Shown here: positions 1-64,000 of the stretch, piece by piece | Layout of the letters: each line of letters begins with the position of its first letter | Position numbering within the stretch: position 1 is the first letter of the stretch | NCBI RefSeq assembly: GCF_000466985.1 | Contig: NZ_BATC01000002.1 | Coordinates: forward strand, 1-64,000 | Origin: Brevundimonas abyssalis TAR-001 | Lineage (GTDB): Bacteria > Pseudomonadota > Alphaproteobacteria > Caulobacterales > Caulobacteraceae | Reading direction: 5' to 3' | DNA length: 64,000 bases | The notes under the pieces: model-generated | What the model was told of the DNA's origin: nothing | The model's database searches: none | What the model saw: the letters and a program-made list of their open reading frames with translations, nothing else | Made by a program: the position numbers and the translations under genes

Positions 1-201
1 GGGGAACCCTCAGTGGGGGGACCTTTACCCTGCACTGGTGAGTGGTGGGGCGCTGCCGTCCCGTCCCGGATAGCCGCTGGCGCGGCTTCCGGGATGACAA
101 GGGGCTAGGCTTGGCTCCGTCGGGGCTGTCGGGATGCGCCCCATTGCCCTTTCGCACTGCACAATCCATGCTCGCTCCCCTGACGTCGCCAGCGAGGGGA
201 T

Positions 202-1894
202 ATGCCGGACGACAGGCTGGAGGTCGCGGCGGGGTTCGCTACGGAGCGGGGGCCGCGGGCGGATAATCAGGACTTTGGCGGGGTGCACCTGGCTCGCCCG
301 AGGAGCAGCGCCTGCATGGGGTGATCGCGGCCATTGCGGATGGCGTCGGCGGGGCCCGGGGCGGGCGCGTGGCGGCCGAGCTGGCGGTGCGCAGCTTCAT
401 CGACGGCTATCTGGACCAGAAGCCCCTGTCGGGGGTGGCGGCGTCGGCGACGGCGGCCTTGCGCGGGTTCAACCGCTGGCTCCATGCGACCGGGCGCAGC
501 GACCCCAAGATGGAGGGCGCGGCGGCCACGTTCACGGCCATGATCCTGCGCGGGCGCGAAGCGACGGTGGTCCATGTGGGCGACAGCCGGGCGTGGCACT
601 GGCGCGACGGGGTGCTGACCCGTCTGACCGACGACCATGTGCTGAACCGGCCGGGGCAGGACCACATGCTGTTCCGCGCCGTGGGCATCGAGTCCGACGT
701 GAAGCTGGACGTGCGGGTGCAGGCGCTGGAGCCGCACGACCGGTTGCTGCTGACCACCGACGGGGCGCACCGGGCGCTGAACGAGGCCGAGATCGGCCGC
801 ATTCTGGGCCGCCGCGCCTCGCCGGACGCCGACGCCCAGGCCGTCGTCCAGGCGGCGCTGGCGGCGGACGGGCAGGACAACGCCACCGCCATCGTCATCG
901 ACGTGATCCGCACCGGGGCGCTGGACTGGGCGTCGCTGGGGCCCGCAGCGAGGCCCTGCCCATGCCGCCGCCGCCGAAGGCCGGCGAGATCGTGGACGAC
1001 TGGCGGCTGGAGCGGCAACTGGCCGACGGGCGGCACACGCGGCTGTTTCTGGCGCGGGATCGGCAGGGGGGCGACCCCGTGGTGCTGAAATTTCCCAAGC
1101 CCGGAAAGCTGCCCGAGGCGGACCTGCGCGCCATCCTGCTGCGCGAGGCCTTCATCGGCCAGCATGTGGACAGCCCCCATCTGGGCCGGACCCTGCCGGT
1201 CGACCCGGCGCGTCAGAGCCGGCTGTACAACGTCCAGCCCTTCTATGAGGGCGGCACCCTGCACGGGCGGCTGTCGCGGGGCGAGCCCATCCCCATGGCC
1301 GAGGGGGTGGCCATCGCGGCCTGCATCGCGCGGGCGGTCATGGCCCTGCACCGGCAGGGGGTCGTGCACCGGGACATCAAGCCGGACAATGTGATCCTGG
1401 GCCCGGACGGCGGGGTCAAGCTGATCGACCTGGGCGTGGCCAGGGTGGAGCGGGTGGAGGAGACCGGCGCGCGGGCCCCGGGCACCCCCGGCTTCGTGGC
1501 CCCGGAGATGTTCGCGGGCGACAGCGACGGGGACGAGAAGACCGACCAGTTCGCCCTGGGCGTGACGCTGTACCGGCTGTTCGCGGGCGAGGCGCCGTGG
1601 GGCGAGATCGATCCGGACAGCCGCCTGCCGTACGAGCGGCCCACGCCCCTGACGCGGCGGCGGCCGGACGCGCCCGCCTGGCTGGAGGCGGCGATCATGC
1701 GGGCCATCGCGCCGGACCCGGCCCACCGCTGGGCCGACGTGCAGGATCTGGTGCAGGCGCTGGAGAGCGGCGGGGCGCTGGCGGTGGAGCCGGCGCGCGA
1801 GATGTCGCTGCTGGAGCGCGACCCGGTGCGGTTCTGGAAGGGAGTCAGCCTGGTGTTGCTGATCGCCCTGATCGTGTCGCTGGTGCTGGGGTAA
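202..1894 (+). CDS. Bifunctional PP2C-type protein phosphatase / Ser-Thr protein kinase, membrane-anchored (two frameshifts)
   Basis: The protein would both phosphorylate and dephosphorylate Ser/Thr residues. The N-terminal half is a PP2C phosphatase: RADNQD near residue 22, ADGVGG, HVGDSRAW, TTDGAHR and GQDNAT supply the metal-binding acids. The second half is a kinase: VVHRDIKPDN near residue 390, KLIDLGVAR (DLG in place of DFG), and GTPGFVAPEM. A single C-terminal membrane helix (VSLVLLIALIVSLVLG) would anchor it. The reading frame changes twice: near 290, where one G restores HLGSPEEQ, and near 950, where one G restores LGPGSEALPMPPP. With both bases added the product is about 564 residues, in line with known phosphatase-kinase fusions. 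The ATG at 202 is chosen because it gives the complete first PP2C motif. No adjacent substrate gene is evident. Confidence 0.85.
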
Positions 1895-1906
1895 GAGCAC
1901 CGCGGA

Positions 1907-2355
1907 TCAGGGGCACCCTACCGCGTTCAGGCCGGCTCGCAACGCGTCCCCACCGCCGTCCAGTTCGACCTCGAGCGCGCCGTGCACGGCGATCCAGATG
2001 GGGGTGGCGCGGGCCAGCAGGGCGCGGCCCTCGTCGGTCAGGGTCGCGCGGCGCTGCGCCGGTCCTCGGGATCGATTGAAACGGTCGCCAGCCCCTGACG
2101 CTCCAGCGGCTTGAGGTTGGCAGTCACGGTGGACCGGTCCATGGCCAGCAGGGTCGCCAGCGCGCTGATGGGCGGCGGCGTGGGGCGGTTCAGGCCGTTC
2201 ATCAGCGAGAACTGTCCGCTGGTGATGCCGAGAGGGCGGAACGCCTCGTCGAATCGCCGCGCCAGCCGTCGCGCCGCCCGCTGGGCGTGCAGGCACAGGC
2301 AATGGTCGCGGATGTGCAGGGTGGCCTGGAAGGCGGCGGGGATCGTCTTTGACAT
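1907..2355 (-). CDS. MarR-family transcriptional regulator (one frameshift)
   Basis: A winged-helix DNA-binding protein of about 149 residues after repair. The N-terminal part has the dimerisation helix (AARRLARRFDEAF), the recognition region (ISALATLLAMDRSTVTANL) and the wing (VSIDPEDRRS). The frame then breaks near 2043, and one added base joins it to RRATLTDEGRALLARA, the usual MarR wing-to-helix-5 sequence. The ATG at 2353-2355 is used. The gene is divergent from the glutathione transferase at 2416, and a perfect palindrome lies between the two starts, so it probably represses itself and that neighbour. MarR proteins often sense phenolic or electrophilic compounds; the ligand here is unknown. 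Confidence 0.85.
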
Positions 2356-2367
2356 AGCTGTAATTAT

Positions 2368-2379
2368 GTTGATATCAAC
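2368..2379. promoter_or_regulatory. Palindromic operator candidate between marR-type gene and GST
   Basis: GTTGATATCAAC is a perfect 12-base palindrome. It sits 12 bases before the MarR start and about 36 bases before the GST start, in an unusually A/T-rich stretch. Position and symmetry fit a MarR dimer site covering both divergent promoters; this is inferred from sequence alone. Confidence 0.6.
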
Positions 2380-2415
2380 GTAAAACGCAAGCAGTGAAAC
2401 GGAGAGGAGTGCGTC

Positions 2416-3065
2416 ATGATGCAGGTGTCCGCGTTTAAGTGGGTCCCGCCTTTCGCCCAAGGCTGGTGCGTGACCTCAGGGTCCGGTGGGCTCTGGAGGA
2501 GGCGGGGTTCGGCTATGACGACCACCTTCTGGGCCCCGAGGATCAGGCGTCGCCTACGTACCGGGCCTGGCAGCCGTTCGGTCAGGTGCCGGCCTTTCGC
2601 GACGACCGGGTGGAGATGTTCGAGTCCGGCGCCATCGTCCTCTATCTGGCCCAGAAGTCTGATCAGTTGATGCCTCGGGATGAAGCCGGGCGGGCCATGG
2701 TCATGACCTGGATGTTCGCGGCCCTGAACAGCGTGGAGCCCTTCGTCACCAATCTGGTGCTGATCGACCTGTTCTATGAAGGCGAGAGCTGGACGGTGGA
2801 GCGCCGTCCGCAGGTCGAGGCCGCCCTGCGCCGCCGCCTGGATGATCTTCAGACGGCGCTGGGCGAGCGTCCGTGGTTCGTGGGCGGCCAGTTCAGCGCC
2901 GCCGACATCCTGATGGCCACGGTGCTGAGGAACCTGCGGCACCTGGACATCCTGACGGACTATCCGGCGCTGTCGGCCTATCTGGAGCGGTGCACGGCGC
3001 GGCCGGCATTCAGGCGGGCCCTAGCCGAACAGATGGCGCCGTTCAAGGCGAACGAGCCCGCCTGA
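2416..3065 (+). CDS. Glutathione S-transferase family protein (one frameshift)
   Basis: A cytoplasmic GST of about 216 residues after repair, expected to conjugate or reduce electrophiles with glutathione. The N-terminal thioredoxin-fold begins VSAFKWVPPFAQG in the frame opened by ATG 2416. One missing G near 2461 shifts it to LVRDLRVRWALEEAG, the first helix. FGQVPAF holds the conserved cis-proline, followed by FESGAIVLYLA (the glutamate-serine pair that binds glutathione). The C-terminal helical domain contains FSAADILMATVL, the usual N-capping box. The start has a GGAGAGG ribosome-binding site. Probably controlled by the divergent MarR protein. A 9-bp hairpin follows the stop. Confidence 0.88.
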
Positions 3066-3088
3066 GCCGGGGGTCAGGCAAAGCAAAA

Positions 3089-3110
3089 CGCCCGGTCGGG
3101 CGACCGGGCG
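3089..3110. terminator. Bidirectional hairpin terminator between GST and rpmG
   Basis: CGCCCGGTC and GACCGGGCG form a 9-bp G/C stem with a 4-base loop. It is flanked by AAGCAAAA on the left and CTTTCAATT on the right. It lies between two convergent genes, so it can act for both strands. Confidence 0.7.
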
Positions 3111-3137
3111 CTTTCAATTCAGTCAGCAGATCAAGGA

Positions 3138-3305
3138 TTACTTGATCTTGCCTTCCTTGAATTCGACGTGCTTCTTCGCGACCGGGTCGTACTTACGGAC
3201 GACCATCTTCTCGGTCATGGTGCGGGCGTTCTTCTTGGTGACGTAGAAGAAGCCGGTGTCCGCCGTGGAGTTCAGGCGGATCTTGATGGAAGCCGGTTTG
3301 GCCAT
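3138..3305 (-). CDS. rpmG: 50S ribosomal protein L33
   Basis: A 55-residue basic protein starting [20 protein letters not shown] and ending [19 protein letters not shown] and [13 protein letters not shown] are the L33 signature of the long, cysteine-free alphaproteobacterial type. It sits in the large ribosomal subunit near the E site. ATG at 3305 is the only start giving the conserved N-terminus and the family length. It is a single-gene unit with a terminator just downstream. The lack of zinc-binding CxxC pairs means it is the zinc-independent form. Confidence 0.97.
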
Positions 3306-3468
3306 CGGGACTACCTTGGAGCAAGCGTCGAAACGTGAGTCTCGGCCGCGAAAATCGGAGCGGCGGAACATACTCAGGCCCGCGCCAAAGTCAACGGCGG
3401 GGCGGACCTTGTGCGCGTGTGCGCCGGTTTTCCTTGTGCGGGGCGGCCTGGCCGTTAGGCTGACGGCC

Positions 3469-4083
3469 ATGAAAAGCACCCTGAAGGCCTTCAGCGCCCC
3501 CGTCGTCATCCTGTCCGCCCTGGCCATCGCCGCCTGCTCCCAGCCCGCCAATGACGAGGCTCCGGCGGCGGAAACCGGGACCGCCGACGCCCAGGACGCC
3601 TTCTTCGCCAATCTGACCGAGCTGTGCGGCCAGCGGTTCGAGGGCGAGGTGGTCACCGACGACCCCGTGGACGACGATTTCCGCGCCCAGCGCCTGCTGA
3701 TGCACGTGCGCGACTGTTCCGACACCGAGATCCGCATCCCGTTCTGGGTCGGCGAGGACCACAGCCGCACCTGGGTCATCACCCGCAACGACGACGGCGG
3801 CCTGACCCTGAAGCACGACCACCGCGACCCGGACGGCACGGAGCACACCCTGCACTGGTACGGCGGCGACACCGAGACCGAGGGCACCGCCACGCGTCAG
3901 GAGTTCCCGGTGGATCAGTTCTCCATCGACCTGTTCAACCGCACCGACGCCCAGGTTTCGACCACCAATGTCTGGGCGGTCGAGGTGAACCCCGGCGACA
4001 CCTATGTCTATGAACTGGCCCGCGAGAACCGCCTGCTGCGCGTCGCCTTCGACCTGACCGAGCCGCTGGAGGACCAGGGCTAG
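3469..4083 (+). CDS. Predicted lipoprotein of unknown function
   Basis: A 204-residue exported protein. The signal peptide starts [15 protein letters not shown] and ends in a lipobox, LAIAAC, with the lipidated cysteine at residue 23. An acidic linker follows ([19 protein letters not shown]), then a globular part rich in charged residues with [32 protein letters not shown] and [14 protein letters not shown]. Two cysteines (LCGQRF and RDCSDTE) could form a disulfide. I recognise no named domain. The start at 3469 is the one that gives a proper signal peptide. It ends in a 4-base overlap with the convergent SMP-30-like gene. Confidence 0.75.
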
Positions 4084-4943
4084 TCCACCTCGATCTCGAA
4101 GATCGTCACGGACGAGGCGACAATCTGGGGGACCAGAAGGCGGCCGCGGCGGGTGTCGTAACCGATGGCGGCGGGCACGGGGATGTCGGCCGCCACCGCG
4201 CGGGCCTCGCCCCCGGCGCTGACGTGATAGACGTTGTGACCGTTCTGGCTGGCCACCAGCAGGCCGCCGTCGGCGAGGGGAACAATGCCGTCGATGCGGC
4301 CGGTGGGCAGGGTCAGTTCCCGCACCACCGCGCCGGTCTGCGCATCGCGGAAGGTCAGCACGTCCGACAGCAGGCCCCCGTGCACCACCAGGCCCTCCGC
4401 CGTCACCGCGACGCCGTTGACCCGGTGCAGGTCGGCCGATCGCGCGACGAACGCCTCCACCGTCCCGTCCGGCTGGATGCGGTACAGGGCGCCGGGGTCG
4501 GTGTCGGTGCCGGAATCGGTGACATAGGCGACGCCCGCCTCGGTGACGTACAGGTCGTTCAGGCGCACCGCGTCCGGCACGTCGATGGAGCGCAGCGGCG
4601 CGCCGGTGCGCCGGTCGAAAATCCGGATGGCTCTCTGGTCCGCCACATGGATCTCGTCGCCCCGGATGAACAGGCCCAAAGGCTCATGGAGGCTAAGGCC
4701 GTCGACGCCGCCCTCGATCCACTTCAGCTCCAGCACCGCGCCCTCGGGCGACACCAGCGAGACGAAGCCGTCGTTGCCGGGCCCGCGCGGCCCCAGGTTG
4801 GCGACGATGTAGCGATCCTCCGCCGCGTCGTAGCGGACCGCCTCGGAGTTCTGGAACCCTACGTCGGCGATCACCTGCTGGGCGGCGGCCGGCGCGGCGA
4901 AGGCCAGGGCGGTGGGCAGGGCGAGCCGGGCGAGGGTCTTCAT
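4080..4943 (-). CDS. Secreted SMP-30/gluconolactonase-like beta-propeller protein
   Basis: A 287-residue periplasmic or secreted protein. The signal peptide is MKTLARLALPTALAFAAPAAA, probably cleaved before QQVIADVG. The rest has the repeating strand pattern of a six-bladed propeller: YDAAEDRYIVANLG, GLFIRGDEIHVADQR, VRLNDLYVTEAGVAYVTDSG, HRVNGVAVTAEGLVVHGG and DGIVPLADGGLLVASQNG. This resembles SMP-30/lactonase and strictosidine-synthase-type proteins. Substrate cannot be told, and the family also includes non-enzymes. Its ATG overlaps the stop of the MazF-like gene as ATGA, so the two are probably translated together, an unusual partner for a toxin gene. Confidence 0.75.
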   Translation of the reverse strand: MKTLARLALPTALAFAAPAAAQQVIADVGFQNSEAVRYDAAEDRYIVANLGPRGPGNDGFVSLVSPEGAVLELKWIEGGVDGLSLHEPLGLFIRGDEIHVADQRAIRIFDRRTGAPLRSIDVPDAVRLNDLYVTEAGVAYVTDSGTDTDPGALYRIQPDGTVEAFVARSADLHRVNGVAVTAEGLVVHGGLLSDVLTFRDAQTGAVVRELTLPTGRIDGIVPLADGGLLVASQNGHNVYHVSAGGEARAVAADIPVPAAIGYDTRRGRLLVPQIVASSVTIFEIEVD

Positions 4944-5299
4944 GGCTGATCTCCGGGAGGAAGGGTCAGTATGGCGTCCAAGCGTCGATGCACTGCGCTC
5001 AAGACGATGGGCGGGGCTCGGCCGATTGGCGAGAGACGTCCGGTTTCGACGGTGGCGATTTTCGCCGTCCTGATCACCGACGGCGCCGGCAAGCCGGCTT
5101 CGCCATAGTCATCCCCAAAGGACACGTCGCCGTCCCATGGTCGATTTTCGGCGCTTGTGATCATGAGAATCCAGACCAGACGCCCCGCGGGTCCCAAGGG
5201 CATGCTGGAAACCACCAGCGCGGGTCGATGCTGCTCGGTATTCCGATCCGTGTAGGGAAAGGGAGCCCGAACGATATCGCCGGGCTCAAAGATCGGCAT
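4940..5299 (-). CDS. PemK/MazF-family toxin of a type II toxin-antitoxin pair
   Basis: A 119-residue protein whose start IFEPGDIVRAPFPYTD matches the first strands of PemK/MazF mRNA interferases, followed by QHRPALVVSS (the conserved RPALV strand). FGDDYGEAGLPAPSVIRT matches the GL...S.V...K/R segment near the catalytic site. MazF-type toxins cut mRNA at short sequences. The start is taken at 5299, because upstream in-frame codons lie inside the antitoxin gene and 5299 gives the family N-terminus. It overlaps the antitoxin by 14 bases, typical of such pairs. The 3' end overlaps the SMP-30-like start. Confidence 0.85.
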   Translation of the reverse strand: MPIFEPGDIVRAPFPYTDRNTEQHRPALVVSSMPLGPAGRLVWILMITSAENRPWDGDVSFGDDYGEAGLPAPSVIRTAKIATVETGRLSPIGRAPPIVLSAVHRRLDAILTLPPGDQP

Positions 5300-5501
5300 A
5301 GGCCCGACGATCCGCTTCGCCGTCCCACTCGTCAAAGGTCGCGAAGGGGTCGTCCTGAACGGGCGCTCTGGCCTTGATCAGCGTGACCCGGCCATCCTTG
5401 ATCTCATAGGCCAGTTCATCGCCTTCCTTCAGACCAAGCGCGTTGCGGACGGCCTGAGGAATGGTCGTCTGGGCCTTGCTGGTAAGACGGCTGGTGATCA
5501 T
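5286..5501 (-). CDS. AbrB/MazE-family antitoxin
   Basis: A 71-residue swapped-hairpin DNA-binding protein. MITSRLTSKAQTTIPQAVRN is the classic AbrB/SpoVT N-terminus, followed by LGLKEGDELAYEIKDGRV. The C-terminal acidic tail (DDPFATFDEWDGEADRR) would wrap and block the toxin. It lies directly upstream of and overlaps the toxin gene. A perfect inverted repeat lies 3 bases before the start codon and is a likely site for autorepression. The pair follows parE on the same strand with a 23-base gap. Confidence 0.88.
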   Translation of the reverse strand: MITSRLTSKAQTTIPQAVRNALGLKEGDELAYEIKDGRVTLIKARAPVQDDPFATFDEWDGEADRRAYADL

Positions 5502-5504
5502 GAC

Positions 5505-5521
5505 GTAAGGATAATCCTTAC
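5505..5521. promoter_or_regulatory. Inverted-repeat operator of the toxin-antitoxin pair
   Basis: GTAAGGATAATCCTTAC is a perfect 8-bp inverted repeat around a single A. It lies 3 bases upstream of the antitoxin ATG and just after the parE stop. AbrB/MazE antitoxins bind such repeats with their toxin to repress the operon, so this is the expected autoregulatory site; binding itself is inferred. Confidence 0.65.
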
Positions 5522-5524
5522 CTG

Positions 5525-7599
<2,075 letters not shown>

Positions 7600-7662
7600 G
7601 CGCCAGTCTTGCCGCGATTCGGGGAGCGATCAGCTAAGCCCCGACGCCTTCGGTAGCAAGCG

Positions 7663-9015
7663 TCAGCGGTTCAGCGCGCGGGCATGGACGGGCAGGGGCC
7701 GCGCCACAGGCCGTCGTGCGGGCGCGCGCCGTCGGGGGTCGTCGATGACTTCCGGCGGCGTCAGGGGCGCAAAGGCCCGCGCCAGCACCGCCATGAACAG
7801 GACCCACGGCAGGTCCTGGTGCCGCAGCAGAACGCTTTCCGACAGGCTCAGCAGCAGGAAGGCGGCCAGATAACCCGCCGCCCAGAAGCCTTCCTGACGG
7901 CCCGCCACGGGCAGGCGCAGGAAGCTGCCCATGACGCCGATCACCACCACGGCGCCCACGGACCAAACCCCGATCCAGCCCAGCTGGATCAGCACCTCCA
8001 GCCAGCCCTGGTGGGCCGAGGGCACGTCCCACTGGTTCTGGACGCGGATGTAGTTGGCCGGGTCGGAATGGAGGCCCCAGAAAGCAGCGTAGCCGTAGCC
8101 GGTCATGGGCCGCTGCTCGCTGAAGCGGCCGATGGCCTCCCAGATTTCGGTGCGCCCGGTCAGGGACGGGTCCTTGCCCAAGGCCTCAAGAATGAACTCC
8201 GGCGCGGAAATCAGGATGCCCACGCCCGCCGCCACGGCCACCACACCGGTCCAGACCCCCGCCACGGCCAGAGCCGGCCCCACCTTTCTCAGCACCCACA
8301 GCCCGCCGATAATCCCGCACGCGGCCATCAGGCACAGCAGGGCGGTCTTGGACTGGGTGCCCAGGATCATCAGCACGCAAAACGGAAAGGCGACCATGGC
8401 CAGCGCCCGGTGTGGCCCCGGCGAGGCCAGCACGGCGGCGGCGGACACGGCCCCCGCCACCATGACCCAGCCCATGGTGTTCTTCTCGTACCAGACGCCG
8501 CGCCACAGCCCGGCGTTGACGTCCTGGTGAATGCCGATGGAGGGCAGGGCCACCACGAAGATCAGGCTGAGCACCGCCAGGATCAGCGCCGTCTGGGTCA
8601 GCAGCACCGGCAGCCGTCGCCCCGGCCAGGCGGCGGCCAGATAGACCGCGAAAAAGGTGCTCATCACCAGGGCGATCACCCGCCGGATGGTGATGTCCGG
8701 CGCCAGCGACCAGTAGCGCGAGGCATAGGCCAGCAACGCCAGAAGAAGCAGGAGAAACAGCGGAAACCACAGCCGCGCCATGGCCTCATACCGCGACGCC
8801 ATCAGGCCGAGGATCGCCACATAGGCCGGCAGCCACATCAGCCGCAGCAGGCTGGAGTCCGCGCCCCCGCCGCTGGACGGCGCGAACACCGGCCCGAGGA
8901 TGGCGCCCGACAGCATGATCAGCAGCCCGATCGACGCCACGCGCTCCCACAGGGCCGGCTCCCGGTAACCGGGCGGCGGCGTCCTGTGCGGGGGTGTGGC
9001 GGGTGTGCGAGTCAC
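7663..9015 (-). CDS. O-antigen ligase / Wzy-like polysaccharide membrane protein
   Basis: A 450-residue inner-membrane protein with about 11-12 hydrophobic segments. The large periplasmic loop carries GTQSKTALLCL and, after it, GRTEIWEAIGRFSEQRPMTG and HQGWLEVLIQLGWIGV, matching the Wzy_C/O-antigen ligase family pattern (arginine, histidine and glutamate in the loop). Such proteins join undecaprenyl-linked glycans to lipid A-core or polymerise repeat units. No sugar-polymer cluster surrounds it: parE and uvrD flank it on the same strand. So the substrate is open, and ligase versus polymerase cannot be decided. Confidence 0.8.
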   Translation of the reverse strand: MTRTPATPPHRTPPPGYREPALWERVASIGLLIMLSGAILGPVFAPSSGGGADSSLLRLMWLPAYVAILGLMASRYEAMARLWFPLFLLLLLALLAYASRYWSLAPDITIRRVIALVMSTFFAVYLAAAWPGRRLPVLLTQTALILAVLSLIFVVALPSIGIHQDVNAGLWRGVWYEKNTMGWVMVAGAVSAAAVLASPGPHRALAMVAFPFCVLMILGTQSKTALLCLMAACGIIGGLWVLRKVGPALAVAGVWTGVVAVAAGVGILISAPEFILEALGKDPSLTGRTEIWEAIGRFSEQRPMTGYGYAAFWGLHSDPANYIRVQNQWDVPSAHQGWLEVLIQLGWIGVWSVGAVVVIGVMGSFLRLPVAGRQEGFWAAGYLAAFLLLSLSESVLLRHQDLPWVLFMAVLARAFAPLTPPEVIDDPRRRAPARRPVARPLPVHARALNR

Positions 9016-9076
9016 GCGGTGGAGGTTGCGCGCCGGGCGTTAAGGATTGGCTTACTGGGAAGCGTGGCCCTCGGGC

Positions 9077-11405
9077 CTACGTCTTCTCCACGAACGTATC
9101 GATCACCTTCTTCTCGCCGGCCTTCTCGAAGTCCACCACCAGCTTGTTGCCCTCGATGGCGCGGATCGCGCCGTAGCCGAACTTCTGGTGGAACACGCGC
9201 TCGCCGCGCGCCCAGTTGGACGACGCCTTCGGGTCCCCCGTGGCGATCAGGCGGCCCTTGCCCTCGATGACGGCGTTGCGGGCCATGCGGTCGCGGGGCG
9301 TGGTGGAGGCGGTGAAGCTCTGGGCGCGCTTCCAGCCGGGGCTGGAGTATCCCGCGCCGAACACCGGCGTGTCGTCCCAGCGGGACTTGGCTTCCTTCAG
9401 ACCCGGCCCGGCGCCGTAATAGCCGGTGTCGCTCTCGGCCTGCACATGGTCGATGGGCAGTTCGTCCACGAAGCGGCTGGGCAGCTGGCTGGTCCAGCGG
9501 CCATAGACCAGACGGTTGGCGGCGAAGCTGATGCGCGCGTCCTCGCGGGCCCGGGTGACGCCCACGTAGGCGAGGCGCCGTTCCTCCTCCAGACCCTTCT
9601 CGCCCTTCTCGTCGATGCTGCGCTGGGACGGGAACACCCCTTCCTCCCAGCCGGGCAGAAAGACCAGCGGGAACTCCAGCCCCTTGGCGGCGTGCAGGGT
9701 CATGATCTGCACCGCATCCTCGCCCGCGCCCCGGTCCAGATCCATGACCAGCGAGACGTGCTCCAGATAGGCCTGCAGGCTGTCGAACGCCTGCATGGAC
9801 TGGGTCAGCTCCTTGAGGTTGTCCAGCCGGGTCTGGCCGCTCGCCCGGTCGGCGCGCTGCATGTCGGTGTAGCCGCTTTCCTCCAGAATGGTTTCGGTCA
9901 GCTCGCCGTGGGTCACGGTCCCCGCCATGGCCCGCCAGCGGTCCAGGTCGCGCACGAAATTGGACAGGGCCGTGCGGGTGCGGGCCTGCAGTTCGTCGGT
10001 GTTGATCAGGCCGCGCACGGCGGTCAGGGCGGACAGGTTGTGCTGGCGCGCGATGGCCAGGATCTTCTGCACCGAGGTGTCGCCGATGCCGCGCTTGGGC
10101 GTATTGACGATGCGCTCGAACGCCAGATCGTCGTCCTCGGACTGGATCAGGCGCAGATAGGCGTGGGCGTCGCGGATCTCGGCCCGCTCGAAGAAGCGCG
10201 GTCCGCCCACGACGGTGTAGGGAATGGCCAGCAGGACGAACCGCTCCTCGAACGCCCGCATCTGGAACGAGGCGCGCACCAGAATGGCGATGTCGCTGTA
10301 TTTGCGGCCCGCGCGGCGCTGGGTCTCGATCTCGTCGGCGATCAGGCGGCTTTCGGCCTCGCCGTCCCAGACGCCCTGCACCCGCACCTTCTCGCCGCCG
10401 TCGGCCTCGGTCCAAAGGGTCTTGCCCAGACGGCCCTTGTTGGCCTCGATCAGGCCCGAGGCGGCGCCGAGGATGTGCGAGGTGGAGCGATAGTTGCGCT
10501 CCAGCCGGATCACCTTCGCGCCCGGGAAATCCCGCTCGAAGCGGAGGATGTTGTCCACCTCGGCGCCGCGCCAGCCATAGATGGACTGGTCGTCATCGCC
10601 GACGCAGCAGACGTTGCCGGTGGAGGACGACAGCAGCCGCAGCCACAGGTACTGGGCCACGTTGGTGTCCTGATACTCGTCCACCAGGATGTATTTGAAC
10701 CGCCGCCGATAGTCCTCGGCCAGGCCGGGTTCTTGCCCAGGATGGTCAGGTTGTGCAGCAGCAGGTCGCCGAAATCGCAGGCGTTCAGTGACACCAGCCG
10801 CGCCTGATAGGCGGCGTACAGACCCTTGCCCTTGCCGTTGGCGAAGTCCTCGCCCGCCGGCAGGGTGTCCGGGGTCCAGCCGCGGTTCTTCCAGTGGTCG
10901 ATCATCCCGGACAGGGATCGGGGCGTCCACCGTTTGGTGTCGATGTTGGCCGCTTCCAGCAGCTGTTTCAGCACCCGTTCCTGATCGTCCATGTCGAGGA
11001 TGGTGAAGCTGGATTTCAACCCCACCAGCTCCGCATGGCGGCGCAGGATCTGGGCGGCCACGCTGTGGAAGGTGCCCAGCCAGCGCAGGCCCTCGGCCGA
11101 CGGCCCGATCAGATGGGTGATCCGCTCTCGCATCTCCCGCGCGGCCTTGTTGGTGAAGGTGACCACCAGCAGCTCCCACGGCCGGGCCTTGCCCGTGGCC
11201 AGGATGTGCGCCAGCCGGGTGGTCAGGACCCGCGTCTTGCCCGTGCCCGCGCCCGCCAGCACCAGCACCGGCCCCTCGGTGGTCTCGACCGCCAGCCGCT
11301 GTTCGGGATTGAGCCCGGCCATGTAGTCGCCGGCGCCCTGCGGGGCGCCTCGGGCGGGCGGGCGCGGGCCAGGTCGGAAATGCGGGGAGACGGAAGATCG
11401 GTCAC
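9077..11405 (-). CDS. uvrD: UvrD/PcrA/Rep-type DNA helicase II (one, probably two frameshifts)
   Basis: A superfamily 1 3'-to-5' helicase for nucleotide-excision and mismatch repair, about 776 residues after repair. Motifs in order: NPEQRLAVETTEG, GAGTGKTRVLTTR (Walker A), TFTNKAAREM, DEYQDTN (Walker B), GDDDQSIYGWRGA, LERNYRST, LMTLHAAKGLEF-type motif V as QIMTLHAAKGLEF, and VGVTRARE. The C-terminal FHQKFGYGAIRAIEGNK is the UvrD RNA-polymerase-interacting Tudor fold. One base is missing near 10726 (between KNP and GLAEDY). The start is uncertain: ATG 11322 (MAGLNPEQ) keeps the frame, whereas GTG 11405 gives VTDLPSPRISDLARARPPEA and needs one more added C near 11350, which matches the error type elsewhere. 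Confidence 0.93.
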
Positions 11406-11543
11406 GAAACGAAAGGCTGCCTGATGCGGATTCGGAAAGGGAGAACATAAGTAGCACGCAGCGACGCGCCAGCGCGACCGCAGGGAACCGCAAGGCTTCG
11501 ATCCCGTTCCGGCTCCATCAGAAAACAATGGGAGGATTCAATC

Positions 11544-11726
11544 ATGGCGGAAGACGGCAAGGGAGGCGGCAACTCCGGCCTGGCGTTCATCGTCGGCGGA
11601 CTGCTCGTGGTGGTGATCGTCATCGCCTGGTTCCTGTTCGCGGGCGGCGGCATGCCGGGCGGCGAAAAGGACGTGGACATCGATGTCAGCATGCCTGAGG
11701 CGCCCGCAGCGCCCGCCGGCGAATAA
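11544..11726 (+). CDS. Small one-helix membrane protein, paralog of the next gene
   Basis: A 60-residue protein: a short glycine-rich polar head (MAEDGKGGGNSG), one membrane helix (LAFIVGGLLVVVIVIAWFLF), then a periplasm-facing acidic tail with KDVDIDVSMPEAPAAP. A GGAGG ribosome-binding site lies just upstream (11531-11535). The next gene, 12 bases downstream, repeats the same plan (FIVGG helix, then DVDIxxxxP tail), so the two are tandem paralogs. No named family is recognised. The start at 11544 is the only one in a sensible position. Function unknown; the acidic DVDI motif in both suggests a shared binding task. Confidence 0.7.
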   Translation: MAEDGKGGGNSGLAFIVGGLLVVVIVIAWFLFAGGGMPGGEKDVDIDVSMPEAPAAPAGE

Positions 11727-11738
11727 GGAGCACGCTTC

Positions 11739-12065
11739 ATGACCGACCCCAACCTGCCTCCGACCTCGACCCCGCCCCCGGAAGAGCCCCGGCCCCAGAC
11801 GACCATCCACAACAATGCGCCGCCGCCCGAGAAATCCGGCGGGGGAGGCAGCGGCTGGCTGATCTTCATCGTCGGCGGCCTGGTTGTGCTGGTGGCGATC
11901 CTGGCCTGGGTGTTCTGGTCCGGCGGCGCCATGACCCCGACGTCCGAGGACCGCGACGTGGACATCAGCATCGAGGCGCCCACTCTGCCTGATATGCCCG
12001 AGCCCCCGGCCAACCCGCTGCCGGAGGCCCCGGCACCGGATCCGGCGCCCGCCACGGCGGAATAA
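11739..12065 (+). CDS. Proline-rich one-helix membrane protein, paralog of the previous gene
   Basis: A 108-residue protein. The cytoplasmic head is proline-rich (LPPTSTPPPEEPRPQ), followed by a glycine patch and one helix (GWLIFIVGGLVVLVAILAWV). The outer tail has DRDVDISIEAPTLPDM and then a proline/alanine run. FIVGGL, AW, a GG pair and DVDI align with the 60-residue neighbour, so it is a lengthened duplicate. An AAGGAG ribosome-binding site precedes ATG 11739. A clear terminator follows at 12085-12114, so the two genes form one transcription unit. No known domain. Confidence 0.7.
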   Translation: MTDPNLPPTSTPPPEEPRPQTTIHNNAPPPEKSGGGGSGWLIFIVGGLVVLVAILAWVFWSGGAMTPTSEDRDVDISIEAPTLPDMPEPPANPLPEAPAPDPAPATAE

Positions 12066-12084
12066 GCTTCGGAAAACAGACTGA

Positions 12085-12114
12085 CGTCCCGGTCCCAGCG
12101 GCCGGGGCGTTTTT
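12085..12114 (+). terminator. Rho-independent terminator
   Basis: CGTCCCGG and CCGGGGCG make an 8-bp stem (one G-U pair) with a 9-base loop, followed directly by TTTTT. It ends the two-gene membrane-protein unit and lies against the 3' end of the convergent ribbon-helix-helix gene. Confidence 0.8.
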
Positions 12115-12339
12115 CTATGGCCCGACCGGATGGCGACCGCGCCAGTCCAGGGCGGTCAGGCGACAGGCCGAGGCGAGGGGCCGTCGACCGCGGTTCGCAT
12201 CGATACGGGCCACCAGGCCCGCGGCGGTCAGGCCGTCATGGGCTGCGATCTCGTCCAGCACCGCCCAGAATTCCGGCTCCAGCGCCACCGAGGTGGCGTG
12301 GCCGGCGAGCAGGACGGAGCGCTTCTTCAGGGTCGACAC
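12115..12339 (-). CDS. Ribbon-helix-helix domain protein
   Basis: A 74-residue protein starting at GTG 12339 as MSTLKKRSVLLAGHATSVAL. KKRSVLLAGHATSVALEPEF followed by WAVLDEIAAHDGLTAAGLVA and RIDANRG is the pattern of the RHH_4 family, small DNA-binding-like proteins common in Alphaproteobacteria and of poorly known role. The C-terminal end (LTALDWRGRHPVGP) is longer than usual and abuts the opposite-strand terminator. It has no obvious operon partner; hemF starts on the same strand upstream with a gap of about 80 bases. Confidence 0.75.
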   Translation of the reverse strand: MSTLKKRSVLLAGHATSVALEPEFWAVLDEIAAHDGLTAAGLVARIDANRGRRPLASACRLTALDWRGRHPVGP

Positions 12340-12418
12340 AACACGGTCCCATCAATCCGGGTCAGGTTACGCAGGTTCGTTCGCAACTTCGGGCGGGTCA
12401 TCATGAGGCGGCCCGATC

Positions 12419-13297
12419 CTACGGCCATTTCACCTCGGGCGGCATTGAGCTGAGGATCGAGTCCACATTGCCGCCGGTCTTCAGGCCGAAGGTGGTGCCC
12501 CGATCGTAGAGCAGATTGAATTCCACGTATCGTCCGCGTCTTATGAGCTGTTCCTCGCGTTCAGCCTCCGTCCACGGTTCGCCCATCCGCGCGCGCACCA
12601 GCCGGGGATAGACGTCCAGAAAGGCCAGACCCACGTCGCGGGTGAAGGCGAAGTCCCGGTCCCAGTCGCCGCTGTCGTGGTGGTCGTAGAAGATGCCGCC
12701 GACGCCGCGCGGCTCGTTGCGGTGGGGCAGGAAGAAATACTCCTCGCACCAGGCCTTGTATTTGGCATGCCAGTCCGGGTCGTGGGCGTCGCAGGCTCCC
12801 TGCATGGCCGCGTGGAAATCGACCGCGTCCGGGAAGTCCTGCTGACGTTGCCAGGCCAGCAGCGGGGTCAGGTCGGCGCCGCCGCCGAACCAGCTTTTGG
12901 TCGTGGCGATGAAGCGGGTGTTCATGTGCACGGCGGGCACGCGGGGGCTCTTCATGTGGGCGATCAGGCTGACGCCCGTGGCGAAGAAGCGGGGATCGTC
13001 CGCCGCGCCCGGCACCTGTCTGGCGTAATCCGCCGGGAACTCGCCGTGGACGGTGGAGACGTGCACGCCCACCTTCTCGAACAGGCGGCCGTGCATCATG
13101 CCCATGACGCCGCCGCCGCCCGCTTCGCGGTTCCAGGGGGTGCGCACGAACCGGCCCGGCTCGCCCGGATAGAGATCGGCGGGGGCCTCGTCCTCCAGCG
13201 CCTCGAAGGCGGCGCAGATGCGGTCGCGCAACTCTTCGAACCAGGCGCGGGCGCGGGCTTTGCGGTCATCCATGGCGGGATCAGGGGTGTCGGTCAT
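12419..13297 (-). CDS. hemF: Oxygen-dependent coproporphyrinogen III oxidase
   Basis: Catalyses two oxidative decarboxylations of coproporphyrinogen III to protoporphyrinogen IX in haem synthesis, in the cytosol. At 292 residues it has the family length. Conserved blocks are [65 protein letters not shown] and [16 protein letters not shown]. The frame is intact. It is transcribed away from the M19 dipeptidase gene; the 113-base gap must hold both promoters. Use of this oxygen-requiring form implies aerobic growth. Confidence 0.97.
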
Positions 13298-13410
13298 GGG
13301 GCGATTGAAACCACGGTTGAGCCCCGCGCAACAGAGCCGGCGATCGCGGGCGCTTGTGTCGCAGGACCGGGGCGGACACTCTGGCGCCGTTCGATCAGGG
13401 GAGTCGCTTC

Positions 13411-14649
13411 ATGAACCGTTTCGCCGCCGCCGCCGTTGTCAGCCTTGTCATGGCCGTCCCCGCCGCATCCCAGACGCCCGAACAGGCGCGCGCGATCCTC
13501 GAGACCACGCCGCTGGTCGACGGGCACAACGACCTGCCCTGGGCGCTGCGCCAGCGGTTCGGCTCGGACGTGCACGGGGTGGACCTGACCCAGGACCAGT
13601 CGGGACTGGCGCCGTCGCTGCACACGGACATCCCCCGCCTGCGGTCCGGCGGGGTGGGGGCGCAGTTCTGGTCCGTGTATGTGCCCGCCGGCATGGAGCC
13701 GCTGGAGGCCGCCCGGGCGACCTTCGAGCAGATCGACGTGGTCAACCGGATGCTGGCCGCCTATCCGGACGCCTTCGCTTTCGCGGCCACGGCGGACGAT
13801 GTGGAGCGTCTCCATCGGGAGGGCCGCATCGCGTCGCTGATCGGCATCGAGGGCGGATACTCCATCGCGGAGTCCATGGGTCTGCTGCGCCAGTTCTTCG
13901 AGGCGGGCGTGCGCTACATGACCCTGACCCATTCGGCGACCACCAGCTGGGCCGACTCGGCCACCGATGCGCCGCAGCACGACGGCCTGACGCCCTTCGG
14001 CGAAGCGGTGGTGCGCGAGATGAACCGGCTGGGCATGCTGGTGGACCTGAGCCATGTGTCCGAGGCCACCATGATGGACGCCATGCGGGTGTCCGCGGCG
14101 CCGGTGATCTTCTCCCACTCCTCGGCCCGCGCCGTGACCGACCACCCGCGCAATGTGCCCGACAGCGTGCTGCGCCTGATGCCCGAGGACGGCGGGGTGG
14201 TCATGGTCACCTTCGTGCCGGGCTTCGTGAACGAGGATGTGCGGGCCCACGGCGCGGCCATGGCGGCCGAGCGGGCGCGGCTGCAATCGCTCAACCCGGG
14301 TGATCCCGAGGCCGTGACGGCGGGGCTGGCCGCGTGGCGTGACGCGAATCCGGCGCCGGTCGCGACCATCGCCGACGTGGCGGATCACATCGACCACATT
14401 CGTCGGGTAGCGGGGGTGGATCACGTGGGGCTGGGCGGCGATTTCGACGGGGTCGGGTCGTTGCCCGAGGGCCTGACCGGGGTAGAGACCTACCCCGCCC
14501 TGCTGGCTGAACTGATGCGGCGGGGCTGGTCGGAAGCGGACATCCGCAAGCTGTCGGGCGAGAACGTGCTGCGGGCCATGCGAGCGGCGGAGGCGACGGC
14601 GGCGCGAATGGCGGACCAGCGTCCGTCCCTGGCCCGCATCGACGACTAG
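13411..14649 (+). CDS. Secreted membrane-dipeptidase-family (M19) peptidase
   Basis: A 412-residue zinc dipeptidase of the renal dipeptidase family, exported by the signal peptide MNRFAAAAVVSLVMAVPAAS. Zinc ligands are in DGHNDLPW, IGIEGGYS (bridging glutamate), MLVDLSHVSEATM and FSHSSARAV; DHVGLGGDFDGV supplies the C-terminal aspartate region. It probably cleaves dipeptides, possibly of cell-wall origin, in the periplasm. The ATG at 13411 has an AGGGGAG site 7 bases upstream and opens at the signal peptide. Its end overlaps the convergent ksgA by 4 bases. Confidence 0.92.
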   Translation: MNRFAAAAVVSLVMAVPAASQTPEQARAILETTPLVDGHNDLPWALRQRFGSDVHGVDLTQDQSGLAPSLHTDIPRLRSGGVGAQFWSVYVPAGMEPLEAARATFEQIDVVNRMLAAYPDAFAFAATADDVERLHREGRIASLIGIEGGYSIAESMGLLRQFFEAGVRYMTLTHSATTSWADSATDAPQHDGLTPFGEAVVREMNRLGMLVDLSHVSEATMMDAMRVSAAPVIFSHSSARAVTDHPRNVPDSVLRLMPEDGGVVMVTFVPGFVNEDVRAHGAAMAAERARLQSLNPGDPEAVTAGLAAWRDANPAPVATIADVADHIDHIRRVAGVDHVGLGGDFDGVGSLPEGLTGVETYPALLAELMRRGWSEADIRKLSGENVLRAMRAAEATAARMADQRPSLARIDD

Positions 14650-15455
14650 ATCTCGGCGCGGGCCATGCGCAGGAAGCCTGCCACGTCGACGGTCTCGGCC
14701 CGCGCGTCGGGGTCGATGCCGGCGGCTTCGCACAGGGCCGCGCCGCCCAGGGTCTTGAGGCTGGACCGCAGCATCTTGCGGCGCTGGCCGAAGGCGGCGG
14801 CGGTGACCTGCTCCAGCCGCTTCAGCACAGCGGGCTCGGGCCGGTCGGGCCGGGGCGTCAGATGGACCACGGCGGAGTCCACTCGCGGCGGCGGGGTGAA
14901 GGCGCGGGCCGGCAGATCCATGACCACGCGCGCCTCGCACACCGCCTGGCTGATGACCGCCAGACGGCCGTAGGCGTCGTCGCCCACGTCGGCGGCGACC
15001 CGCTGGGCCACCTCCTTCTGGAACATCAGGGTCAGGGCGTGGGGCGTCCACGGGCCGGTCAGCCACTTGATCAGCAACGGCGTGCCCACATTGTAGGGCA
15101 GGTTGGACACCAGATGCGCCGGGCCATCGACAAGCTCGGCTTCCTTCACCTTCAGGGCGTCGGCCTGGATGATCTCGAGGCGACCCGACCCGTCGTCCAG
15201 TTCGGTGAGCAGGGGGACGAAGCGGGGGTCCTTCTCGACCAGCACCACCTTGCCCGCATCGCTTTCCAGCAGGGCGCGGGTCAGGCCGCCGGGGCCGGGG
15301 CCCACCTCGATCACCGCACGGCCCTCGAACGGCCCGGCGAGGCGGACGATCTTTCGCGTGACGTTCAGGTCCAGCAGGAAGTGCTGGCCGAAGCTCTTCT
15401 TGGCCGACAGCCCGTGGGCGTCCAGGGTTTCGCGCAGGGAGGGGAGGTCGGTCAT
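14646..15455 (-). CDS. rsmA: 16S rRNA (adenine1518-N6/adenine1519-N6)-dimethyltransferase
   Basis: Also called KsgA. It dimethylates two adjacent adenines in the 3' hairpin of 16S rRNA during late 30S assembly. The 269-residue protein has [16 protein letters not shown], the SAM-binding [17 protein letters not shown], the catalytic LVSNLPYNV, and the C-terminal [13 protein letters not shown]. It is the last gene of the lptF-lptG-lptD-surA-pdxA-rsmA series, with its ATG overlapping the pdxA stop as ATGA. That tight coupling to pdxA and surA is conserved across Proteobacteria. Confidence 0.97.
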
Positions 15456-16479
15456 GAGGCGGCGTGGCGGGCGTCGGCCATGGTGGCGGCCAGACGGATG
15501 GCGGCGATCAGGCTGTCGGGCCGAGCGACGCCCTTGCCGGCGATGTCGAAGCCTGTGCCGTGGTCCGGCGAGGTGCGGATGATGGGCAGGCCCAGGGTGG
15601 CGTTCACCCCGCCCCAGAAGTCCAGTGTCTTGACCGGGATCAGGGCCTGATCGTGATACATGCAGAGGGCCGCGTCATAGGCGCGGCGCGCCTCGTCGTG
15701 GAACAGGGTGTCGGCGGGCAGGGGATCGGTGATCTGTATCCCCTCGGCGCGCAGGGCCTCGGCCGCCGGCTTCAGGATCTCGATCTCCTGCAGGCCCAGC
15801 GCCCCGCCTTCACCCGCGTGGGGGTTCAGGGCCGCCATGGCCAGACGGGGGCGGGCGATGCCGAAATCACGCTTGAGGCACTCGTGGACCACCCGCGCCG
15901 TGCGGCGGATGCGGGCGTCGGTGACCAGTTCTGGCACCTCGTCCAGGGAGACGTGGATGGTGACCAGACAGGCGCGCAGGTCCCTGGCGGTCAGCATCAT
16001 CACCGGCCCCCGCGAGCTGGATAGGGCGTGTCGGCGGTCAGTTCGGCGATGAACTCGGTGTGGCCCGGAAAGCGAAAGCCGGCGGCGTACAGCGGCGCCT
16101 TGGCGATGGGGGCGGTGACGAGGCCGGACACGTCTCCCACCAGGGCCAGATTGACCGCCTGCTCGATCCAGTCGGCCACCGCGCCGGCGTTGGCCGCGTC
16201 GGGGCGGCCCGGCGTGACGGACGCGGGCGCGGGTCTGTCGAGGATGGGCAGGGCCTGCCCGAAACGGGCCCTCGCCTCGGCGGGATCATGGATTGAAGCC
16301 AGGGGTGAGGCACCCGCCGCCGCCAGGGTCCTGCTGTCGCCGATGACGACGAAGGCCGCGTCCGGGTCGTCCCTAAGTACAGCCCAGGCCTTGTGGATGA
16401 TCTCCGGACCGACTCCGGCGGGTTCGCCCAGCGTCAGAGCCAGGGGCGCGCGCATGGATGCGGCGGGCGCCCCCGTCAT
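15452..16479 (-). CDS. pdxA: 4-hydroxythreonine-4-phosphate dehydrogenase (one frameshift)
   Basis: NAD-dependent enzyme of the DXP-dependent pyridoxal phosphate pathway, about 342 residues after repair. The first part has [24 protein letters not shown] and [12 protein letters not shown], ending TPYPARGG before a stop. One G missing from the C/G run at 16007-16011 joins it to [19 protein letters not shown] and then [25 protein letters not shown] and [11 protein letters not shown], which carry the metal-binding histidines and aspartate. It starts 3 bases after surA and overlaps rsmA by 4 bases. The second methionine (16455) is an alternative start. Confidence 0.95.
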
Positions 16480-16482
16480 GGC

Positions 16483-17829
16483 TCAGCTCTTGAAGTCGAT
16501 ATGCGCATCTTCCCGAAGATCGCGGATATAGCGACGCGCCAGCATGGAAAGCTGCTGACCCCTCAGGCGGTTTTCGACCTCGTTGAAATTCGGGGCCTCG
16601 GGGCCGCCCGCGCGACGATCGCAGACCGCAAGCAGGTGCACGCCCAGCGGCGTGCGCACAGGAGCGCTGATCGCGCCGACCTCGGCCGAGCGGGCCACCT
16701 GCTGGAACTGCGGCGCAAGGTCATCCACATCGGACTCGCCGAGATCGGCGCCCAGCATGTCCGTCTCCTGACGGGAGCGCTCGAGGATGTTGTCGCAGGT
16801 CAGCCCGGAGCGGAAGCCGTTGAGACGCTCGGTGGCGGCGGCGATGACCTCGTCGGAAGCGTCCGCGTCCGCCTCGATCATCACCTGACGCAGGTTCACC
16901 AGGCTGGTGGAAGAGCCGTCACGCTTGTCGCGGAGATAGATGATGTAGACCCCGCCATCGACCGGAATGGGGCGCGAGAGCTGGCCGGCTTCCATATTGT
17001 CCAGGGCGACTTGCAGGCCCTGGGGCACTTCACCCTGGATCAGCCAGCCGGCGTCGCCGCCGCTGGCGGCCGACGGGGCGGCGGAGAACTGGCGGGCCAC
17101 CGCCATGAAGGGCGCCCCCTGGATGATCTGCTGCACCAGCTGGTTGGCGCCGTTCATGGCCGCCTGCTGGCCGCCGACGCGCGATGCGTCGAGGAAGATT
17201 TCGCCGACCAGATACTGGGGGCGGCTGGCGGCGGCGGAGATGCGCTGAATGGTCTGGTCCACCTGGTTCCGACCGACGCGCGCGCGGGGACCGAACCGGC
17301 CCCGCACAAGGGCCTCCCATCCGATGCGGACCCGCATCTCCTCGCGAACGGTTTCGGGCCGGACGCCGGCCTCCCCGAGATAGCTGAGATAAGCCTCGGG
17401 CGTGATGCCCACGGATTGGGCGAGCATGGCGAGCTCGGCGTCCACATCCTCATCGGGAATGTTGACCTCGTAACGTGTCAGCTCCTGCCGTTGCAGCTTC
17501 TCGTCGATAAGGTTGTTCAGAGCCTGCTGCTGGATGGCCGGCAGGTTCTCGGCGGTCGGCTGGACCTGGGTCATGGCGATGAGCAGCAGCATGCGCTGAC
17601 GCAGCTCATAGCTGGTGATCGGCACGTCATTGACGAGCACCACCAAGCCTTCGGCCAGATCGAAATCCGCAGCCGGGGCCGGACGCTGCGGGGCCTGCTC
17701 CGCGGAAGGGTCCAGCTGGCCGGCCACGGGCGTATTCGGCGCGGTCTGCGCCACTGCCAACTGGCCCGGCGCCGCAGAAGCCAACATGGCCGCGACCGCG
17801 ACCCCCGCCGTGTAACGCTTGAAAAGCAT
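16483..17829 (-). CDS. surA: Periplasmic chaperone / peptidyl-prolyl isomerase SurA
   Basis: Guides outer-membrane proteins through the periplasm to the BAM complex. The 448-residue protein starts MLFKRYTAGVAVAAMLASAA, a signal peptide, at ATG 17829; upstream in-frame codons give no signal. The SurA N-domain is seen in VVLVNDVPITSYELRQRMLL and NLIDEKLQRQELTRYEV. A parvulin domain follows (YLVGEIFLDASR, QFSAAPSAASGGDAGWL, YIIYLRDKRDG). The C-terminal helix closes with LARRYIRDLREDAHIDF. It lies between lptD, a main client of SurA, and pdxA, an order kept in many Proteobacteria. Confidence 0.94.
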   Translation of the reverse strand: MLFKRYTAGVAVAAMLASAAPGQLAVAQTAPNTPVAGQLDPSAEQAPQRPAPAADFDLAEGLVVLVNDVPITSYELRQRMLLLIAMTQVQPTAENLPAIQQQALNNLIDEKLQRQELTRYEVNIPDEDVDAELAMLAQSVGITPEAYLSYLGEAGVRPETVREEMRVRIGWEALVRGRFGPRARVGRNQVDQTIQRISAAASRPQYLVGEIFLDASRVGGQQAAMNGANQLVQQIIQGAPFMAVARQFSAAPSAASGGDAGWLIQGEVPQGLQVALDNMEAGQLSRPIPVDGGVYIIYLRDKRDGSSTSLVNLRQVMIEADADASDEVIAAATERLNGFRSGLTCDNILERSRQETDMLGADLGESDVDDLAPQFQQVARSAEVGAISAPVRTPLGVHLLAVCDRRAGGPEAPNFNEVENRLRGQQLSMLARRYIRDLREDAHIDFKS

Positions 17830-17921
17830 GTCTCGTCTTTGTCCCTGGATCCGCTCAGTGCACATTTCGGCGGAGCGTACCGATGAATGGCGCCCATATC
17901 ATGGTTCGGACGGACGTCCGA

Positions 17922-20292
17922 TCACCACATGTCATCGCGTTGATAACCTGTACCGCCCAATGTGGCGAGGGTTAGGCGCACATAGGCCCCGGTGCGCGGT
18001 CCGGACGGGTCCACACGCGTGTTGTCGCGGCGGTATCCGATCTCGAAGCGGATGCAGTCATCCTCGAACAGGAGGCCGACCTCGCCCCGCGTGAAGCGGT
18101 CCTCCTGAAGGTCCACGATGCCGCGACTGGCCACACCCCAGTTGCCGCTGACGAACTGCTGGCCGCTGAACTGAACGAACTCGTAGTTCCGGTAGGTCCG
18201 GGTGGCCAGGGGCAGGCTGGGGTCGACATCGACGGGGTTAGAGCGGTCGACGATATAGCTGACCGTGGCCAGGTTCCGCGCGCCCCAGGAGCCATCCACC
18301 ATGACCTCCGCCCGGCGGACCTCGCCGTCTTCGTCGATCTGGGCGTGGGCCCAGCCCCGGATCTGCGATCCGGGCGAGAAGGTCGCCGAGACGACCCAGT
18401 CCGAGGCCCGATCCGCCAGGCCTGAGGGGTCGAAGAGCTTCCGGTTCCGTCGCCGGTGGGCACCAGGTAGCGGTCCTCCCGTTCGTCACGCCAGCCGCGC
18501 CCAAGGAAGATGCTGGCCGAACGATCGTTATCCCAGCGCAGGCTGGCTCGTCCTCCCGCCACAAGGCGCAGGCCGCCTTCGTAAAGGTCGTGGCCGGTGA
18601 AACGGTCGACCGCGAACAGGGAGGTCTCATCCAGATCCGTCACCTGACTGTCCTCGTTGGGCAGGCGGGGATCGAGGTCGGCGCGATTGGAGATCGAAAT
18701 CTGTGCCAGGGGCTCCAGGACCAGATCCGCACCGTTCTCGAACCGGCGGATCAGCGGATAGCTGACATCAAGCCCTGCGGTGGCCCGCACACGAGTCGTC
18801 GTCACGGCGTCATCGCCCGCCGAGGGAAGATCCTCCACCGCGTAGGCGTCGCCGCGCAGATTGATGAAGGGCTCCCATCTCAGTCCGATGGGGGACGTCA
18901 GTATGCGACGCCAGTCCGCGCTCAGCACGATCCGCGCGCTGTCCACGCCCGGATAGCCGGAGAAATTCGGGTCGGAAGGGTCGGCTGAGGGGACCTGATC
19001 CGGCGCCAGGACCGGCGCGCCCACATAGTTTTCGCGAATCAGCACCGCCGCATTTCCGCTCAGGCGAAGCCGGCCCCCGAGGATGTCCTGACGCGGCTCC
19101 CACATGGCCTCGATCACCGGGGCCGCGACCGGCGTGACGCCGTCACGCTCGAAGACATTGTTGGCCGGGTTGGCCCGATCGACCTCCAGGACCCGGAGGC
19201 TCTGAATGGTGAAGGCCGCCGCTGACAGGTAGGATCGTTCCGTCTGATGTTCGGCGTAGACCTGCGAGATCAGACGGCGGCGGTCGCCGTGATAGAGACC
19301 GTTGTCCTGATAGGGGTCTTCCGTCCCGTAGCGGTCGAACAGCGTCTTGTCCGACGCCCGCTCCGCGGTGAAGCCCCAGCGCCATGGTCCGGCCGGATCA
19401 AAGGCGCCATGGGCCAGCAGATAGCCGCGATGATCCTGATCCTCGACCCCGGGGATGTCCTCGTATGTGTAACCGGCCCTGGCCTCGACGATCCCGTCGC
19501 CGAAATGACGGCGCCACTGAAGGTTCAGAAACGGGTTCACATCGGTGTTGAACTGGGGGCTGATGATCCAGTCCTCGGACGGCGAACGGACGATCAGATA
19601 GGGCTGTTCGTACGAAAGCCTCGCGCCTCGTCGTACTCGATGCCGGGGACCAGGAAGCCCGAGGCGCGCTCCACCGTCGGGTCAGGATGCGCGAAGAAGG
19701 GCAGCCACAGCACCGGCACGCCGCCCACGCGGAACAGGGCGTTCTCGTACAGGATGGCGCGCAGGCTCTCGTCCTGCACCACCTTCCGGGCCTGAATGGA
19801 CCAGGTCGGCTCCTTGCGCCGGCCGTCGTCGTCGCAGATGGGGCAGGGGGTGAACAGGGCGTAGTTCAGCTCGTTGACGGCCTGCGACCGCCGGACGGCC
19901 GTCGCCGCCATCAGATGACTGCCGTCGACGCCGCGGACTGCCAGATTCACAGCCACGCCGGTCTGCAGATTCTCGTTCAACTCGAGCCGATCTGCGGTCA
20001 CCACCGTGCCGTCGACGTCGATCAGTTCGACATCGCCCGACGCCGTCGCGACACCGGTGTTGAGATTGTAGGTGACCTCCCGACCGCGAAGATTCCGACC
20101 TTCGAACCGGGCCAGGACGCGCTCATTTTCGCCCCGAGCCGCAACTTCGCCGGTGTCGCCGTCGCGAGTGACGTCCTCCGCCTCTATATAGAGGGCTTCC
20201 GGCGGAAGGCGTTCGGATGACGGTTGCTGGGCCAAGGCGACGCCGGGCCCGAGCAGCACGACAGCCGCACCCGTGAGCAGGCGTCGACGCAT
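17922..20292 (-). CDS. lptD: LPS-assembly outer-membrane protein LptD (two frameshifts)
   Basis: Forms the outer-membrane barrel through which LPS reaches the cell surface, with LptE as plug. About 790 residues after repair. The signal peptide starts MRRRLLTGAAVVLLGPGVAL at ATG 20292. The OstA_N jellyroll follows (YIEAEDVTRDGDTGEVAARG, YNLNTGVATASGDVELIDVD, LELNENLQTGVA). FTPCPICDDDGRR has a cysteine pair. The rest is alternating barrel strands ending GYQRDDMW. One base is missing near 19616 (restoring ARGFSYEQPYLIV) and one near 18440 (restoring TGKLFDPSGLADRAS). LptD is needed where LPS is made, so both breaks look like sequence errors. Confidence 0.93.
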
Positions 20293-20385
20293 GGTCGATC
20301 CGCTGTTCAAACGCCAGGCCTGCGGCATGCTCACCAAGTCTTGCTCCCGGCCGAAACGACGCGGCTTTCCGGTTCCGTCGTCCGG

Positions 20386-21492
20386 TTACCCGTCTTCGGT
20401 ATAGAAGAGCAAGGTGAAGGCGGACAGGGCCGTCAGTATGGGCGGGAGCCAGGCGGCGAGGAAAGGCGGAATCGCCTCGGCCGCGCCCAGAGCCGCCGTG
20501 AACTGATTGATGAAAAAGAAGGCGAAACCGAGGATCACCGCCGCGACGCTCATGCGGGCCAGATCGCCGAGCCGCATCAACCGCAGGGAAAAGGCCGCCG
20601 CCAGGATCGACATGGCGGCGAACATCAGGGGCGTGGCCAGCAGTTGCTGGAATTTCAGGCGGTGTTCGGTGGCCGAGAATCCTGCCGCTTCAATCCTCGC
20701 GATCTGCGGCGGAAGGGACCAGAAGGGCGTGGAGTCCGGGTCGGCGAACTGGTTGAAGGCGTCGTCATCCGCAATGCTCGAGGGGAGGTCCAGCGAAGCG
20801 TAGGCGCGCGCCTGCTGCCCCACCGAAGCGCCCCGCGCGTCGGTCAGCCGCCAGCTGCCCGACGACAGGGTGGCCGTGTCAGCGTCGATTCGTTCCGAGA
20901 AGCTCCGGGCCCCGTCCTGCCCCACGGTGTAGATGAAGAAGGACACGTCGTTCAGCCGGCCCGTCGCGCGATTTCGGCTGTCGGCCCGAATGACGATCTG
21001 GCGGTTGTCGTCGCCTTCCCGCAACCAGATGGCCGATTGCTCCGCGCCTCCCGTTCCGCCCCGGATTCTGGCGCGTTCACGCTCGTAGCCCCCGTCCAGC
21101 GACGCGGCCAGCGGATGAAGGGTCGTCACGGTGAGCACCCCGATGATGAGCGCCGCCACGCCCGCGGGGAACACGAACCTCCAGGCCGACACGCCTGCGG
21201 CGCGCATGGCCACCAGCTCGCTGCGGCGGTTCAGGCCAACGAAGGCGGCAAGGGTGCCGAACAGGAACACGAAAGGCAGCAGTTGAAGGATCACCGCCGG
21301 AGACTTCATCAGGGTCAGGCCGAACAGGCGCGCGGCGCCCAGGTCGGCGTAACGACTGACGGAGCGGGACACTTCCACGAAGTCGATCAGCATGACCAGG
21401 CCCGCGATCACCGCAAGCGAAACGCCCAGGGCCTTCAGGACCTGGAACAGGACGTAGCGCTCGATGCGGGTGAAGGTGTAGCCGCCGGTCAT
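20386..21492 (-). CDS. lptG: LPS export ABC transporter permease LptG
   Basis: One of two permeases of the LptB2FG complex that extracts LPS from the inner membrane. The 368-residue protein has the YjgP/YjgQ layout: three N-terminal helices (LGVSLAVIAGLVMLIDFVEV, ILQLLPFVFLFGTLAAFVGL and a third at VFPAGVAALIIGVL), a periplasmic beta-jellyroll (QSAIWLREGDDNRQIVIRAD), and three C-terminal helices. SELVAMRAAGVSAWR is the coupling helix that touches the LptB ATPase. Its ATG overlaps the lptF stop (ATGA). LptB itself is not in the window. Confidence 0.95.
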   Translation of the reverse strand: MTGGYTFTRIERYVLFQVLKALGVSLAVIAGLVMLIDFVEVSRSVSRYADLGAARLFGLTLMKSPAVILQLLPFVFLFGTLAAFVGLNRRSELVAMRAAGVSAWRFVFPAGVAALIIGVLTVTTLHPLAASLDGGYERERARIRGGTGGAEQSAIWLREGDDNRQIVIRADSRNRATGRLNDVSFFIYTVGQDGARSFSERIDADTATLSSGSWRLTDARGASVGQQARAYASLDLPSSIADDDAFNQFADPDSTPFWSLPPQIARIEAAGFSATEHRLKFQQLLATPLMFAAMSILAAAFSLRLMRLGDLARMSVAAVILGFAFFFINQFTAALGAAEAIPPFLAAWLPPILTALSAFTLLFYTEDG

Positions 21493-22634
21493 GAGGCGGC
21501 TCCAGCGGGGCGGGGACGCGGCAGGGCCCCCAGGGCCCGCCGAACATTGGCGACGGGGCTGGACTGACGAAACACCATGCGCAGCGCCAGGGCGGCGACG
21601 CCCAGAGGTATCAGATACTGCAGGGGCGCCAGCCACACGTTCCAGGCGCTGGCGGCCACCACGCCGTATCCGGCGACGCGCGTGACGAGGAAGGCCGCCG
21701 CCGCCGCCGCAACGCGCCCCCCGTAGCCCGTGCGCCGGAACTGCCCGCCCAATACGGCGGCGAGGGCCAGAGCCATGGCCGTCAGGGCGTACAGGGGAGA
21801 GGTGATGCGGGCGTGCGCTTCGGCCAGAAGCTCCTCCCGGCTGCCCGTCCGCTCCAGCATGTCGGCGCTGGGGTGCACCAGCTCCGCCAGCCACAGATCC
21901 GACTCCCGGAAGGCGATGACCTCCTCGGTTCCCGTAAAGGGTGTCAGGTCGAAGGCGTACTCATCGAAGGAGAGAAAATTCAGAACCCCTCGATCAGAGA
22001 ACTGCTGCATCGAGCCTGGCCCCATCAGGAGGGCCGGCGCGCCGTCTATGCGGGTGAAACGGGCGGTCGTGGCGTCCCAGGTGGTGACCTCGTCTCCATC
22101 CTGGATATGGACGAACAGGTTCCGGATCAGGCCGCTCTGCTCGATCTGCTGCACATAAACGGTGAGGCCGCCGCCCGCCTGGACGAACTGTCCCTCCTGC
22201 ACCAGCAGCGAGGCCAGGTCGGTGCGTATGGCGAACGCCGTCTCGCGCGCTTCGCGCTGGGCGGCGGGCTGGATGTACAGGGACACGAACAGGCTGATCA
22301 GGGTGACGATGACCGCCAGCCTCATGCCCGGTGCGATCACGCGCCAGCGCGTCACCCCGCCTGCGAAACAGGCCGTCAGCTCCTGTTCCCGTTGAAGACG
22401 GGTCAGGGCCATCAGCCCGCCCACCAACACGCCGATGGGCAGCACCACCGCCATGAGCTGGGGCGTGGCCAGGGCGGTCAGCTTGAGCATGACCCATGCG
22501 CTCTGGCCCCGTTCGACGATGACTTCGAGCTGATTCAGGCTCTGACTCAGGATGCCGATGCCGCACAGCGCCGCGCACGCCGCCGCAACGGGCAGGGCGA
22601 TCTGGCGGAAGAGATAGCGGCTTATAAGGTTCAT
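21489..22634 (-). CDS. lptF: LPS export ABC transporter permease LptF
   Basis: Partner permease of LptG, 381 residues. It starts MNLISRYLFRQIALPVAAAC. Helices at LKLTALATPQLMAVVLPIGV and around QREQELTACFAGGVTRWRVI (the ATPase-coupling helix) are followed by a periplasmic domain (FAIRTDLASLLVQEGQFVQA, GGLTVYVQQIEQSGLIRNLF) and three C-terminal helices. It is the first gene of the leftward LPS-export operon and is divergent from pepA; the 137-base gap between the two starts should hold both promoters. The frame is intact. Confidence 0.95.
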   Translation of the reverse strand: MNLISRYLFRQIALPVAAACAALCGIGILSQSLNQLEVIVERGQSAWVMLKLTALATPQLMAVVLPIGVLVGGLMALTRLQREQELTACFAGGVTRWRVIAPGMRLAVIVTLISLFVSLYIQPAAQREARETAFAIRTDLASLLVQEGQFVQAGGGLTVYVQQIEQSGLIRNLFVHIQDGDEVTTWDATTARFTRIDGAPALLMGPGSMQQFSDRGVLNFLSFDEYAFDLTPFTGTEEVIAFRESDLWLAELVHPSADMLERTGSREELLAEAHARITSPLYALTAMALALAAVLGGQFRRTGYGGRVAAAAAAFLVTRVAGYGVVAASAWNVWLAPLQYLIPLGVAALALRMVFRQSSPVANVRRALGALPRPRPAGAAS

Positions 22635-22771
22635 TTGCAGCGTCGGCGCCGGTTGCGGCCCGGCGGTTTGGGGGGCATGTAATACAGCATCCTTGCGCGC
22701 CGGGAAGCTCAGCCGGTGCGTGTTCGCTTATCCCAAGACCGGGACTGGAACCCGGCCAGGAGTTCGTTTCC

Positions 22772-24247
22772 ATGAAAGTAGAATTCGTCGCCGACGTCGG
22801 CGCTGCCGAGATCGTCGCGTTGCTCGTCCATGAAGGCCGCGCATTCTCGGGCGAAACGGCCGGGTACGACACCGCGTCGTCCGGCGCCCTGACCCGCGCC
22901 ATGAAGGCCAGCCGCTTCACCGGCGGCGCCCTGAGCCATCTGGCGGTCGCGGCGCCCGCAGGCGTGGACGCCGGTCAGGTGCTGCTGGTGGGTGCGGGCG
23001 ACAAGGCCAAGCTGGACGAGCAGGCCATCGAGAAGGCCGGGGCCCAGGCCTATTCCGCCGTGAAGATGTCGGGGGCCGAGACCCTGACCCTGGACCTGAA
23101 GCATCTGTCGGCCGCGCAGGCCGCGCAGGCCGCCTTCGGCGCGGTGCTGGCCGCCTATCGCTTCGACAAGTACCGCACGACCCTGAAGCCGGAGAAGATT
23201 CCGTCGGTCAAGACAGTGCGCGTGGTCACCGCGGATCCCAAGGCCGCCGAGGCCGCGTTCAAACCCCTGTCGGCGGTGGCCGACGGCGTCATGTTCGCCC
23301 GCGATCTGGTCAGCGAGCCCCCGAACGTCCTGTATCCCGCCGAGTTCGCGCGCCGGGTCAAGGATCTGGAAAAGCTGGGCCTCGAGGTCGAAATTCTGGG
23401 CGAAGCCGAGCTCGAGAAGATCGGCATGCGCACCCTGCTGGCCGTTGGCGAGGGCAGCGAGCGCGAGAGCCACGTGGCCATCATGAAGTGGAACGGCGGC
23501 AAGACCGGCGATCAACCGCTGGCCTTCATCGGCAAGGGCGTGTGCTTCGACACCGGCGGCATCTCCCTGAAGCCCGCCGAGGGCATGGAGGAGATGAAGT
23601 GGGACATGGGCGGCGCCGCCGCCGTGTCGGGCCTGATGTGCGCCCTGGCCGGACGCAAGGCCAAGGTGAACGTCATCGGCGTCATCGGCCTGGTTGAGAA
23701 CATGCCCGATGGCAAGGCCCAGCGCCCCGGCGATGTGGTCACCTCGCTTTCGGGCCAGACGGTGGAGGTGATCAACACCGACGCCGAAGGCCGCCTCGTG
23801 CTGGGTGATTGCCTCTGGTACGTGCAGGAGCAGTTCAAGCCGAAGTTCATGATCGATCTGGCCACCCTGACCGGCGCCATGATCGTTGCGCTGGGTCATG
23901 AGTATGCCGGTGTCTTCGCCAACGACGACGCGGTGGCGAACGCCATCCTCGCCGCCGGTCCCAAGGTGGACGAGCCGGTGTGGCGCATGCCGCTGCCCGA
24001 CCGCTATGACCGCCATGTGGACAGCCAGATCGCCGACATGCGCAACGTCGGCAACGGCCGCGCGGGCGGTTCCATCACGGCGGCGCTCTATCTGCAGCGC
24101 CACGTGAACAAGACACCATGGGCCCACATCGACATCGCGCCCACCGCCTGGGTGAAGGACTCGAAGAACCCGATGGTGCCGGACGGCGGCGTCGGCTTCG
24201 GCGTGCGTCTGCTGGACCGCATGGTCGCGGATTCGTACGAAGCCTGA
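22772..24247 (+). CDS. pepA: Leucyl aminopeptidase (M17)
   Basis: A cytosolic two-metal aminopeptidase, 491 residues, that removes N-terminal residues from peptides. The catalytic domain shows FIGKGVCFDTGGISLKPAEG (metal-binding lysine and aspartate), MEEMKWDMGGAAAVSG, and VINTDAEGRLVLGD, the M17 signature. The N-terminal macro-like domain covers roughly residues 1-170. An AGGAG site precedes ATG 22772. It ends one base before holC, matching the common pepA-holC pairing. Confidence 0.96.
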   Translation: MKVEFVADVGAAEIVALLVHEGRAFSGETAGYDTASSGALTRAMKASRFTGGALSHLAVAAPAGVDAGQVLLVGAGDKAKLDEQAIEKAGAQAYSAVKMSGAETLTLDLKHLSAAQAAQAAFGAVLAAYRFDKYRTTLKPEKIPSVKTVRVVTADPKAAEAAFKPLSAVADGVMFARDLVSEPPNVLYPAEFARRVKDLEKLGLEVEILGEAELEKIGMRTLLAVGEGSERESHVAIMKWNGGKTGDQPLAFIGKGVCFDTGGISLKPAEGMEEMKWDMGGAAAVSGLMCALAGRKAKVNVIGVIGLVENMPDGKAQRPGDVVTSLSGQTVEVINTDAEGRLVLGDCLWYVQEQFKPKFMIDLATLTGAMIVALGHEYAGVFANDDAVANAILAAGPKVDEPVWRMPLPDRYDRHVDSQIADMRNVGNGRAGGSITAALYLQRHVNKTPWAHIDIAPTAWVKDSKNPMVPDGGVGFGVRLLDRMVADSYEA

Positions 24248-24248
24248 C

Positions 24249-24713
24249 GTGAGCGAGGCGGGGTCCGGCGAAATCTGGTTCTATCACCTGGAGCGCTCGA
24301 CGCTTGATCAGGTGCTGCCGGAACTGCTGGACCGGACCCTGCAGCGGGGCTGGCGGGCGCTGGTCCGCGTCGGCGATCCCGGCCTGATGGAGACCCTGGA
24401 CGAACGGCTGTGGGCGTGGCGGGAAGACGCCTTCCTCGCCCACGGCCGCGCCGACCAGCCCCATTCGGAGCGCCAGCCCATCCTGCTGACCTCGGACTCG
24501 GCCAACGGAAACGGGGCTCAGGCCCTGTTCATCGTCGATCGCTCAGACATGGATGCATCCGAACCGTTCGAGCGGTGTTTCATCATCTTCGACGGCCGGG
24601 ACGAGGAATCGCTCCAGCATGCGCGGGGGCGTTGGAAGACCTTGAAGGAGGCCGGGGCGAACCTGGCCTACTGGAAGCAGACGGAGCAGGGAAAATGGGA
24701 AAAAGCAGCCTAG
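24249..24713 (+). CDS. holC: DNA polymerase III chi subunit
   Basis: Accessory subunit of the clamp-loader side of the replicative polymerase that contacts single-strand-binding protein. 154 residues from GTG 24249. Recognisable parts are EIWFYHLERSTLDQVLPELL, RTLQRGWRALVRVGD, LDERLWAWREDAFLAHGRAD and QPILLTSDSANGNGAQALF, the usual chi pattern, then YWKQTEQGKWEKAA. It starts 1 base after the pepA stop and its last 19 bases overlap the next lipoprotein gene. The psi partner is absent here, as in other Alphaproteobacteria. Confidence 0.93.
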   Translation: MSEAGSGEIWFYHLERSTLDQVLPELLDRTLQRGWRALVRVGDPGLMETLDERLWAWREDAFLAHGRADQPHSERQPILLTSDSANGNGAQALFIVDRSDMDASEPFERCFIIFDGRDEESLQHARGRWKTLKEAGANLAYWKQTEQGKWEKAA

Positions 24714-25066
24714 CCTGGGTCGTCGCCGCGGCGTTTGTGGCGGCATCCTGTTCGTCCGCCCCGACGCCTGACAGCCCGGTCCGGACGCCCGTCGCCTCGG
24801 CGCCGGCCACCGAGGTGGTCGACTACGCAGCCGCGACCCAGCCCATCGGCACACGCATGCCGCAGATGGACGGCGACCTCTGCCGCGCGGCGGAGTTGCA
24901 GAGCCTCGTCGGGCAACCTCGCACCGAGATTCCCGTTCCTGTGGATGTGATCAACCGTCGGGTGGCCTGCACCACCTGTCCGATCACCGAGGACTATTCG
25001 CCCTACCGCCTGAACATCTTCTTCGACCAGGAAACCGGGATCGTGGAAGAGGTCCGTTGCGGCTGA
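24695..25066 (+). CDS. I78-family peptidase-inhibitor-like lipoprotein, copy 1
   Basis: A 123-residue lipoprotein. The signal ends FVAASC, the lipobox. The globular domain CRAAELQSLVGQPRTEIPVP, then YSPYRLNIFFDQETG and VEEVRCG, matches the I78 inhibitor family: N- and C-terminal cysteines that pair, a GQ(P) reactive-site turn, and the YR.DRLN strand. Unlike the usual family, an extra CxxC (VACTTCPITEDY) precedes that strand. The start at ATG 24695 lies inside holC. It is the first of three tandem paralogs. I78 proteins inhibit serine proteases in studied cases; target here is unknown. Confidence 0.82.
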   Translation: MGKSSLAWVVAAAFVAASCSSAPTPDSPVRTPVASAPATEVVDYAAATQPIGTRMPQMDGDLCRAAELQSLVGQPRTEIPVPVDVINRRVACTTCPITEDYSPYRLNIFFDQETGIVEEVRCG

Positions 25067-25083
25067 ACCCGAAAGGCTCATTC

Positions 25084-25383
25084 ATGAAGACCGTCATCGC
25101 CGCCTTGTTCGTCGCGAGCTCAGCTGTTCTGGCCGCCTGCAGCGGATTGCCCGCGCATGAGGGCGGATCGGGCATGCCGCCGACGACCGATGACCAGTGC
25201 CGCGCCAGCGACTATCAGAGCCTGATCGGTCAGAGCCGCACCGAGATTCCCCAGGCGCCCGCCGGTGCGACCTGGCGCGTGACCTGCACCAGCTGTGCGA
25301 TGACGATGGATCACCGTCCCGATCGCTTGAACATTCTCTATGACCAGCAGACGGGCATCGTGGAGGACGTGAAATGCGGTTGA
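25084..25383 (+). CDS. I78-family peptidase-inhibitor-like lipoprotein, copy 2
   Basis: A 99-residue lipoprotein; signal MKTVIAALFVASSAVLAAC with lipobox VLAAC. The domain reads CRASDYQSLIGQSRTEIPQA, then CTSCAMTMDHRPDRLNILYD and VEDVKCG. It keeps the best family match at HRPDRLNILYD and carries the extra CxxC (CTSC). ATG 25084 gives the signal peptide; an in-frame upstream codon at 25057 does not. It lies 17 bases after copy 1 and its stop overlaps the start of copy 3, so the three are one transcript with coupled translation. Confidence 0.83.
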   Translation: MKTVIAALFVASSAVLAACSGLPAHEGGSGMPPTTDDQCRASDYQSLIGQSRTEIPQAPAGATWRVTCTSCAMTMDHRPDRLNILYDQQTGIVEDVKCG

Positions 25384-25682
25384 TGTCTTCGTCCATTTTC
25401 GCCGGCGCGGTCGTGGCGCTGGCGGCGTGTGCGCCGCAGCCCGTCCCGCCCGAAAGGCCGGGCTCCGGACCTGATGAGGAGGCTGGCATGGCCTGGCGCT
25501 GCGACGCTGAAGCCGCGCGGTCGCTCATCGGCTCGCACGTCGGCGCCGTGACCTTCCCCCGGGAGTCCAACGTCCGCATCGCCTGCACGACGTGTGCGGT
25601 GACGCAGGACTACCAGGAGGATCGCCTCAACCTGTTCTTCGATGAGGACACGGGCGTCATCGAACGGGTCAGCTGCGGCTAA
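25374..25682 (+). CDS. I78-family peptidase-inhibitor-like lipoprotein, copy 3
   Basis: A 102-residue lipoprotein, most diverged of the three. The signal MRLMSSSIFAGAVVALAAC ends in a lipobox. The domain has CDAEAARSLIGSHVGAVTF in place of the GQ turn (GSH), then ACTTCAVTQDYQEDRLNLFF and IERVSCG. The loss of the Gln-Pro/Ser pair at the expected reactive loop may change or abolish inhibitor activity. The start overlaps copy 2 by 10 bases, and the end overlaps the convergent DUF2164 gene by 4 bases. Confidence 0.8.
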   Translation: MRLMSSSIFAGAVVALAACAPQPVPPERPGSGPDEEAGMAWRCDAEAARSLIGSHVGAVTFPRESNVRIACTTCAVTQDYQEDRLNLFFDEDTGVIERVSCG

Positions 25683-25930
25683 CGCAGACTGGTCTGGCGC
25701 TCCAGGCCGTACAGGGCTTCGTCCAGGTCTTCGGCCCGCCCGGCGACCACCGCCCGGGCGTCAGCGACGCCCCTATTGTAGAACAGCGGCCCGAGTTCCG
25801 CGGCGAGTTCATCCAGCAGCATCTCGGCCTGAAGCCCGCCGACCTCCTGATCCAGCTCATCCTTGAGCCAGGCCTGCAGGCGCGTGGCCGCAGCCGCTCG
25901 CGCTTCTCGCGTCAGCTCGATAGGTTTCAT
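25679..25930 (-). CDS. DUF2164 family protein
   Basis: An 83-residue cytosolic protein. MKPIELTREARAAAATRLQA, then LKDELDQEVGGLQAEMLLDE and LGPLFYNRGVADARAVVAGR match the DUF2164 family (conserved FYNxGxxDA). ATG 25930 is chosen since it gives the MKPIEL start; in-frame codons upstream lie inside the ABC-F gene. It overlaps the ABC-F stop by 4 bases (ATGA), suggesting co-translation. No function is known for the family. Confidence 0.85.
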   Translation of the reverse strand: MKPIELTREARAAAATRLQAWLKDELDQEVGGLQAEMLLDELAAELGPLFYNRGVADARAVVAGRAEDLDEALYGLERQTSLR

Positions 25931-27816
25931 GCGGTCGCCTCCGCCAGCGCCTCTTCGGCCTGCAGCCATTCCGCCTCGGCCGCGTCCAGATCGCTCTGGG
26001 CCTTGGTGCGGGCGCGGGTCAGGCCTTCAAGCGCCTTGGGATTAGTGATGGAAGCATTGGCCATGTCGTCGTCGATGCGGGCGATATCAGCCGTCAACTG
26101 GGCCATTCGCTCCTCCGCCTTCTTCACCGCGTGACGGAGGGTCGAAGGCGAGGGGCCTGATTTCTTGTCGTTCTTCTTGCGCTTGTTGTTCGAACTCGGG
26201 GCGGCGACCGCAGTCTCGTCCTTGATCTGGCTGGGCTTGACGGCAGCCTGCTTGGCGCGGTCCAGAACGAATTTGGCGTAGTCGTCCATGTCGCCATCCC
26301 ATGGCTTGACCGTACCGTCGGCGGCCAGCCACAGGCGATCGGCGACCATCTCCATCAGCGACCGGTCGTGGGTGATCAGGATGACGGCGCCATTGTAGTC
26401 GTTGAGCGCGTCGAGCAGGGCGCGGCGGCTGTCGATGTCGAGGTGGTTGGTAGGTTCGTCGAGGATCAGGATGTGGGGCGCATCCATCGCCACCTGGTTG
26501 AGCAGCAGGCGCGCGCGTTCGCCGCCGGACAGGCTGGCGACGGTGGTTTCCTGCTTCTCGTAGCCCAGACCCCATTGCGCCAGTTTCGAGCGGCGGGCGC
26601 TCTCGGGGGCGTCGGGCATGGCGCGGCGGATGATCTCCAGCGGCGTGTCGGTCGGGTCCATGGCCTCGATCTGGTGCTGGTGGAACCAGCCGACGCGCAT
26701 CTTGCGGTCGCGGTGCAGTTCGCCCTCGGAGACTTTCAGAGCGCCGGCGATCATCTTGGCGAAGGTCGACTTGCCGGCGCCGTTGACGCCCAGCAGGCCG
26801 ATTCGGTCGTCCAGATCCATGCGCAGGTTGAGATTGCGCAGGATCGGCTTGCCGGTCTCATAGCCGACATTGGCGCGCTCCAGCCGGATCAGCGGCGGGG
26901 CCAGGGGGCGCGGCGGCGAGGGCAGGATGAAGGGGGAGACGCGCTCCTCGATGGTGGTGGCCACGGGCTGCATCTTGGCCAGGCGCTTCATGCGCGACTG
27001 GGCCTGGGCGGCCTTGGAGGCCTTGGCCTTGAAGCGGTCGACGAAGGCCTGGAGGTGGGCGCGTTCGGCGTCCTGCTTGGCCTTGGCCGACATCTGCAGC
27101 CGGGCCTTTTCGGCGCGGGCCTGTTCGAACTGGTCGTAGTTGCCCGTGTAGAGCGTCAGGGTGTGGTTCGCGAGGTGCAGGATGTGGGTGCAGACCTCGT
27201 TCAGCATCTCGCGGTCGTGGGAGATGATCAGGGCCGTGTGCGGGTATTTCTTGAGGCGAGCCTCCAGCCACAGGGCGCCCTCGAGGTCGAGGTAGTTGGT
27301 CGGTTCGTCGAGCAGCAGCATGTCCGGCTCGGCGAACAGGGCGGCTGCGAGGGCGACGCGCATGCGCCAGCCGCCGGAGAATTCCGACATCGGGCGTTGC
27401 TGGTTCTCCTGGTCGAAGCCGAGGCCGACGAGGATTTCGGCGGCGCGGGCCGGGGCGGCGTCGGCGTCGATCTCGATCAGCCGGGTCCAGATCTCGCCCA
27501 TCTCCTCGGGCTCGGCGGTTTCGAGCCGGCCGAGCAGGGTGTGGCGCTCCTCGTCGGCCTCGAGAATGGTTTCGAGCACGCTGACGGGGGTGGCGGGGTG
27601 TTCCTGGTCGACCGACCCGATGCGCGCGGTCTTGGGCAGGCTGATCTCGTCGCCGCCGGCGGCCAGTTCGCCGAGGATGAGCTTGAACAGGGTCGACTTG
27701 CCGATGCCGTTGCGGCCGACCAGCCCGACCTTGGAGCCGGGCGGCAGGGAGACGGAGGCATCCTCGAGGAATTTCCGGCCCCAGGCGTTGAAGGTCAGTT
27801 CGGTGATCTGGAGCAT
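25927..27816 (-). CDS. ABC-F family ATPase (ribosome-associated)
   Basis: A soluble 629-residue protein with two ABC cassettes and no membrane segments, the layout of ABC-F translation factors. Cassette 1: GRNGIGKST, SGGWRMRVALA, LLLDEPTNYLD. The interdomain P-site linker is rich in K/A/R (QARAEKARLQMSAKAKQDAE). Cassette 2: GVNGAGKST, SGGERARLLLN, LILDEPTNHLD. A charged coiled-coil C-terminal extension follows (NNKRKKNDKKSG onward). This domain plan is closest to the YheS/Uup groups. ATG 27816 gives MLQITELTF, the usual start. Confidence 0.9.
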   Translation of the reverse strand: MLQITELTFNAWGRKFLEDASVSLPPGSKVGLVGRNGIGKSTLFKLILGELAAGGDEISLPKTARIGSVDQEHPATPVSVLETILEADEERHTLLGRLETAEPEEMGEIWTRLIEIDADAAPARAAEILVGLGFDQENQQRPMSEFSGGWRMRVALAAALFAEPDMLLLDEPTNYLDLEGALWLEARLKKYPHTALIISHDREMLNEVCTHILHLANHTLTLYTGNYDQFEQARAEKARLQMSAKAKQDAERAHLQAFVDRFKAKASKAAQAQSRMKRLAKMQPVATTIEERVSPFILPSPPRPLAPPLIRLERANVGYETGKPILRNLNLRMDLDDRIGLLGVNGAGKSTFAKMIAGALKVSEGELHRDRKMRVGWFHQHQIEAMDPTDTPLEIIRRAMPDAPESARRSKLAQWGLGYEKQETTVASLSGGERARLLLNQVAMDAPHILILDEPTNHLDIDSRRALLDALNDYNGAVILITHDRSLMEMVADRLWLAADGTVKPWDGDMDDYAKFVLDRAKQAAVKPSQIKDETAVAAPSSNNKRKKNDKKSGPSPSTLRHAVKKAEERMAQLTADIARIDDDMANASITNPKALEGLTRARTKAQSDLDAAEAEWLQAEEALAEATA

Positions 27817-27994
27817 GCAGGCGAACAATCAGTCAGGAGGGAGGTGAGCAGGCAAACGGAGATGCCCACAAGCAGCAAGGCGCAACGCGCCGGGCGACAG
27901 GGCCGAAAAGGAAGAACGCTCCCAGTTGGAAACCGGCAGCGGCGCGTCTATAAGCCCGCGACCCTCAAACCACCAAACCCAAGAAGTCACTCCC

Positions 27995-28414
27995 ATGACC
28001 GAACGCACCTTCTCGATCATCAAGCCGGACGCCACCCGTCGCAATCTGACCGGCAAGGTCAACGCGGTGATCGAGGACGCGGGCCTGCGCATCGTCGCCC
28101 AGCGCCGCATCCAGATGACCGAAGACCAGGCCAAGAAGTTCTACGAAGTTCACGCCGAGCGCCCGTTCTATGGCGAACTGGTGGAATTCATGACCTCCGC
28201 GCCGGTGGTGGTGCAGGTTCTGGAAGGCGAGAACGCCGTGGCCCGCTACCGCGAAGTCATGGGCGCCACGAACCCCAAGGACGCCGCCCCCGGCACCATC
28301 CGCGCCCTGTACGCCGAAAACGTCGGCGAGAACTCGGTGCACGGTTCGGACAGCCAGGAAAACGCCAGGCTCGAGATCGCCCAGTTCTTCACGGACGCCG
28401 ACATCGTCGGCTGA
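27995..28414 (+). CDS. ndk: Nucleoside diphosphate kinase
   Basis: Balances nucleoside triphosphate pools by ping-pong phosphate transfer. The 139-residue protein has [52 protein letters not shown] and the active-site histidine in [15 protein letters not shown] 27995 gives the family N-terminus. It is divergent from the ABC-F gene and followed by a small lipoprotein gene and a terminator. Confidence 0.97.
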
Positions 28415-28483
28415 TCGCCGTTTTTCGAGGAACCGTCACGACGGGGGATCGTTTTTGTGGCCTCTCTCACGGAGAACAACGCC

Positions 28484-28681
28484 ATGAAGACGATCATCAA
28501 ATTCATCCCCGTCGTGGGCGCCGTGGCGCTTCTCGCCGCTTGCGGCACGACGATGGAGCAACGCGCGGCCACCGGCGCCATCGCGGGCGCCGCAGCCGGC
28601 CAGGCCATCGGCGGCAACACTGAGTCCACTGTTGCCGGCGCCGTCCTCGGCGGCGCGGCGGGCGCGGCCCGGCCCGACTAG
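28484..28681 (+). CDS. Small glycine-zipper lipoprotein
   Basis: A 65-residue protein. The signal peptide MKTIIKFIPVVGAVALLAAC has a lipobox, followed by GTTMEQRAATGAIAGAAAGQ, a glycine-zipper segment that packs helices or sits in a membrane, ending GGAAGAARPD. Such small osmotically induced or 17-kDa-antigen-like lipoproteins are common in Alphaproteobacteria; the role here is not known. ATG 28484 is preferred over an in-frame codon at 28457 because it opens the signal peptide. Confidence 0.75.
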   Translation: MKTIIKFIPVVGAVALLAACGTTMEQRAATGAIAGAAAGQAIGGNTESTVAGAVLGGAAGAARPD

Positions 28682-28708
28682 GCGTCGGACATATCTTCAG
28701 AAGGGAAG

Positions 28709-28738
28709 CGGCGTCGGTCTCAGACCGGCGCCGTTTTT
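28709..28738 (+). terminator. Rho-independent terminator
   Basis: CGGCGTCGGTCT pairs with AGACCGGCGCCG (one G-U pair) to form a stem of up to 12 bp, followed by TTTTT. It ends the ndk/lipoprotein side and overlaps the last codons of the convergent purN. Confidence 0.85.
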
Positions 28739-29355
28739 CTTTGCAGGATGAAGGTGGCCAGGGTCTCGGGATAGAGCCGGTGTTCCACCGTGCGGACTCT
28801 CGCGGCCAGGGTTTCGGCCGTGTCTTCAGCCTCTACGGGCACGCGGGCCTGACCCAGCACCGGACCTTCATCCACGCCCTCGGTCACCAGATGCACGGTG
28901 CAGCCCGCCTCCGCATCCCCCGCCGCGATGGCCCGGGCGTGGGTGTCCAGACCGGGATATTTCGGCAGCAGGCTGGGGTGGATGTTGAGCATCCGCCCTT
29001 CCCACGCCCGCACCAGATGAGCGGTCAGGATGCGCATGTAGCCGGCCAGCACCACCACCTCGACCCCGCGCAGACGCAGGGCGGCGTCGATGGCCAGTTC
29101 GTGAGCATGGCGCTCCTTGCCGAACGGGCGATGGTCGATGGCCAGCGCCTCGATCCCCGCCGCCCGAGCCAGCGCCAGGCCCGGCGCGTCGGGGTTGTTC
29201 GAGATGACCACGGCGATCTCGGCCGGATAGTCCGCCGCCTTCGCCGCTTCGATGATGGCGGCCATGTTGGAGCCCGCGCCCGAGATCAGGATGGCGACGC
29301 GGGACTTGCCCGTCTTTGCGTGCGGCGGCGCATGATCGTGACCACAGCCGGGCAT
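28720..29355 (-). CDS. purN: Phosphoribosylglycinamide formyltransferase
   Basis: Third step of purine synthesis: transfers a formyl group from 10-formyl-THF to GAR. 211 residues. After a 17-residue histidine-containing N-terminal extension (MPGCGHDHAPPHAKTGKS) come RVAILISGAGSNMAAIIEAA, the catalytic NIHPSLLPKYPGLDTHARAI and HLVTEGVDEGPVL. It is 7 bases downstream of purM, its operon partner. The 3' end overlaps a terminator hairpin of the opposite strand. Confidence 0.96.
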   Translation of the reverse strand: MPGCGHDHAPPHAKTGKSRVAILISGAGSNMAAIIEAAKAADYPAEIAVVISNNPDAPGLALARAAGIEALAIDHRPFGKERHAHELAIDAALRLRGVEVVVLAGYMRILTAHLVRAWEGRMLNIHPSLLPKYPGLDTHARAIAAGDAEAGCTVHLVTEGVDEGPVLGQARVPVEAEDTAETLAARVRTVEHRLYPETLATFILQRKTAPV

Positions 29356-29362
29356 GCCGGGA

Positions 29363-30400
<1,038 letters not shown>

Positions 30401-30481
30401 GTCACGCGGGCCTTCGAAATCGTGTCGGAATGTGGGTCGCGCTCTTGCCACGACCGGCTAGCGCCGGGCTATAGCATCCTC

Positions 30482-31633
30482 ATGACGCCGATCACCACAA
30501 ATGAGGCGCTGGCCGAGTTCTGCGACCAGCTGTCCGGTTCCGAATTCATCACGGTCGACACCGAGTTCATGCGGGAGACGACCTACTGGCCGCGCCTGTG
30601 CCTGATCCAGGCGGCGACGCCGGTGAATGCGAGCATTATCGATCCGATGGCGGAAGGCCTGGACCTGACGCCGTTCCTGGATCTGCTGCGCGATCCCGCG
30701 ATCACCAAGGTTTTCCACGCCGCGCGCCAGGACGTGGAGATATTCAACAAGCTGGGGGCCATGCCCACGCCGCTGTTCGACACCCAGGTGGCGGGCATGG
30801 CGGCGGGCTTCGGGGATCAGGTGGCCTATGATTCGCTGGTCCGGCAGATGCTCAAGAAGGACGTGGACAAGGGCAGCCGCTTCACCGACTGGGCGCGTCG
30901 TCCCCTGTCGGAGTCCCAACTGACCTATGCCCTGGGCGACGTGACCCACCTGGCGGCGCTGTATCCCCGGTTGCGGGACCGTCTGGCGCGCGAGGGGCGG
31001 TTGGACTGGGTGTCGCAGGAAATGGAGGCGCTGATCGATCCGGCGCTTTACGACACCAGTCCCGAAAACGCCTGGAAGCGCCTGAAGCCCAAGCGGTTTT
31101 CCGCCAAGTACCTTGCCGCGTTTCAGGCGACGGCCGCCTGGCGCGAGCGCGCGGCGCAGGAACGGGACCAGCCCCGCGGCCGCATCCTCAAGGATGACGC
31201 CATCGACGAAATCGCCACCCAGGCCCCCACCGACGCGGACGCCTTCAGCCGTCTGCGCGCCCCGCCCAAGGGATTCGGCGGTTCACGCCTGGGGCAGGAT
31301 CTGATCGAGGTCCTGCGCGACGTGCTGAAAAACCCCGAGGAGCACGCGCCCGAGATCCAGAAGCCCGCCGGCCGGGAACCGGCCCCGGCTTCGGTGGTGG
31401 AACTGCTGAAGGTGCTGCTCAAGGCCAAGTCGGAACAGGCCAATGTGGCCACCAAGCTGCTGGCCAATGTCTCGGACCTGGAGAAGATCGCGCTCAGCGA
31501 CGACGCCGACGTGGATGCCCTGAAGGGCTGGCGGCGTCAGCTGTTCGGCGAGGACGCGCTCAAGCTCAAGCGTGGCGAGATCGCCCTGGTCCTGAACGGG
31601 GCCAAGGTCGAGGTGGTCGAGATCGAAAACTGA
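30482..31633 (+). CDS. rnd: Ribonuclease D
   Basis: A 3'-5' exoribonuclease for tRNA and small-RNA maturation, 383 residues. The DEDD catalytic core is visible: FITVDTEFMRE, VFHAARQDVEIF and SQLTYALGDVTHLAALYPRL. One HRDC domain follows around residues 205-290 (WRERAAQERDQPRGRILKDD), then a C-terminal helical region. ATG 30482 is used. It is divergent from purM with an 81-base gap. Confidence 0.95.
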   Translation: MTPITTNEALAEFCDQLSGSEFITVDTEFMRETTYWPRLCLIQAATPVNASIIDPMAEGLDLTPFLDLLRDPAITKVFHAARQDVEIFNKLGAMPTPLFDTQVAGMAAGFGDQVAYDSLVRQMLKKDVDKGSRFTDWARRPLSESQLTYALGDVTHLAALYPRLRDRLAREGRLDWVSQEMEALIDPALYDTSPENAWKRLKPKRFSAKYLAAFQATAAWRERAAQERDQPRGRILKDDAIDEIATQAPTDADAFSRLRAPPKGFGGSRLGQDLIEVLRDVLKNPEEHAPEIQKPAGREPAPASVVELLKVLLKAKSEQANVATKLLANVSDLEKIALSDDADVDALKGWRRQLFGEDALKLKRGEIALVLNGAKVEVVEIEN

Positions 31634-31639
31634 CGGCTT

Positions 31640-32002
31640 CTATTCTGCCGTGGGCTCCCACAACTCGATCGGATTGCCCTCGGGGTCGTGTATGCGGGCG
31701 AATCGACCCACCTCGGGCGCGTCCCATTCCGCCTTGGTCAGCACCTCGATCCCGGCCGCCTTCAACGAGGCGATGAGGCCGTCCAGGTCGTCAACCCGGA
31801 AATTGATCATCCACTGGCGATCGGCGGGGAAGTAGTCGCTGTCGGCCTTGAACGGCGCGAACACCGTCGGTCCGGCCTGTTGCGGCCAGATCCAGGGATT
31901 GTCCTCGGTGGGGCCCACGCCGAGATGCTTCACATACCAGTCGGCCAGCGCCTTCGGATCTTTCGACCGAAAGAACAGTCCGCCTATGCCTGTCACCGCC
32001 AT
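31640..32002 (-). CDS. VOC (glyoxalase/bleomycin-resistance) family protein
   Basis: A 120-residue single-domain VOC protein. It starts MAVTGIGGLFFRSKDPKALA and ends FARIHDPEGNPIELWEPT, the usual paired beta-alpha-beta-beta-beta units with C-terminal IHDPEGNPIELW. Substrate cannot be told; relatives include glyoxalases, dioxygenases and antibiotic-binding proteins. The stop is 7 bases from the convergent rnd stop. It is 14 bases downstream of ppx. Confidence 0.88.
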   Translation of the reverse strand: MAVTGIGGLFFRSKDPKALADWYVKHLGVGPTEDNPWIWPQQAGPTVFAPFKADSDYFPADRQWMINFRVDDLDGLIASLKAAGIEVLTKAEWDAPEVGRFARIHDPEGNPIELWEPTAE

Positions 32003-32016
32003 GATCGTTCCTTCCG

Positions 32017-33540
32017 TCAGCCGATTTCGAATGTGGCGCCCAGGGTTTCGGCCAGCGCCTTGACGCGCCGCCGGGTCTGTTCGCCGAGCAGGGCGTCGGC
32101 GTGATCGGCTGTCGCCTTCAGCCGCAGGACGCCGCCCTTCAGACTGACCACCGTGCTGGCCAGGATTTGCGGCGACCGCACCGACATGTCGCTGCCCAGC
32201 CGCATGGCCAGACCAAGGGCTCGGGCGCGCAGCCTCTGGTCGTCATTCAGCAGGCGTTCGACGACGCGCGGCGCCGGGGTCTCGGCCGATCCGCCGTATC
32301 TGGCGTTGATGGTGCTTGCCAGGAAGGCCCGCTCGGCATGGGTCTGGCCCGGCGCGGGCGCACGCAGCACCTGATCGAACGCCAATTCTACCCGGTGGTC
32401 CGGATGAAGCCGGGCTCCCACATCGGCCAGGCGGCAGGCGGCGGCGGTCAGGACGCCGTCCCGCTCCTCGCCGAACGCGGTCGGCAGGGCGGCCATGACG
32501 CCCGTCAGCCAGCCTTCCAGCGCCCCGGGCAGGCCGGGGGACACGCCCTGGCGCAGCCCGATGGCCTCGCAACTGGCCAAGAGAGGATCGGCGGACACCA
32601 GCGACGGCGCCAGGCTTTCGAACAGCAGCCCCTCGCGCAGACCCCAGGCCGAAAACTCCACCCGGTTGAATCCGCAATGCTCCAGCAGCCCCTCCAGCAC
32701 CAGGGCGGCGTAGGGCAGGGTCTCCACCCGCCGCTTGGACACCCCCGGCGTGCGCGCCAGTGAGGCGGGCGACTGGTGGGCCACCAGATGGGCGGTGTCG
32801 TGGGCCTGCTGGGCCGTCATGGCGTACTGGTGCACGATCCGCAGCGGGTGATCGACCATGGACATGTGGATCTGGGCCAGGCTGCGCCAGCCGCCGCCCA
32901 CCGCGTGCAGCACGGCGCCGGAATAGTCCCGGGCCATGGGTTTCAGGCGCTCGGCGATCAGGGCGCGGGCGTGATCGGCGTCAAATCCCTCGGGCGTAGC
33001 GAGGGAGAACGGACCCAGCGGCAGGGTCACCCCGCCCTCGACCTTGCCGCCGCCGACCCGGCAAAGCTCCAGGCTGGCGCCGCCCAGGTCCGCGGCGATC
33101 CCTTCGGAGTCCGGCGCTCCGGCCAGCACGCCCAGGGCCGCATAGCGGGCTTCCTCCTCGCCGGTCAGGACACGCACCTGAAGGCTGGTCTCGGCGGCCA
33201 CGCGCTGGCGGAATTCCTCGCCGTCCTCGGCGTCGCGCACGGCGGCGGTGGCGGCGGTCAGGACGGCGGCCGGGCGCACCCCCTCGACGATGGAAGCGAA
33301 GCGGCGCAACGCCGGCAGCGCCATCTTCACCCCTTCGGGCGACAGGCGGCCGGTGGCGGCGATGTCGCGTCCCAGACCCGCCAGAACCTTCTCGTTGTAG
33401 ACCGTCCAGATGGCCCGGCCCTCGAGCCGGTACAGGACCAGGCGAACCGAGTTGGAGCCCACGTCGATGACCGCCACGTCGTCGCGGCCGTCGCGTCCAT
33501 CCACCTTGCCCGGCGGAGGCCTATCGATAGGGACGGTCAA
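32017..33540 (-). CDS. ppx: Exopolyphosphatase / Ppx-GppA family phosphatase
   Basis: Releases phosphate from polyphosphate ends, or hydrolyses pppGpp. 507 residues, actin-like ATPase fold: [56 protein letters not shown] and [19 protein letters not shown], then a C-terminal HD-like helical domain. The start is uncertain; TTG 33540 overlaps ppk by 20 bases, and GTG codons a little downstream would also keep the whole domain. The ppk-ppx overlap puts polyphosphate synthesis and breakdown on one transcript. Confidence 0.93.
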
Positions 33541-35740
33541 ACGTGATCACCTTGGGCAGCACCTTCACCTTGCGCCCCCGGCCCGACAGGCTGGGGTTCT
33601 TGATGAAATAGTCGTGTGCGGAGAAGGGGCGCTCGGGATCAGCGGGTTTGACCCGGTGATAGTTCCCGGAAGAATCCAGAACCCAGCTCTGGGCGTCGTC
33701 CTTGAGGTTGGCGACCATGATCTGGTCCAGCACCTGATCGTGCACCGTGGCGTTGGTCACGGGCGCCATGACCTCGACCCGGCGATCCAGATTGCGGGTC
33801 ATCCAGTCGGCGGATGAGATGTAGACCCGGGCCTTGTCGCTGGGCAGGGCGTGGCCGTTGGCGAAGGCCACAATGCGGCTGTGCTCAAGGAAGCGGCCGA
33901 TGATTGACTTGACCCGGATGTTCTCCGACAGGCCCGGCACGCCGGGGCGCAGACAGCAGATGCCCCGGATGACCATGTCGATGCTGACCCCGGCCTGGCT
34001 GGCGCGGTAGAGCGTGTCGATAATCTCGGGATCGACCAGCGAGTTCATCTTGACCCAGATGGCGGCGGGCTTGCCCGCGCCCGCGGACTCCATTTCCTGC
34101 TCGATCATGCGGATCAGGGACAGCTTCATCCGCAGCGGCGAAACGATCAGGCGCTCCATCTCGCCGGGCTGGGCATAGCCGGTGATGTAGTTGAACACCT
34201 TGACCGCGTCGCGCCCGATGCCGGGATCGGTCGAGAACAGCGACAGGTCGGTGTAAACCTTGGCCGTGACCGGGTGATAGTTGCCCGTGCCCGCGTGCAC
34301 ATAGGTCTTCAGCCCGTCGGCCTCGCGCCGCACCACCACGCTCAGCTTGGCGTGTGTCTTGTACTCCACGAAGCCGAAGACGACGTGGACGCCCGCCCGC
34401 TCCATGGCCCGCGCCCAGCGCAGGTTGGCCTCCTCGTCGAAGCGCGCCTTGATCTCCACCAGGGCGGTGACGTTCTTGCCGTTTTCGGCCGCCTCGATGA
34501 GGGCGGCGACGATGGGGCTGTCCTTGGAGGTGCGGTACAGGGTCTGTTTGATGGCGATGACGTTAGGGTCGCGGGCGGCCTGACGCAGGAACTGGACCAC
34601 CACGTCGAAGCTCTCGAACGGGTGGTGGATCAGGATGTCCTTCTCGCGGATCGCCGCGAAGACATCGCCGCCCTGGTCGCGGACCCGCTCGGGATAGCGC
34701 GGCTCGAAGGGCGGGAATTTCAGCTCGGGCCGGTCGCCGGGAATCAGCTCCGACAACTGGGCCAGACCCAGCATGCCGTCGACCATGACCACGTCCTGCG
34801 GCGCGGCGTCCAGCTCGCGGATGATGAAGTTCTTGAGGTCCTCCGGCATGGACGCCTCGATCTTCACCCGCACCACCGAGCCCAGGCGGCGCTGCTTCAG
34901 CGCCTCTTCGAACTCCAGCACCAGATCCTCGGCCTCTTCCTCGATCTCGATGTCGGAATCCCGGATCAGGCGCAGCACGCCCTTCTCCAGAACCTCGCAG
35001 CCGGGGAACAGGTGGTCGATGAACAGCAGCAGCAGGGCTTCCAGCGTCACGAACCGCCGCCGTCCCTTCACCGAGCGCCCGTCGGTGGCCAACTCCCAGA
35101 AGCGCCGCACCTGGGTCGGCACGGGGACCAGGGCGTAGAGGATGCGGTTGTCCCGTTCCCGACGCAGCTTCAGCGCCAGCGAGAAGCCCAGGTTGGGCAG
35201 GAAGGGGAAGGGATGCGCCGGGTCGATGGCCAGGGGCGTCAGGACGGCGAACAGCTGGTTGAGGAACTCCGGCTCCAGCCGATCGCGCTCGGTCTTGGTG
35301 ATCTTGGCGGGATCGACCACCTCGATGCCGGCGTCCTTCAACTCCCGCCAAAGGGCCCGCCACTGGGCCTGCTGTTCGGCCATCAGGGCGCCGGCGGCGG
35401 TGTTGATGCTCTCCAGCGTCTCGGCGGGCGTGAGACCGTCGGCCGAGACCACGCGCAGCCGTTGACGCACCTGGCCTTTCAGGCCCGCCACGCGGACCAT
35501 GTAGAATTCGTCCAGGTTGTTGGCCGAGATGGACAGGAACCGCACCCGCTCCAGCAGGGGGTGCGCGGGGTTGGCTGCTTCTTCCAGAACCCGTGCGTTG
35601 AACGCCAGCCACGACAGTTCGCGGTTGAAGAACCGCTCGGGCGAAGCCAGCAGCGCCTCGTCGAGCTTTAGCGGGCGAGCATGGGAGGAGGGGACCTCCT
35701 GGCCGGTGGTACGGTCGGCGATGGGAGAGGCGTCACTCAT
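33521..35740 (-). CDS. ppk1: Polyphosphate kinase 1
   Basis: Makes long-chain polyphosphate from ATP, membrane-associated. 739 residues. Conserved sequences: [73 protein letters not shown], the phospho-accepting histidine in [13 protein letters not shown], and [23 protein letters not shown] 35740 is chosen over a longer version from 35776 because the added residues are not conserved. It overlaps ppx at its 3' end. Confidence 0.96.
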
Positions 35741-35785
35741 GCCGGTGGTTGTGGCAAGTCGGTGTGACGGCCGCAAGGCGCAGCG

Positions 35786-38401
35786 TCAGTCCTCGGCCGC
35801 CTTCTTCTTCGCCGCCGGCTTTTTCGCCGTTGTTTTCTTCGCTGGAGCCTTCTTCGCCGCCGCCTTCTTGGGCGCCGCCTTCTTCTTCGCCGGCGCGCTT
35901 GCCGCCTTGGCGGCCAACAAGGGCAAAGCCGCTTCCAGGGTCAGGTCCTCGGGCGCGGTTCCCTTGGGCAGGGTGGCGTTGATCTTTCCCGATTTCACAT
36001 AGGGGCCGTAGCGCCCGGCCATGACGTGGATCGGATCGCCCGTCTCGGGGTGCGCGCCCAGATCCTTCAGCGGCGCCATGGCCCCGCCGCGGCCCGCGCC
36101 GCGGCTCGCGCGCTTCTCGGCCAACAGGGCGACGGCGCGGTTCAGACCCACGTCGAACACCTCCTCGATGTCCGACAGGTTCGCATAGGTGCCCTCGTGG
36201 GCCACGAAGGGGCCGTAGCGCCCCAGACCTGCGGTGATCAGCTTGCCGTCTTCCGGGTGGGTCCCGACCTCGCGCGGCAGGCGCAGGAGACGCAGGGCCT
36301 TTTCAAGGTCGACCGACGCGGGCGACCAGCCCTTGGGCAACGATGAGCGCTTGGGCTTCTCGGCTTCCGGCGGGGTGGTCTCCACATAGGGACCGAAGCG
36401 GCCGATCTTCAGGTGCACCGGCTGGCCGGTCTCGGGATCCAGGCCCAGTTCGCGGTCGCCGCCGTTCTCGCCGTTCTCGCCCGCGTCAGGCGAGGCCACG
36501 GGGCGGGTGTAGCGGCACTCCGGATAGTTGGAGCAGCCGATGAAGGCGCCGAAGCGGCTGGTCTTCAGGCTCAGGCGGCCGTCGGCGCAGGAGGGACAGG
36601 CGCGGGGGTCGGTCCCATCGCCCTTGTCCGGGAAGATGTGCGGGCCCAGGGCGTCGTTCAGATGATCGAGGATAGCGGTGGTGCGCAGTTCGCCCGCCGC
36701 CTGGGTGGCGGCGTGGAAGTCGTCCCAGAACCGGCGCAGCAGCAGCTTCCAGTCCAGTTCGCCCGCCGACACCTCGTCCAGCTGGGTCTCCAGCGCGGCG
36801 GTGAAGTCGTATTCCACCCAGCGGGCGAAGAACTGCTCCAGGAACGCCGTGACCAGCCGTCCCTTGTCCTCGGGATAGAACCGGTTCTTGTCCATTCGGA
36901 CGTATTCGCGGTCGCGCAGGGTGGTCAGGATCGAGGCGTAGGTGGAGGGTCGCCCGATGCCCAGCTCCTCCAGCTTCTTGACCAGGGTGGCCTCGGAATA
37001 GCGCGGCGGCGGCTCCGTGAAGTGTTGTTCCGTGCGGATCGCTTCCGGCCTGGCCGCAGCGCCTTCCTTCAGCGCGGGCAGGCGACCGCCGTCGTCGTCC
37101 TCGTCTTCGGCGCCCTTGACCCGCTCGTCGCGGCCTTCCTCATAAACGGCGATGAAGCCGTCGAAAGCCACCACTTGGCCAGTGGCGCGAAGGCCGGTCT
37201 GGCCGTCGGACGTTTCGATATCCACCGTGGTGCGGTCCAGTCGCGCCTGCTCCATCTGGCTGGCGACCATGCGCTTCCAGATCAGCTCGTAGAGCCGCTG
37301 CAGGTCGCCATCCAGGCGCAGGGTCTCCGGGGCGCGGGCGATATTGGTGGGGCGGATGGCTTCGTGCGCTTCCTGGGCGTTCTTGGCCTTGGTCTTGTAG
37401 TAGCGCGGCTCGGACGGGACATAGGCGGGCCCGAAACGTTCGCCGATGACTTCTCGCGCCTGGGCGATGCCCTCGGGGGTCACATAGACCCCGTCGGTCC
37501 GCATGTAGGTGATCAGGCCGCCCTGATCGTCCACGCCTTCGTAAAGCTTCTGCGCCGCCTGCATGGTGCGCTGGGCGGTGAAGCCCAGCTTGCGCGAGGC
37601 TTCCTGCTGCAGGGTCGAGGTGGTGAAGGGCGGCGACGGGTTGCGCTTGACCGGCTTCTTCTCGATCGAGCGGATGGTGAAGGCGCCGGCTTCGATGGCG
37701 GCGCGGGCGGCCTGGGCCGTCGCTTCGTCGGTGATGTCCAGGCGCTGGACCCGCTTGCCGGCGTGCTTGACCAGACGGGCGGTGAACGGCGGACTGTCGG
37801 CGGTCAGGTCCGCTTCGACCGACCAGTACTCCTGCGCCTTGAACCGCTCGATCTCCATCTCGCGGTCGACGACGATGCGAAGGGCGACGGACTGCACACG
37901 TCCTGCCGACCGGGCGCCCGGCAGCTTGCGCCACAGCACCGGCGACAGGGTGAAGCCCACCAGATAGTCCAGGGCGCGGCGGGCCAGATAGGCCTCCACC
38001 AGCTCCATGTCGATGTCGCGGGGCTGGGCCATCGCCTCCAGCACCGCCGACTTGGTGATGGCGTTGAAGGTGACGCGCTGGACGACCGCGTCCTTCACGG
38101 CCTTCTTCTTCTGGAGGATCTCGAGCACATGCCAGCTGATGGCCTCGCCCTCGCGGTCGGGGTCGGTGGCCAGGATGATGCGGTCGGAGGATTTGGCCGC
38201 CTCGGCGATCTCGTTGAGCCGCTTGGAGGCCTTGGCGTCGATCTCCCAGGACATGGCGAAGTCCTCGTCCGGCTTCACCGATCCGTCCTTGGACGGCAGG
38301 TCCCGCACGTGGCCGTAGGAGGCCAGCACATGGTAGTCCGGGCCCAGGTACTTGTTGATGGTTTTGGCCTTGGCCGGGCTTTCGACGATGACGAGGTTCA
38401 T
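35786..38401 (-). CDS. topA: DNA topoisomerase I with lysine/alanine-rich tail
   Basis: Relaxes negative supercoils, type IA. 871 residues from ATG 38399-38401. TOPRIM: MNLVIVESPAKAKTINKYLG and LATDPDREGEAISWH. Catalytic tyrosine: GLITYMRTDGVYV. The C-terminal part has one Cys4 zinc finger (CPSC...GCSNYPEC) and three repeats of the form ETGxPxHxxxGRFGPYV. It ends in a lysine/alanine/proline tail (KKKAAPKKAAAKKAPAKK), which would bind DNA non-specifically and is common in Caulobacterales. The gene is in the same direction as dprA upstream and ppk downstream. Confidence 0.97.
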   Translation of the reverse strand: MNLVIVESPAKAKTINKYLGPDYHVLASYGHVRDLPSKDGSVKPDEDFAMSWEIDAKASKRLNEIAEAAKSSDRIILATDPDREGEAISWHVLEILQKKKAVKDAVVQRVTFNAITKSAVLEAMAQPRDIDMELVEAYLARRALDYLVGFTLSPVLWRKLPGARSAGRVQSVALRIVVDREMEIERFKAQEYWSVEADLTADSPPFTARLVKHAGKRVQRLDITDEATAQAARAAIEAGAFTIRSIEKKPVKRNPSPPFTTSTLQQEASRKLGFTAQRTMQAAQKLYEGVDDQGGLITYMRTDGVYVTPEGIAQAREVIGERFGPAYVPSEPRYYKTKAKNAQEAHEAIRPTNIARAPETLRLDGDLQRLYELIWKRMVASQMEQARLDRTTVDIETSDGQTGLRATGQVVAFDGFIAVYEEGRDERVKGAEDEDDDGGRLPALKEGAAARPEAIRTEQHFTEPPPRYSEATLVKKLEELGIGRPSTYASILTTLRDREYVRMDKNRFYPEDKGRLVTAFLEQFFARWVEYDFTAALETQLDEVSAGELDWKLLLRRFWDDFHAATQAAGELRTTAILDHLNDALGPHIFPDKGDGTDPRACPSCADGRLSLKTSRFGAFIGCSNYPECRYTRPVASPDAGENGENGGDRELGLDPETGQPVHLKIGRFGPYVETTPPEAEKPKRSSLPKGWSPASVDLEKALRLLRLPREVGTHPEDGKLITAGLGRYGPFVAHEGTYANLSDIEEVFDVGLNRAVALLAEKRASRGAGRGGAMAPLKDLGAHPETGDPIHVMAGRYGPYVKSGKINATLPKGTAPEDLTLEAALPLLAAKAASAPAKKKAAPKKAAAKKAPAKKTTAKKPAAKKKAAED

Positions 38402-38496
38402 GAAGTCGCAGTCTGGGAGGAGGGGAGCGCGAACGTGGTGGGGTCCGGCGCCGGTGTCAATCGCCAAGCCTGCGGCGCTTGCCTTGATCGCTCTGG

Positions 38497-39582
38497 TCAG
38501 GCCGCTGCGACCATGCCCCCCGGCAACAGAACCGCGCGGCCCGCCAGGGTCAGTTCCAGCAGTGCGGCGTTGGCGTCGCCGATGGAGGCGCCGGCGGCGC
38601 GGGCCAGTTCGTCCCGGGGCGCGGCAACGGGCGAGAGCAGGGCGGCCAGGCGTTCGATCAGGTCCAGATCCGCGTCGATGGGCCCGGGCTCCCACGCGGG
38701 GGCATCCGGCTCCAGCAGGGTGCGCAGGCCGTTGAAGGCGTTCAGAACATCGTCCACGCCCTCGCACAGGATCGCGCCCTGACGCAGCAGTTCGTTGGGG
38801 CCTTTCGAGCGCGGGTCGAGCGGTGAGCCGGGCACGGCGAACACGTCGCGCCCCTGTTCGCCCGCCAGCCGTGCGGTGATCAGCGAGCCGGATCGCAGTT
38901 CGGCCTCCACCACGATCACGCCCTTGGCCAGGCCCGAGATGATGCGGTTGCGGCGGGGAAAGTCGCGCGCCTGCGCCTTCGCGCCCATGGGGCTTTCCGA
39001 GACGATACAGCCTTGATCGACCAGACTTTCGTAAAGCGCGGCGTGCTCGGCCGGATAGATGTCGTCCACGCCCCCGCCCAGCACGGCGACGGTTCCGGTC
39101 GGCAGGGCGCCTTCGTGCGCGGCGCCGTCGATGCCGCGGGCCAGGCCCGACACCACGACGAAGCCCGCCTGACCAAGTCCGGCGGCGAGGCCTCGCGCAA
39201 TCCTCTGGCCGCCTGCCGAGGCGATGCGCGCGCCGACGACGGCGAGGTTGTCGCGGTTGAGCAGGGCCGTGTCGCCCCGCGTCCAAAGCAGGGGCGGGGG
39301 CGGGTCCAGCGCGGCCAGCTGCGGCGGATAGTCGGGGTCGCCCAGCAGCAGCAGGCGTGCGCCCGCCGCTTCGCCCGCGTCGAGCTCAGCCTGGACGACA
39401 TCCTCATCCGGCAGGGCGTGTCCGCCGCCGCCCCGTCGCGCCAGATCCGGCAGGGCGTCCAGCGCCTCGCGGGCCGTGCCGTAGCGCTGCATCAACTGGG
39501 AATAGGCCACCGGACCGACGCGGTCGGTGCGGGCCAACCGCAGGCGGGCGAAGCGTTCGGCCTCGTCCGCCGCCGGGGTCAC
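38497..39582 (-). CDS. dprA: DNA-processing protein DprA
   Basis: Loads RecA onto incoming single-stranded DNA in natural transformation. 361 residues. The Rossmann-like core: [80 protein letters not shown] and [20 protein letters not shown]. An N-terminal SAM-like part and a C-terminal winged helix flank it. The GTG start overlaps the plsY stop by 4 bases. Its presence suggests, but does not prove, competence. Confidence 0.94.
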
Positions 39583-40217
39583 TTCGACCTGGACCCGATA
39601 CGGGGCTCCGTCCCCTTAATCAGCCGGCCGATGTTCTCATGGTGCCGGATCCAGATCAGCACGGCGGTGAACACGCTCAGGAACAGGATGGGGGCCGGGG
39701 CGGGCAGGCCCAGGGCCGCGAGGGGGAGCAGCGCATAGAGGGGCGTGGCGGCCGAGGCCATCAGGGCCGCCAGCGACGAATATCTCAGGGCGAAGGCCAC
39801 GATCAGCCAGGTGGCGCCGGCCATAAGGCCCAACGGCCAGGCGGCGGCGATGATCAGGCCGAAGAAGGTGGCCACCCCCTTGCCGCCCTTGAAACCCAGC
39901 CAGACCGGGAACAGGTGGCCGAGGAAGGCCGCGCCGCCGGCGATGACGGCTACGGCCTCGTTGTCGAACAGCCAGCGCGCGATCAGCAGGGCGGCCGCGC
40001 CCTTGCCCGCGTCCAGCAGCAGGGTGGCCAGGGCCAGATCCTTGCGGCCGGTGCGCAGCACATTGGTCGCGCCGATATTGCCCGAGCCGATGCTGCGCAC
40101 GTCGCCTGCGCCCGCCGCGCGGGTGAGGACCACTCCGAACGGAATGGAGCCCAGCAGGTATCCGCCAAGGGCCGTTAGCCCCAGCGTCAGCATCGCCGGT
40201 CCGACCAGATCCTGCAC
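39579..40217 (-). CDS. plsY: Acyl-phosphate:glycerol-3-phosphate acyltransferase
   Basis: Inner-membrane enzyme that makes lysophosphatidic acid from acyl phosphate. 212 residues with about five membrane helices. The three motifs are present: [29 protein letters not shown] and [20 protein letters not shown]. It overlaps dprA downstream and starts 12 bases after the pyrC-like gene, in the same leftward series. Confidence 0.95.
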
Positions 40218-40229
40218 CCGAATGCCCCT

Positions 40230-41531
40230 TTAACGTGCGTCGTGCACGATGCGCCCGCCGACGACGGTGAGCAAGACCTTGCCCTGCAGCACGCGTCCGT
40301 CGAAGGGCGAGTTCTTGGACTTGGAGCGGAGTTTGTCGGCGTTGATGACCACCGGCGCATTGGGATCGAACAGAACCAGGTCGGCCGGAGCGTCCGCCTG
40401 CAGCTCGCCCGCCTCCAGCCCCAGCAGGGTCGCCGGGCCGCTGGTCAGGGGTCGCAGGATGTCGATCAGGTCCAGCCCCGCCTCGTGGTGCAGGCTGAGC
40501 ACGGCGGGCAGCAGGGTTTCCAGCCCCACGGCGCCGGGCGCCGCCTCGCTGAACGGACGGCGCTTGTCCTCGGCCGGGGCCGGGGTGTGGGCCGAGGTGA
40601 TGACGTCGATCAGCCCCTCGCGCACAGCCTCGATCATGGCCTGGCGGTCGCTCTCGGCGCGCAGGGGCGGGTCCAGCCGGTAGAAGGTGCGGTAATCGCC
40701 GATGTCCACCTCGTTGAAGCACAGGTGGTTGATCGAAACGCTGGCGGCGACCTCGAGCCCGCGGGCGCGGGCGCGGGCCAGGCAGTCCAGCGCCGCCTCG
40801 GTCGAAATCTGGTCGGCCAGGAACCGGGCGCCGGTCTGTTCGACCAGCGCCAGATCGCGCTCCAGCTGGATGCGCTCGGCAATGGCCGGCGCGCCCGACA
40901 GACCCAGCCGCGTGGCCAGTTCGCCCGAGGTGGCGCAGGCGCCCTCGGACAGCCACGGGTCCGCCGGGCGGTGGGCGATCAGGGCGTTGAACGCCGAGGC
41001 GTAGCTCATCACCCGCTGCAGGGTGCGGCTGTTGGCGATGACCCGGTCGCCGTCAGTGAAATACAGCGCCCCGGCCTCGGCCATCAGGCCGATTTCGGCC
41101 ATGCGCTCGCCGTCCAGCCCGCGCGTGGCGGCGCCCGCCGCGCGCACATTGACCAGGTTCAGGGCCGCGCCCCGCCGCTGGATGAAGTCGACCATGGCCG
41201 GGTCGTCCACGGCCGGATCGGTGTCCGGCTGGATGACGATAGTGGTGACGCCGCCCGCCGCCGCCGAAAGGCTGGCCGACTTCAGGGTCTCCTTGGGCTC
41301 GGCCCCTGGCTCGCCGGTCTTGACCCGGATGTCGATCAGGCCCGGCGCCAGCACCATGCCGCCCGCGTCGATGATTTCGACCCCGTCCGGGGTCCGGGTC
41401 GCGGCGCCGTGGATGACCTCGACGATGCGGCCGTCCTGGATCAGCACTGCGCCGGGACCGTCATAGTCGCCAGCCGGGTCCACCAGCCGGGCGTTGATGA
41501 TCGCCAAAGCCTTGGAGGATGGGCCGCTCAT
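40230..41531 (-). CDS. Dihydroorotase-like protein lacking metal ligands (PyrX/PyrC' type)
   Basis: A 433-residue amidohydrolase-fold protein directly after pyrB, with overlapping stop/start (ATGA). The fold is clear from [33 protein letters not shown], and [15 protein letters not shown]. The dihydroorotase metal site is not: the HxH after the first strand reads IRVK, and the later DHAPH-type segment reads [13 protein letters not shown] without the catalytic aspartate. This is the signature of the non-catalytic subunit that assembles with aspartate carbamoyltransferase in some bacteria. A true PyrC would then be encoded elsewhere. It is often auto-annotated as pyrC. Confidence 0.85.
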
Positions 41532-42501
41532 CGTTCCGCCTCCTGCCGCGCGGACAGGGAGGCCAGCACCGCCATGCGCACCGCCACGCCCATCTCCACC
41601 TGATCCTGGATCAGGGAGACGGCCGGGTCGTCGGCGACGCCGGAGTCGATCTCGACGCCCCGGTTCATGGGGCCGGGGTGCATCACCCTGGCCCCGGGCG
41701 CCGCCCAGGCCAGCTTCTCGGCGTCCAGCCCCCAGAAACGGTAGTATTCGCGGGTCGATGGGGCCAGGGCGCCGTCCATGCGCTCCAGCTGCAGGCGCAG
41801 CATCATCACCACGTCGCAGCCCTTCAGCCCCTCGCGCATGTCGTGAAACACCTCGCAGCCCCAGCGGTCGGCGTCGCCGGGAACCAGGGTCGGCGGGCCG
41901 ATCAGGCGCACCCGCACCCCCATCATGGAAAGCAGGGCCACGTTCGAGCGCGCCACCCGGCTGTGGGCCACGTCGCCGCAGATGGCCACGGTCAGCCCGC
42001 CCACGTCGCCAAAGGCGCGGCGCAGGCTCAGCATGTCCAGCAGGGCCTGGGTCGGATGTTCGTGGCGACCGTCGCCGGCGTTGACCACGGCGCAGCCACC
42101 TTCTGGGAGAGCAACTCCGCCGCGCCGGACGCCGAGTGGCGCACCACCAGAATGTCCGGCTTCATGGCGTTCAGGGTCATGGCCGTGTCGATCAGGGTCT
42201 CGCCCTTGGCCACCGAGGAGGTGCGCGGGTTCATGCTGACCACGTCGGCGCCCAGCCGCTTGGCCGCGATCTCGAAAGAAGCCGAGGTGCGGGTGGAGTT
42301 CTCGAAGAACAGATTGACCACCGTGCGCCCGCGCATCAGGTCCAGCGCCTTGGCCCCCTGACGGTTCACATCCACGCAGGCGTCGGCCAGATCCAGCAAC
42401 GCGGTCAGCGTCACGGGATTCAGATCGCCGGCGGAATTGAAATGGGCCCGGGGAAACGGCGTCAGCCGTGAACGGACAAGATCGGTGACGGCCTGGGTCA
42501 T
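41528..42501 (-). CDS. pyrB: Aspartate carbamoyltransferase catalytic subunit (one frameshift)
   Basis: Condenses carbamoyl phosphate with aspartate in pyrimidine synthesis. About 324 residues after repair. The carbamoyl-phosphate site [20 protein letters not shown] and [12 protein letters not shown] are in the first frame. One G missing near 42098 separates LLSQKVG from [20 protein letters not shown]. The aspartate-binding part has [14 protein letters not shown]. The downstream pyrX-like gene overlaps it, and the two are expected to form one complex. No pyrI regulatory chain is nearby. Confidence 0.95.
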
Positions 42502-42556
42502 CGAGGCCTCGCTATAGGGCTGAGTCCCGCCGAACGCCAGCGCCGCGACGCTTCGG

Positions 42557-42694
42557 TCACAGGAATCCGAACAGGAACAGCATCAGGGGCATGGTGAACA
42601 GGGCGCCCAGGGTGGTGAAGGCCACCACCGCCGCCATCAGGGGCGCGTCTCCGCCCATCTGGCGCGCCAGCACATAGGAGGCCGCCGCGCCCGA
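42557..42694 (-). pseudogene. C-terminal remnant of an AEC (auxin efflux carrier) family transporter
   Basis: Reading leftward from about 42694, the open frame gives SGAAASYVLARQMGGDAPLM and then a hydrophobic helix ending FLFGFL and a stop at 42557. The ARQMGGDAPLMAA segment followed by TTLGALFTMPL is typical of the last two helices of AEC carriers. The other 80-90% of the gene is missing: its 5' side stops at a repetitive palindromic element, beyond which an unrelated gene begins. It is too short to work and is most likely a deletion relic. Confidence 0.6.
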
Positions 42695-42771
42695 CCCTCA
42701 TCCCCCGCGCAAGGACCTCCGCGCTGACGCGCTCCGGTGCGCGGGTTCCCCCTTCTCCCATCGGGAGAAGG
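42695..42771. repeat. REP-like palindromic element at a deletion boundary
   Basis: The stretch begins CCTCATCCCCCGCGC and ends with the hairpin CCTTCTCCC-ATC-GGGAGAAGG (42751-42771), with inner G/C-rich inverted pieces (GCGC...GCGCGG). CCTCATCC...CTTCTCCC...GGGAGAAGG is the layout of short intergenic palindromic repeats dispersed in many proteobacterial genomes. It lies between the AEC remnant and the stop codon of the next gene. Only one copy is seen in the window. Confidence 0.6.
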
Positions 42772-43149
42772 TTATGCCTTGCGCAGGCTCATGATGGCGG
42801 ACTCGATGGTGGAGCCGAGGAACACCGCCGCGATCACCACGGCCAGGCCGAAACTGACGCCCGGAAACAGCGGGGGCAGGGCGGCGGCGAGGATGATCAG
42901 GCCCGGATAGATGGCGGCCCAGACCGCTGAACTGGGCGCTTCAGCGATCACCAGCGGACCCTTCTTCATCTTCATGAAGCGGGGCACGAAGGGCTGAAGA
43001 ACAAGGAAAACCACCGTCACCACCGCCGCCGTGGCCACATAGCGCCAGGGCGGATCGGCAGGGCCGAAGATGGTGGCGCTCATGACCAGCAGGGCCACAG
43101 CGAACAGGGTGGTTATGGCCAGGAGGACGTTGGGATCGATACGCTTCAA
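42772..43149 (-). CDS. Four-helix membrane protein of unknown function
   Basis: A 125-residue protein with four predicted membrane helices: LLAITTLFAVALLVMSATIF, YVATAAVVTVVFLVLQPFV, AVWAAIYPGLIILAAALPPL and GLAVVIAAVFLGSTIESAI. The TTG start overlaps the phaC stop (TTGA) and has an AAGGTG-type site upstream, so it is translated with phaC. I recognise no family. Co-transcription hints at a link to storage-polymer or membrane physiology, but this is only context. It ends right at the REP-like hairpin. Confidence 0.7.
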   Translation of the reverse strand: MKRIDPNVLLAITTLFAVALLVMSATIFGPADPPWRYVATAAVVTVVFLVLQPFVPRFMKMKKGPLVIAEAPSSAVWAAIYPGLIILAAALPPLFPGVSFGLAVVIAAVFLGSTIESAIMSLRKA

Positions 43150-45106
43150 GATTTCACCTTCACATAGGCGCCGGGCGCCGGCTCGATGGGCTTCAGGGCG
43201 CCCTTTTTCGGATCGCGGGCGTCAACCCAGTCGCCGGACCGCTCATGCAGCCATGCGGCCCAGTGCGGCCACCAGGAGCCCGGGTGCTGCTCGGCGCCCG
43301 CCTGCCATTCCGCAAGGGTGTCGGGCAGGTCCGGATTGGTCCAGTGCTGGTACTTCACCGCCGCCGGGTGGTTGACCACGCCCGCGATGTGGCCGGAGCC
43401 GGCCAGGGTGTAGGTCACCGGCCCGCCGAACAGCTTCGTCGAGCGATAGACCGAGTTCATGGGCGCGATGTGGTCCTCGCGGCTGGCCTGGGCGTAGATG
43501 GGCGTCCTGACCTTCGACAGGTCCACGCGGACGCCGCCGATCTCGAAGTCGCCCCGGGCCAGGGCGTTCTGGCCGTACATCTTGCGCAGATAGGCCATGT
43601 GCAGGGCCTTGGGCATGCGGGTCTGGTCGGCGTTCCAGAACAGCAGGTCAAAGGACGGCGGATCCTTGCCCATCAGATAGTTGGAAACGAAGAACGACCA
43701 GATCAGGTCGTTGGCCCGGAGCGCGTTGAAGGTGTCGGCCATGGCGCTGCCCGGCAGGACGCCGCCGGCCTCGTCCATCATGCCCTCGATCTCGGCCAGC
43801 CAGTGGTCGTCCGTGAACAGCAGGAGGTCGCCGGCCTCCTCGAAATCATGCTGGGCGGCGAAGAAGGTGCAGGCGTTGATCCGCTCGTCGCCCTTCGCCG
43901 CCATATGGGCCATGGCCGCGCCCATCAGGGTGCCGCCGATGCAGTAGCCGACGGTGTTGAGCCGATCCGTGCCGCACTGCTCCATGACCCTGGAGGTGGC
44001 GCGGTAGATGCCCTTTTCCAGATAGTCGTCGAAGCCGAAGGCGGCCTTGTCGGCGTCGGGATTGACCCACGAACAGACGAAGACGGTGAAGCCTTGCTCC
44101 GACAGCCAGCGGATCATCGAGTTCGCGGGCTGCAGGTCCAGGATGTAGAATTTGTTGATCCACGGCGGGAAGATCAGCAGCGGAATGGCGCGCTGTTTGT
44201 CGGTGGCGGCGTCGTACTGGATCAGCTCGAACAGTTCGTCACGCCAGACCACCTGGCCGGGGCTGGTGGCCACGTTCTCGCCCACGCGGAACTTGCCGTA
44301 GTCCGCCTGGCTGATGGCCAGCTTGCCGCCGCCACGCTCAAGGTCGGCGGCGAAGTTCTGCATGCCCTTCACCAGGCTCTCGCCGCTGGTCTCGGCCAGA
44401 GCTTTGAGCGCCGCGGGGTTGGAGGCCAGAAAATTGGACGGGGAGAAGGCGTCTGTCAGCAGCTTTGTGAAGAACTCGGCCCGGCGGCGGGTGCGCGGGT
44501 CCACATCGTCTGCGCTGGAGATCAGAGTGTTCATCCAGTCGGCGGTGACCAGGTAGGACTGGCGCATCACATCGAACATGGGATTCTCGGCCCAGGCCGG
44601 GTCCTTGAACCGCTTGTCGGGGGCGGCGGTGACCGGGACGTCCTCGCCCGCCGCGCGCCGGGCGGTGTCGGTCCACAGGGTCATGTAGCGGCCGAACAGA
44701 TCGGCCTGGGCCTGGAACAGACGTTCGGGACGGGAGGCCAGGCTGGTCATGACCGAGGTCATGGCGGGGCCGACATTGAGCGGATCGGCCGACAGGGCCG
44801 CAGGGCGGTCGGCCCGGCTGAGGGCCGCCTCGGCCAAGGCTGACTGGGCCGTCATGGCCGCCCGGGCGATGTTCAGGGACAGGGTCTCGATCATGCGGCG
44901 TTGTTCGGCGCCGATGGCGAAGGGGGCGAAGGCGTCCGGCTGGGACGGGGGCGGGTAGCCGCAGCGGCGGCGGCCTCAGGCTCCGGCGCAGGCTTTGCGG
45001 TCTTCGGTTTTGCGGTCTTCGGCTTGGCCGCTGCGCGCGGCGCGGCCTTCTTCGGCGCGGCCTTTTTGGCGGTGCGTGTCGCGGGCTTTTTCGGCGGCGT
45101 GGCCAT
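43146..45106 (-). CDS. phaC: Class I poly(R)-hydroxyalkanoate synthase (one frameshift near N-terminus)
   Basis: Polymerises hydroxyacyl-CoA into PHA granules. The catalytic part has the lipase-like box GYCIGGTLMGAAM with the active cysteine, plus SWVNPDADKAAFGFDDYLEK, TRMPKALHMAYLRKMY and the histidine in GSGHIAGVVNHPAA. ATG 44894 would give 582 residues. Upstream, the same frame encodes PDAFAPFAIGAEQRR, a plausible PhaC N-terminus, and one base added near 44950 links it to a 45106 start with a lysine/alanine/proline-rich head (TAKKAAPKKAAPRAAAKPK). The repaired protein is about 653 residues. The basic head might contact DNA or granule phasins. Confidence 0.9.
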
Positions 45107-45169
45107 GAACGGCTCCTGCTGGATCGATGCAAGGCGGCGTCGCCCTTCCTCGTCGCCCCATGATGGCAT

Positions 45170-45631
45170 ATGACCGGGCTCAAGATGAACGCATCGGCGA
45201 TGAAAAATGCAGCCCGGGCCGCCGTGATGGGCGGATTGCTTCTGAGCGGGGCGTGCGCAGCGCCGTTCCAGACCGCGATGGATCCGCAGGCGCCGTTGTC
45301 CGATCGCATCCAGCATCTGGTGGACGCCAACCGCGAGTATCCGCGCTGGGCTGATTTTCCGGCCGCGCCGACCGACGTGCCGGCGCCCGGCGTGATCGCC
45401 ACGCGGGTTGCCGGGCTGGACCAGACCGGACAGGCGGTCAGCCAGAGCGCCGCCGCCATAGACTGGACCTTTGTCGATGATCCCGACGCCTGGGCCGCCT
45501 CGGTGCGCGGCCGGGTCGCGGGCGCGCGCATGAGCCTCGCGACGGCCCGTACAGCGGCCGAGATCGAAGCCTTCGCCCAGTCCCTGCGCGAACGCGCCGA
45601 ACCGCCGCCGCCCATTGATCCGCGGCAATAG
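45170..45631 (+). CDS. Predicted lipoprotein of unknown function
   Basis: A 153-residue exported protein. The hydrophobic stretch AARAAVMGGLLLSGACAAP ends in a lipobox-like SGAC. The rest is helical and polar (LSDRIQHLVDANREYPRWAD, VRGRVAGARMSLATARTAAE, AFAQSLRERAEPPPP). The exact start is uncertain: 45170, 45185 and 45200 are in-frame methionines, and the last gives a standard-length signal. No named domain is recognised. It is divergent from phaC and precedes recJ on the same strand. Confidence 0.7.
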   Translation: MTGLKMNASAMKNAARAAVMGGLLLSGACAAPFQTAMDPQAPLSDRIQHLVDANREYPRWADFPAAPTDVPAPGVIATRVAGLDQTGQAVSQSAAAIDWTFVDDPDAWAASVRGRVAGARMSLATARTAAEIEAFAQSLRERAEPPPPIDPRQ

Positions 45632-45706
45632 GATCGGTTCACGCCTGCGACCGAATCCGACGACCCTGCGGGCCAGACTGGCATGGATGATGAGGTACAA
45701 GGGCGC

Positions 45707-47526
45707 ATGGCGGACGGCGGCGTGGCGACAGCGGTGAATTTCCTGGGCGTGTCGTGCTCCCTGTCCGGCCGCGCCTGGCTTCAGCGCCCGGCCGAGGCGG
45801 AGACGGTGCGCGCCCACATGCAGGGGCTGGGCCTGGCCGAGCCGCTGGCCCGGGCGCTGGCGGCGCGGGGCGTGACGGCGGACCAGGGCGAGGATTTTCT
45901 GAGCCCGACCCTGCGGGCGCTGTTTCCCGATCCGTCCAGCTTTCTCGACATGGACAAGGCCGCCGAGGTCATTCTGGACGCCCTGACGGCGGGCCGGAGC
46001 ATCCATGTGTTCGCCGACTATGACGTGGACGGGGCCTCCAGCGCGGCGCTGCTGGTGCGGTGGTTCCGGGCCATGGGGGCGGACCTGCCCATCTATGTGC
46101 CCGACCGCCTGACCGAGGGGTATGGCCCCAGCCCGAAGGCGTTCGAGACGCTGAAGGCGAGCGGGGCGGACCTGGTCATCACCGTGGACTGCGGGGCGGC
46201 GGCGGTGGAGGCGGTGGCCCACGCCGCGGCCATCGGCCTGAAAGTGGTGGTGGTGGATCACCACCTGATGCGCGAACAGCCCCCCGCCTGCGAGGCGGTG
46301 GTCAATCCCAACCGGCCGGGCTGCAACTCGGGCCAGGGCAATCTGGCGGCGGCGGGGGTGGTGTTCGTGCTGCTGGCCGCCCTGAACCGGGCGGCGCGGG
46401 CGCGGGGCCTGTTCGCCGCGCGGGCCGAGCCGGACCTGCGCCAGTGGCTGGATCTGGCGGCGCTGGGGGCCATCTGTGACGTCACGGCGCTGAACGGCTT
46501 CAACCGGGCGCTGGCGGCGCTGGGGCTGAAGGTCATGTCGGACTGGCGCAATCCGGGGCTGGCGGCGCTTCTGGCCGTGGCGGGCATGGAGCCGGGGCCG
46601 GCCAAGGCCAGCCATGCCGGATTCATCCTCGGGCCGCGAATCAATGCGGGCGGGCGCATCGGCCGGGCCGATCTGGGCGCGCGCCTGCTGTCCACGGACG
46701 ATCCGGCCGAGGCCGCGCGCATCGCCGCCGAGCTGGACGCCTGAACACGTCCCGCCGCGAGGTGGAGCGCGAGGTGACCGAGGCGGCGGTGCGCCAGGTC
46801 GAGAGCCGGGGCCCCGACGCGCTGGACCGCGCCATCATCGTGGTGGAGGGCGAGGGGTGGCATCCGGGCGTGGTGGGCATTGTGGCCGGGCGGCTGCGCG
46901 AACGCTGGCGCAAGCCGGTGATCGTGATCGGGGTCGATCCCGCCACGGGCGTGGGCAAGGGCTCTGGCCGGTCGCAGCCGGGGGTGAACCTGGGCCGGGC
47001 GGTGCAGGCTGCGTGGGAAGCGGGGCACCTGATGGCGGGCGGCGGCCACGCCATGGCCGCGGGCCTGACCGTGGCGGGGGACCGCATCGAGGCCGCGCGC
47101 GCCTTTCTGGAAGAGGCGCTGGCCGACCAGCAGGCGGCGGCCGAGGTTCTGGACGTGGTGGATGTCGATGCGATTCTCGATTGTCGCGCGGCCAGCCGGA
47201 GTCTGTTCGAGGATTTCGAGCGCCTGGCGCCGTTTGGCCCGTCCAATCCCGAGCCGCTGTTCGCCCTGGACCGGGTCACGGCGCGCGAGCCCGTGGCCAT
47301 GACCGGCGGCCATGTGCGCTGCCGGCTGACGGCGGCGGACGGCGCCTCGGTCAAGGCCATCGCCTGGCGTTGCGCTGACCTGCCGCTGGGGCGGGCGCTG
47401 CTGTCGGGCGCGACGGGGCTCAGCGTGGTCGGTCGGCTGAAGGCGGATGACTGGAACGGCCGCCGGGGTGTGCAGTTCGAGGTCGAGGACGCCCACGACC
47501 CGCGTCGCGAAACCAGCGATTTTTAG
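45707..47526 (+). CDS. recJ: Single-stranded-DNA-specific exonuclease RecJ (one frameshift)
   Basis: A 5'-3' exonuclease for recombination and mismatch repair, about 606 residues after repair. DHH domain: HVFADYDVDGASSAALLVRW, VITVDCGAAAVEA and VVVVDHHLMREQ. FILGPRINAGGRIG is motif V. The frame ends at a false stop after AAELDA; one C missing near 46742 restores AELDALNTSRREVEREVTEA. The DHHA1 part follows: EGWHPGVVGIVAGRLRERW and AGGGHAMAAGLTV, then the OB-like C-terminal domain. ATG 45707 is favoured; 45683 is also possible. Confidence 0.95.
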
Positions 47527-47583
47527 TCCGACCCCGCTTGCAACGCCGGAAACAGGCCGCTATATCGCCGGCTCTCGCGCAGC

Positions 47584-47658
47584 GGTCCCTTCGTCTATCG
47601 GTTAGGACGTCAGGTTTTCAACCTGAAAAGAGGGGTTCGATTCCCCTAGGGACTGCCA
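47584..47658 (+). tRNA. tRNA-Glu (anticodon UUC)
   Basis: 75 bases folding as a cloverleaf: acceptor GGTCCCT/AGGGACT, anticodon stem TCAGG/CCTGA around loop TTTTCAA (anticodon TTC at 47617-47619), T arm AGGGG-TTCGATT-CCCCT, discriminator G, and encoded CCA. It lies 57 bases after recJ. Confidence 0.97.
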
Positions 47659-47660
47659 CG

Positions 47661-47673
47661 CGGGGTTTCCCCG
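47661..47673 (+). terminator. Short hairpin after tRNA-Glu
   Basis: CGGGG-TTT-CCCCG is a perfect 5-bp hairpin starting 2 bases after the encoded CCA, followed by AAATCCTGGTTTCTTT. It may end the tRNA transcript or mark the 3' trailer, but the T run is weak. Confidence 0.4.
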
Positions 47674-47834
47674 AAATCCTGGTTTCTTTGCCCGCGAGCC
47701 GCGGCGAATCATGACGCGTGGCGCGGATTTTTTCTCGCGTTTTGCGCGAAATTTTGCTTTCTGGCTCTCCCGCGTTCACCGAACCGTGTTAAGCATAATC
47801 CGTCTGCAAGGGGTTTGTCGCAGGCGGGGGACTT

Positions 47835-48413
47835 ATGTCAGCGTACGAATTGGATGAGGACGTCACGGCCGAAACGGTCCGCATGTCCGGTCACGTCAAA
47901 TGGTTCGACCCCGCCAAGGGGTATGGCTTCATCGTGCCTGAGGATCCTTCCCTCACAGGCATGAAGGATGTGCTGCTGCATGTCTCCAGCCTGCGCGACC
48001 ACGGCTGCGAGACCGCCGCCGAGGGCGCCGCCATCACCTGCGACGCCGTGCGCCGCCCAAAGGGCTGGCAGGCCACCCAGATACTGGATCTGGCGGAGCC
48101 CGATCCGAACCAGGCTTCGGGCTATGACGGCCTGCGGCGGTCCAGCAGCAATCTGGACGCCTTCACTCGCCGCCCCACGCGCCCGCCGGTGCAGGCGGAC
48201 GGTCCCATGGAGCCCGCGACGGTGAAATGGTTCAACCGCGCCAAGGGCTATGGTTTCGTGGTGCGGGACGGCGACCAGGACGACATTTTCATCCACATCG
48301 AGACCTTGCGCCGCTGCGGCCTGGATGACCTGCTGCCGGGTCATACCGTGCGGGTGCGTTTCGCCCGGGGTCCCAAGGGACTGGTGGTCGCCGAGATCGA
48401 ACCCGGGGAATAG
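47835..48413 (+). CDS. Protein with two cold-shock domains
   Basis: A 192-residue RNA/ssDNA-binding protein with two OB-fold cold-shock domains: residues about 17-85 (GHVKWFDPAKGYGFIVPED, DVLLHVSSLRDHG) and 125-190 (ATVKWFNRAKGYGFVVRDG, DDIFIHIETLRRCG). Both keep the aromatic KGYGF and (F/L)(I/L)H motifs that stack on bases. A flexible linker with serine and arginine (RRSSSNLDAFTRRPTRPP) separates them. This double form is typical of Caulobacter and relatives, where it is linked to stationary phase or cold. The 176-base leader before it may carry regulation. Confidence 0.92.
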   Translation: MSAYELDEDVTAETVRMSGHVKWFDPAKGYGFIVPEDPSLTGMKDVLLHVSSLRDHGCETAAEGAAITCDAVRRPKGWQATQILDLAEPDPNQASGYDGLRRSSSNLDAFTRRPTRPPVQADGPMEPATVKWFNRAKGYGFVVRDGDQDDIFIHIETLRRCGLDDLLPGHTVRVRFARGPKGLVVAEIEPGE

Positions 48414-48489
48414 ACCGCATTTCCGGTTTATTTCCGCGCGCGGCTGAGGCGTAATGCCGCCCGTTGATCGCGCCATCCGGGATACGCCC

Positions 48490-48966
48490 ATGCACCGCCG
48501 CCTGTTGCTGACCGCCGCCCTGGCCCTGGCCCTGTCGGGAGCCGCCTGCGCCCAGTCCACGCCCATGGACGAGGCGGGCAATCCGCTGGAGGCCCTGACC
48601 GTGGTCACCGACAGCGGCGAACACGCCTTCTGGGTCGAGATCGCCGACACCGAGGAAGAGCGCGCCCGGGGCCTGATGTTCCGCGAACCCCTGGCCGACG
48701 ACCGGGGCATGCTGTTCCAGTTTCCGGATATGGCCGAGCGCGGCTTCTGGATGGAGAACACGCCCAGCTCGCTGGACATCGTCTATATCGACGATCAGGG
48801 ACGCATCGTCTCCATCGCCCGACACACCACGCCGTATTCACGCCAGAACCTGCCGTCCTACGGCGCCGCCAAGGGGGTGCTGGAGGTCCGCGCCGGCCGC
48901 ACGGAGGAGATCGGCGCCGAACCGGGCGACGTGGTCCGCCATCCCTTCTTCAACAACGCCGACTGA
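48490..48966 (+). CDS. Secreted DUF192 family protein
   Basis: A 158-residue exported protein. Signal peptide MHRRLLLTAALALALSGAAC, then the DUF192 domain: VEIADTEEERARGLMFREPL, RGMLFQFPDMAERGFWMENT, SSLDIVYIDDQGRIVSIAR and VLEVRAGRTEEIGAEPGD. The family is small and widespread with no settled function. ATG 48490 opens the signal peptide. It follows the double cold-shock gene, an order often seen in this group, so they may share a transcript. Confidence 0.88.
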   Translation: MHRRLLLTAALALALSGAACAQSTPMDEAGNPLEALTVVTDSGEHAFWVEIADTEEERARGLMFREPLADDRGMLFQFPDMAERGFWMENTPSSLDIVYIDDQGRIVSIARHTTPYSRQNLPSYGAAKGVLEVRAGRTEEIGAEPGDVVRHPFFNNAD

Positions 48967-49036
48967 GGTTCGCAGACAGCCGCGCAGACGGGCGATTGCG
49001 GCCGGCGCCCGGCCATGCCTATAAGCCCCGCCTGAT

Positions 49037-49113
49037 CGGAGCGTAGCGCAGCCTGGTAGCGCATCTGCTTTGGGAGCAGAGGGTCGCAGGTTCGAATCCT
49101 GCCGCTCCGACCA
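49037..49113 (+). tRNA. tRNA-Pro (anticodon UGG)
   Basis: 77 bases: acceptor CGGAGCG paired with CGCTCCG, D arm with GCGCAGCCTGGTAGCGC, anticodon stem TCTGC/GCAGA around loop TTTGGGA (anticodon TGG), T arm GCAGG-TTCGAAT-CCTGC, discriminator A and encoded CCA. It starts 70 bases after the DUF192 gene. Confidence 0.97.
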
Positions 49114-49159
49114 GGGGCTCCTGTCCGGGAAGGCTCTTTCCAGACCTTCGGAACGCCCG

Positions 49160-49927
49160 TTATGCGGTGCGGGCCATGTCCTCGACAGGGCGGGCCCAGG
49201 AGACCGGGGGGAGGGCCTCGACCGCGGGTTTGGCGAGCAGATAACCCTGCATCAGCGAGACGCCGAGATCCTGCAGGGCGTTGTGCTCATCAAAGGTCTC
49301 GATCCCTTCGCAGACGGGGTCGATGCCGAGATCGCGCAGCATATTCAGGGTGTTGGCGACAATGGCGCGCTTGACCCGGTCTGTGTCGATGCCGCGAATG
49401 AGCGCCATGTCCAGTTTGACGATGTCGGGCTGGAATTTGCAGAGCAGCCCCAGCCCGGCAAAGCCGGCGCCGAAGTCGTCGATCGCCGTCTTGAACCCCA
49501 TGGCCCGATAGGAGCGGAGGATGTTGAGGATATGGTCGGTGTCCATCGACTCATCCTCGGTGAACTCGAAGATGATCCGGCTCACCGGAAAGCTGGTGCG
49601 CATGGCGGCGGCCAGGGTCGCCCGGATGCAGGCCCGCGGCTCATACACGGCGTTGGGCAGGAAGTTGATGGACAGGCTCGCGCCGTCGGCCGCCAAGTCT
49701 AGCTTCGAGGCCCACTCGATGGCGGTCGTCCGGCAGAGCTGATCGAAGGCGTAGCGATTTTCGGCCGACACCTGCGCCAGCACGCTGCCCGCCCCGCCGC
49801 CGTCCTGGCCGCGAACCAGGGCCTCATAGGCGAACACGGTCCCGGTCCGCACATCGACAATGGGCTGGAACGCCATGGTGATCGGCAGCTCAAACCCGGC
49901 GCCGTCCCTGCAAGCCACACAACTCAT
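49160..49927 (-). CDS. EAL-domain cyclic-di-GMP phosphodiesterase, stand-alone
   Basis: A 255-residue soluble protein made almost entirely of one EAL domain. Catalytic and metal residues appear intact: FAYEALVRG, SINFLPN, IIFEFTEDE, TAIDDFGAGFAGL, VKLDM, CEGIET and LMQGYLLAKP. It would hydrolyse c-di-GMP to pGpG. The short N-terminal head MSCVACRDG has a CxxC pair that could bind metal or respond to redox. ATG 49927 has AAGGGAG 8 bases upstream, better than the in-frame codon at 49957. No GGDEF or sensor domain is fused. Confidence 0.9.
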   Translation of the reverse strand: MSCVACRDGAGFELPITMAFQPIVDVRTGTVFAYEALVRGQDGGGAGSVLAQVSAENRYAFDQLCRTTAIEWASKLDLAADGASLSINFLPNAVYEPRACIRATLAAAMRTSFPVSRIIFEFTEDESMDTDHILNILRSYRAMGFKTAIDDFGAGFAGLGLLCKFQPDIVKLDMALIRGIDTDRVKRAIVANTLNMLRDLGIDPVCEGIETFDEHNALQDLGVSLMQGYLLAKPAVEALPPVSWARPVEDMARTA

Positions 49928-50005
49928 CACAGAACTCCCTTTGAGCCCCATAATCATCTGAACGGGTTAAAAAATGCCGGATGCGTGCGCTGGAGGCGGT
50001 GTCCG

Positions 50006-50569
50006 TCAGGCCATCCAACCCATGTGCTCGGCCAGGATGAAGGCGCCGATGCCGATGAGGGCGAGGCCGCCCAGGAGTTCGGCGTGCTTGCCGATGCGGG
50101 CGCCGACGCGGGCGCCGATGAGCATGCCCAGGGTGGTCAGGGTGAAGGTGGTCAGGCCGATGCTGAGCGCGATGATCCAGATGTTCACCCCGATGAAGGC
50201 CAGGCCCACGCCGACGGCGGCCGCGTCGATGCTTGTGCCCACGGCGGTGGCGATCAGGGGCATCAACCCCCGGCGGACGGGGGGCTGCTCCTCGCGTTGG
50301 GGCCGAACCCCGTGCCAGACCATGTGCGCCCCGACGCCCGCCAGCAGCACGAAGGCGATCCAGTGGTCGATCTGCTGCACCACCCCGGCGGCGATCAGGC
50401 CCAGGCTCCAGCCGATCACCGGCGTGGCCGCTTCGATCGACCCGAAGATCAGCCCGGCGCGCAGGGCCTGGGCCAGCGACGGGCGGTGCGCCGCGCCGCG
50501 CCCCACGGACGCGGCGAAGGCGTCGGTGGACATGCTGAGCGACAGGATGGCGACGGCGCCGGGGGTCAT
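50006..50569 (-). CDS. mntP: Manganese efflux pump MntP
   Basis: Exports Mn2+ across the inner membrane. 187 residues, six helices. The two inverted half-repeats each carry an acidic membrane motif: LSLSMSTDAFAASVGRG and IATAVGTSIDAAAVGVGL. ATG 50569 gives the family N-terminus MTPGAVAILSLSMSTDAF; longer in-frame versions run through the riboswitch. A yybP-ykoY-type manganese riboswitch precedes it, confirming the assignment. EAL gene follows 78 bases later on the same strand. Confidence 0.95.
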   Translation of the reverse strand: MTPGAVAILSLSMSTDAFAASVGRGAAHRPSLAQALRAGLIFGSIEAATPVIGWSLGLIAAGVVQQIDHWIAFVLLAGVGAHMVWHGVRPQREEQPPVRRGLMPLIATAVGTSIDAAAVGVGLAFIGVNIWIIALSIGLTTFTLTTLGMLIGARVGARIGKHAELLGGLALIGIGAFILAEHMGWMA

Positions 50570-50628
50570 GAGCTCACTCCGCCGGACGACGAGACGCGCA
50601 TCCCACGCCGCCGGCGAGACGGTGGGAC

Positions 50629-50744
50629 GCGCTGGTCTCGCCAGGCGGATGACCTCCGCTGACCGCGCCACGCGCCGAAGCGCGAATATGTTGACGTGGT
50701 CCCGGCCTTCAAGGCGGCCGGCGGCTACTCCCCAACGGGAGCGC
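50629..50744 (-). ncRNA. yybP-ykoY manganese riboswitch
   Basis: On the minus strand upstream of mntP. The consensus pieces appear in order: P1 5' strand GCGCT, GGGGAGTAGCCGCC, a variable stem (CCGGCC...GGCCGG), CACGTCAACATATTCGC, a hairpin closed by GCGC...GCGC, GTGGCGCGG, then GGCGAGACC and P1 3' strand AGCGC. It binds Mn2+ and turns mntP on. The downstream GTCTCGCC (50613-50620) can pair perfectly with the aptamer's GGCGAGAC (50635-50642), offering an alternative fold. Confidence 0.9.
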
Positions 50745-50834
50745 CTGACTAGCGGCTGAGTCACGCGCGTTCAAGCGGCGGGACGCCGCATGGGGTGTTG
50801 CCTTCACGCGATTCGTCCGGTCCTTAAGAAACCC

Positions 50835-52040
50835 ATGAACCCCATCGACTACGCCTTCCTCGCGGTCGCGGTGCTGCTGTTGTCCACGGTGCTGGCGGGC
50901 AGCCTGTCCAGCCGGTTCGGCCTGCCGGCCATGATCGGGTTCCTGGCCCTGGGCATGATCGCGGGGTCGGACGGGCCGTTCGGGATCGTGTTCTCCGACT
51001 ACGCCTTCGCCCAGGTCATCGGGGTGGCGTGTCTGGTGTTCATCCTGTTTTCCGGCGGGCTGGACACGGACTGGAAGCTGGTGCGGCCGTCGGCGGGCCC
51101 GGCGCTGATGCTGTCCACCGTGGGGGTCATGATCAGCGCGGGAATCGTCAGCCTGGCTGCGGTCTACCTGCTGGGGTTCACGGTGACCCAGGGGTTCCTG
51201 CTGGGGGCGGTTGTGGCGTCCACTGACGCGGCGGCGGTGTTCGCCATCATGCGGGGGCAGGGGGGCGGCGACCTGCGCGAGGATCTGACCGGGCTGATCG
51301 AGCTGGAGTCCGGCTCCAACGACCCCATGGCGATCTTCCTCGTGGGGGCGGCGCTGGTGCTGGTGGCGACGCCGGACGCGTCCCTGTTGCCCTTCGTGCC
51401 CCAGTTCATCACCCAGATGGGGCTGGGCGCGGTGCTTGGCGTGGTGATCGGCTATGCCCTTCCGTCGCTGATCAAGCGGATGCGGCTGCGGACCAGCGGC
51501 ATGTCGCTGGTCGTGTCCATCGGGGCGGCGCTGCTCAGCTACGGACTGACCGCCGTGCTGGGCGGCAACGGGTTTCTGGCGGCATACATCGCGGGGATCG
51601 TGGCGGGGAACCGCGAGTATCAGGCGCGGCGCACCATCGGCGTGTTCCAGGACGGCCTGGCCTGGCTGGCGCAGGTGGTGATGTTCCTGACGCTGGGTCT
51701 TCTGGTGTTCCCCAGCCAGCTGGGCGGGGTCGCGGCGCCAGGTCTGGCGGTGACGGCGGTGCTGATGCTGGTGGCGCGGCCGATCAGCGTTTTCATCTGC
51801 CTGGCGCCGTTCAGGCGGTTCGACTGGCGGGCCAAGCTGTTCGTGTCGTGGGCGGGGCTGCGCGGCGCGGTGCCCATCGTGCTGGCGACCTTTCCCATCG
51901 TGGCGGGCGTGCCCGGGTCACAGACCATCTTCAACATCGTGTTCTTCGTGGTGATCGTGTCCAGCCTGGTGCAGGGGCCGACCCTGGGCTGGGTGGCGCG
52001 CAAGCTGGGCGTCAACGCCTCGAGGCCGGTCGCCGCGTGA
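50835..52040 (+). CDS. CPA1/NhaP-type cation:proton antiporter
   Basis: A 401-residue inner-membrane protein with about 12-13 helices. FLALGMIAGSDGPFG, GAVVASTDAAAVFAIM and LIELESGSNDPMAIFLVGAA are core motifs of NhaP2/CvrA-type K+/H+ antiporters, including the conserved ND pair of the ion site. LRGAVPIVLATFPIVAG is the conserved later helix. NhaP2 relatives usually have a cytosolic regulatory domain after the membrane part; this protein ends directly after it. ATG 50835 is used. It is divergent from mntP. Confidence 0.92.
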   Translation: MNPIDYAFLAVAVLLLSTVLAGSLSSRFGLPAMIGFLALGMIAGSDGPFGIVFSDYAFAQVIGVACLVFILFSGGLDTDWKLVRPSAGPALMLSTVGVMISAGIVSLAAVYLLGFTVTQGFLLGAVVASTDAAAVFAIMRGQGGGDLREDLTGLIELESGSNDPMAIFLVGAALVLVATPDASLLPFVPQFITQMGLGAVLGVVIGYALPSLIKRMRLRTSGMSLVVSIGAALLSYGLTAVLGGNGFLAAYIAGIVAGNREYQARRTIGVFQDGLAWLAQVVMFLTLGLLVFPSQLGGVAAPGLAVTAVLMLVARPISVFICLAPFRRFDWRAKLFVSWAGLRGAVPIVLATFPIVAGVPGSQTIFNIVFFVVIVSSLVQGPTLGWVARKLGVNASRPVAA

Positions 52041-52111
52041 GCGCGCTGGACCGGGGCGGCGGCGCGCGCTATCTGGGCCGCTTCTGACATTCAGATTCTT
52101 CAGGGCCCGCC

Positions 52112-52417
52112 ATGCTCGCGCGCATCTATCGTCCCGCCAAGACCGCCATGCAGTCCGGCCGCGCCAAGACCCGCGACTGGATTCTGGAGTTCGAGCCGGC
52201 GACGGCGCGCACCAACGACCCGCTGATGGGCTGGACATCGTCCACGGACATGAACGGCCAGGTGCGCCTGACCTTCGATACGGCCGAGGAAGCGGTGACC
52301 TATGCGGAACGGCACGGCATCCCGTTCAGGCTGCAGGAGCCGCAGGCCGCGCCGGTGATCCTGAAAGCCTACGCCGACAATTTCGCCCCGGGCCGCAAGC
52401 AGCCCTGGACGCATTGA
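52112..52417 (+). CDS. NADH dehydrogenase accessory subunit (NDUFS4-like, ETC complex I family)
   Basis: A 101-residue protein starting MLARIYRPAKTAMQSGRAKT, followed by WILEFEPATARTNDPLMGWT, SSTDMNGQVRLTFDTAEEAV and AYADNFAPGRKQPWTH. This is the complex I 18-kDa/NDUFS4 family found in Alphaproteobacteria and mitochondria, sitting on the peripheral arm of NADH:ubiquinone oxidoreductase. It is encoded away from the nuo operon, as usual for this group. Family-typical length, intact frame. Confidence 0.93.
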   Translation: MLARIYRPAKTAMQSGRAKTRDWILEFEPATARTNDPLMGWTSSTDMNGQVRLTFDTAEEAVTYAERHGIPFRLQEPQAAPVILKAYADNFAPGRKQPWTH

Positions 52418-52425
52418 TTTGTTTG

Positions 52426-52540
52426 CGGCTACCGCGCCTTGCGCTACTTGAGCCGCGATTTTTCGTTTCGGCTACCGCGCCTTGCGCTACTTGAGCCGAG
52501 ATTTTTCGTTGCGGCCGCCGCGCTTCGCGCTACTTCACCG
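52426..52540. repeat. 43-bp tandem repeat, about 2.7 copies
   Basis: Units at 52426-52455 and 52469-52498 are identical over 30 bases (start CGGCTACCGCGCC, end CTACTTGAGCCG) and joined by a near-identical spacer (CGATTTTTCGTTT and AGATTTTTCGTTG). A third, diverged unit lies at 52512-52540. Each unit has CGGCT/AGCCG ends able to pair and an inner GCGC/GCGC. It lies between the complex I gene and tRNA-Arg. Each unit is followed by a T5 run, so it could act as serial terminators. Confidence 0.8.
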
Positions 52541-52551
52541 CATGCCTGACG

Positions 52552-52628
52552 GCGCCCGTAGCTCAACCGGATAGAGCATCCGCCTTCTAAGCGGACGGTT
52601 GCAGGTTCGAGTCCTGCCGGGCGCGCCA
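52552..52628 (+). tRNA. tRNA-Arg (anticodon UCU)
   Basis: 77 bases: acceptor GCGCCCG paired with CGGGCGC, D arm with AGCTCAACCGGATAGAGCA, anticodon stem TCCGC/GCGGA around loop CTTCTAA (anticodon TCT), T arm GCAGG-TTCGAGT-CCTGC, discriminator G and encoded CCA. It sits right after the 43-bp repeat and 11 bases from the next gene end. Confidence 0.97.
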
Positions 52629-52639
52629 GGGGCTAGCGG

Positions 52640-53841
52640 TCAGGCGGCCGCTTCGCCGCCCTCCAGCTCCTGCAGCTTGGCCCGGAAATTGGCGCGCTGC
52701 GGATCCATCTCGACCGCCCGCCGGAAGCAGGCGAGGGCGGATGTCAGGTCTCCACGTCGGCTGTGAATCTGCCCCAGGGCGAAATTGGCGCGCCCGCCGA
52801 TGATGGGGTGGTCGGCGATCTGGGTGTAGGCGGCGACGGCTTCGTCCAGCCTGCCCATCCGCTCGATGGCGCGCGCGAGCTGGAGTCTGGCAGGAGTCAG
52901 TCCGCTGTTCAGCGCCACGGCGGCGGCCAGGGCGGTCTCGGCGTGGCTGAACTTGCCCAGATGAAGCATGCCCTTGCCGTGCAGGTAATTGGCGTAATCC
53001 GAGCGCGGGTAATAGTTCATCGCGCGTTTCGCCAGGCGCGCCGAGTCGCCCCAGCGGCGTTCGATGTCGGCGCGGTGAGCGTCATAGAGTGTCTCGGCGA
53101 ACTGCTCATCCAGTCCCCAGCCGCCCTCGGGCATGCGCGGCAAATGCTGGTTGTCCAGGAAGGCGTCGATCATCGGGGCGAGGCGGCCCTTGCGGTGCAG
53201 ATAGCTGACGACGCCGTGCTGCACGCGCCTCAGGGAGTCCGCGAAGACGTTCGGCAGGTCGGCGAGATTGAACGCCGAATAGAGATCAACGGGATCGCTT
53301 TCACCGGCGTAGAGGAAAATCGGCGCCCGGGCCTTTTCCACCATGGGCCTCAGGTCGGGAACGGGCGGCGTGAACCCCTTCTCCATCAACCGCTGCACAT
53401 TGCCGCCGACCAGGTCCATCTGTGTCTCGCACGAGAAGGCCAGGACGCGGGCGCGAGAGGGACGCCGTGCAGGAAGGCCCCGGTTCCGCCCATTGCGGCG
53501 CCGACGGTGTACAGGCTTTGGGCGTCGAGATGCTTCGCCCACTGGCGGAATGACCGGGTCACCTCGGTGCGGTCGCCTCCCAGGCCGTCGATCCCGGCCT
53601 GATACCACTGGTTCGGGCCGTTGCTGACGACAATGGCGCTGGCGTCGATGCGCAGGGCCGTATCAAGCCACTCGAAAGAATGATCGGCCGTGTTGGAGCC
53701 CGAGAAGAAAATAGCGAGCTTCTCCGACTTGCGGGGAAAGACGCGAAAGCGCGGGTGATCCAGGGGCGTGGGAGAGTCTGGCAAGCTGGTCTCGAAACTG
53801 GGGATGAGGTCAGGGCTCGAAATTCGGCGACGCTCCGGCAA
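52640..53841 (-). CDS. Alpha/beta-hydrolase-like protein with C-terminal TPR repeats (one frameshift)
   Basis: About 400 residues after repair. The N-terminal part resembles an alpha/beta-hydrolase fold: KLAIFFSGSNTADHSFEWLD, LYTVGAAMGGTGAFLHG in the nucleophile-elbow position, then VLAFSCETQMDLVGGNVQR. The usual GxSxG serine is replaced by methionine (GAAMGG), so catalysis is doubtful. The C-terminal half has tetratricopeptide-like helices (RADIERRWGDSARLAKRAMN, ALNSGLTPARLQLARAIERM, SALACFRRAVEMDPQRANF). One C missing near 53460 joins the halves. It lies beside a GSCFA fragment and a dioxygenase. Function unknown; a role in surface glycan handling is only a guess. Confidence 0.7.
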
Positions 53842-53883
53842 GGAGACCGTCGTCGGCTCAGAACGGATGGAGGGTTGCCGGGT

Positions 53884-54312
53884 TCAGCCCGTGGTGCAGT
53901 GGGCCGCCTTGAAGGTCTTGACGATCCTGGAGACGATCCAGTTGTCCACGTGGCGGCCGTCGTCCTCGCGCCAGCTGAAGGGCGAATTGGCCATGACCAG
54001 TTCATAGGACGGGAAATAGGTCACGGCGTCGAAGTCGCGGGCGATGGCCCCGATGGCGGCGCGCAGGATGCTCTTGCCCTCGGTGTTGGCCGCGACGATG
54101 TCATTGTCCGAGAAGGTGCGGGCCAGCGGCACCGGCGAGACCGTGAAGACGATACGGGCGTCCGGACGCACCTGGGTGATGATCTCCACGATGCGCCTGA
54201 GGTTGGCGTAGTTTTCCTCGTACGAGGACATGTGGAACTCGGTCTGCTCCTCGCCGCCGCCCTTGGCGTAGCCGGGCTTCTGACAGGCGATCTTGCCGCT
54301 CTGCTTGTTCAT
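53884..54312 (-). pseudogene. C-terminal half of a GSCFA-family protein (N-terminally truncated)
   Basis: A 142-residue open frame: SYEENYANLRRIVEIITQVR, RIVFTVSPVPLARTFSDNDI, VAANTEGKSILRAAIGAIAR and FDAVTYFPSYELVMANSPFS. These match the second half of the GSCFA domain, an SGNH-hydrolase-like family. The GSCFA motif and first half are missing; upstream DNA carries a divergent gene only 38 bases away. ATG 54312 could allow translation of this half. It is likely a relic, but a shortened functional protein is not excluded. It is 42 bases upstream of the TPR protein on the same strand. Confidence 0.6.
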
Positions 54313-54350
54313 AGAGCTTGCCGCCTGATCTTTCGGTACAGGGAAAGCCC

Positions 54351-55469
54351 ATGGCCTTCGGCGACAGGATTCTGGTTCAGGCGCGCAACTATTCCGTCCA
54401 GGTCGAGGGGCTGGCCGCAGCGGAGCTGAACCGTAATCTCGGTGAGTACCTGCCGCCCAACTATGCGGTGCGGAAGATGGCCGACGCCTATGGCGGCTAC
54501 GCCCGCAAGCGCACCAACACCAACGACGAATACCTGCTGCTGCGCCAGACCTTCACCGAGACCCGGTCCAAGAGCCACCAGGTGTTCAGCTCTGTGATCG
54601 CCGACCACGTCCCGTCCGAGAAATATGTCCTGTCCCGCAGCATGTTCCAGATCGAGGACCAGGCGACCACCATCCGCGGCGCGGTGCGCTCGCTGCAGAA
54701 GACCGGCATGTGGAAGGCGAAATTCTCCATCCCGCCGGCCCTGGTCGAGAGCCTGCGCGACAAGGTGCTGACGCGGATGGAATCGATCCACGGCGACAAG
54801 CTGACCAAGATCCTGGAGGGGTCGCCCGAGGCGCCGCCCCAGATCAAGTCCAACTTCTCGTGGATCACCAGCTTCAGCGAGATGTACGAGGTGGCCGCCG
54901 ATCCGCTGCTGCTGACCATCGTGCATCAGTACATGGGCGTGCCGCCGATCTTCGACGTGCCGGTGGCCTTCGTGAACTCCAACGTGCCGGTCAGCGCCAA
55001 GGACCTGTCGGACACGGCGCAGCTTTATCACCACGACATGTACCGGCTCGGGTTCGTGAAGCTGTTCATGTACCTGACCGACGTGGGCCCCAAGGACGGC
55101 CCCCACGCCATGATCCCGGGCACGCACCGCGAGCGTCCCGACGCCCTGTGGGCCGACGGCCGCCATACGGACGAGAAGGTGGCCCAGCATGGCCTGATGG
55201 ATCAGGAAGCGCGCATCACCGGGCCGTCGGGAACGCTGTTCCTGGTGGACACCAGCGCGCTGCACAAAGGCGTCCATCCGGAAGAGAACTATCGCGTTCT
55301 GGCCCAGGTGCAGTACGCCAACTCCCTGTTCGGCCACCCGATCGCCGACGCGGAGCGTCCCTTCACCGCCGCGCGCAAATCCGAGAACCCGGATGTGCAG
55401 GCCGCCGGGGATCTGGTGAAGACCTACGCCGAAAAGGTCGGCGTGCGGTTCATGCAGGGTATGATCTAG
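54351..55469 (+). CDS. Phytanoyl-CoA dioxygenase (PhyH)-like Fe(II)/2-oxoglutarate oxygenase
   Basis: A 372-residue cytosolic protein. The double-stranded beta-helix has the iron-binding HxD in LYHHDMYRLGFVKLFMYL, the strand DGPHAMIPGTHR, the distal histidine in VDTSALHKG and a 2-oxoglutarate-binding arginine in EENYRVLAQVQY. The N-terminal 180 residues form a family-specific extension (YVLSRSMFQIEDQATTIRGA). ATG 54351 is preferred over TTG 54318 for its GGGA site. Substrate unknown: PhyH relatives hydroxylate lipids, amino acids or sugars. It is divergent from the GSCFA fragment and overlaps convergent metC-like by 20 bases. Confidence 0.78.
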   Translation: MAFGDRILVQARNYSVQVEGLAAAELNRNLGEYLPPNYAVRKMADAYGGYARKRTNTNDEYLLLRQTFTETRSKSHQVFSSVIADHVPSEKYVLSRSMFQIEDQATTIRGAVRSLQKTGMWKAKFSIPPALVESLRDKVLTRMESIHGDKLTKILEGSPEAPPQIKSNFSWITSFSEMYEVAADPLLLTIVHQYMGVPPIFDVPVAFVNSNVPVSAKDLSDTAQLYHHDMYRLGFVKLFMYLTDVGPKDGPHAMIPGTHRERPDALWADGRHTDEKVAQHGLMDQEARITGPSGTLFLVDTSALHKGVHPEENYRVLAQVQYANSLFGHPIADAERPFTAARKSENPDVQAAGDLVKTYAEKVGVRFMQGMI

Positions 55470-56631
55470 AGCGCCACCCCGTCAGGGCCTGGTCCAGATC
55501 GGCCATCAGGTCGGCGGGGTCCTCCAGCCCGATGTGCAGGCGGATCAGCGGCCCCTTGAGCGCGGGCGCATGGCGGCGCAGGGTCATCTGGCTGGTTTCA
55601 TGGGTCGCCAGACTTTCGAAACCGCCCCAGGAATAGCCGAGGCCGAACAGGGTGAGGGCGTCCAGAAGGGCTTCGGCATCCGCCTCGCTTCCGCCGTTGA
55701 AGACCACGCCCATCAGCCCCGCCGCGCCGGCATAGTCGCGCGCCCAGAGGTCGTGGCCGACCGAGCCGGGGAGGGGCGGGTAGAGCACGCGGGCGACCTC
55801 GGGGCGGTCCTGCAGCCACGCCGCCACCTGCAAGGCTGATCGTGCGTGTTCGTTCATGCGCAGCGGCAGGGTGCGCAGGCCGCGCAGGGCCAGCCAGGCC
55901 TCGTCGGGCGCGGTGTGCCAGCCCATGTCCTCGATGGTGTTGAAGATGGCCTTGCCGATGCGCGCGTCGGAGACGGCGACGGCGCCCATCAGCAGGTCGG
56001 AGTGGCCCGCCGCATATTTGCTGATCGCCTGGACGCTGACGTCCACGCCGTGCGCGAGGGGCCGGAAGGCGAGACCGGCGGCCCAGGTGTTGTCCATGAC
56101 CGTCAGGACGCCCTTCTCACGCGCCGCGGCGGCGACGGCCGGGACGTCGATCATCTCGAAGGTCAGGGAGGCGGGGGATTCGATCAGCAGCAGCTTGGCC
56201 CCGTCCATGGCGCCGATGATCTGGTCCGTGGTGGCGTCGGCGGGATGATAGCGCGTGGTCACACCGCGGGCGGCCATGTGCCGGTCCAGAAAGCGGCGGC
56301 TGGGCCCGTAGGCGGCGTCGGTGGCGACCACCGTGTCGCCCGGGCGCGTCAGGGCCAGAAGGGGAATGGTGACGGCGGCCAGGCCCGTGGGCGTGAGCCA
56401 GGCGTCGATCGCGCCCTCCATCTCGGCGATCAGGGCGCGCAACTCATGCTGAACCGTCATGCCGTCGATGCCGTAGACCGGGCCCAGCGACGGATCTCGC
56501 AGGGTCGAGGCGCTGGGGTTCAGAAGGGTCGAGGCCCGCTCGATGGGCGGATTGACCGGGCGGCGGCCCTCCGTCGGCTTGCGGGTCGCCGAACGGATCA
56601 GGCGGGTGCGGTCGGAAGGGGATCGGCTCAT
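55450..56631 (-). CDS. metC: PLP-dependent Cys/Met metabolism lyase, cystathionine beta-lyase-like
   Basis: A 393-residue fold-type I PLP enzyme. SLGPVYGIDGMTVQHELRAL and ALTRPGDTVVATDAAYGPSR lead to the cofactor lysine in VQAISKYAAGHSDLLMGAV. YSWGGFESLA and the C-terminal LIRLHIGLEDPADL are typical of the cystathionine beta-lyase MetC group. It would split cystathionine to homocysteine, pyruvate and ammonia. ATG 56631 is used; upstream in-frame codons add a non-conserved stretch. The symbol is by similarity; gamma-lyase activity is possible. Confidence 0.85.
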   Translation of the reverse strand: MSRSPSDRTRLIRSATRKPTEGRRPVNPPIERASTLLNPSASTLRDPSLGPVYGIDGMTVQHELRALIAEMEGAIDAWLTPTGLAAVTIPLLALTRPGDTVVATDAAYGPSRRFLDRHMAARGVTTRYHPADATTDQIIGAMDGAKLLLIESPASLTFEMIDVPAVAAAAREKGVLTVMDNTWAAGLAFRPLAHGVDVSVQAISKYAAGHSDLLMGAVAVSDARIGKAIFNTIEDMGWHTAPDEAWLALRGLRTLPLRMNEHARSALQVAAWLQDRPEVARVLYPPLPGSVGHDLWARDYAGAAGLMGVVFNGGSEADAEALLDALTLFGLGYSWGGFESLATHETSQMTLRRHAPALKGPLIRLHIGLEDPADLMADLDQALTGWRSRSYPA

Positions 56632-56726
56632 GAATGCGCCCGTCTGGCTGTGAAAGGCGCCTCGCGGGTTGCGGAGGCATGCCAAAGGCTTCTAACACCT
56701 GATGCACGGTTCAGACGAAGGCGAGG

Positions 56727-57823
56727 ATGATGATCGCGCGCGCAATCCGGGCGGGGCTGATGACGGGGCTGCTCATGCTGGCGGCCTGCGGCGACGGCGA
56801 GCCCGAGCGTGAGGCGGACCGCGCCCCCGACGCGCCCCTTCCGGCAGAAGAGGCCGCCGAGCCCAGCGAAACCCTGGCGGCGGTGCGCGCGCGCGGACGG
56901 TTGAACTGCGGCGTGCACGAGGGCCTGGTGGGCTTCGCCTACACCGACAATCGCGGGCAGTGGCGCGGGTTCGACGTGGATTTCTGCCGCGCCACGGCGG
57001 CGGCGGTGCTGGGCGATCCGGACGCGGTGCGGTTCGTGCCCCTGGCCATCGGGGACCGGTTCGAGGCCCTGGCGGACGGCCGCATCGACGTGCTGTGGCG
57101 CAACACCTCATGGACCATGGGCCGAGACGCGGGCGAGCGGATGGAGTTCGTGGGGGTCAATTATTATGACGGCCAGGGCTTCCTGGTGCGGCGCTCCCTG
57201 GCCCTGACCAGCGCGGCGGAGCTTGATGGAGCCCGCATATGCGTTCAGTCCAACTCCACGACCGCCCTGAATCTTCAGGACTATTTCGCGGTCCGGAACC
57301 TGCGCTATGAGCCCGTCATGGCCGCCAGCGAAGAGGAGGCGCGCGAAGCCTATGTGGCCGAGGACTGCGACGCCTTCACCGGCGACGTGTCGGCCCTGGC
57401 GGCGGCGCGGACCATGCTGGGCAATCCCCAGGCCCACGCCATCCTGCCGGACGTGATCTCCAAGGAGCCGCTGGGCCCCGTGGTTCGGCGTGGCGACGAC
57501 CAGTGGGCCGACATCGTGCGCTGGACCCTGAACGCCCTGATCCTGGCCGAGGAACTGGGCGTGACGCAGGAGAATGTGGACCAACTGGCCGAGAACTCGC
57601 CGGACCCCAGGATCCAGCGGCTGCTGGGCGTCCAGGACGGGTTCGGATCCATGATGGGTCTGTCGGACGCCTGGCTCATGACGCCATCGCGGGGGTCGGG
57701 AACTATGGCGAGATCTTCGACCGCAATCTGGGCGCCCGCTCGTCCGTGAATCTGGCCCGGGGGCTGAATGCGCAGTGGAACGCCAGTCCGCGCGGTCTGA
57801 TGTACGGGCTTCCGATCCGCTAG
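56727..57823 (+). CDS. Amino-acid ABC transporter substrate-binding lipoprotein, AapJ-like (one frameshift)
   Basis: About 365 residues after repair. Signal MMIARAIRAGLMTGLLMLAA ends before a lipobox cysteine (LAAC). The binding-protein fold starts LAAVRARGRLNCGVHEGLVG, then GFDVDFCRATAAAVLGDPDA, RIDVLWRNTSWTMGRDA and CVQSNSTTALNLQDYFA, which match general L-amino-acid-binding AapJ proteins. One base missing near 57676 restores DAWLHDAIAGVGNYGEIFDR and the proper end. No permease or ATPase gene lies beside it. Being lipid-anchored rather than free in the periplasm is unusual for AapJ. Confidence 0.87.
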
Positions 57824-57838
57824 ACGGCAGGCGGCGGT

Positions 57839-58669
57839 CTATTCTGCGTGAACGGGCACATCCGGCCGGGCGCCCCATTCGGCCCACGAACCGTCGTAGA
57901 CCGCGCTGTCGCGTCCCAGCACCGCCAGCGCCAGGGTCAGGATCGCCGCCGTGACGCCTGATCCGCAGGTGGTGATGACCGACTGTCCGGGCGCCAGGCC
58001 CGCGCGGTGGAAGATGGCGGCGAGTTCGGCGGGCGTCCGCAGCGTGCCGTCGGGGCTCAAAACCTCGACGAAGGGAAGGTTGACCGCCTTCGGCATGTGA
58101 CCGCTGCGAAGGCCCGGGCGCGGTTCGTCGGCCTCTCCACGAAAACGCGCCGCCGGGCGGGCGTCGATCACCTGTGTGGCGGGATCGTCCATGGCGCGCC
58201 GGACCTGCATCAGGCCGGCGACCCGGGCGGCCTGAAAGTCTGTGTTGAACACGGCGTGCGGCGTCGGGGTCCCGGGCCCGGTCTCGACCGGCCGCCCCTC
58301 GGCCATCCATTTCGGCAGGCCGCCGTCCAGAACCTGGACCCGCCGGGCGCCCATGGTCCGGAAGGTCCACCAGACCCGCGCCGCCGAGAACAGGCCGCGC
58401 TCATCATAGACGACGATGTGGTCTTGCTGATCGATGCCCATGGCGCCGACCGCCGCCGCGAACGCCTCGGACGAGGGCAGCATGTGGGGCAAGGGACTGG
58501 CGGTGTCCGCCACAGCGTCGAGGTCGAAGCGCACGGCGCCGGGGATGCGGGGTTCGTCGTCGCCCGGACGGCTCCCGTCCATGCGCCAGCTGGCGTCGAT
58601 GATGCGAACATCGGGGGCATCCAGAAGAGCGGCCAGTTCGTCTGTAGAGAGGAGCGGATGATGGACCAT
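57839..58669 (-). CDS. sseA: Thiosulfate / 3-mercaptopyruvate sulfurtransferase
   Basis: A two-rhodanese-domain enzyme of 276 residues. The N-terminal inactive domain has VRIIDASWRMDGSRPGD and VVYDERGLFSAARVWWTFRT. The C-terminal domain carries QVIDARPAARFRGEADEPRP, SGHMPKAVNLPF and the catalytic cysteine in VITTCGSGVTAA; the CGSGVTA loop is the mercaptopyruvate sulfurtransferase type. It transfers sulfur from mercaptopyruvate to thiols or cyanide. It is convergent with the substrate-binding gene and divergent from the photolyase. Confidence 0.93.
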   Translation of the reverse strand: MVHHPLLSTDELAALLDAPDVRIIDASWRMDGSRPGDDEPRIPGAVRFDLDAVADTASPLPHMLPSSEAFAAAVGAMGIDQQDHIVVYDERGLFSAARVWWTFRTMGARRVQVLDGGLPKWMAEGRPVETGPGTPTPHAVFNTDFQAARVAGLMQVRRAMDDPATQVIDARPAARFRGEADEPRPGLRSGHMPKAVNLPFVEVLSPDGTLRTPAELAAIFHRAGLAPGQSVITTCGSGVTAAILTLALAVLGRDSAVYDGSWAEWGARPDVPVHAE

Positions 58670-58683
58670 GGGGGCAGATTAGC

Positions 58684-60240
58684 ATGACGGCGGCGGTTGG
58701 GACGGGGGCCTTGCGGCTGGTGCTGGGGGATCAGCTCAGCGACGGGCTGGCGGGCCTGCGCGATCTGGATGCCGTCCGCGACGTGGTGCTGATGGCCGAG
58801 GTCGAGGGCGAGACCGGCTATGTGCGCCATCACAAGCAGAAGATCGCCCTGGTGCTGGCCGGAATGCGCGCCTTCGCCGCGCGGCTGGGCGAGCGGGGCG
58901 TGACGGTCCGCTATGTGCGGCTGGACGATCCGGACAACCGCCAATCAATCGTTGATGAACTGGCGCGGGCCGTCGAGGATCTGGACCCTGAGCGGGTCAT
59001 TCTGACCGAGCCGGGGGAGTGGCGGCTGGCCGAGGCTTTTCGCGCCTTCGCCGCAGAGTGCGTCGCCCCGGTCGAGGTGCGCGAGGATGACCGCTTCATC
59101 TGCGGCCACGCGATGTTCCAGCGCTGGGCCGAGGGGCGGCGCCAGCTGCGGATGGAGTTCTTCTATCGGGAGATACGGCGGCGCACCGGCCTGCTGATGG
59201 ACGGCGACCAGCCCGAGGGCGGCCGCTGGAACTTCGACGCCGAGAACCGCAAGCGCCTGCCCGCCTCCATCGACACGCCCTCGCGGCTGCGTTGTCCGCC
59301 GGACGAGGCCACGCGCGCGGTGATCGCCATGGTTCAGGCCCGGTTCGAGGACCATTTTGGTGACCTGGACGGCTTCGGCTGGCCCGTCACCCACGATCAG
59401 GCCGAGGCGGTGCTGGCGGATTTCCTGAAGCACATCCTGCCCGGCTTCGGCGACTGGCAGGACGCCATGGCGGAGGACGAGCCGTTTCTGTGGCATGGGC
59501 TGATCTCCACGGCCCTGAACATGGGCCTGCTCGACCCGCTGGCCGTCTGCCGCCGGGCCGAGGCCGAGTACCGTGCCGGGCGCGCGCCCCTGAACGCGGT
59601 GGAGGGATTCATCCGGCAGATCCTGGGGTGGCGGGAGTTCGTGCGGGGGATCTACTGGCTGAAGGCGCCGGAGTATCTGCGCCGCAACCATCTGGACGCG
59701 GACCGGGCGCTGCCGTGGTTCTTCTGGTCGGGCGAGACCGACATGGCCTGCGTAGCAGACGCGGTGACACAGGCGCGGAGCCACGCGTACGCCCACCACA
59801 TCCAGCGTCTGATGGTCACCGGCAATCTGGCCATGCTGCTGGGGGTGCACCCGGACGCGGTGGACGACTGGTACATGGTGGTCTTCGCCGACGCCTATGA
59901 ATGGGTCGAGATGCCCAACACGCGCGGCATGGCCACCTTCGCCGACGGCGGCATCGTGGGGTCAAAGCCCTATGCGGCCTCGGGGGCCTACATCGACCGC
60001 ATGAGCGACTACTGCGGCGGCTGCGCCTTTGATGTGAAGGCCAGGTCCGGGCCGGGCGCCTGTCCGTTCAACCGGCTGTACTGGGGATTTCTGGAGCGGA
60101 ACCGGGAGCGTCTGCGCGACAATCCCCGGCTGGCCATGCCGTACCGGACCCTGGACCGCTGGTCAGAGGATCAGCGCGCGGCGCTGGTGCGCGAAGCCGA
60201 GGAGGCGCGGGCTGAACTGGGGGCGGTGAAACCGGGCTGA
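58684..60240 (+). CDS. Iron-sulfur bacterial cryptochrome/(6-4) photolyase (FeS-BCP family)
   Basis: A 518-residue photolyase of the group with an Fe4S4 cluster and a lumazine antenna. The N-terminal Rossmann part begins ALRLVLGDQLSDGLAGLRDL. The FAD-binding helical part has LNAVEGFIRQILGWREFVRG, HAYAHHIQRLMVTGNLAMLL, DWYMVVFADAYEWVEMPNT. Cluster cysteines are in DMACVADAV near residue 355, DYCGGCAFD near 442-445 and GPGACPFN near 458, the spacing of this family. It probably repairs (6-4) lesions or signals light. It is convergent with cfa (4 bases apart). Confidence 0.92.
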   Translation: MTAAVGTGALRLVLGDQLSDGLAGLRDLDAVRDVVLMAEVEGETGYVRHHKQKIALVLAGMRAFAARLGERGVTVRYVRLDDPDNRQSIVDELARAVEDLDPERVILTEPGEWRLAEAFRAFAAECVAPVEVREDDRFICGHAMFQRWAEGRRQLRMEFFYREIRRRTGLLMDGDQPEGGRWNFDAENRKRLPASIDTPSRLRCPPDEATRAVIAMVQARFEDHFGDLDGFGWPVTHDQAEAVLADFLKHILPGFGDWQDAMAEDEPFLWHGLISTALNMGLLDPLAVCRRAEAEYRAGRAPLNAVEGFIRQILGWREFVRGIYWLKAPEYLRRNHLDADRALPWFFWSGETDMACVADAVTQARSHAYAHHIQRLMVTGNLAMLLGVHPDAVDDWYMVVFADAYEWVEMPNTRGMATFADGGIVGSKPYAASGAYIDRMSDYCGGCAFDVKARSGPGACPFNRLYWGFLERNRERLRDNPRLAMPYRTLDRWSEDQRAALVREAEEARAELGAVKPG

Positions 60241-60244
60241 GCGC

Positions 60245-61462
60245 TCAGTTCCGATTCAGGGCCAGCTGGATCACATTGATGCGGTCGGCGCGGAAGCCGG
60301 CCTCGCAATAGGCCAGGTAGAACCGCCAAAGCCGACGGAAGCGGTCATCGAAGCCCATGCGCTGGATCTGGTCCCACGCGCTCATGAACCGCTCATCCCA
60401 GCGCTTCAGGGTGTCGGCGTAGGAATGGCCGAACCGCTCGATCCCGCTCCACGCCAGACCCGCGCGCTCCACGATGGGCTGCAGCACCGCCTCGCTGGGC
60501 AGCATGCCGCCGGGGAAGACGTATTTCTGGATGAAGTCGGTGCGCTTGTCGTAGCCCGCGAACAGGGCGTCATCGATTGTGATGATCTGCAGGGCGGCCC
60601 GGCCTCCGGGCACCAGCACATCGTGGATCTTGCTGAAATAGGTCGGCCAGTACTCCTGGCCCACCGCCTCGAACATCTCGATGGAGGCGACCCGGTCGAA
60701 CCGGCCCTGGACGTCGCGGTAGTCGATCAGCTGGATGTCGGCGCGCTCGGACAGCCCGGCTTCGGCCAGGCGGCGGGTCGCGTAGGCGTGTTGTTCCGTG
60801 GAGATGGTGATGCCGGTGACGTGGGCGCCGACTTCCCTGGCCGCGTACTCCGCGAAACCGCCCCAGCCGCAGCCGATCTCCAGCACCCGATGGCCCGCCT
60901 TCAGGTTCATGGCCTGCGCCAGGCGCGCGTATTTGCGGGTCTGGGCGGTCTCCAGAGTCTCGCCCGGCGTCTCGAAGACCGCCGAGGAGTAGGTCATGGT
61001 CCGGTCCAGCCAGGTCTCATAGAAGGCGTTGCCCAGGTCATAGTGGGCGTGGATGTTCTTGCGCGCGCCCTCGCGGCTGTTGCGGTTCAGCTTGTGTCTC
61101 GTCCAGTGCAGGGCCTGCATGATCACATTGCCGTCGAACAGCCGCTGGATGCCCTCGTAATTGCGCACGAGCACCTCGAGCAAGCCCGCCAGATGCGGGG
61201 TGTCCCACTCGTCCGCCATGTAACCCTCGGCGAATCCGATATCGCCGGAGGCCAGGACGCGTTTGGCGAAGCTGTAGTCCTTGACCACCAGGGTCGCCGA
61301 GGGCCCGGGCTTCTTGCCCTTCAGTTCATGCACCGCGCCGTTGGGCAATCGAACCGTCAGCCGCCCGATGGCCCAGTTGGCGGCCAGAACCTTCAGAAGG
61401 ATGCCGAACCCGGTCGGCGTGCGCGCGGCGGTCGCGGCGATATCCGGCGTCACTGCGGTCAT
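60245..61462 (-). CDS. cfa: Cyclopropane-fatty-acyl-phospholipid synthase
   Basis: A 405-residue SAM-dependent enzyme that adds a methylene bridge to unsaturated phospholipid chains at the membrane surface. ASGDIGFAEGYMADEWDTPH is the N-terminal domain. The catalytic part has NIHAHYDLGNAFYETWLDRT, VLEIGCGWGGFAEYAAREVG (SAM loop), VASIEMFEAVGQEYWPTYFS and FIQKYVFPGGMLPS. It is 12 bases downstream of the photolyase gene phr, suggesting a light- or stress-response operon rather than housekeeping use. Confidence 0.95.
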   Translation of the reverse strand: MTAVTPDIAATAARTPTGFGILLKVLAANWAIGRLTVRLPNGAVHELKGKKPGPSATLVVKDYSFAKRVLASGDIGFAEGYMADEWDTPHLAGLLEVLVRNYEGIQRLFDGNVIMQALHWTRHKLNRNSREGARKNIHAHYDLGNAFYETWLDRTMTYSSAVFETPGETLETAQTRKYARLAQAMNLKAGHRVLEIGCGWGGFAEYAAREVGAHVTGITISTEQHAYATRRLAEAGLSERADIQLIDYRDVQGRFDRVASIEMFEAVGQEYWPTYFSKIHDVLVPGGRAALQIITIDDALFAGYDKRTDFIQKYVFPGGMLPSEAVLQPIVERAGLAWSGIERFGHSYADTLKRWDERFMSAWDQIQRMGFDDRFRRLWRFYLAYCEAGFRADRINVIQLALNRN

Positions 61463-61474
61463 CAGAACCTCCCC

Positions 61475-62928
61475 TCAGGCCTTGTCCCGTGCGGACTTGA
61501 CGTCCTCCAGAGCGTCCAGGGCGCGTTGTCGCGCCATGGCATGGTCCACGATCGGAGCCGGATAGTCACGCCCCAGCCGGATTCCCGCCGCGGCCAGCAC
61601 CTCTTTCGGCGCGGTCCATGGCGCATGGATCCAGCGGTCGGAAAGCCCGGCCAATTCAGGAATCCAGCGTCGCACATAGCGTCCGTCCCCGTCGAATTTC
61701 TCGCCCTGGGTCACGGGATTGAAGATGCGGAAATAAGGCGCGGCGTCCGCACCCGATCCGGCGACCCATTGCCAGTTCTGAATGTTGTTTCCCATGTCGG
61801 CGTCCACAAGCGTGTCCCAGAACCAGGCCTCGCCCTCGCGCCAGTCGATCAGGAGGTCCTTGATCAGGAAGGAGGCGACGATCATCCGCACACGGTTGTG
61901 CATCCAGCCGGTGGCCCACAGCTGGCGCATGCCGGCGTCCACGATGGGATAACCGGTCATGCCGCGCTTCCAGGCCTCCAGACCCTCGGCGTCGTCGCGC
62001 CAGACCATGGAGTCGAACTCGGGCCGGAAGGCGCGCTCGGCCATGTAGGGGAACTGGTGCAGAAGATGAGTTGAGAACTCGCGCCAGCCGATTTCGCTGA
62101 CGAATTTCTCGGCCTGTTTGGCCGGAACCCGGCCGTCCTCGGCCGCCTGACGCGCGGCGTGCACGGCCCGCCATGGGCTGATCTCGCCGAAATGCAGGTG
62201 AGGGGACAGGCGGCTGGTCCCGTCCTTCCCCGGAACGTCGCGACCGTCGCCGTAGGCCTTGAGCGGGCCGGCCAGAAAGCGGGACAGGGCCTCGCGCGCG
62301 CGGCCTCGCCGGGGGTCCAGTCGAAGTCTTCCGACCAGTCCGGCCGGGTCGGGTGCAGGCTCCAGTCGTCGACGGGTTCGGTTTTAAGGCCCTCGATCCC
62401 GTCCAGCGTGCGCGGTCCGTCGCGGGGGGCGGGCTCTTCGACGACCTGAAGCAGCGCCTTCAGGAAGGGGGTGAACACCTTGTAGGGCGCGTCCTGGCCC
62501 GTGCGCACCGACCCCGGCCGGGCCAGCATGGTCCCGTTGAAGCCGCGACAGGTCACGCCGTCCGCCTTCAGCCCCTGGGCGATCTCCGCATCCCGCTCCC
62601 AGGCGGCCGGCTCGAACAGGCGATTCATGTAGACGGTCTGCGCACCCGTCTCCTCGATCACCGACCGCAAGACCGACTCGGCGTCGCCGGACCGCAGCAC
62701 GAGCGGGGCGCCGCGATCTTTCAGATCGGCGGCGAGGGCGCGCAGGGACTTGTCCAGCCACCATCTGGACGCCGCGCCCAGGGGGCGGCCGTCCAGTTGC
62801 TCATCGTGGATATACAGAGGGATCACCGGCGCCCCGGACTCCGCCGCCTCGGTCAGGGCGGAATTGTCGGCGATCCTCAGGTCGCGCCGAAACCAGACGA
62901 TGACGGGGGCGGGCGTGTCGTTGGCCAC
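61475..62928 (-). CDS. phrB: Class I CPD deoxyribodipyrimidine photolyase (one frameshift)
   Basis: Uses blue light to split cyclobutane pyrimidine dimers. About 484 residues after repair. N-terminal antenna domain: PVIVWFRRDLRIADNSALTE. One G missing near 62297 separates DWTPGEAA from AREALSRFLAGPLKAYGDGR. The FAD-binding C-terminal part has SRLSPHLHFGEISPWRAVHA, EIGWREFSTHLLHQFPYMAE, GYPIVDAGMRQLWATGWMHN, and NNIQNWQWVAGSGADAAPYF. The GTG at 62928 is the start. It forms an operon with cfa and faces a second photolyase. Confidence 0.94.
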
Positions 62929-63051
62929 TCAGGCGGTCTCCGTGGTAATCTTGCGTTTCGGTGGCGAGTGGGCCACCTGAACGCCGCATAGATACGTCGT
63001 GACCGGCGCTCGGACGCCGCGCCGACTGAAAACATACAAGGATTTGTCTTC

Positions 63052-63915
63052 GTGAAGCCCAACGCCGTGATCGAACTTTCGCAAGGCCTGTCGCGTCCGG
63101 TGCGCATAGGCGGGGGCGGGCGCATCGTCTTTATCGCCGGGCCTTGTCAGCTGGAAAGCCGTCAGCACGCCCTGGAGATGGCCTCAGCGCTGAAGGAGAT
63201 CGGCGAGCGGCTGGATGTAGGGATCATCTACAAGACCAGTTTCGACAAGGCGAACCGCACCTCGGCCGATGCCGCGCGGGGCTTCGGGCTGGAAGGCTCG
63301 CTGCCCATCTTCGCCGAAATCCGCGAGACCCTGGGTCTGCCGGTGCTGACCGATGTTCATACCGAGGAGCATTGCCGCATCGCCGGCGAGGTGGTGGACG
63401 TGCTGCAGATTCCGGCGTTCCTGTCGCGCCAGACCGATCTGCTGATCGCCGCGGCGCAGACCGGCAAGGCCATCAACATCAAGAAGGGCCAGTTCCTGGC
63501 CCCGTGGGACATGAAGAACGTCATCGCCAAGGTGGTCGGTGCGGGCAATCCCAACGTGATGGCCTGCGAACGGGGCGCCAGCTTCGGCTACAACACCCTG
63601 GTGTCGGACATGCGCGCCCTGCCGATCCTGCGCGAGATCGGCTGTCCGGTGGTGTTCGACGCCACCCACAGCGTGCAGCAGCCGGGCGGGCAGGGCACTT
63701 CTTCGGGCGGCCAGCGCGAGTTCGTGCCGGTGCTGGCCCGGGCCGCCGTGGCGGTGGGCGTGGACGCGGTATTCATGGAGACGCACCAGGATCCCGACAA
63801 CGCGCCGTCGGACGGCCCCAACATGGTGCCGCTGGACCAGTTCGAGGCGCTGGCCGCCGACCTGATCGCCTTCGACGACCTGGCCAAGCGCCAGGCGGCG
63901 CGCAGGGCGGCGTAG
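63052..63915 (+). CDS. kdsA: 3-deoxy-8-phosphooctulonate synthase (metal-dependent type)
   Basis: Joins PEP with arabinose 5-phosphate to make KDO-8-phosphate for the LPS inner core. 287 residues from GTG 63052 with an AAGGA site upstream. [20 protein letters not shown] has the cysteine that marks the metal-dependent class (asparagine in the metal-free class). [62 protein letters not shown] and [14 protein letters not shown] follow. It is divergent from phrB. Confidence 0.97.
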
Positions 63916-63921
63916 GCCGTC

Positions 63922-64000
63922 TTGGGCCAGCGCGCGTCCGGCTTGCTGATCCGCCGCATTATCGGCGGCGTGCTGATCGGGTTGGTGGCCCTGATCGTGG
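63922..64000 (+). CDS. Partial gene, N-terminus of a membrane-anchored protein (runs off the window)
   Basis: An open frame starts 6 bases after kdsA, possibly at TTG 63922, and reads GQRASGLLIRRIIGGVLIGL continuing VALIV: two arginines then a hydrophobic helix, the pattern of a signal anchor. The direction and gap suggest an operon with kdsA. Only 26 residues are available, so no family can be named and the start is not certain. Confidence 0.4.
   Translation, partial: MGQRASGLLIRRIIGGVLIGLVALIV

Follow-up and report, generated by a model that had tools for sequence, protein, structure and literature searches.

Single-base indels that break reading frames in draft genomes have been described for several sequencing platforms. 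According to the passages of PMC3623719 that treat high-frequency indels (HFI) of the Ion Torrent PGM, these occur at about one per one to two thousand reference bases and are named as a source of frame-shifts in assemblies. A strand-asymmetric subclass accounts for 7.4% of the testable sites; 82% of this subclass falls in homopolymers two to three bases long, and C and G deletions dominate it. The same passages report more insertions than deletions overall and flow-call errors that typically over-call short runs. PMC3431227, in the part available to us, describes strand-specific PGM deletions at particular places for which its authors saw no obvious motif. A long-read draft presented in PMC12007338 carries, according to its excerpt, 23.3% pseudogenes resulting from indels; these are most frequent in runs four to five bases long, and A and T are the commonest bases. 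Illumina errors at GGC motifs are portrayed in the excerpts of PMC3622629 and PMC3431227 as miscalls and quality loss, unlike the one-base losses reported below.

We analysed the first 64,000 bases of a contig of Brevundimonas abyssalis TAR-001 that is 132,699 bases long; this whole 64,000-base stretch is called the window here and has a mean G+C of 68.3% over the tabulated values. The deposited draft comprises 2,979,231 bases in 128 contigs, the smallest of 535 bp and the largest of 135,343 bp, with a completeness of 86%. PMC3798453 reports for B. abyssalis TAR-001T 128 contigs with the extremes 535 and 135,343 bp, a total of 2,979,700 bp and a G+C of 68.2%, obtained by Ion Torrent PGM sequencing on a 318 chip and assembled with CLC; the nominal PGM depth computes to ~57x. 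Contig number and both contig extremes agree; in total length the deposited draft falls 469 bp short of the published one. From these matching figures, and with that 469-bp gap in the totals, we infer that the analysed draft is the assembly of PMC3798453 and hence an Ion Torrent PGM product. A search of PMC for papers on pseudogenes in B. abyssalis returned none. The best named relative of the window was the MAG Brevundimonas sp. DS1.3.44 (G021), which matched it at 90.8-95.1% identity across six mostly collinear aligned stretches; the parts of the window at 4970-5524, 12050-12139, 42694-42781 and 58659-60243 had no G021 alignment. Searching 24 kb of the window against phages gave two 43-base matches and nothing more.

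The preliminary description had placed sixteen frame breaks in the window. Alignment to G021 identified fifteen of them as one base fewer in the window than in G021, each within 10 bases of the place first given (listed here in brackets after the aligned position), including a second uvrD break that had been marked as probable. On the plus strand, the PP2C phosphatase/protein kinase fusion (202..1894) has lost one base at each of ~293 (290) and ~940 (950), the glutathione S-transferase gene (GST; 2416..3065) one near its start at ~2462 (2461), recJ (45683..47526) one at ~46739 (46742) and the gene of an AapJ-like substrate-binding protein (56727..57800) one at ~57672 (57676). On the minus strand, one base is lost at ~2053 (2043) in the gene of a MarR-type regulator (1907..2355), at ~5942 (5942) in parE (5525..7599), at each of ~10723 (10726) and ~11347 (11350) in a uvrD/pcrA-type helicase gene (9077..11410, start not fixed), at ~16017 (16009) in pdxA (15452..16455) and at each of ~18437 (18440) and ~19622 (19616) in lptD (17922..20259). 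Further losses on this strand lie at ~42095 (42098) in pyrB (41528..42501), at ~53455 (53460) in the gene of a TPR-repeat protein (52640..53784) and at ~62300 (62297) in the photolyase/cryptochrome gene phrB (61475..62928).

The sixteenth break, in phaC (43147..45106, minus strand; first placed at 44950), is of another kind. Here the window is 8 bases longer than G021 at ~44963, in a low-complexity linker; this equals the loss of one base only modulo 3, so that the effect on the frame is alike but the change is not a plain one-base loss. The statement that no break is repaired by removing a base holds for the listed sites; outside the list there is one uncompensated +1 in a window gene of the filtered set, at 57829, within the final 1% of 57820-58658. 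The sixteen breaks fall in thirteen genes and not, as had been counted, in at least fifteen. Three length changes (+1, +1 and -1) at 25065-25083 lie where a short call of a reference-free frame tracker (25044-25385) has its 5' edge, and a +1 at 28721 lies at the edge of another such call; all of these are probably in spacer.

All thirteen listed genes are free of internal stops in their G021 copies. In the window, twelve of the thirteen are split into pieces that occupy two or three reading frames on a single strand, and GST yields a single piece starting near its break; the 30 residues before 293 in the PP2C/kinase gene yielded no piece. Among pieces above 60% identity (window pieces at or below 60% and outgroup matches at or below 35% were dropped), identity to the G021 proteins was 82.7-100%, except for the phaC linker with 70%; both pieces of pyrB are 100% identical to the G021 protein. 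Other loci that cover the breaks read through them in parE (87 of 88), uvrD (7 of 7 at both sites), pyrB and recJ (2 of 2 each), the AapJ-like gene (4 of 4) and the photolyase gene (6 of 6). Read-through was 0 of 1 at the GST break, which lies near residue 11, and 1 of 11 in phaC; no third-genome locus covered the breaks in the PP2C/kinase, marR, pdxA, lptD and TPR genes (5 of the 13). Family models placed parE, pdxA, pyrB, phaC and recJ above NCBIfam cut-offs; the uvrD/pcrA, lptD, photolyase/cryptochrome, amino-acid-binding protein, TPR, PP2C plus kinase, MarR and GST assignments are below these cut-offs or by Pfam. The gene first called a TPR-hydrolase keeps its TPR part, but no hydrolase domain was found in it with the family models.

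We then extended the comparison to 737,539 bases of the draft (a quarter) against 1,593,847 bases of G021, of which 319,968 draft bases were aligned. Dropped before counting were G021 genes shorter than 240 bases, with a tracker frame change or with a length not divisible by three, as well as stretches of fewer than 150 aligned bases, frame-restoring groups of indels within 60 bases and alignments below 400 bases or 80% identity; owing to the length and tracker filters, the counts exclude phaC, the AapJ-like gene and the 5' part of uvrD. The counts cover 241 gene stretches that are open in G021, and in 45 of them the draft differs in a way that changes the frame. A single base is lost 49 times and gained 2 times; one -10, located at 99% of a gene, and one +8 complete the list. 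The single-base losses are spread over 41 of the 241 genes. The excess of losses over gains in genes (49:2) has a binomial p of 1.2e-12. Since real decay can itself be deletion-biased, the shared sign alone is insufficient proof of error, and spacers were therefore added as a control: they contain 62 single-base losses and 57 gains (p 0.71), differing from genes with a Fisher p of 2.2e-9.

In the reverse control, 0 of 223 gene stretches called open in the draft showed a base missing in G021. The 12 differences that it lists (11 of -1 and one of -10) are all shorter in the draft and lie at 6-8% or 96-100% of the draft frame, as expected where a break in the draft cuts the frame short. This result bears on a mixed origin, in which most breaks are errors yet the strain truly carries at least one of the window's fifteen frameshifts. 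Between the two genomes, natural differences that change the frame close to a gene end do occur, as seen at 57829 and in the -10 difference, and phaC differs by 8 bases; the reverse control nevertheless suggests that true breaks between these species are rare, and we consider such a mixture unlikely, though the least so of the alternatives weighed here.

Per kb of coding DNA there are 0.21 losses. If these fell evenly, 18% of genes should be broken, against 19% seen, and their distribution along the genome is consistent with a uniform rate (chi2 44 over 36 blocks). A break-free 22.5 kb in the window has a p of 0.036 when taken alone. Clustering gave no signal, with 8 pairs of losses closer than 1 kb against 7.5 expected and 4 closer than 300 bases against 2.7 expected. 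In the window, the frame tracker called 11 changes of the loss type and 3 of the gain type; the corresponding counts were 51 and 24 in 241 kb of draft coding DNA outside the window, and 8 and 7 in 153 kb of controls. The tracker is noisy and was used as support only, and its gain-type excess (24 in 241 kb vs 7 in 153 kb) may be either noise or a few real gains.

Genuine mass pseudogenisation, in which a mutator or bottlenecked strain would really have had its genes broken by deletion-biased mutations, agrees with the fact that each break does interrupt a gene in the deposited sequence, and decay is generally known to be capable of a deletion bias. Such a mutation process would also be expected in spacers, which are under weaker selection and show no deletion bias. 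Broken genes were moreover constrained like intact ones: the codon-position mismatch ratio was 0.326 in the 41 broken and 0.324 in the 200 intact genes (Mann-Whitney p 0.73), a test that very recent decay escapes, and the relaxed constraint typical of pseudogenes was not seen. Nor did the breaks prefer dispensable genes, as 45 of 241 is near the 18% expected and gyrB, parE, metG, nrdA, alr, pyrB and lptD are all among the broken. Genes such as gyrB, metG, nrdA and parE are normally indispensable. In the draft, gyrB carries 2 losses, metG 3 (all near its ends, at 1%, 5% and 95% of the gene) and nrdA 1, and parE, alr, pyrB, pdxA and lptD (2) are also broken. A search of the draft for a second over-cut-off copy of gyrB, metG or nrdA found none: metG has one over-cut-off match and seven weaker ones below the cut-off, nrdA is present once and split in two, and the gyraseB family has only two matches, gyrB and parE. 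With these genes broken and no second over-cut-off copy, real decay is not credible, and we regard mass pseudogenisation as extremely improbable. The preliminary description had argued for deletion errors in the assembly rather than mass pseudogenisation, and this judgement is supported by the excess of losses in genes but not in spacers, the equal constraint, the broken indispensable genes and the match to a draft from the PGM, a platform with a known C/G deletion error in short runs.

The lost bases share a narrow sequence context. Of the 49 losses, 44 are C or G and 5 are A or T. In a first sample, with run lengths taken from G021, 22 of 26 losses lie in runs of at least two and 19 of 26 in runs of two or three; losses per thousand G/C runs rose from 0.05 through 0.8, 1.6 and 2.5 to 4.8 for lengths one to five, and there were 0 losses in 34 G/C runs of six or more, where 0.2 would be expected at the rate for runs of five. 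When the 44 C/G losses are oriented to a lost C, the run that remains is one or two C long in 39 cases. In 37 of these 39 a G directly precedes the C run, compared with 57% of comparable runs (p 2.4e-7). This preceding G was first noticed, post hoc, at 16 of 18 sites and then recurred at 18 of 19 new ones (p 6e-4). G is also favoured four bases before the run and disfavoured two bases before it, preferences that come without a held-out set. As a separate observation, one of 20 positions stands out for mismatches beside losses (8 of 26). Literature searches, which covered a few papers in passages, did not find the preceding-G preference in print.

A further alternative is programmed frameshifting or another decoding rule that would let the cell read the broken genes. 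A single rule would need the breaks to share a sign, as they do. Against it, the sites and codons of the lost bases differ, relatives carry the genes in one uninterrupted frame, and short runs of this kind are intact in the vast majority of cases, with for instance 12 losses in 15,471 G/C runs of two. The chance that a decoding rule operates here appears vanishingly small.

The breaks are almost certainly consensus errors in the TAR-001T PGM draft, in which short C/G runs have been under-called by one base, and the genes would be whole in the cell. The reads would under-call certain short C/G runs, mostly two or three C that immediately follow a G (or the mirror image), by one base, and the assembler (CLC) would then accept the shorter form into the consensus. 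At about 0.21 losses per kb of coding DNA, near a fifth of genes would look split though whole. The original observation is confirmed with small corrections; comparison with a close relative, which had been suggested as a check, was run with G021 and gave the longer form at 15 of 16 sites, with all 13 genes lacking internal stops. Its interpretation, which named no platform, can be sharpened, with the support of the data above, to under-calling on the Ion Torrent that became fixed when CLC built the consensus.

Among the described error classes, the strand-asymmetric HFI of PMC3623719 are closest in the passages at hand: both phenomena are single-base and deletion-dominated, affect C and G in runs of two to three and lead to frame-shifts in assemblies. 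The TAR-001 losses share the PGM origin (inferred from matching figures), the dominance of C/G single-base deletions (49:2; 44 of 49) and the short runs (19 of 26; 39 of 44). HFI were seen at read level, whereas the TAR-001 losses are seen at consensus level alone, so that the strands are not visible, and those HFI passages mention no preceding G. The near absence of gains needs either the strand-asymmetric HFI subclass or a choice by the assembler; given the overall surplus of insertions and the over-called short runs reported in the same passages, the asymmetric class is the only HFI class that fits. Under-calling in the reads themselves at the break sites is presumed, and strand asymmetry is the probable cause of the losses. 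The strand-specific deletions of PMC3431227 are likewise Ion Torrent deletions at particular places; its excerpt reports no obvious motif, in contrast to the strong preference for G directly before the C run in TAR-001. That the context seen here (two or three C after G, with the G preferences at -4 and -2) is a general motif of strand-specific Ion Torrent deletions is conceivable, with the odds leaning somewhat against it.

Alternatively, the errors could stem mainly from a source other than Ion Torrent flow-calling: base-calling on a long-read platform, the preparation of the library or the assembler's rule for building a consensus. The long-read draft of PMC12007338 resembles TAR-001, as far as its excerpt goes, in that about a fifth of genes are seemingly pseudogenised by indel errors, and the HFI passages of PMC3623719 leave undecided whether library, template or sequencer is the source. 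The long-read example nonetheless differs in its platform, in its longer runs and in A and T being the commonest bases, compared with losses at C/G in runs of two to three here, and PMC3798453 describes PGM sequencing with CLC assembly. This paper, together with the presence of contigs as short as 535 bp, led us to drop long-read error as the cause. Library or assembler causes acting on PGM data would be variants of the under-calling explanation, and an origin outside flow-calling is on the whole improbable, slightly more so than the mixed origin considered above.

The artefact is an ordinary one, and so is the biology behind the broken genes. The result is useful as a data-quality warning, and sign counts in genes and spacers, combined with the reverse control, offer a read-free way to separate errors from true decay. 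If the context proves general, the motif would reveal false pseudogenes in G+C-rich PGM-era drafts from sequence alone. The TAR-001 draft is the representative of its species in the one-genome-per-species set that was searched, and with nearly one in five sampled genes split, its completeness of 86% is plausibly too low. The genes flgF, flgG and flgH, reported as not found in PMC3798453, have open reading frames in the draft sequence. Truncated proteins can enter databases from this draft, and claims of gene loss in B. abyssalis that are based on it are unsafe.

Within the window, a stretch of about 80 bases at 42691-42772 has copies at at least 13 other places in the reference relative G021 (Brevundimonas sp. 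DS1.3.44) among the best 40 candidates scored. At this same stretch the collinear G021 partner switches contig, from C2 to C5. As judged by sequence comparison, the element is a dispersed intergenic repeat that sits at a synteny break. Further along, a yybP-ykoY manganese riboswitch (50643-50739; 46.2 bits, above the cut-off of 45) lies upstream of a putative manganese efflux pump gene, Mntp, on the minus strand (50006-50569). A gene for a photolyase-related protein (58684-60240; Pfam DPRP) is located close to the photolyase gene at 61475-62928. Compared at this place only, G021 carries no photolyase-related gene at the matching position.

Other contigs of the B. abyssalis draft were also examined. 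A cytosine-5 DNA methyltransferase gene on contig C126 (about 70998) counts among the broken genes of the draft, those split by single-base losses. The first part of contig C110 (L127, 1-20000) has a G+C content of 61%, and only about half of it was scored as coding by the frame tracker, a noisy, reference-free detector of coding frame; this stretch is possibly a mobile or foreign island.

The absence of rseP has been published for B. abyssalis TAR-001T (PMC3798453), and the RseP family model gave only a weak match to a stretch of contig C57 (L240), at 22.5 bits and below the cut-off. In the same genome announcement, the export gene hfsD is among the genes listed as not found. On contig C96, a polysaccharide export gene (L246:1286-2915) encodes a Poly_export domain followed by SLBB domains in a different reading frame, and the frame tracker indicated two apparent splits in it. 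This gene is a candidate for hfsD. On contig C117 (L241, L242, and L245), flgG and flgH matched their family models over the cut-off and a flgF-like gene adjoins flgG. The frames of all three genes are open, although flgF, flgG, and flgH are listed as not found in the announcement (PMC3798453).
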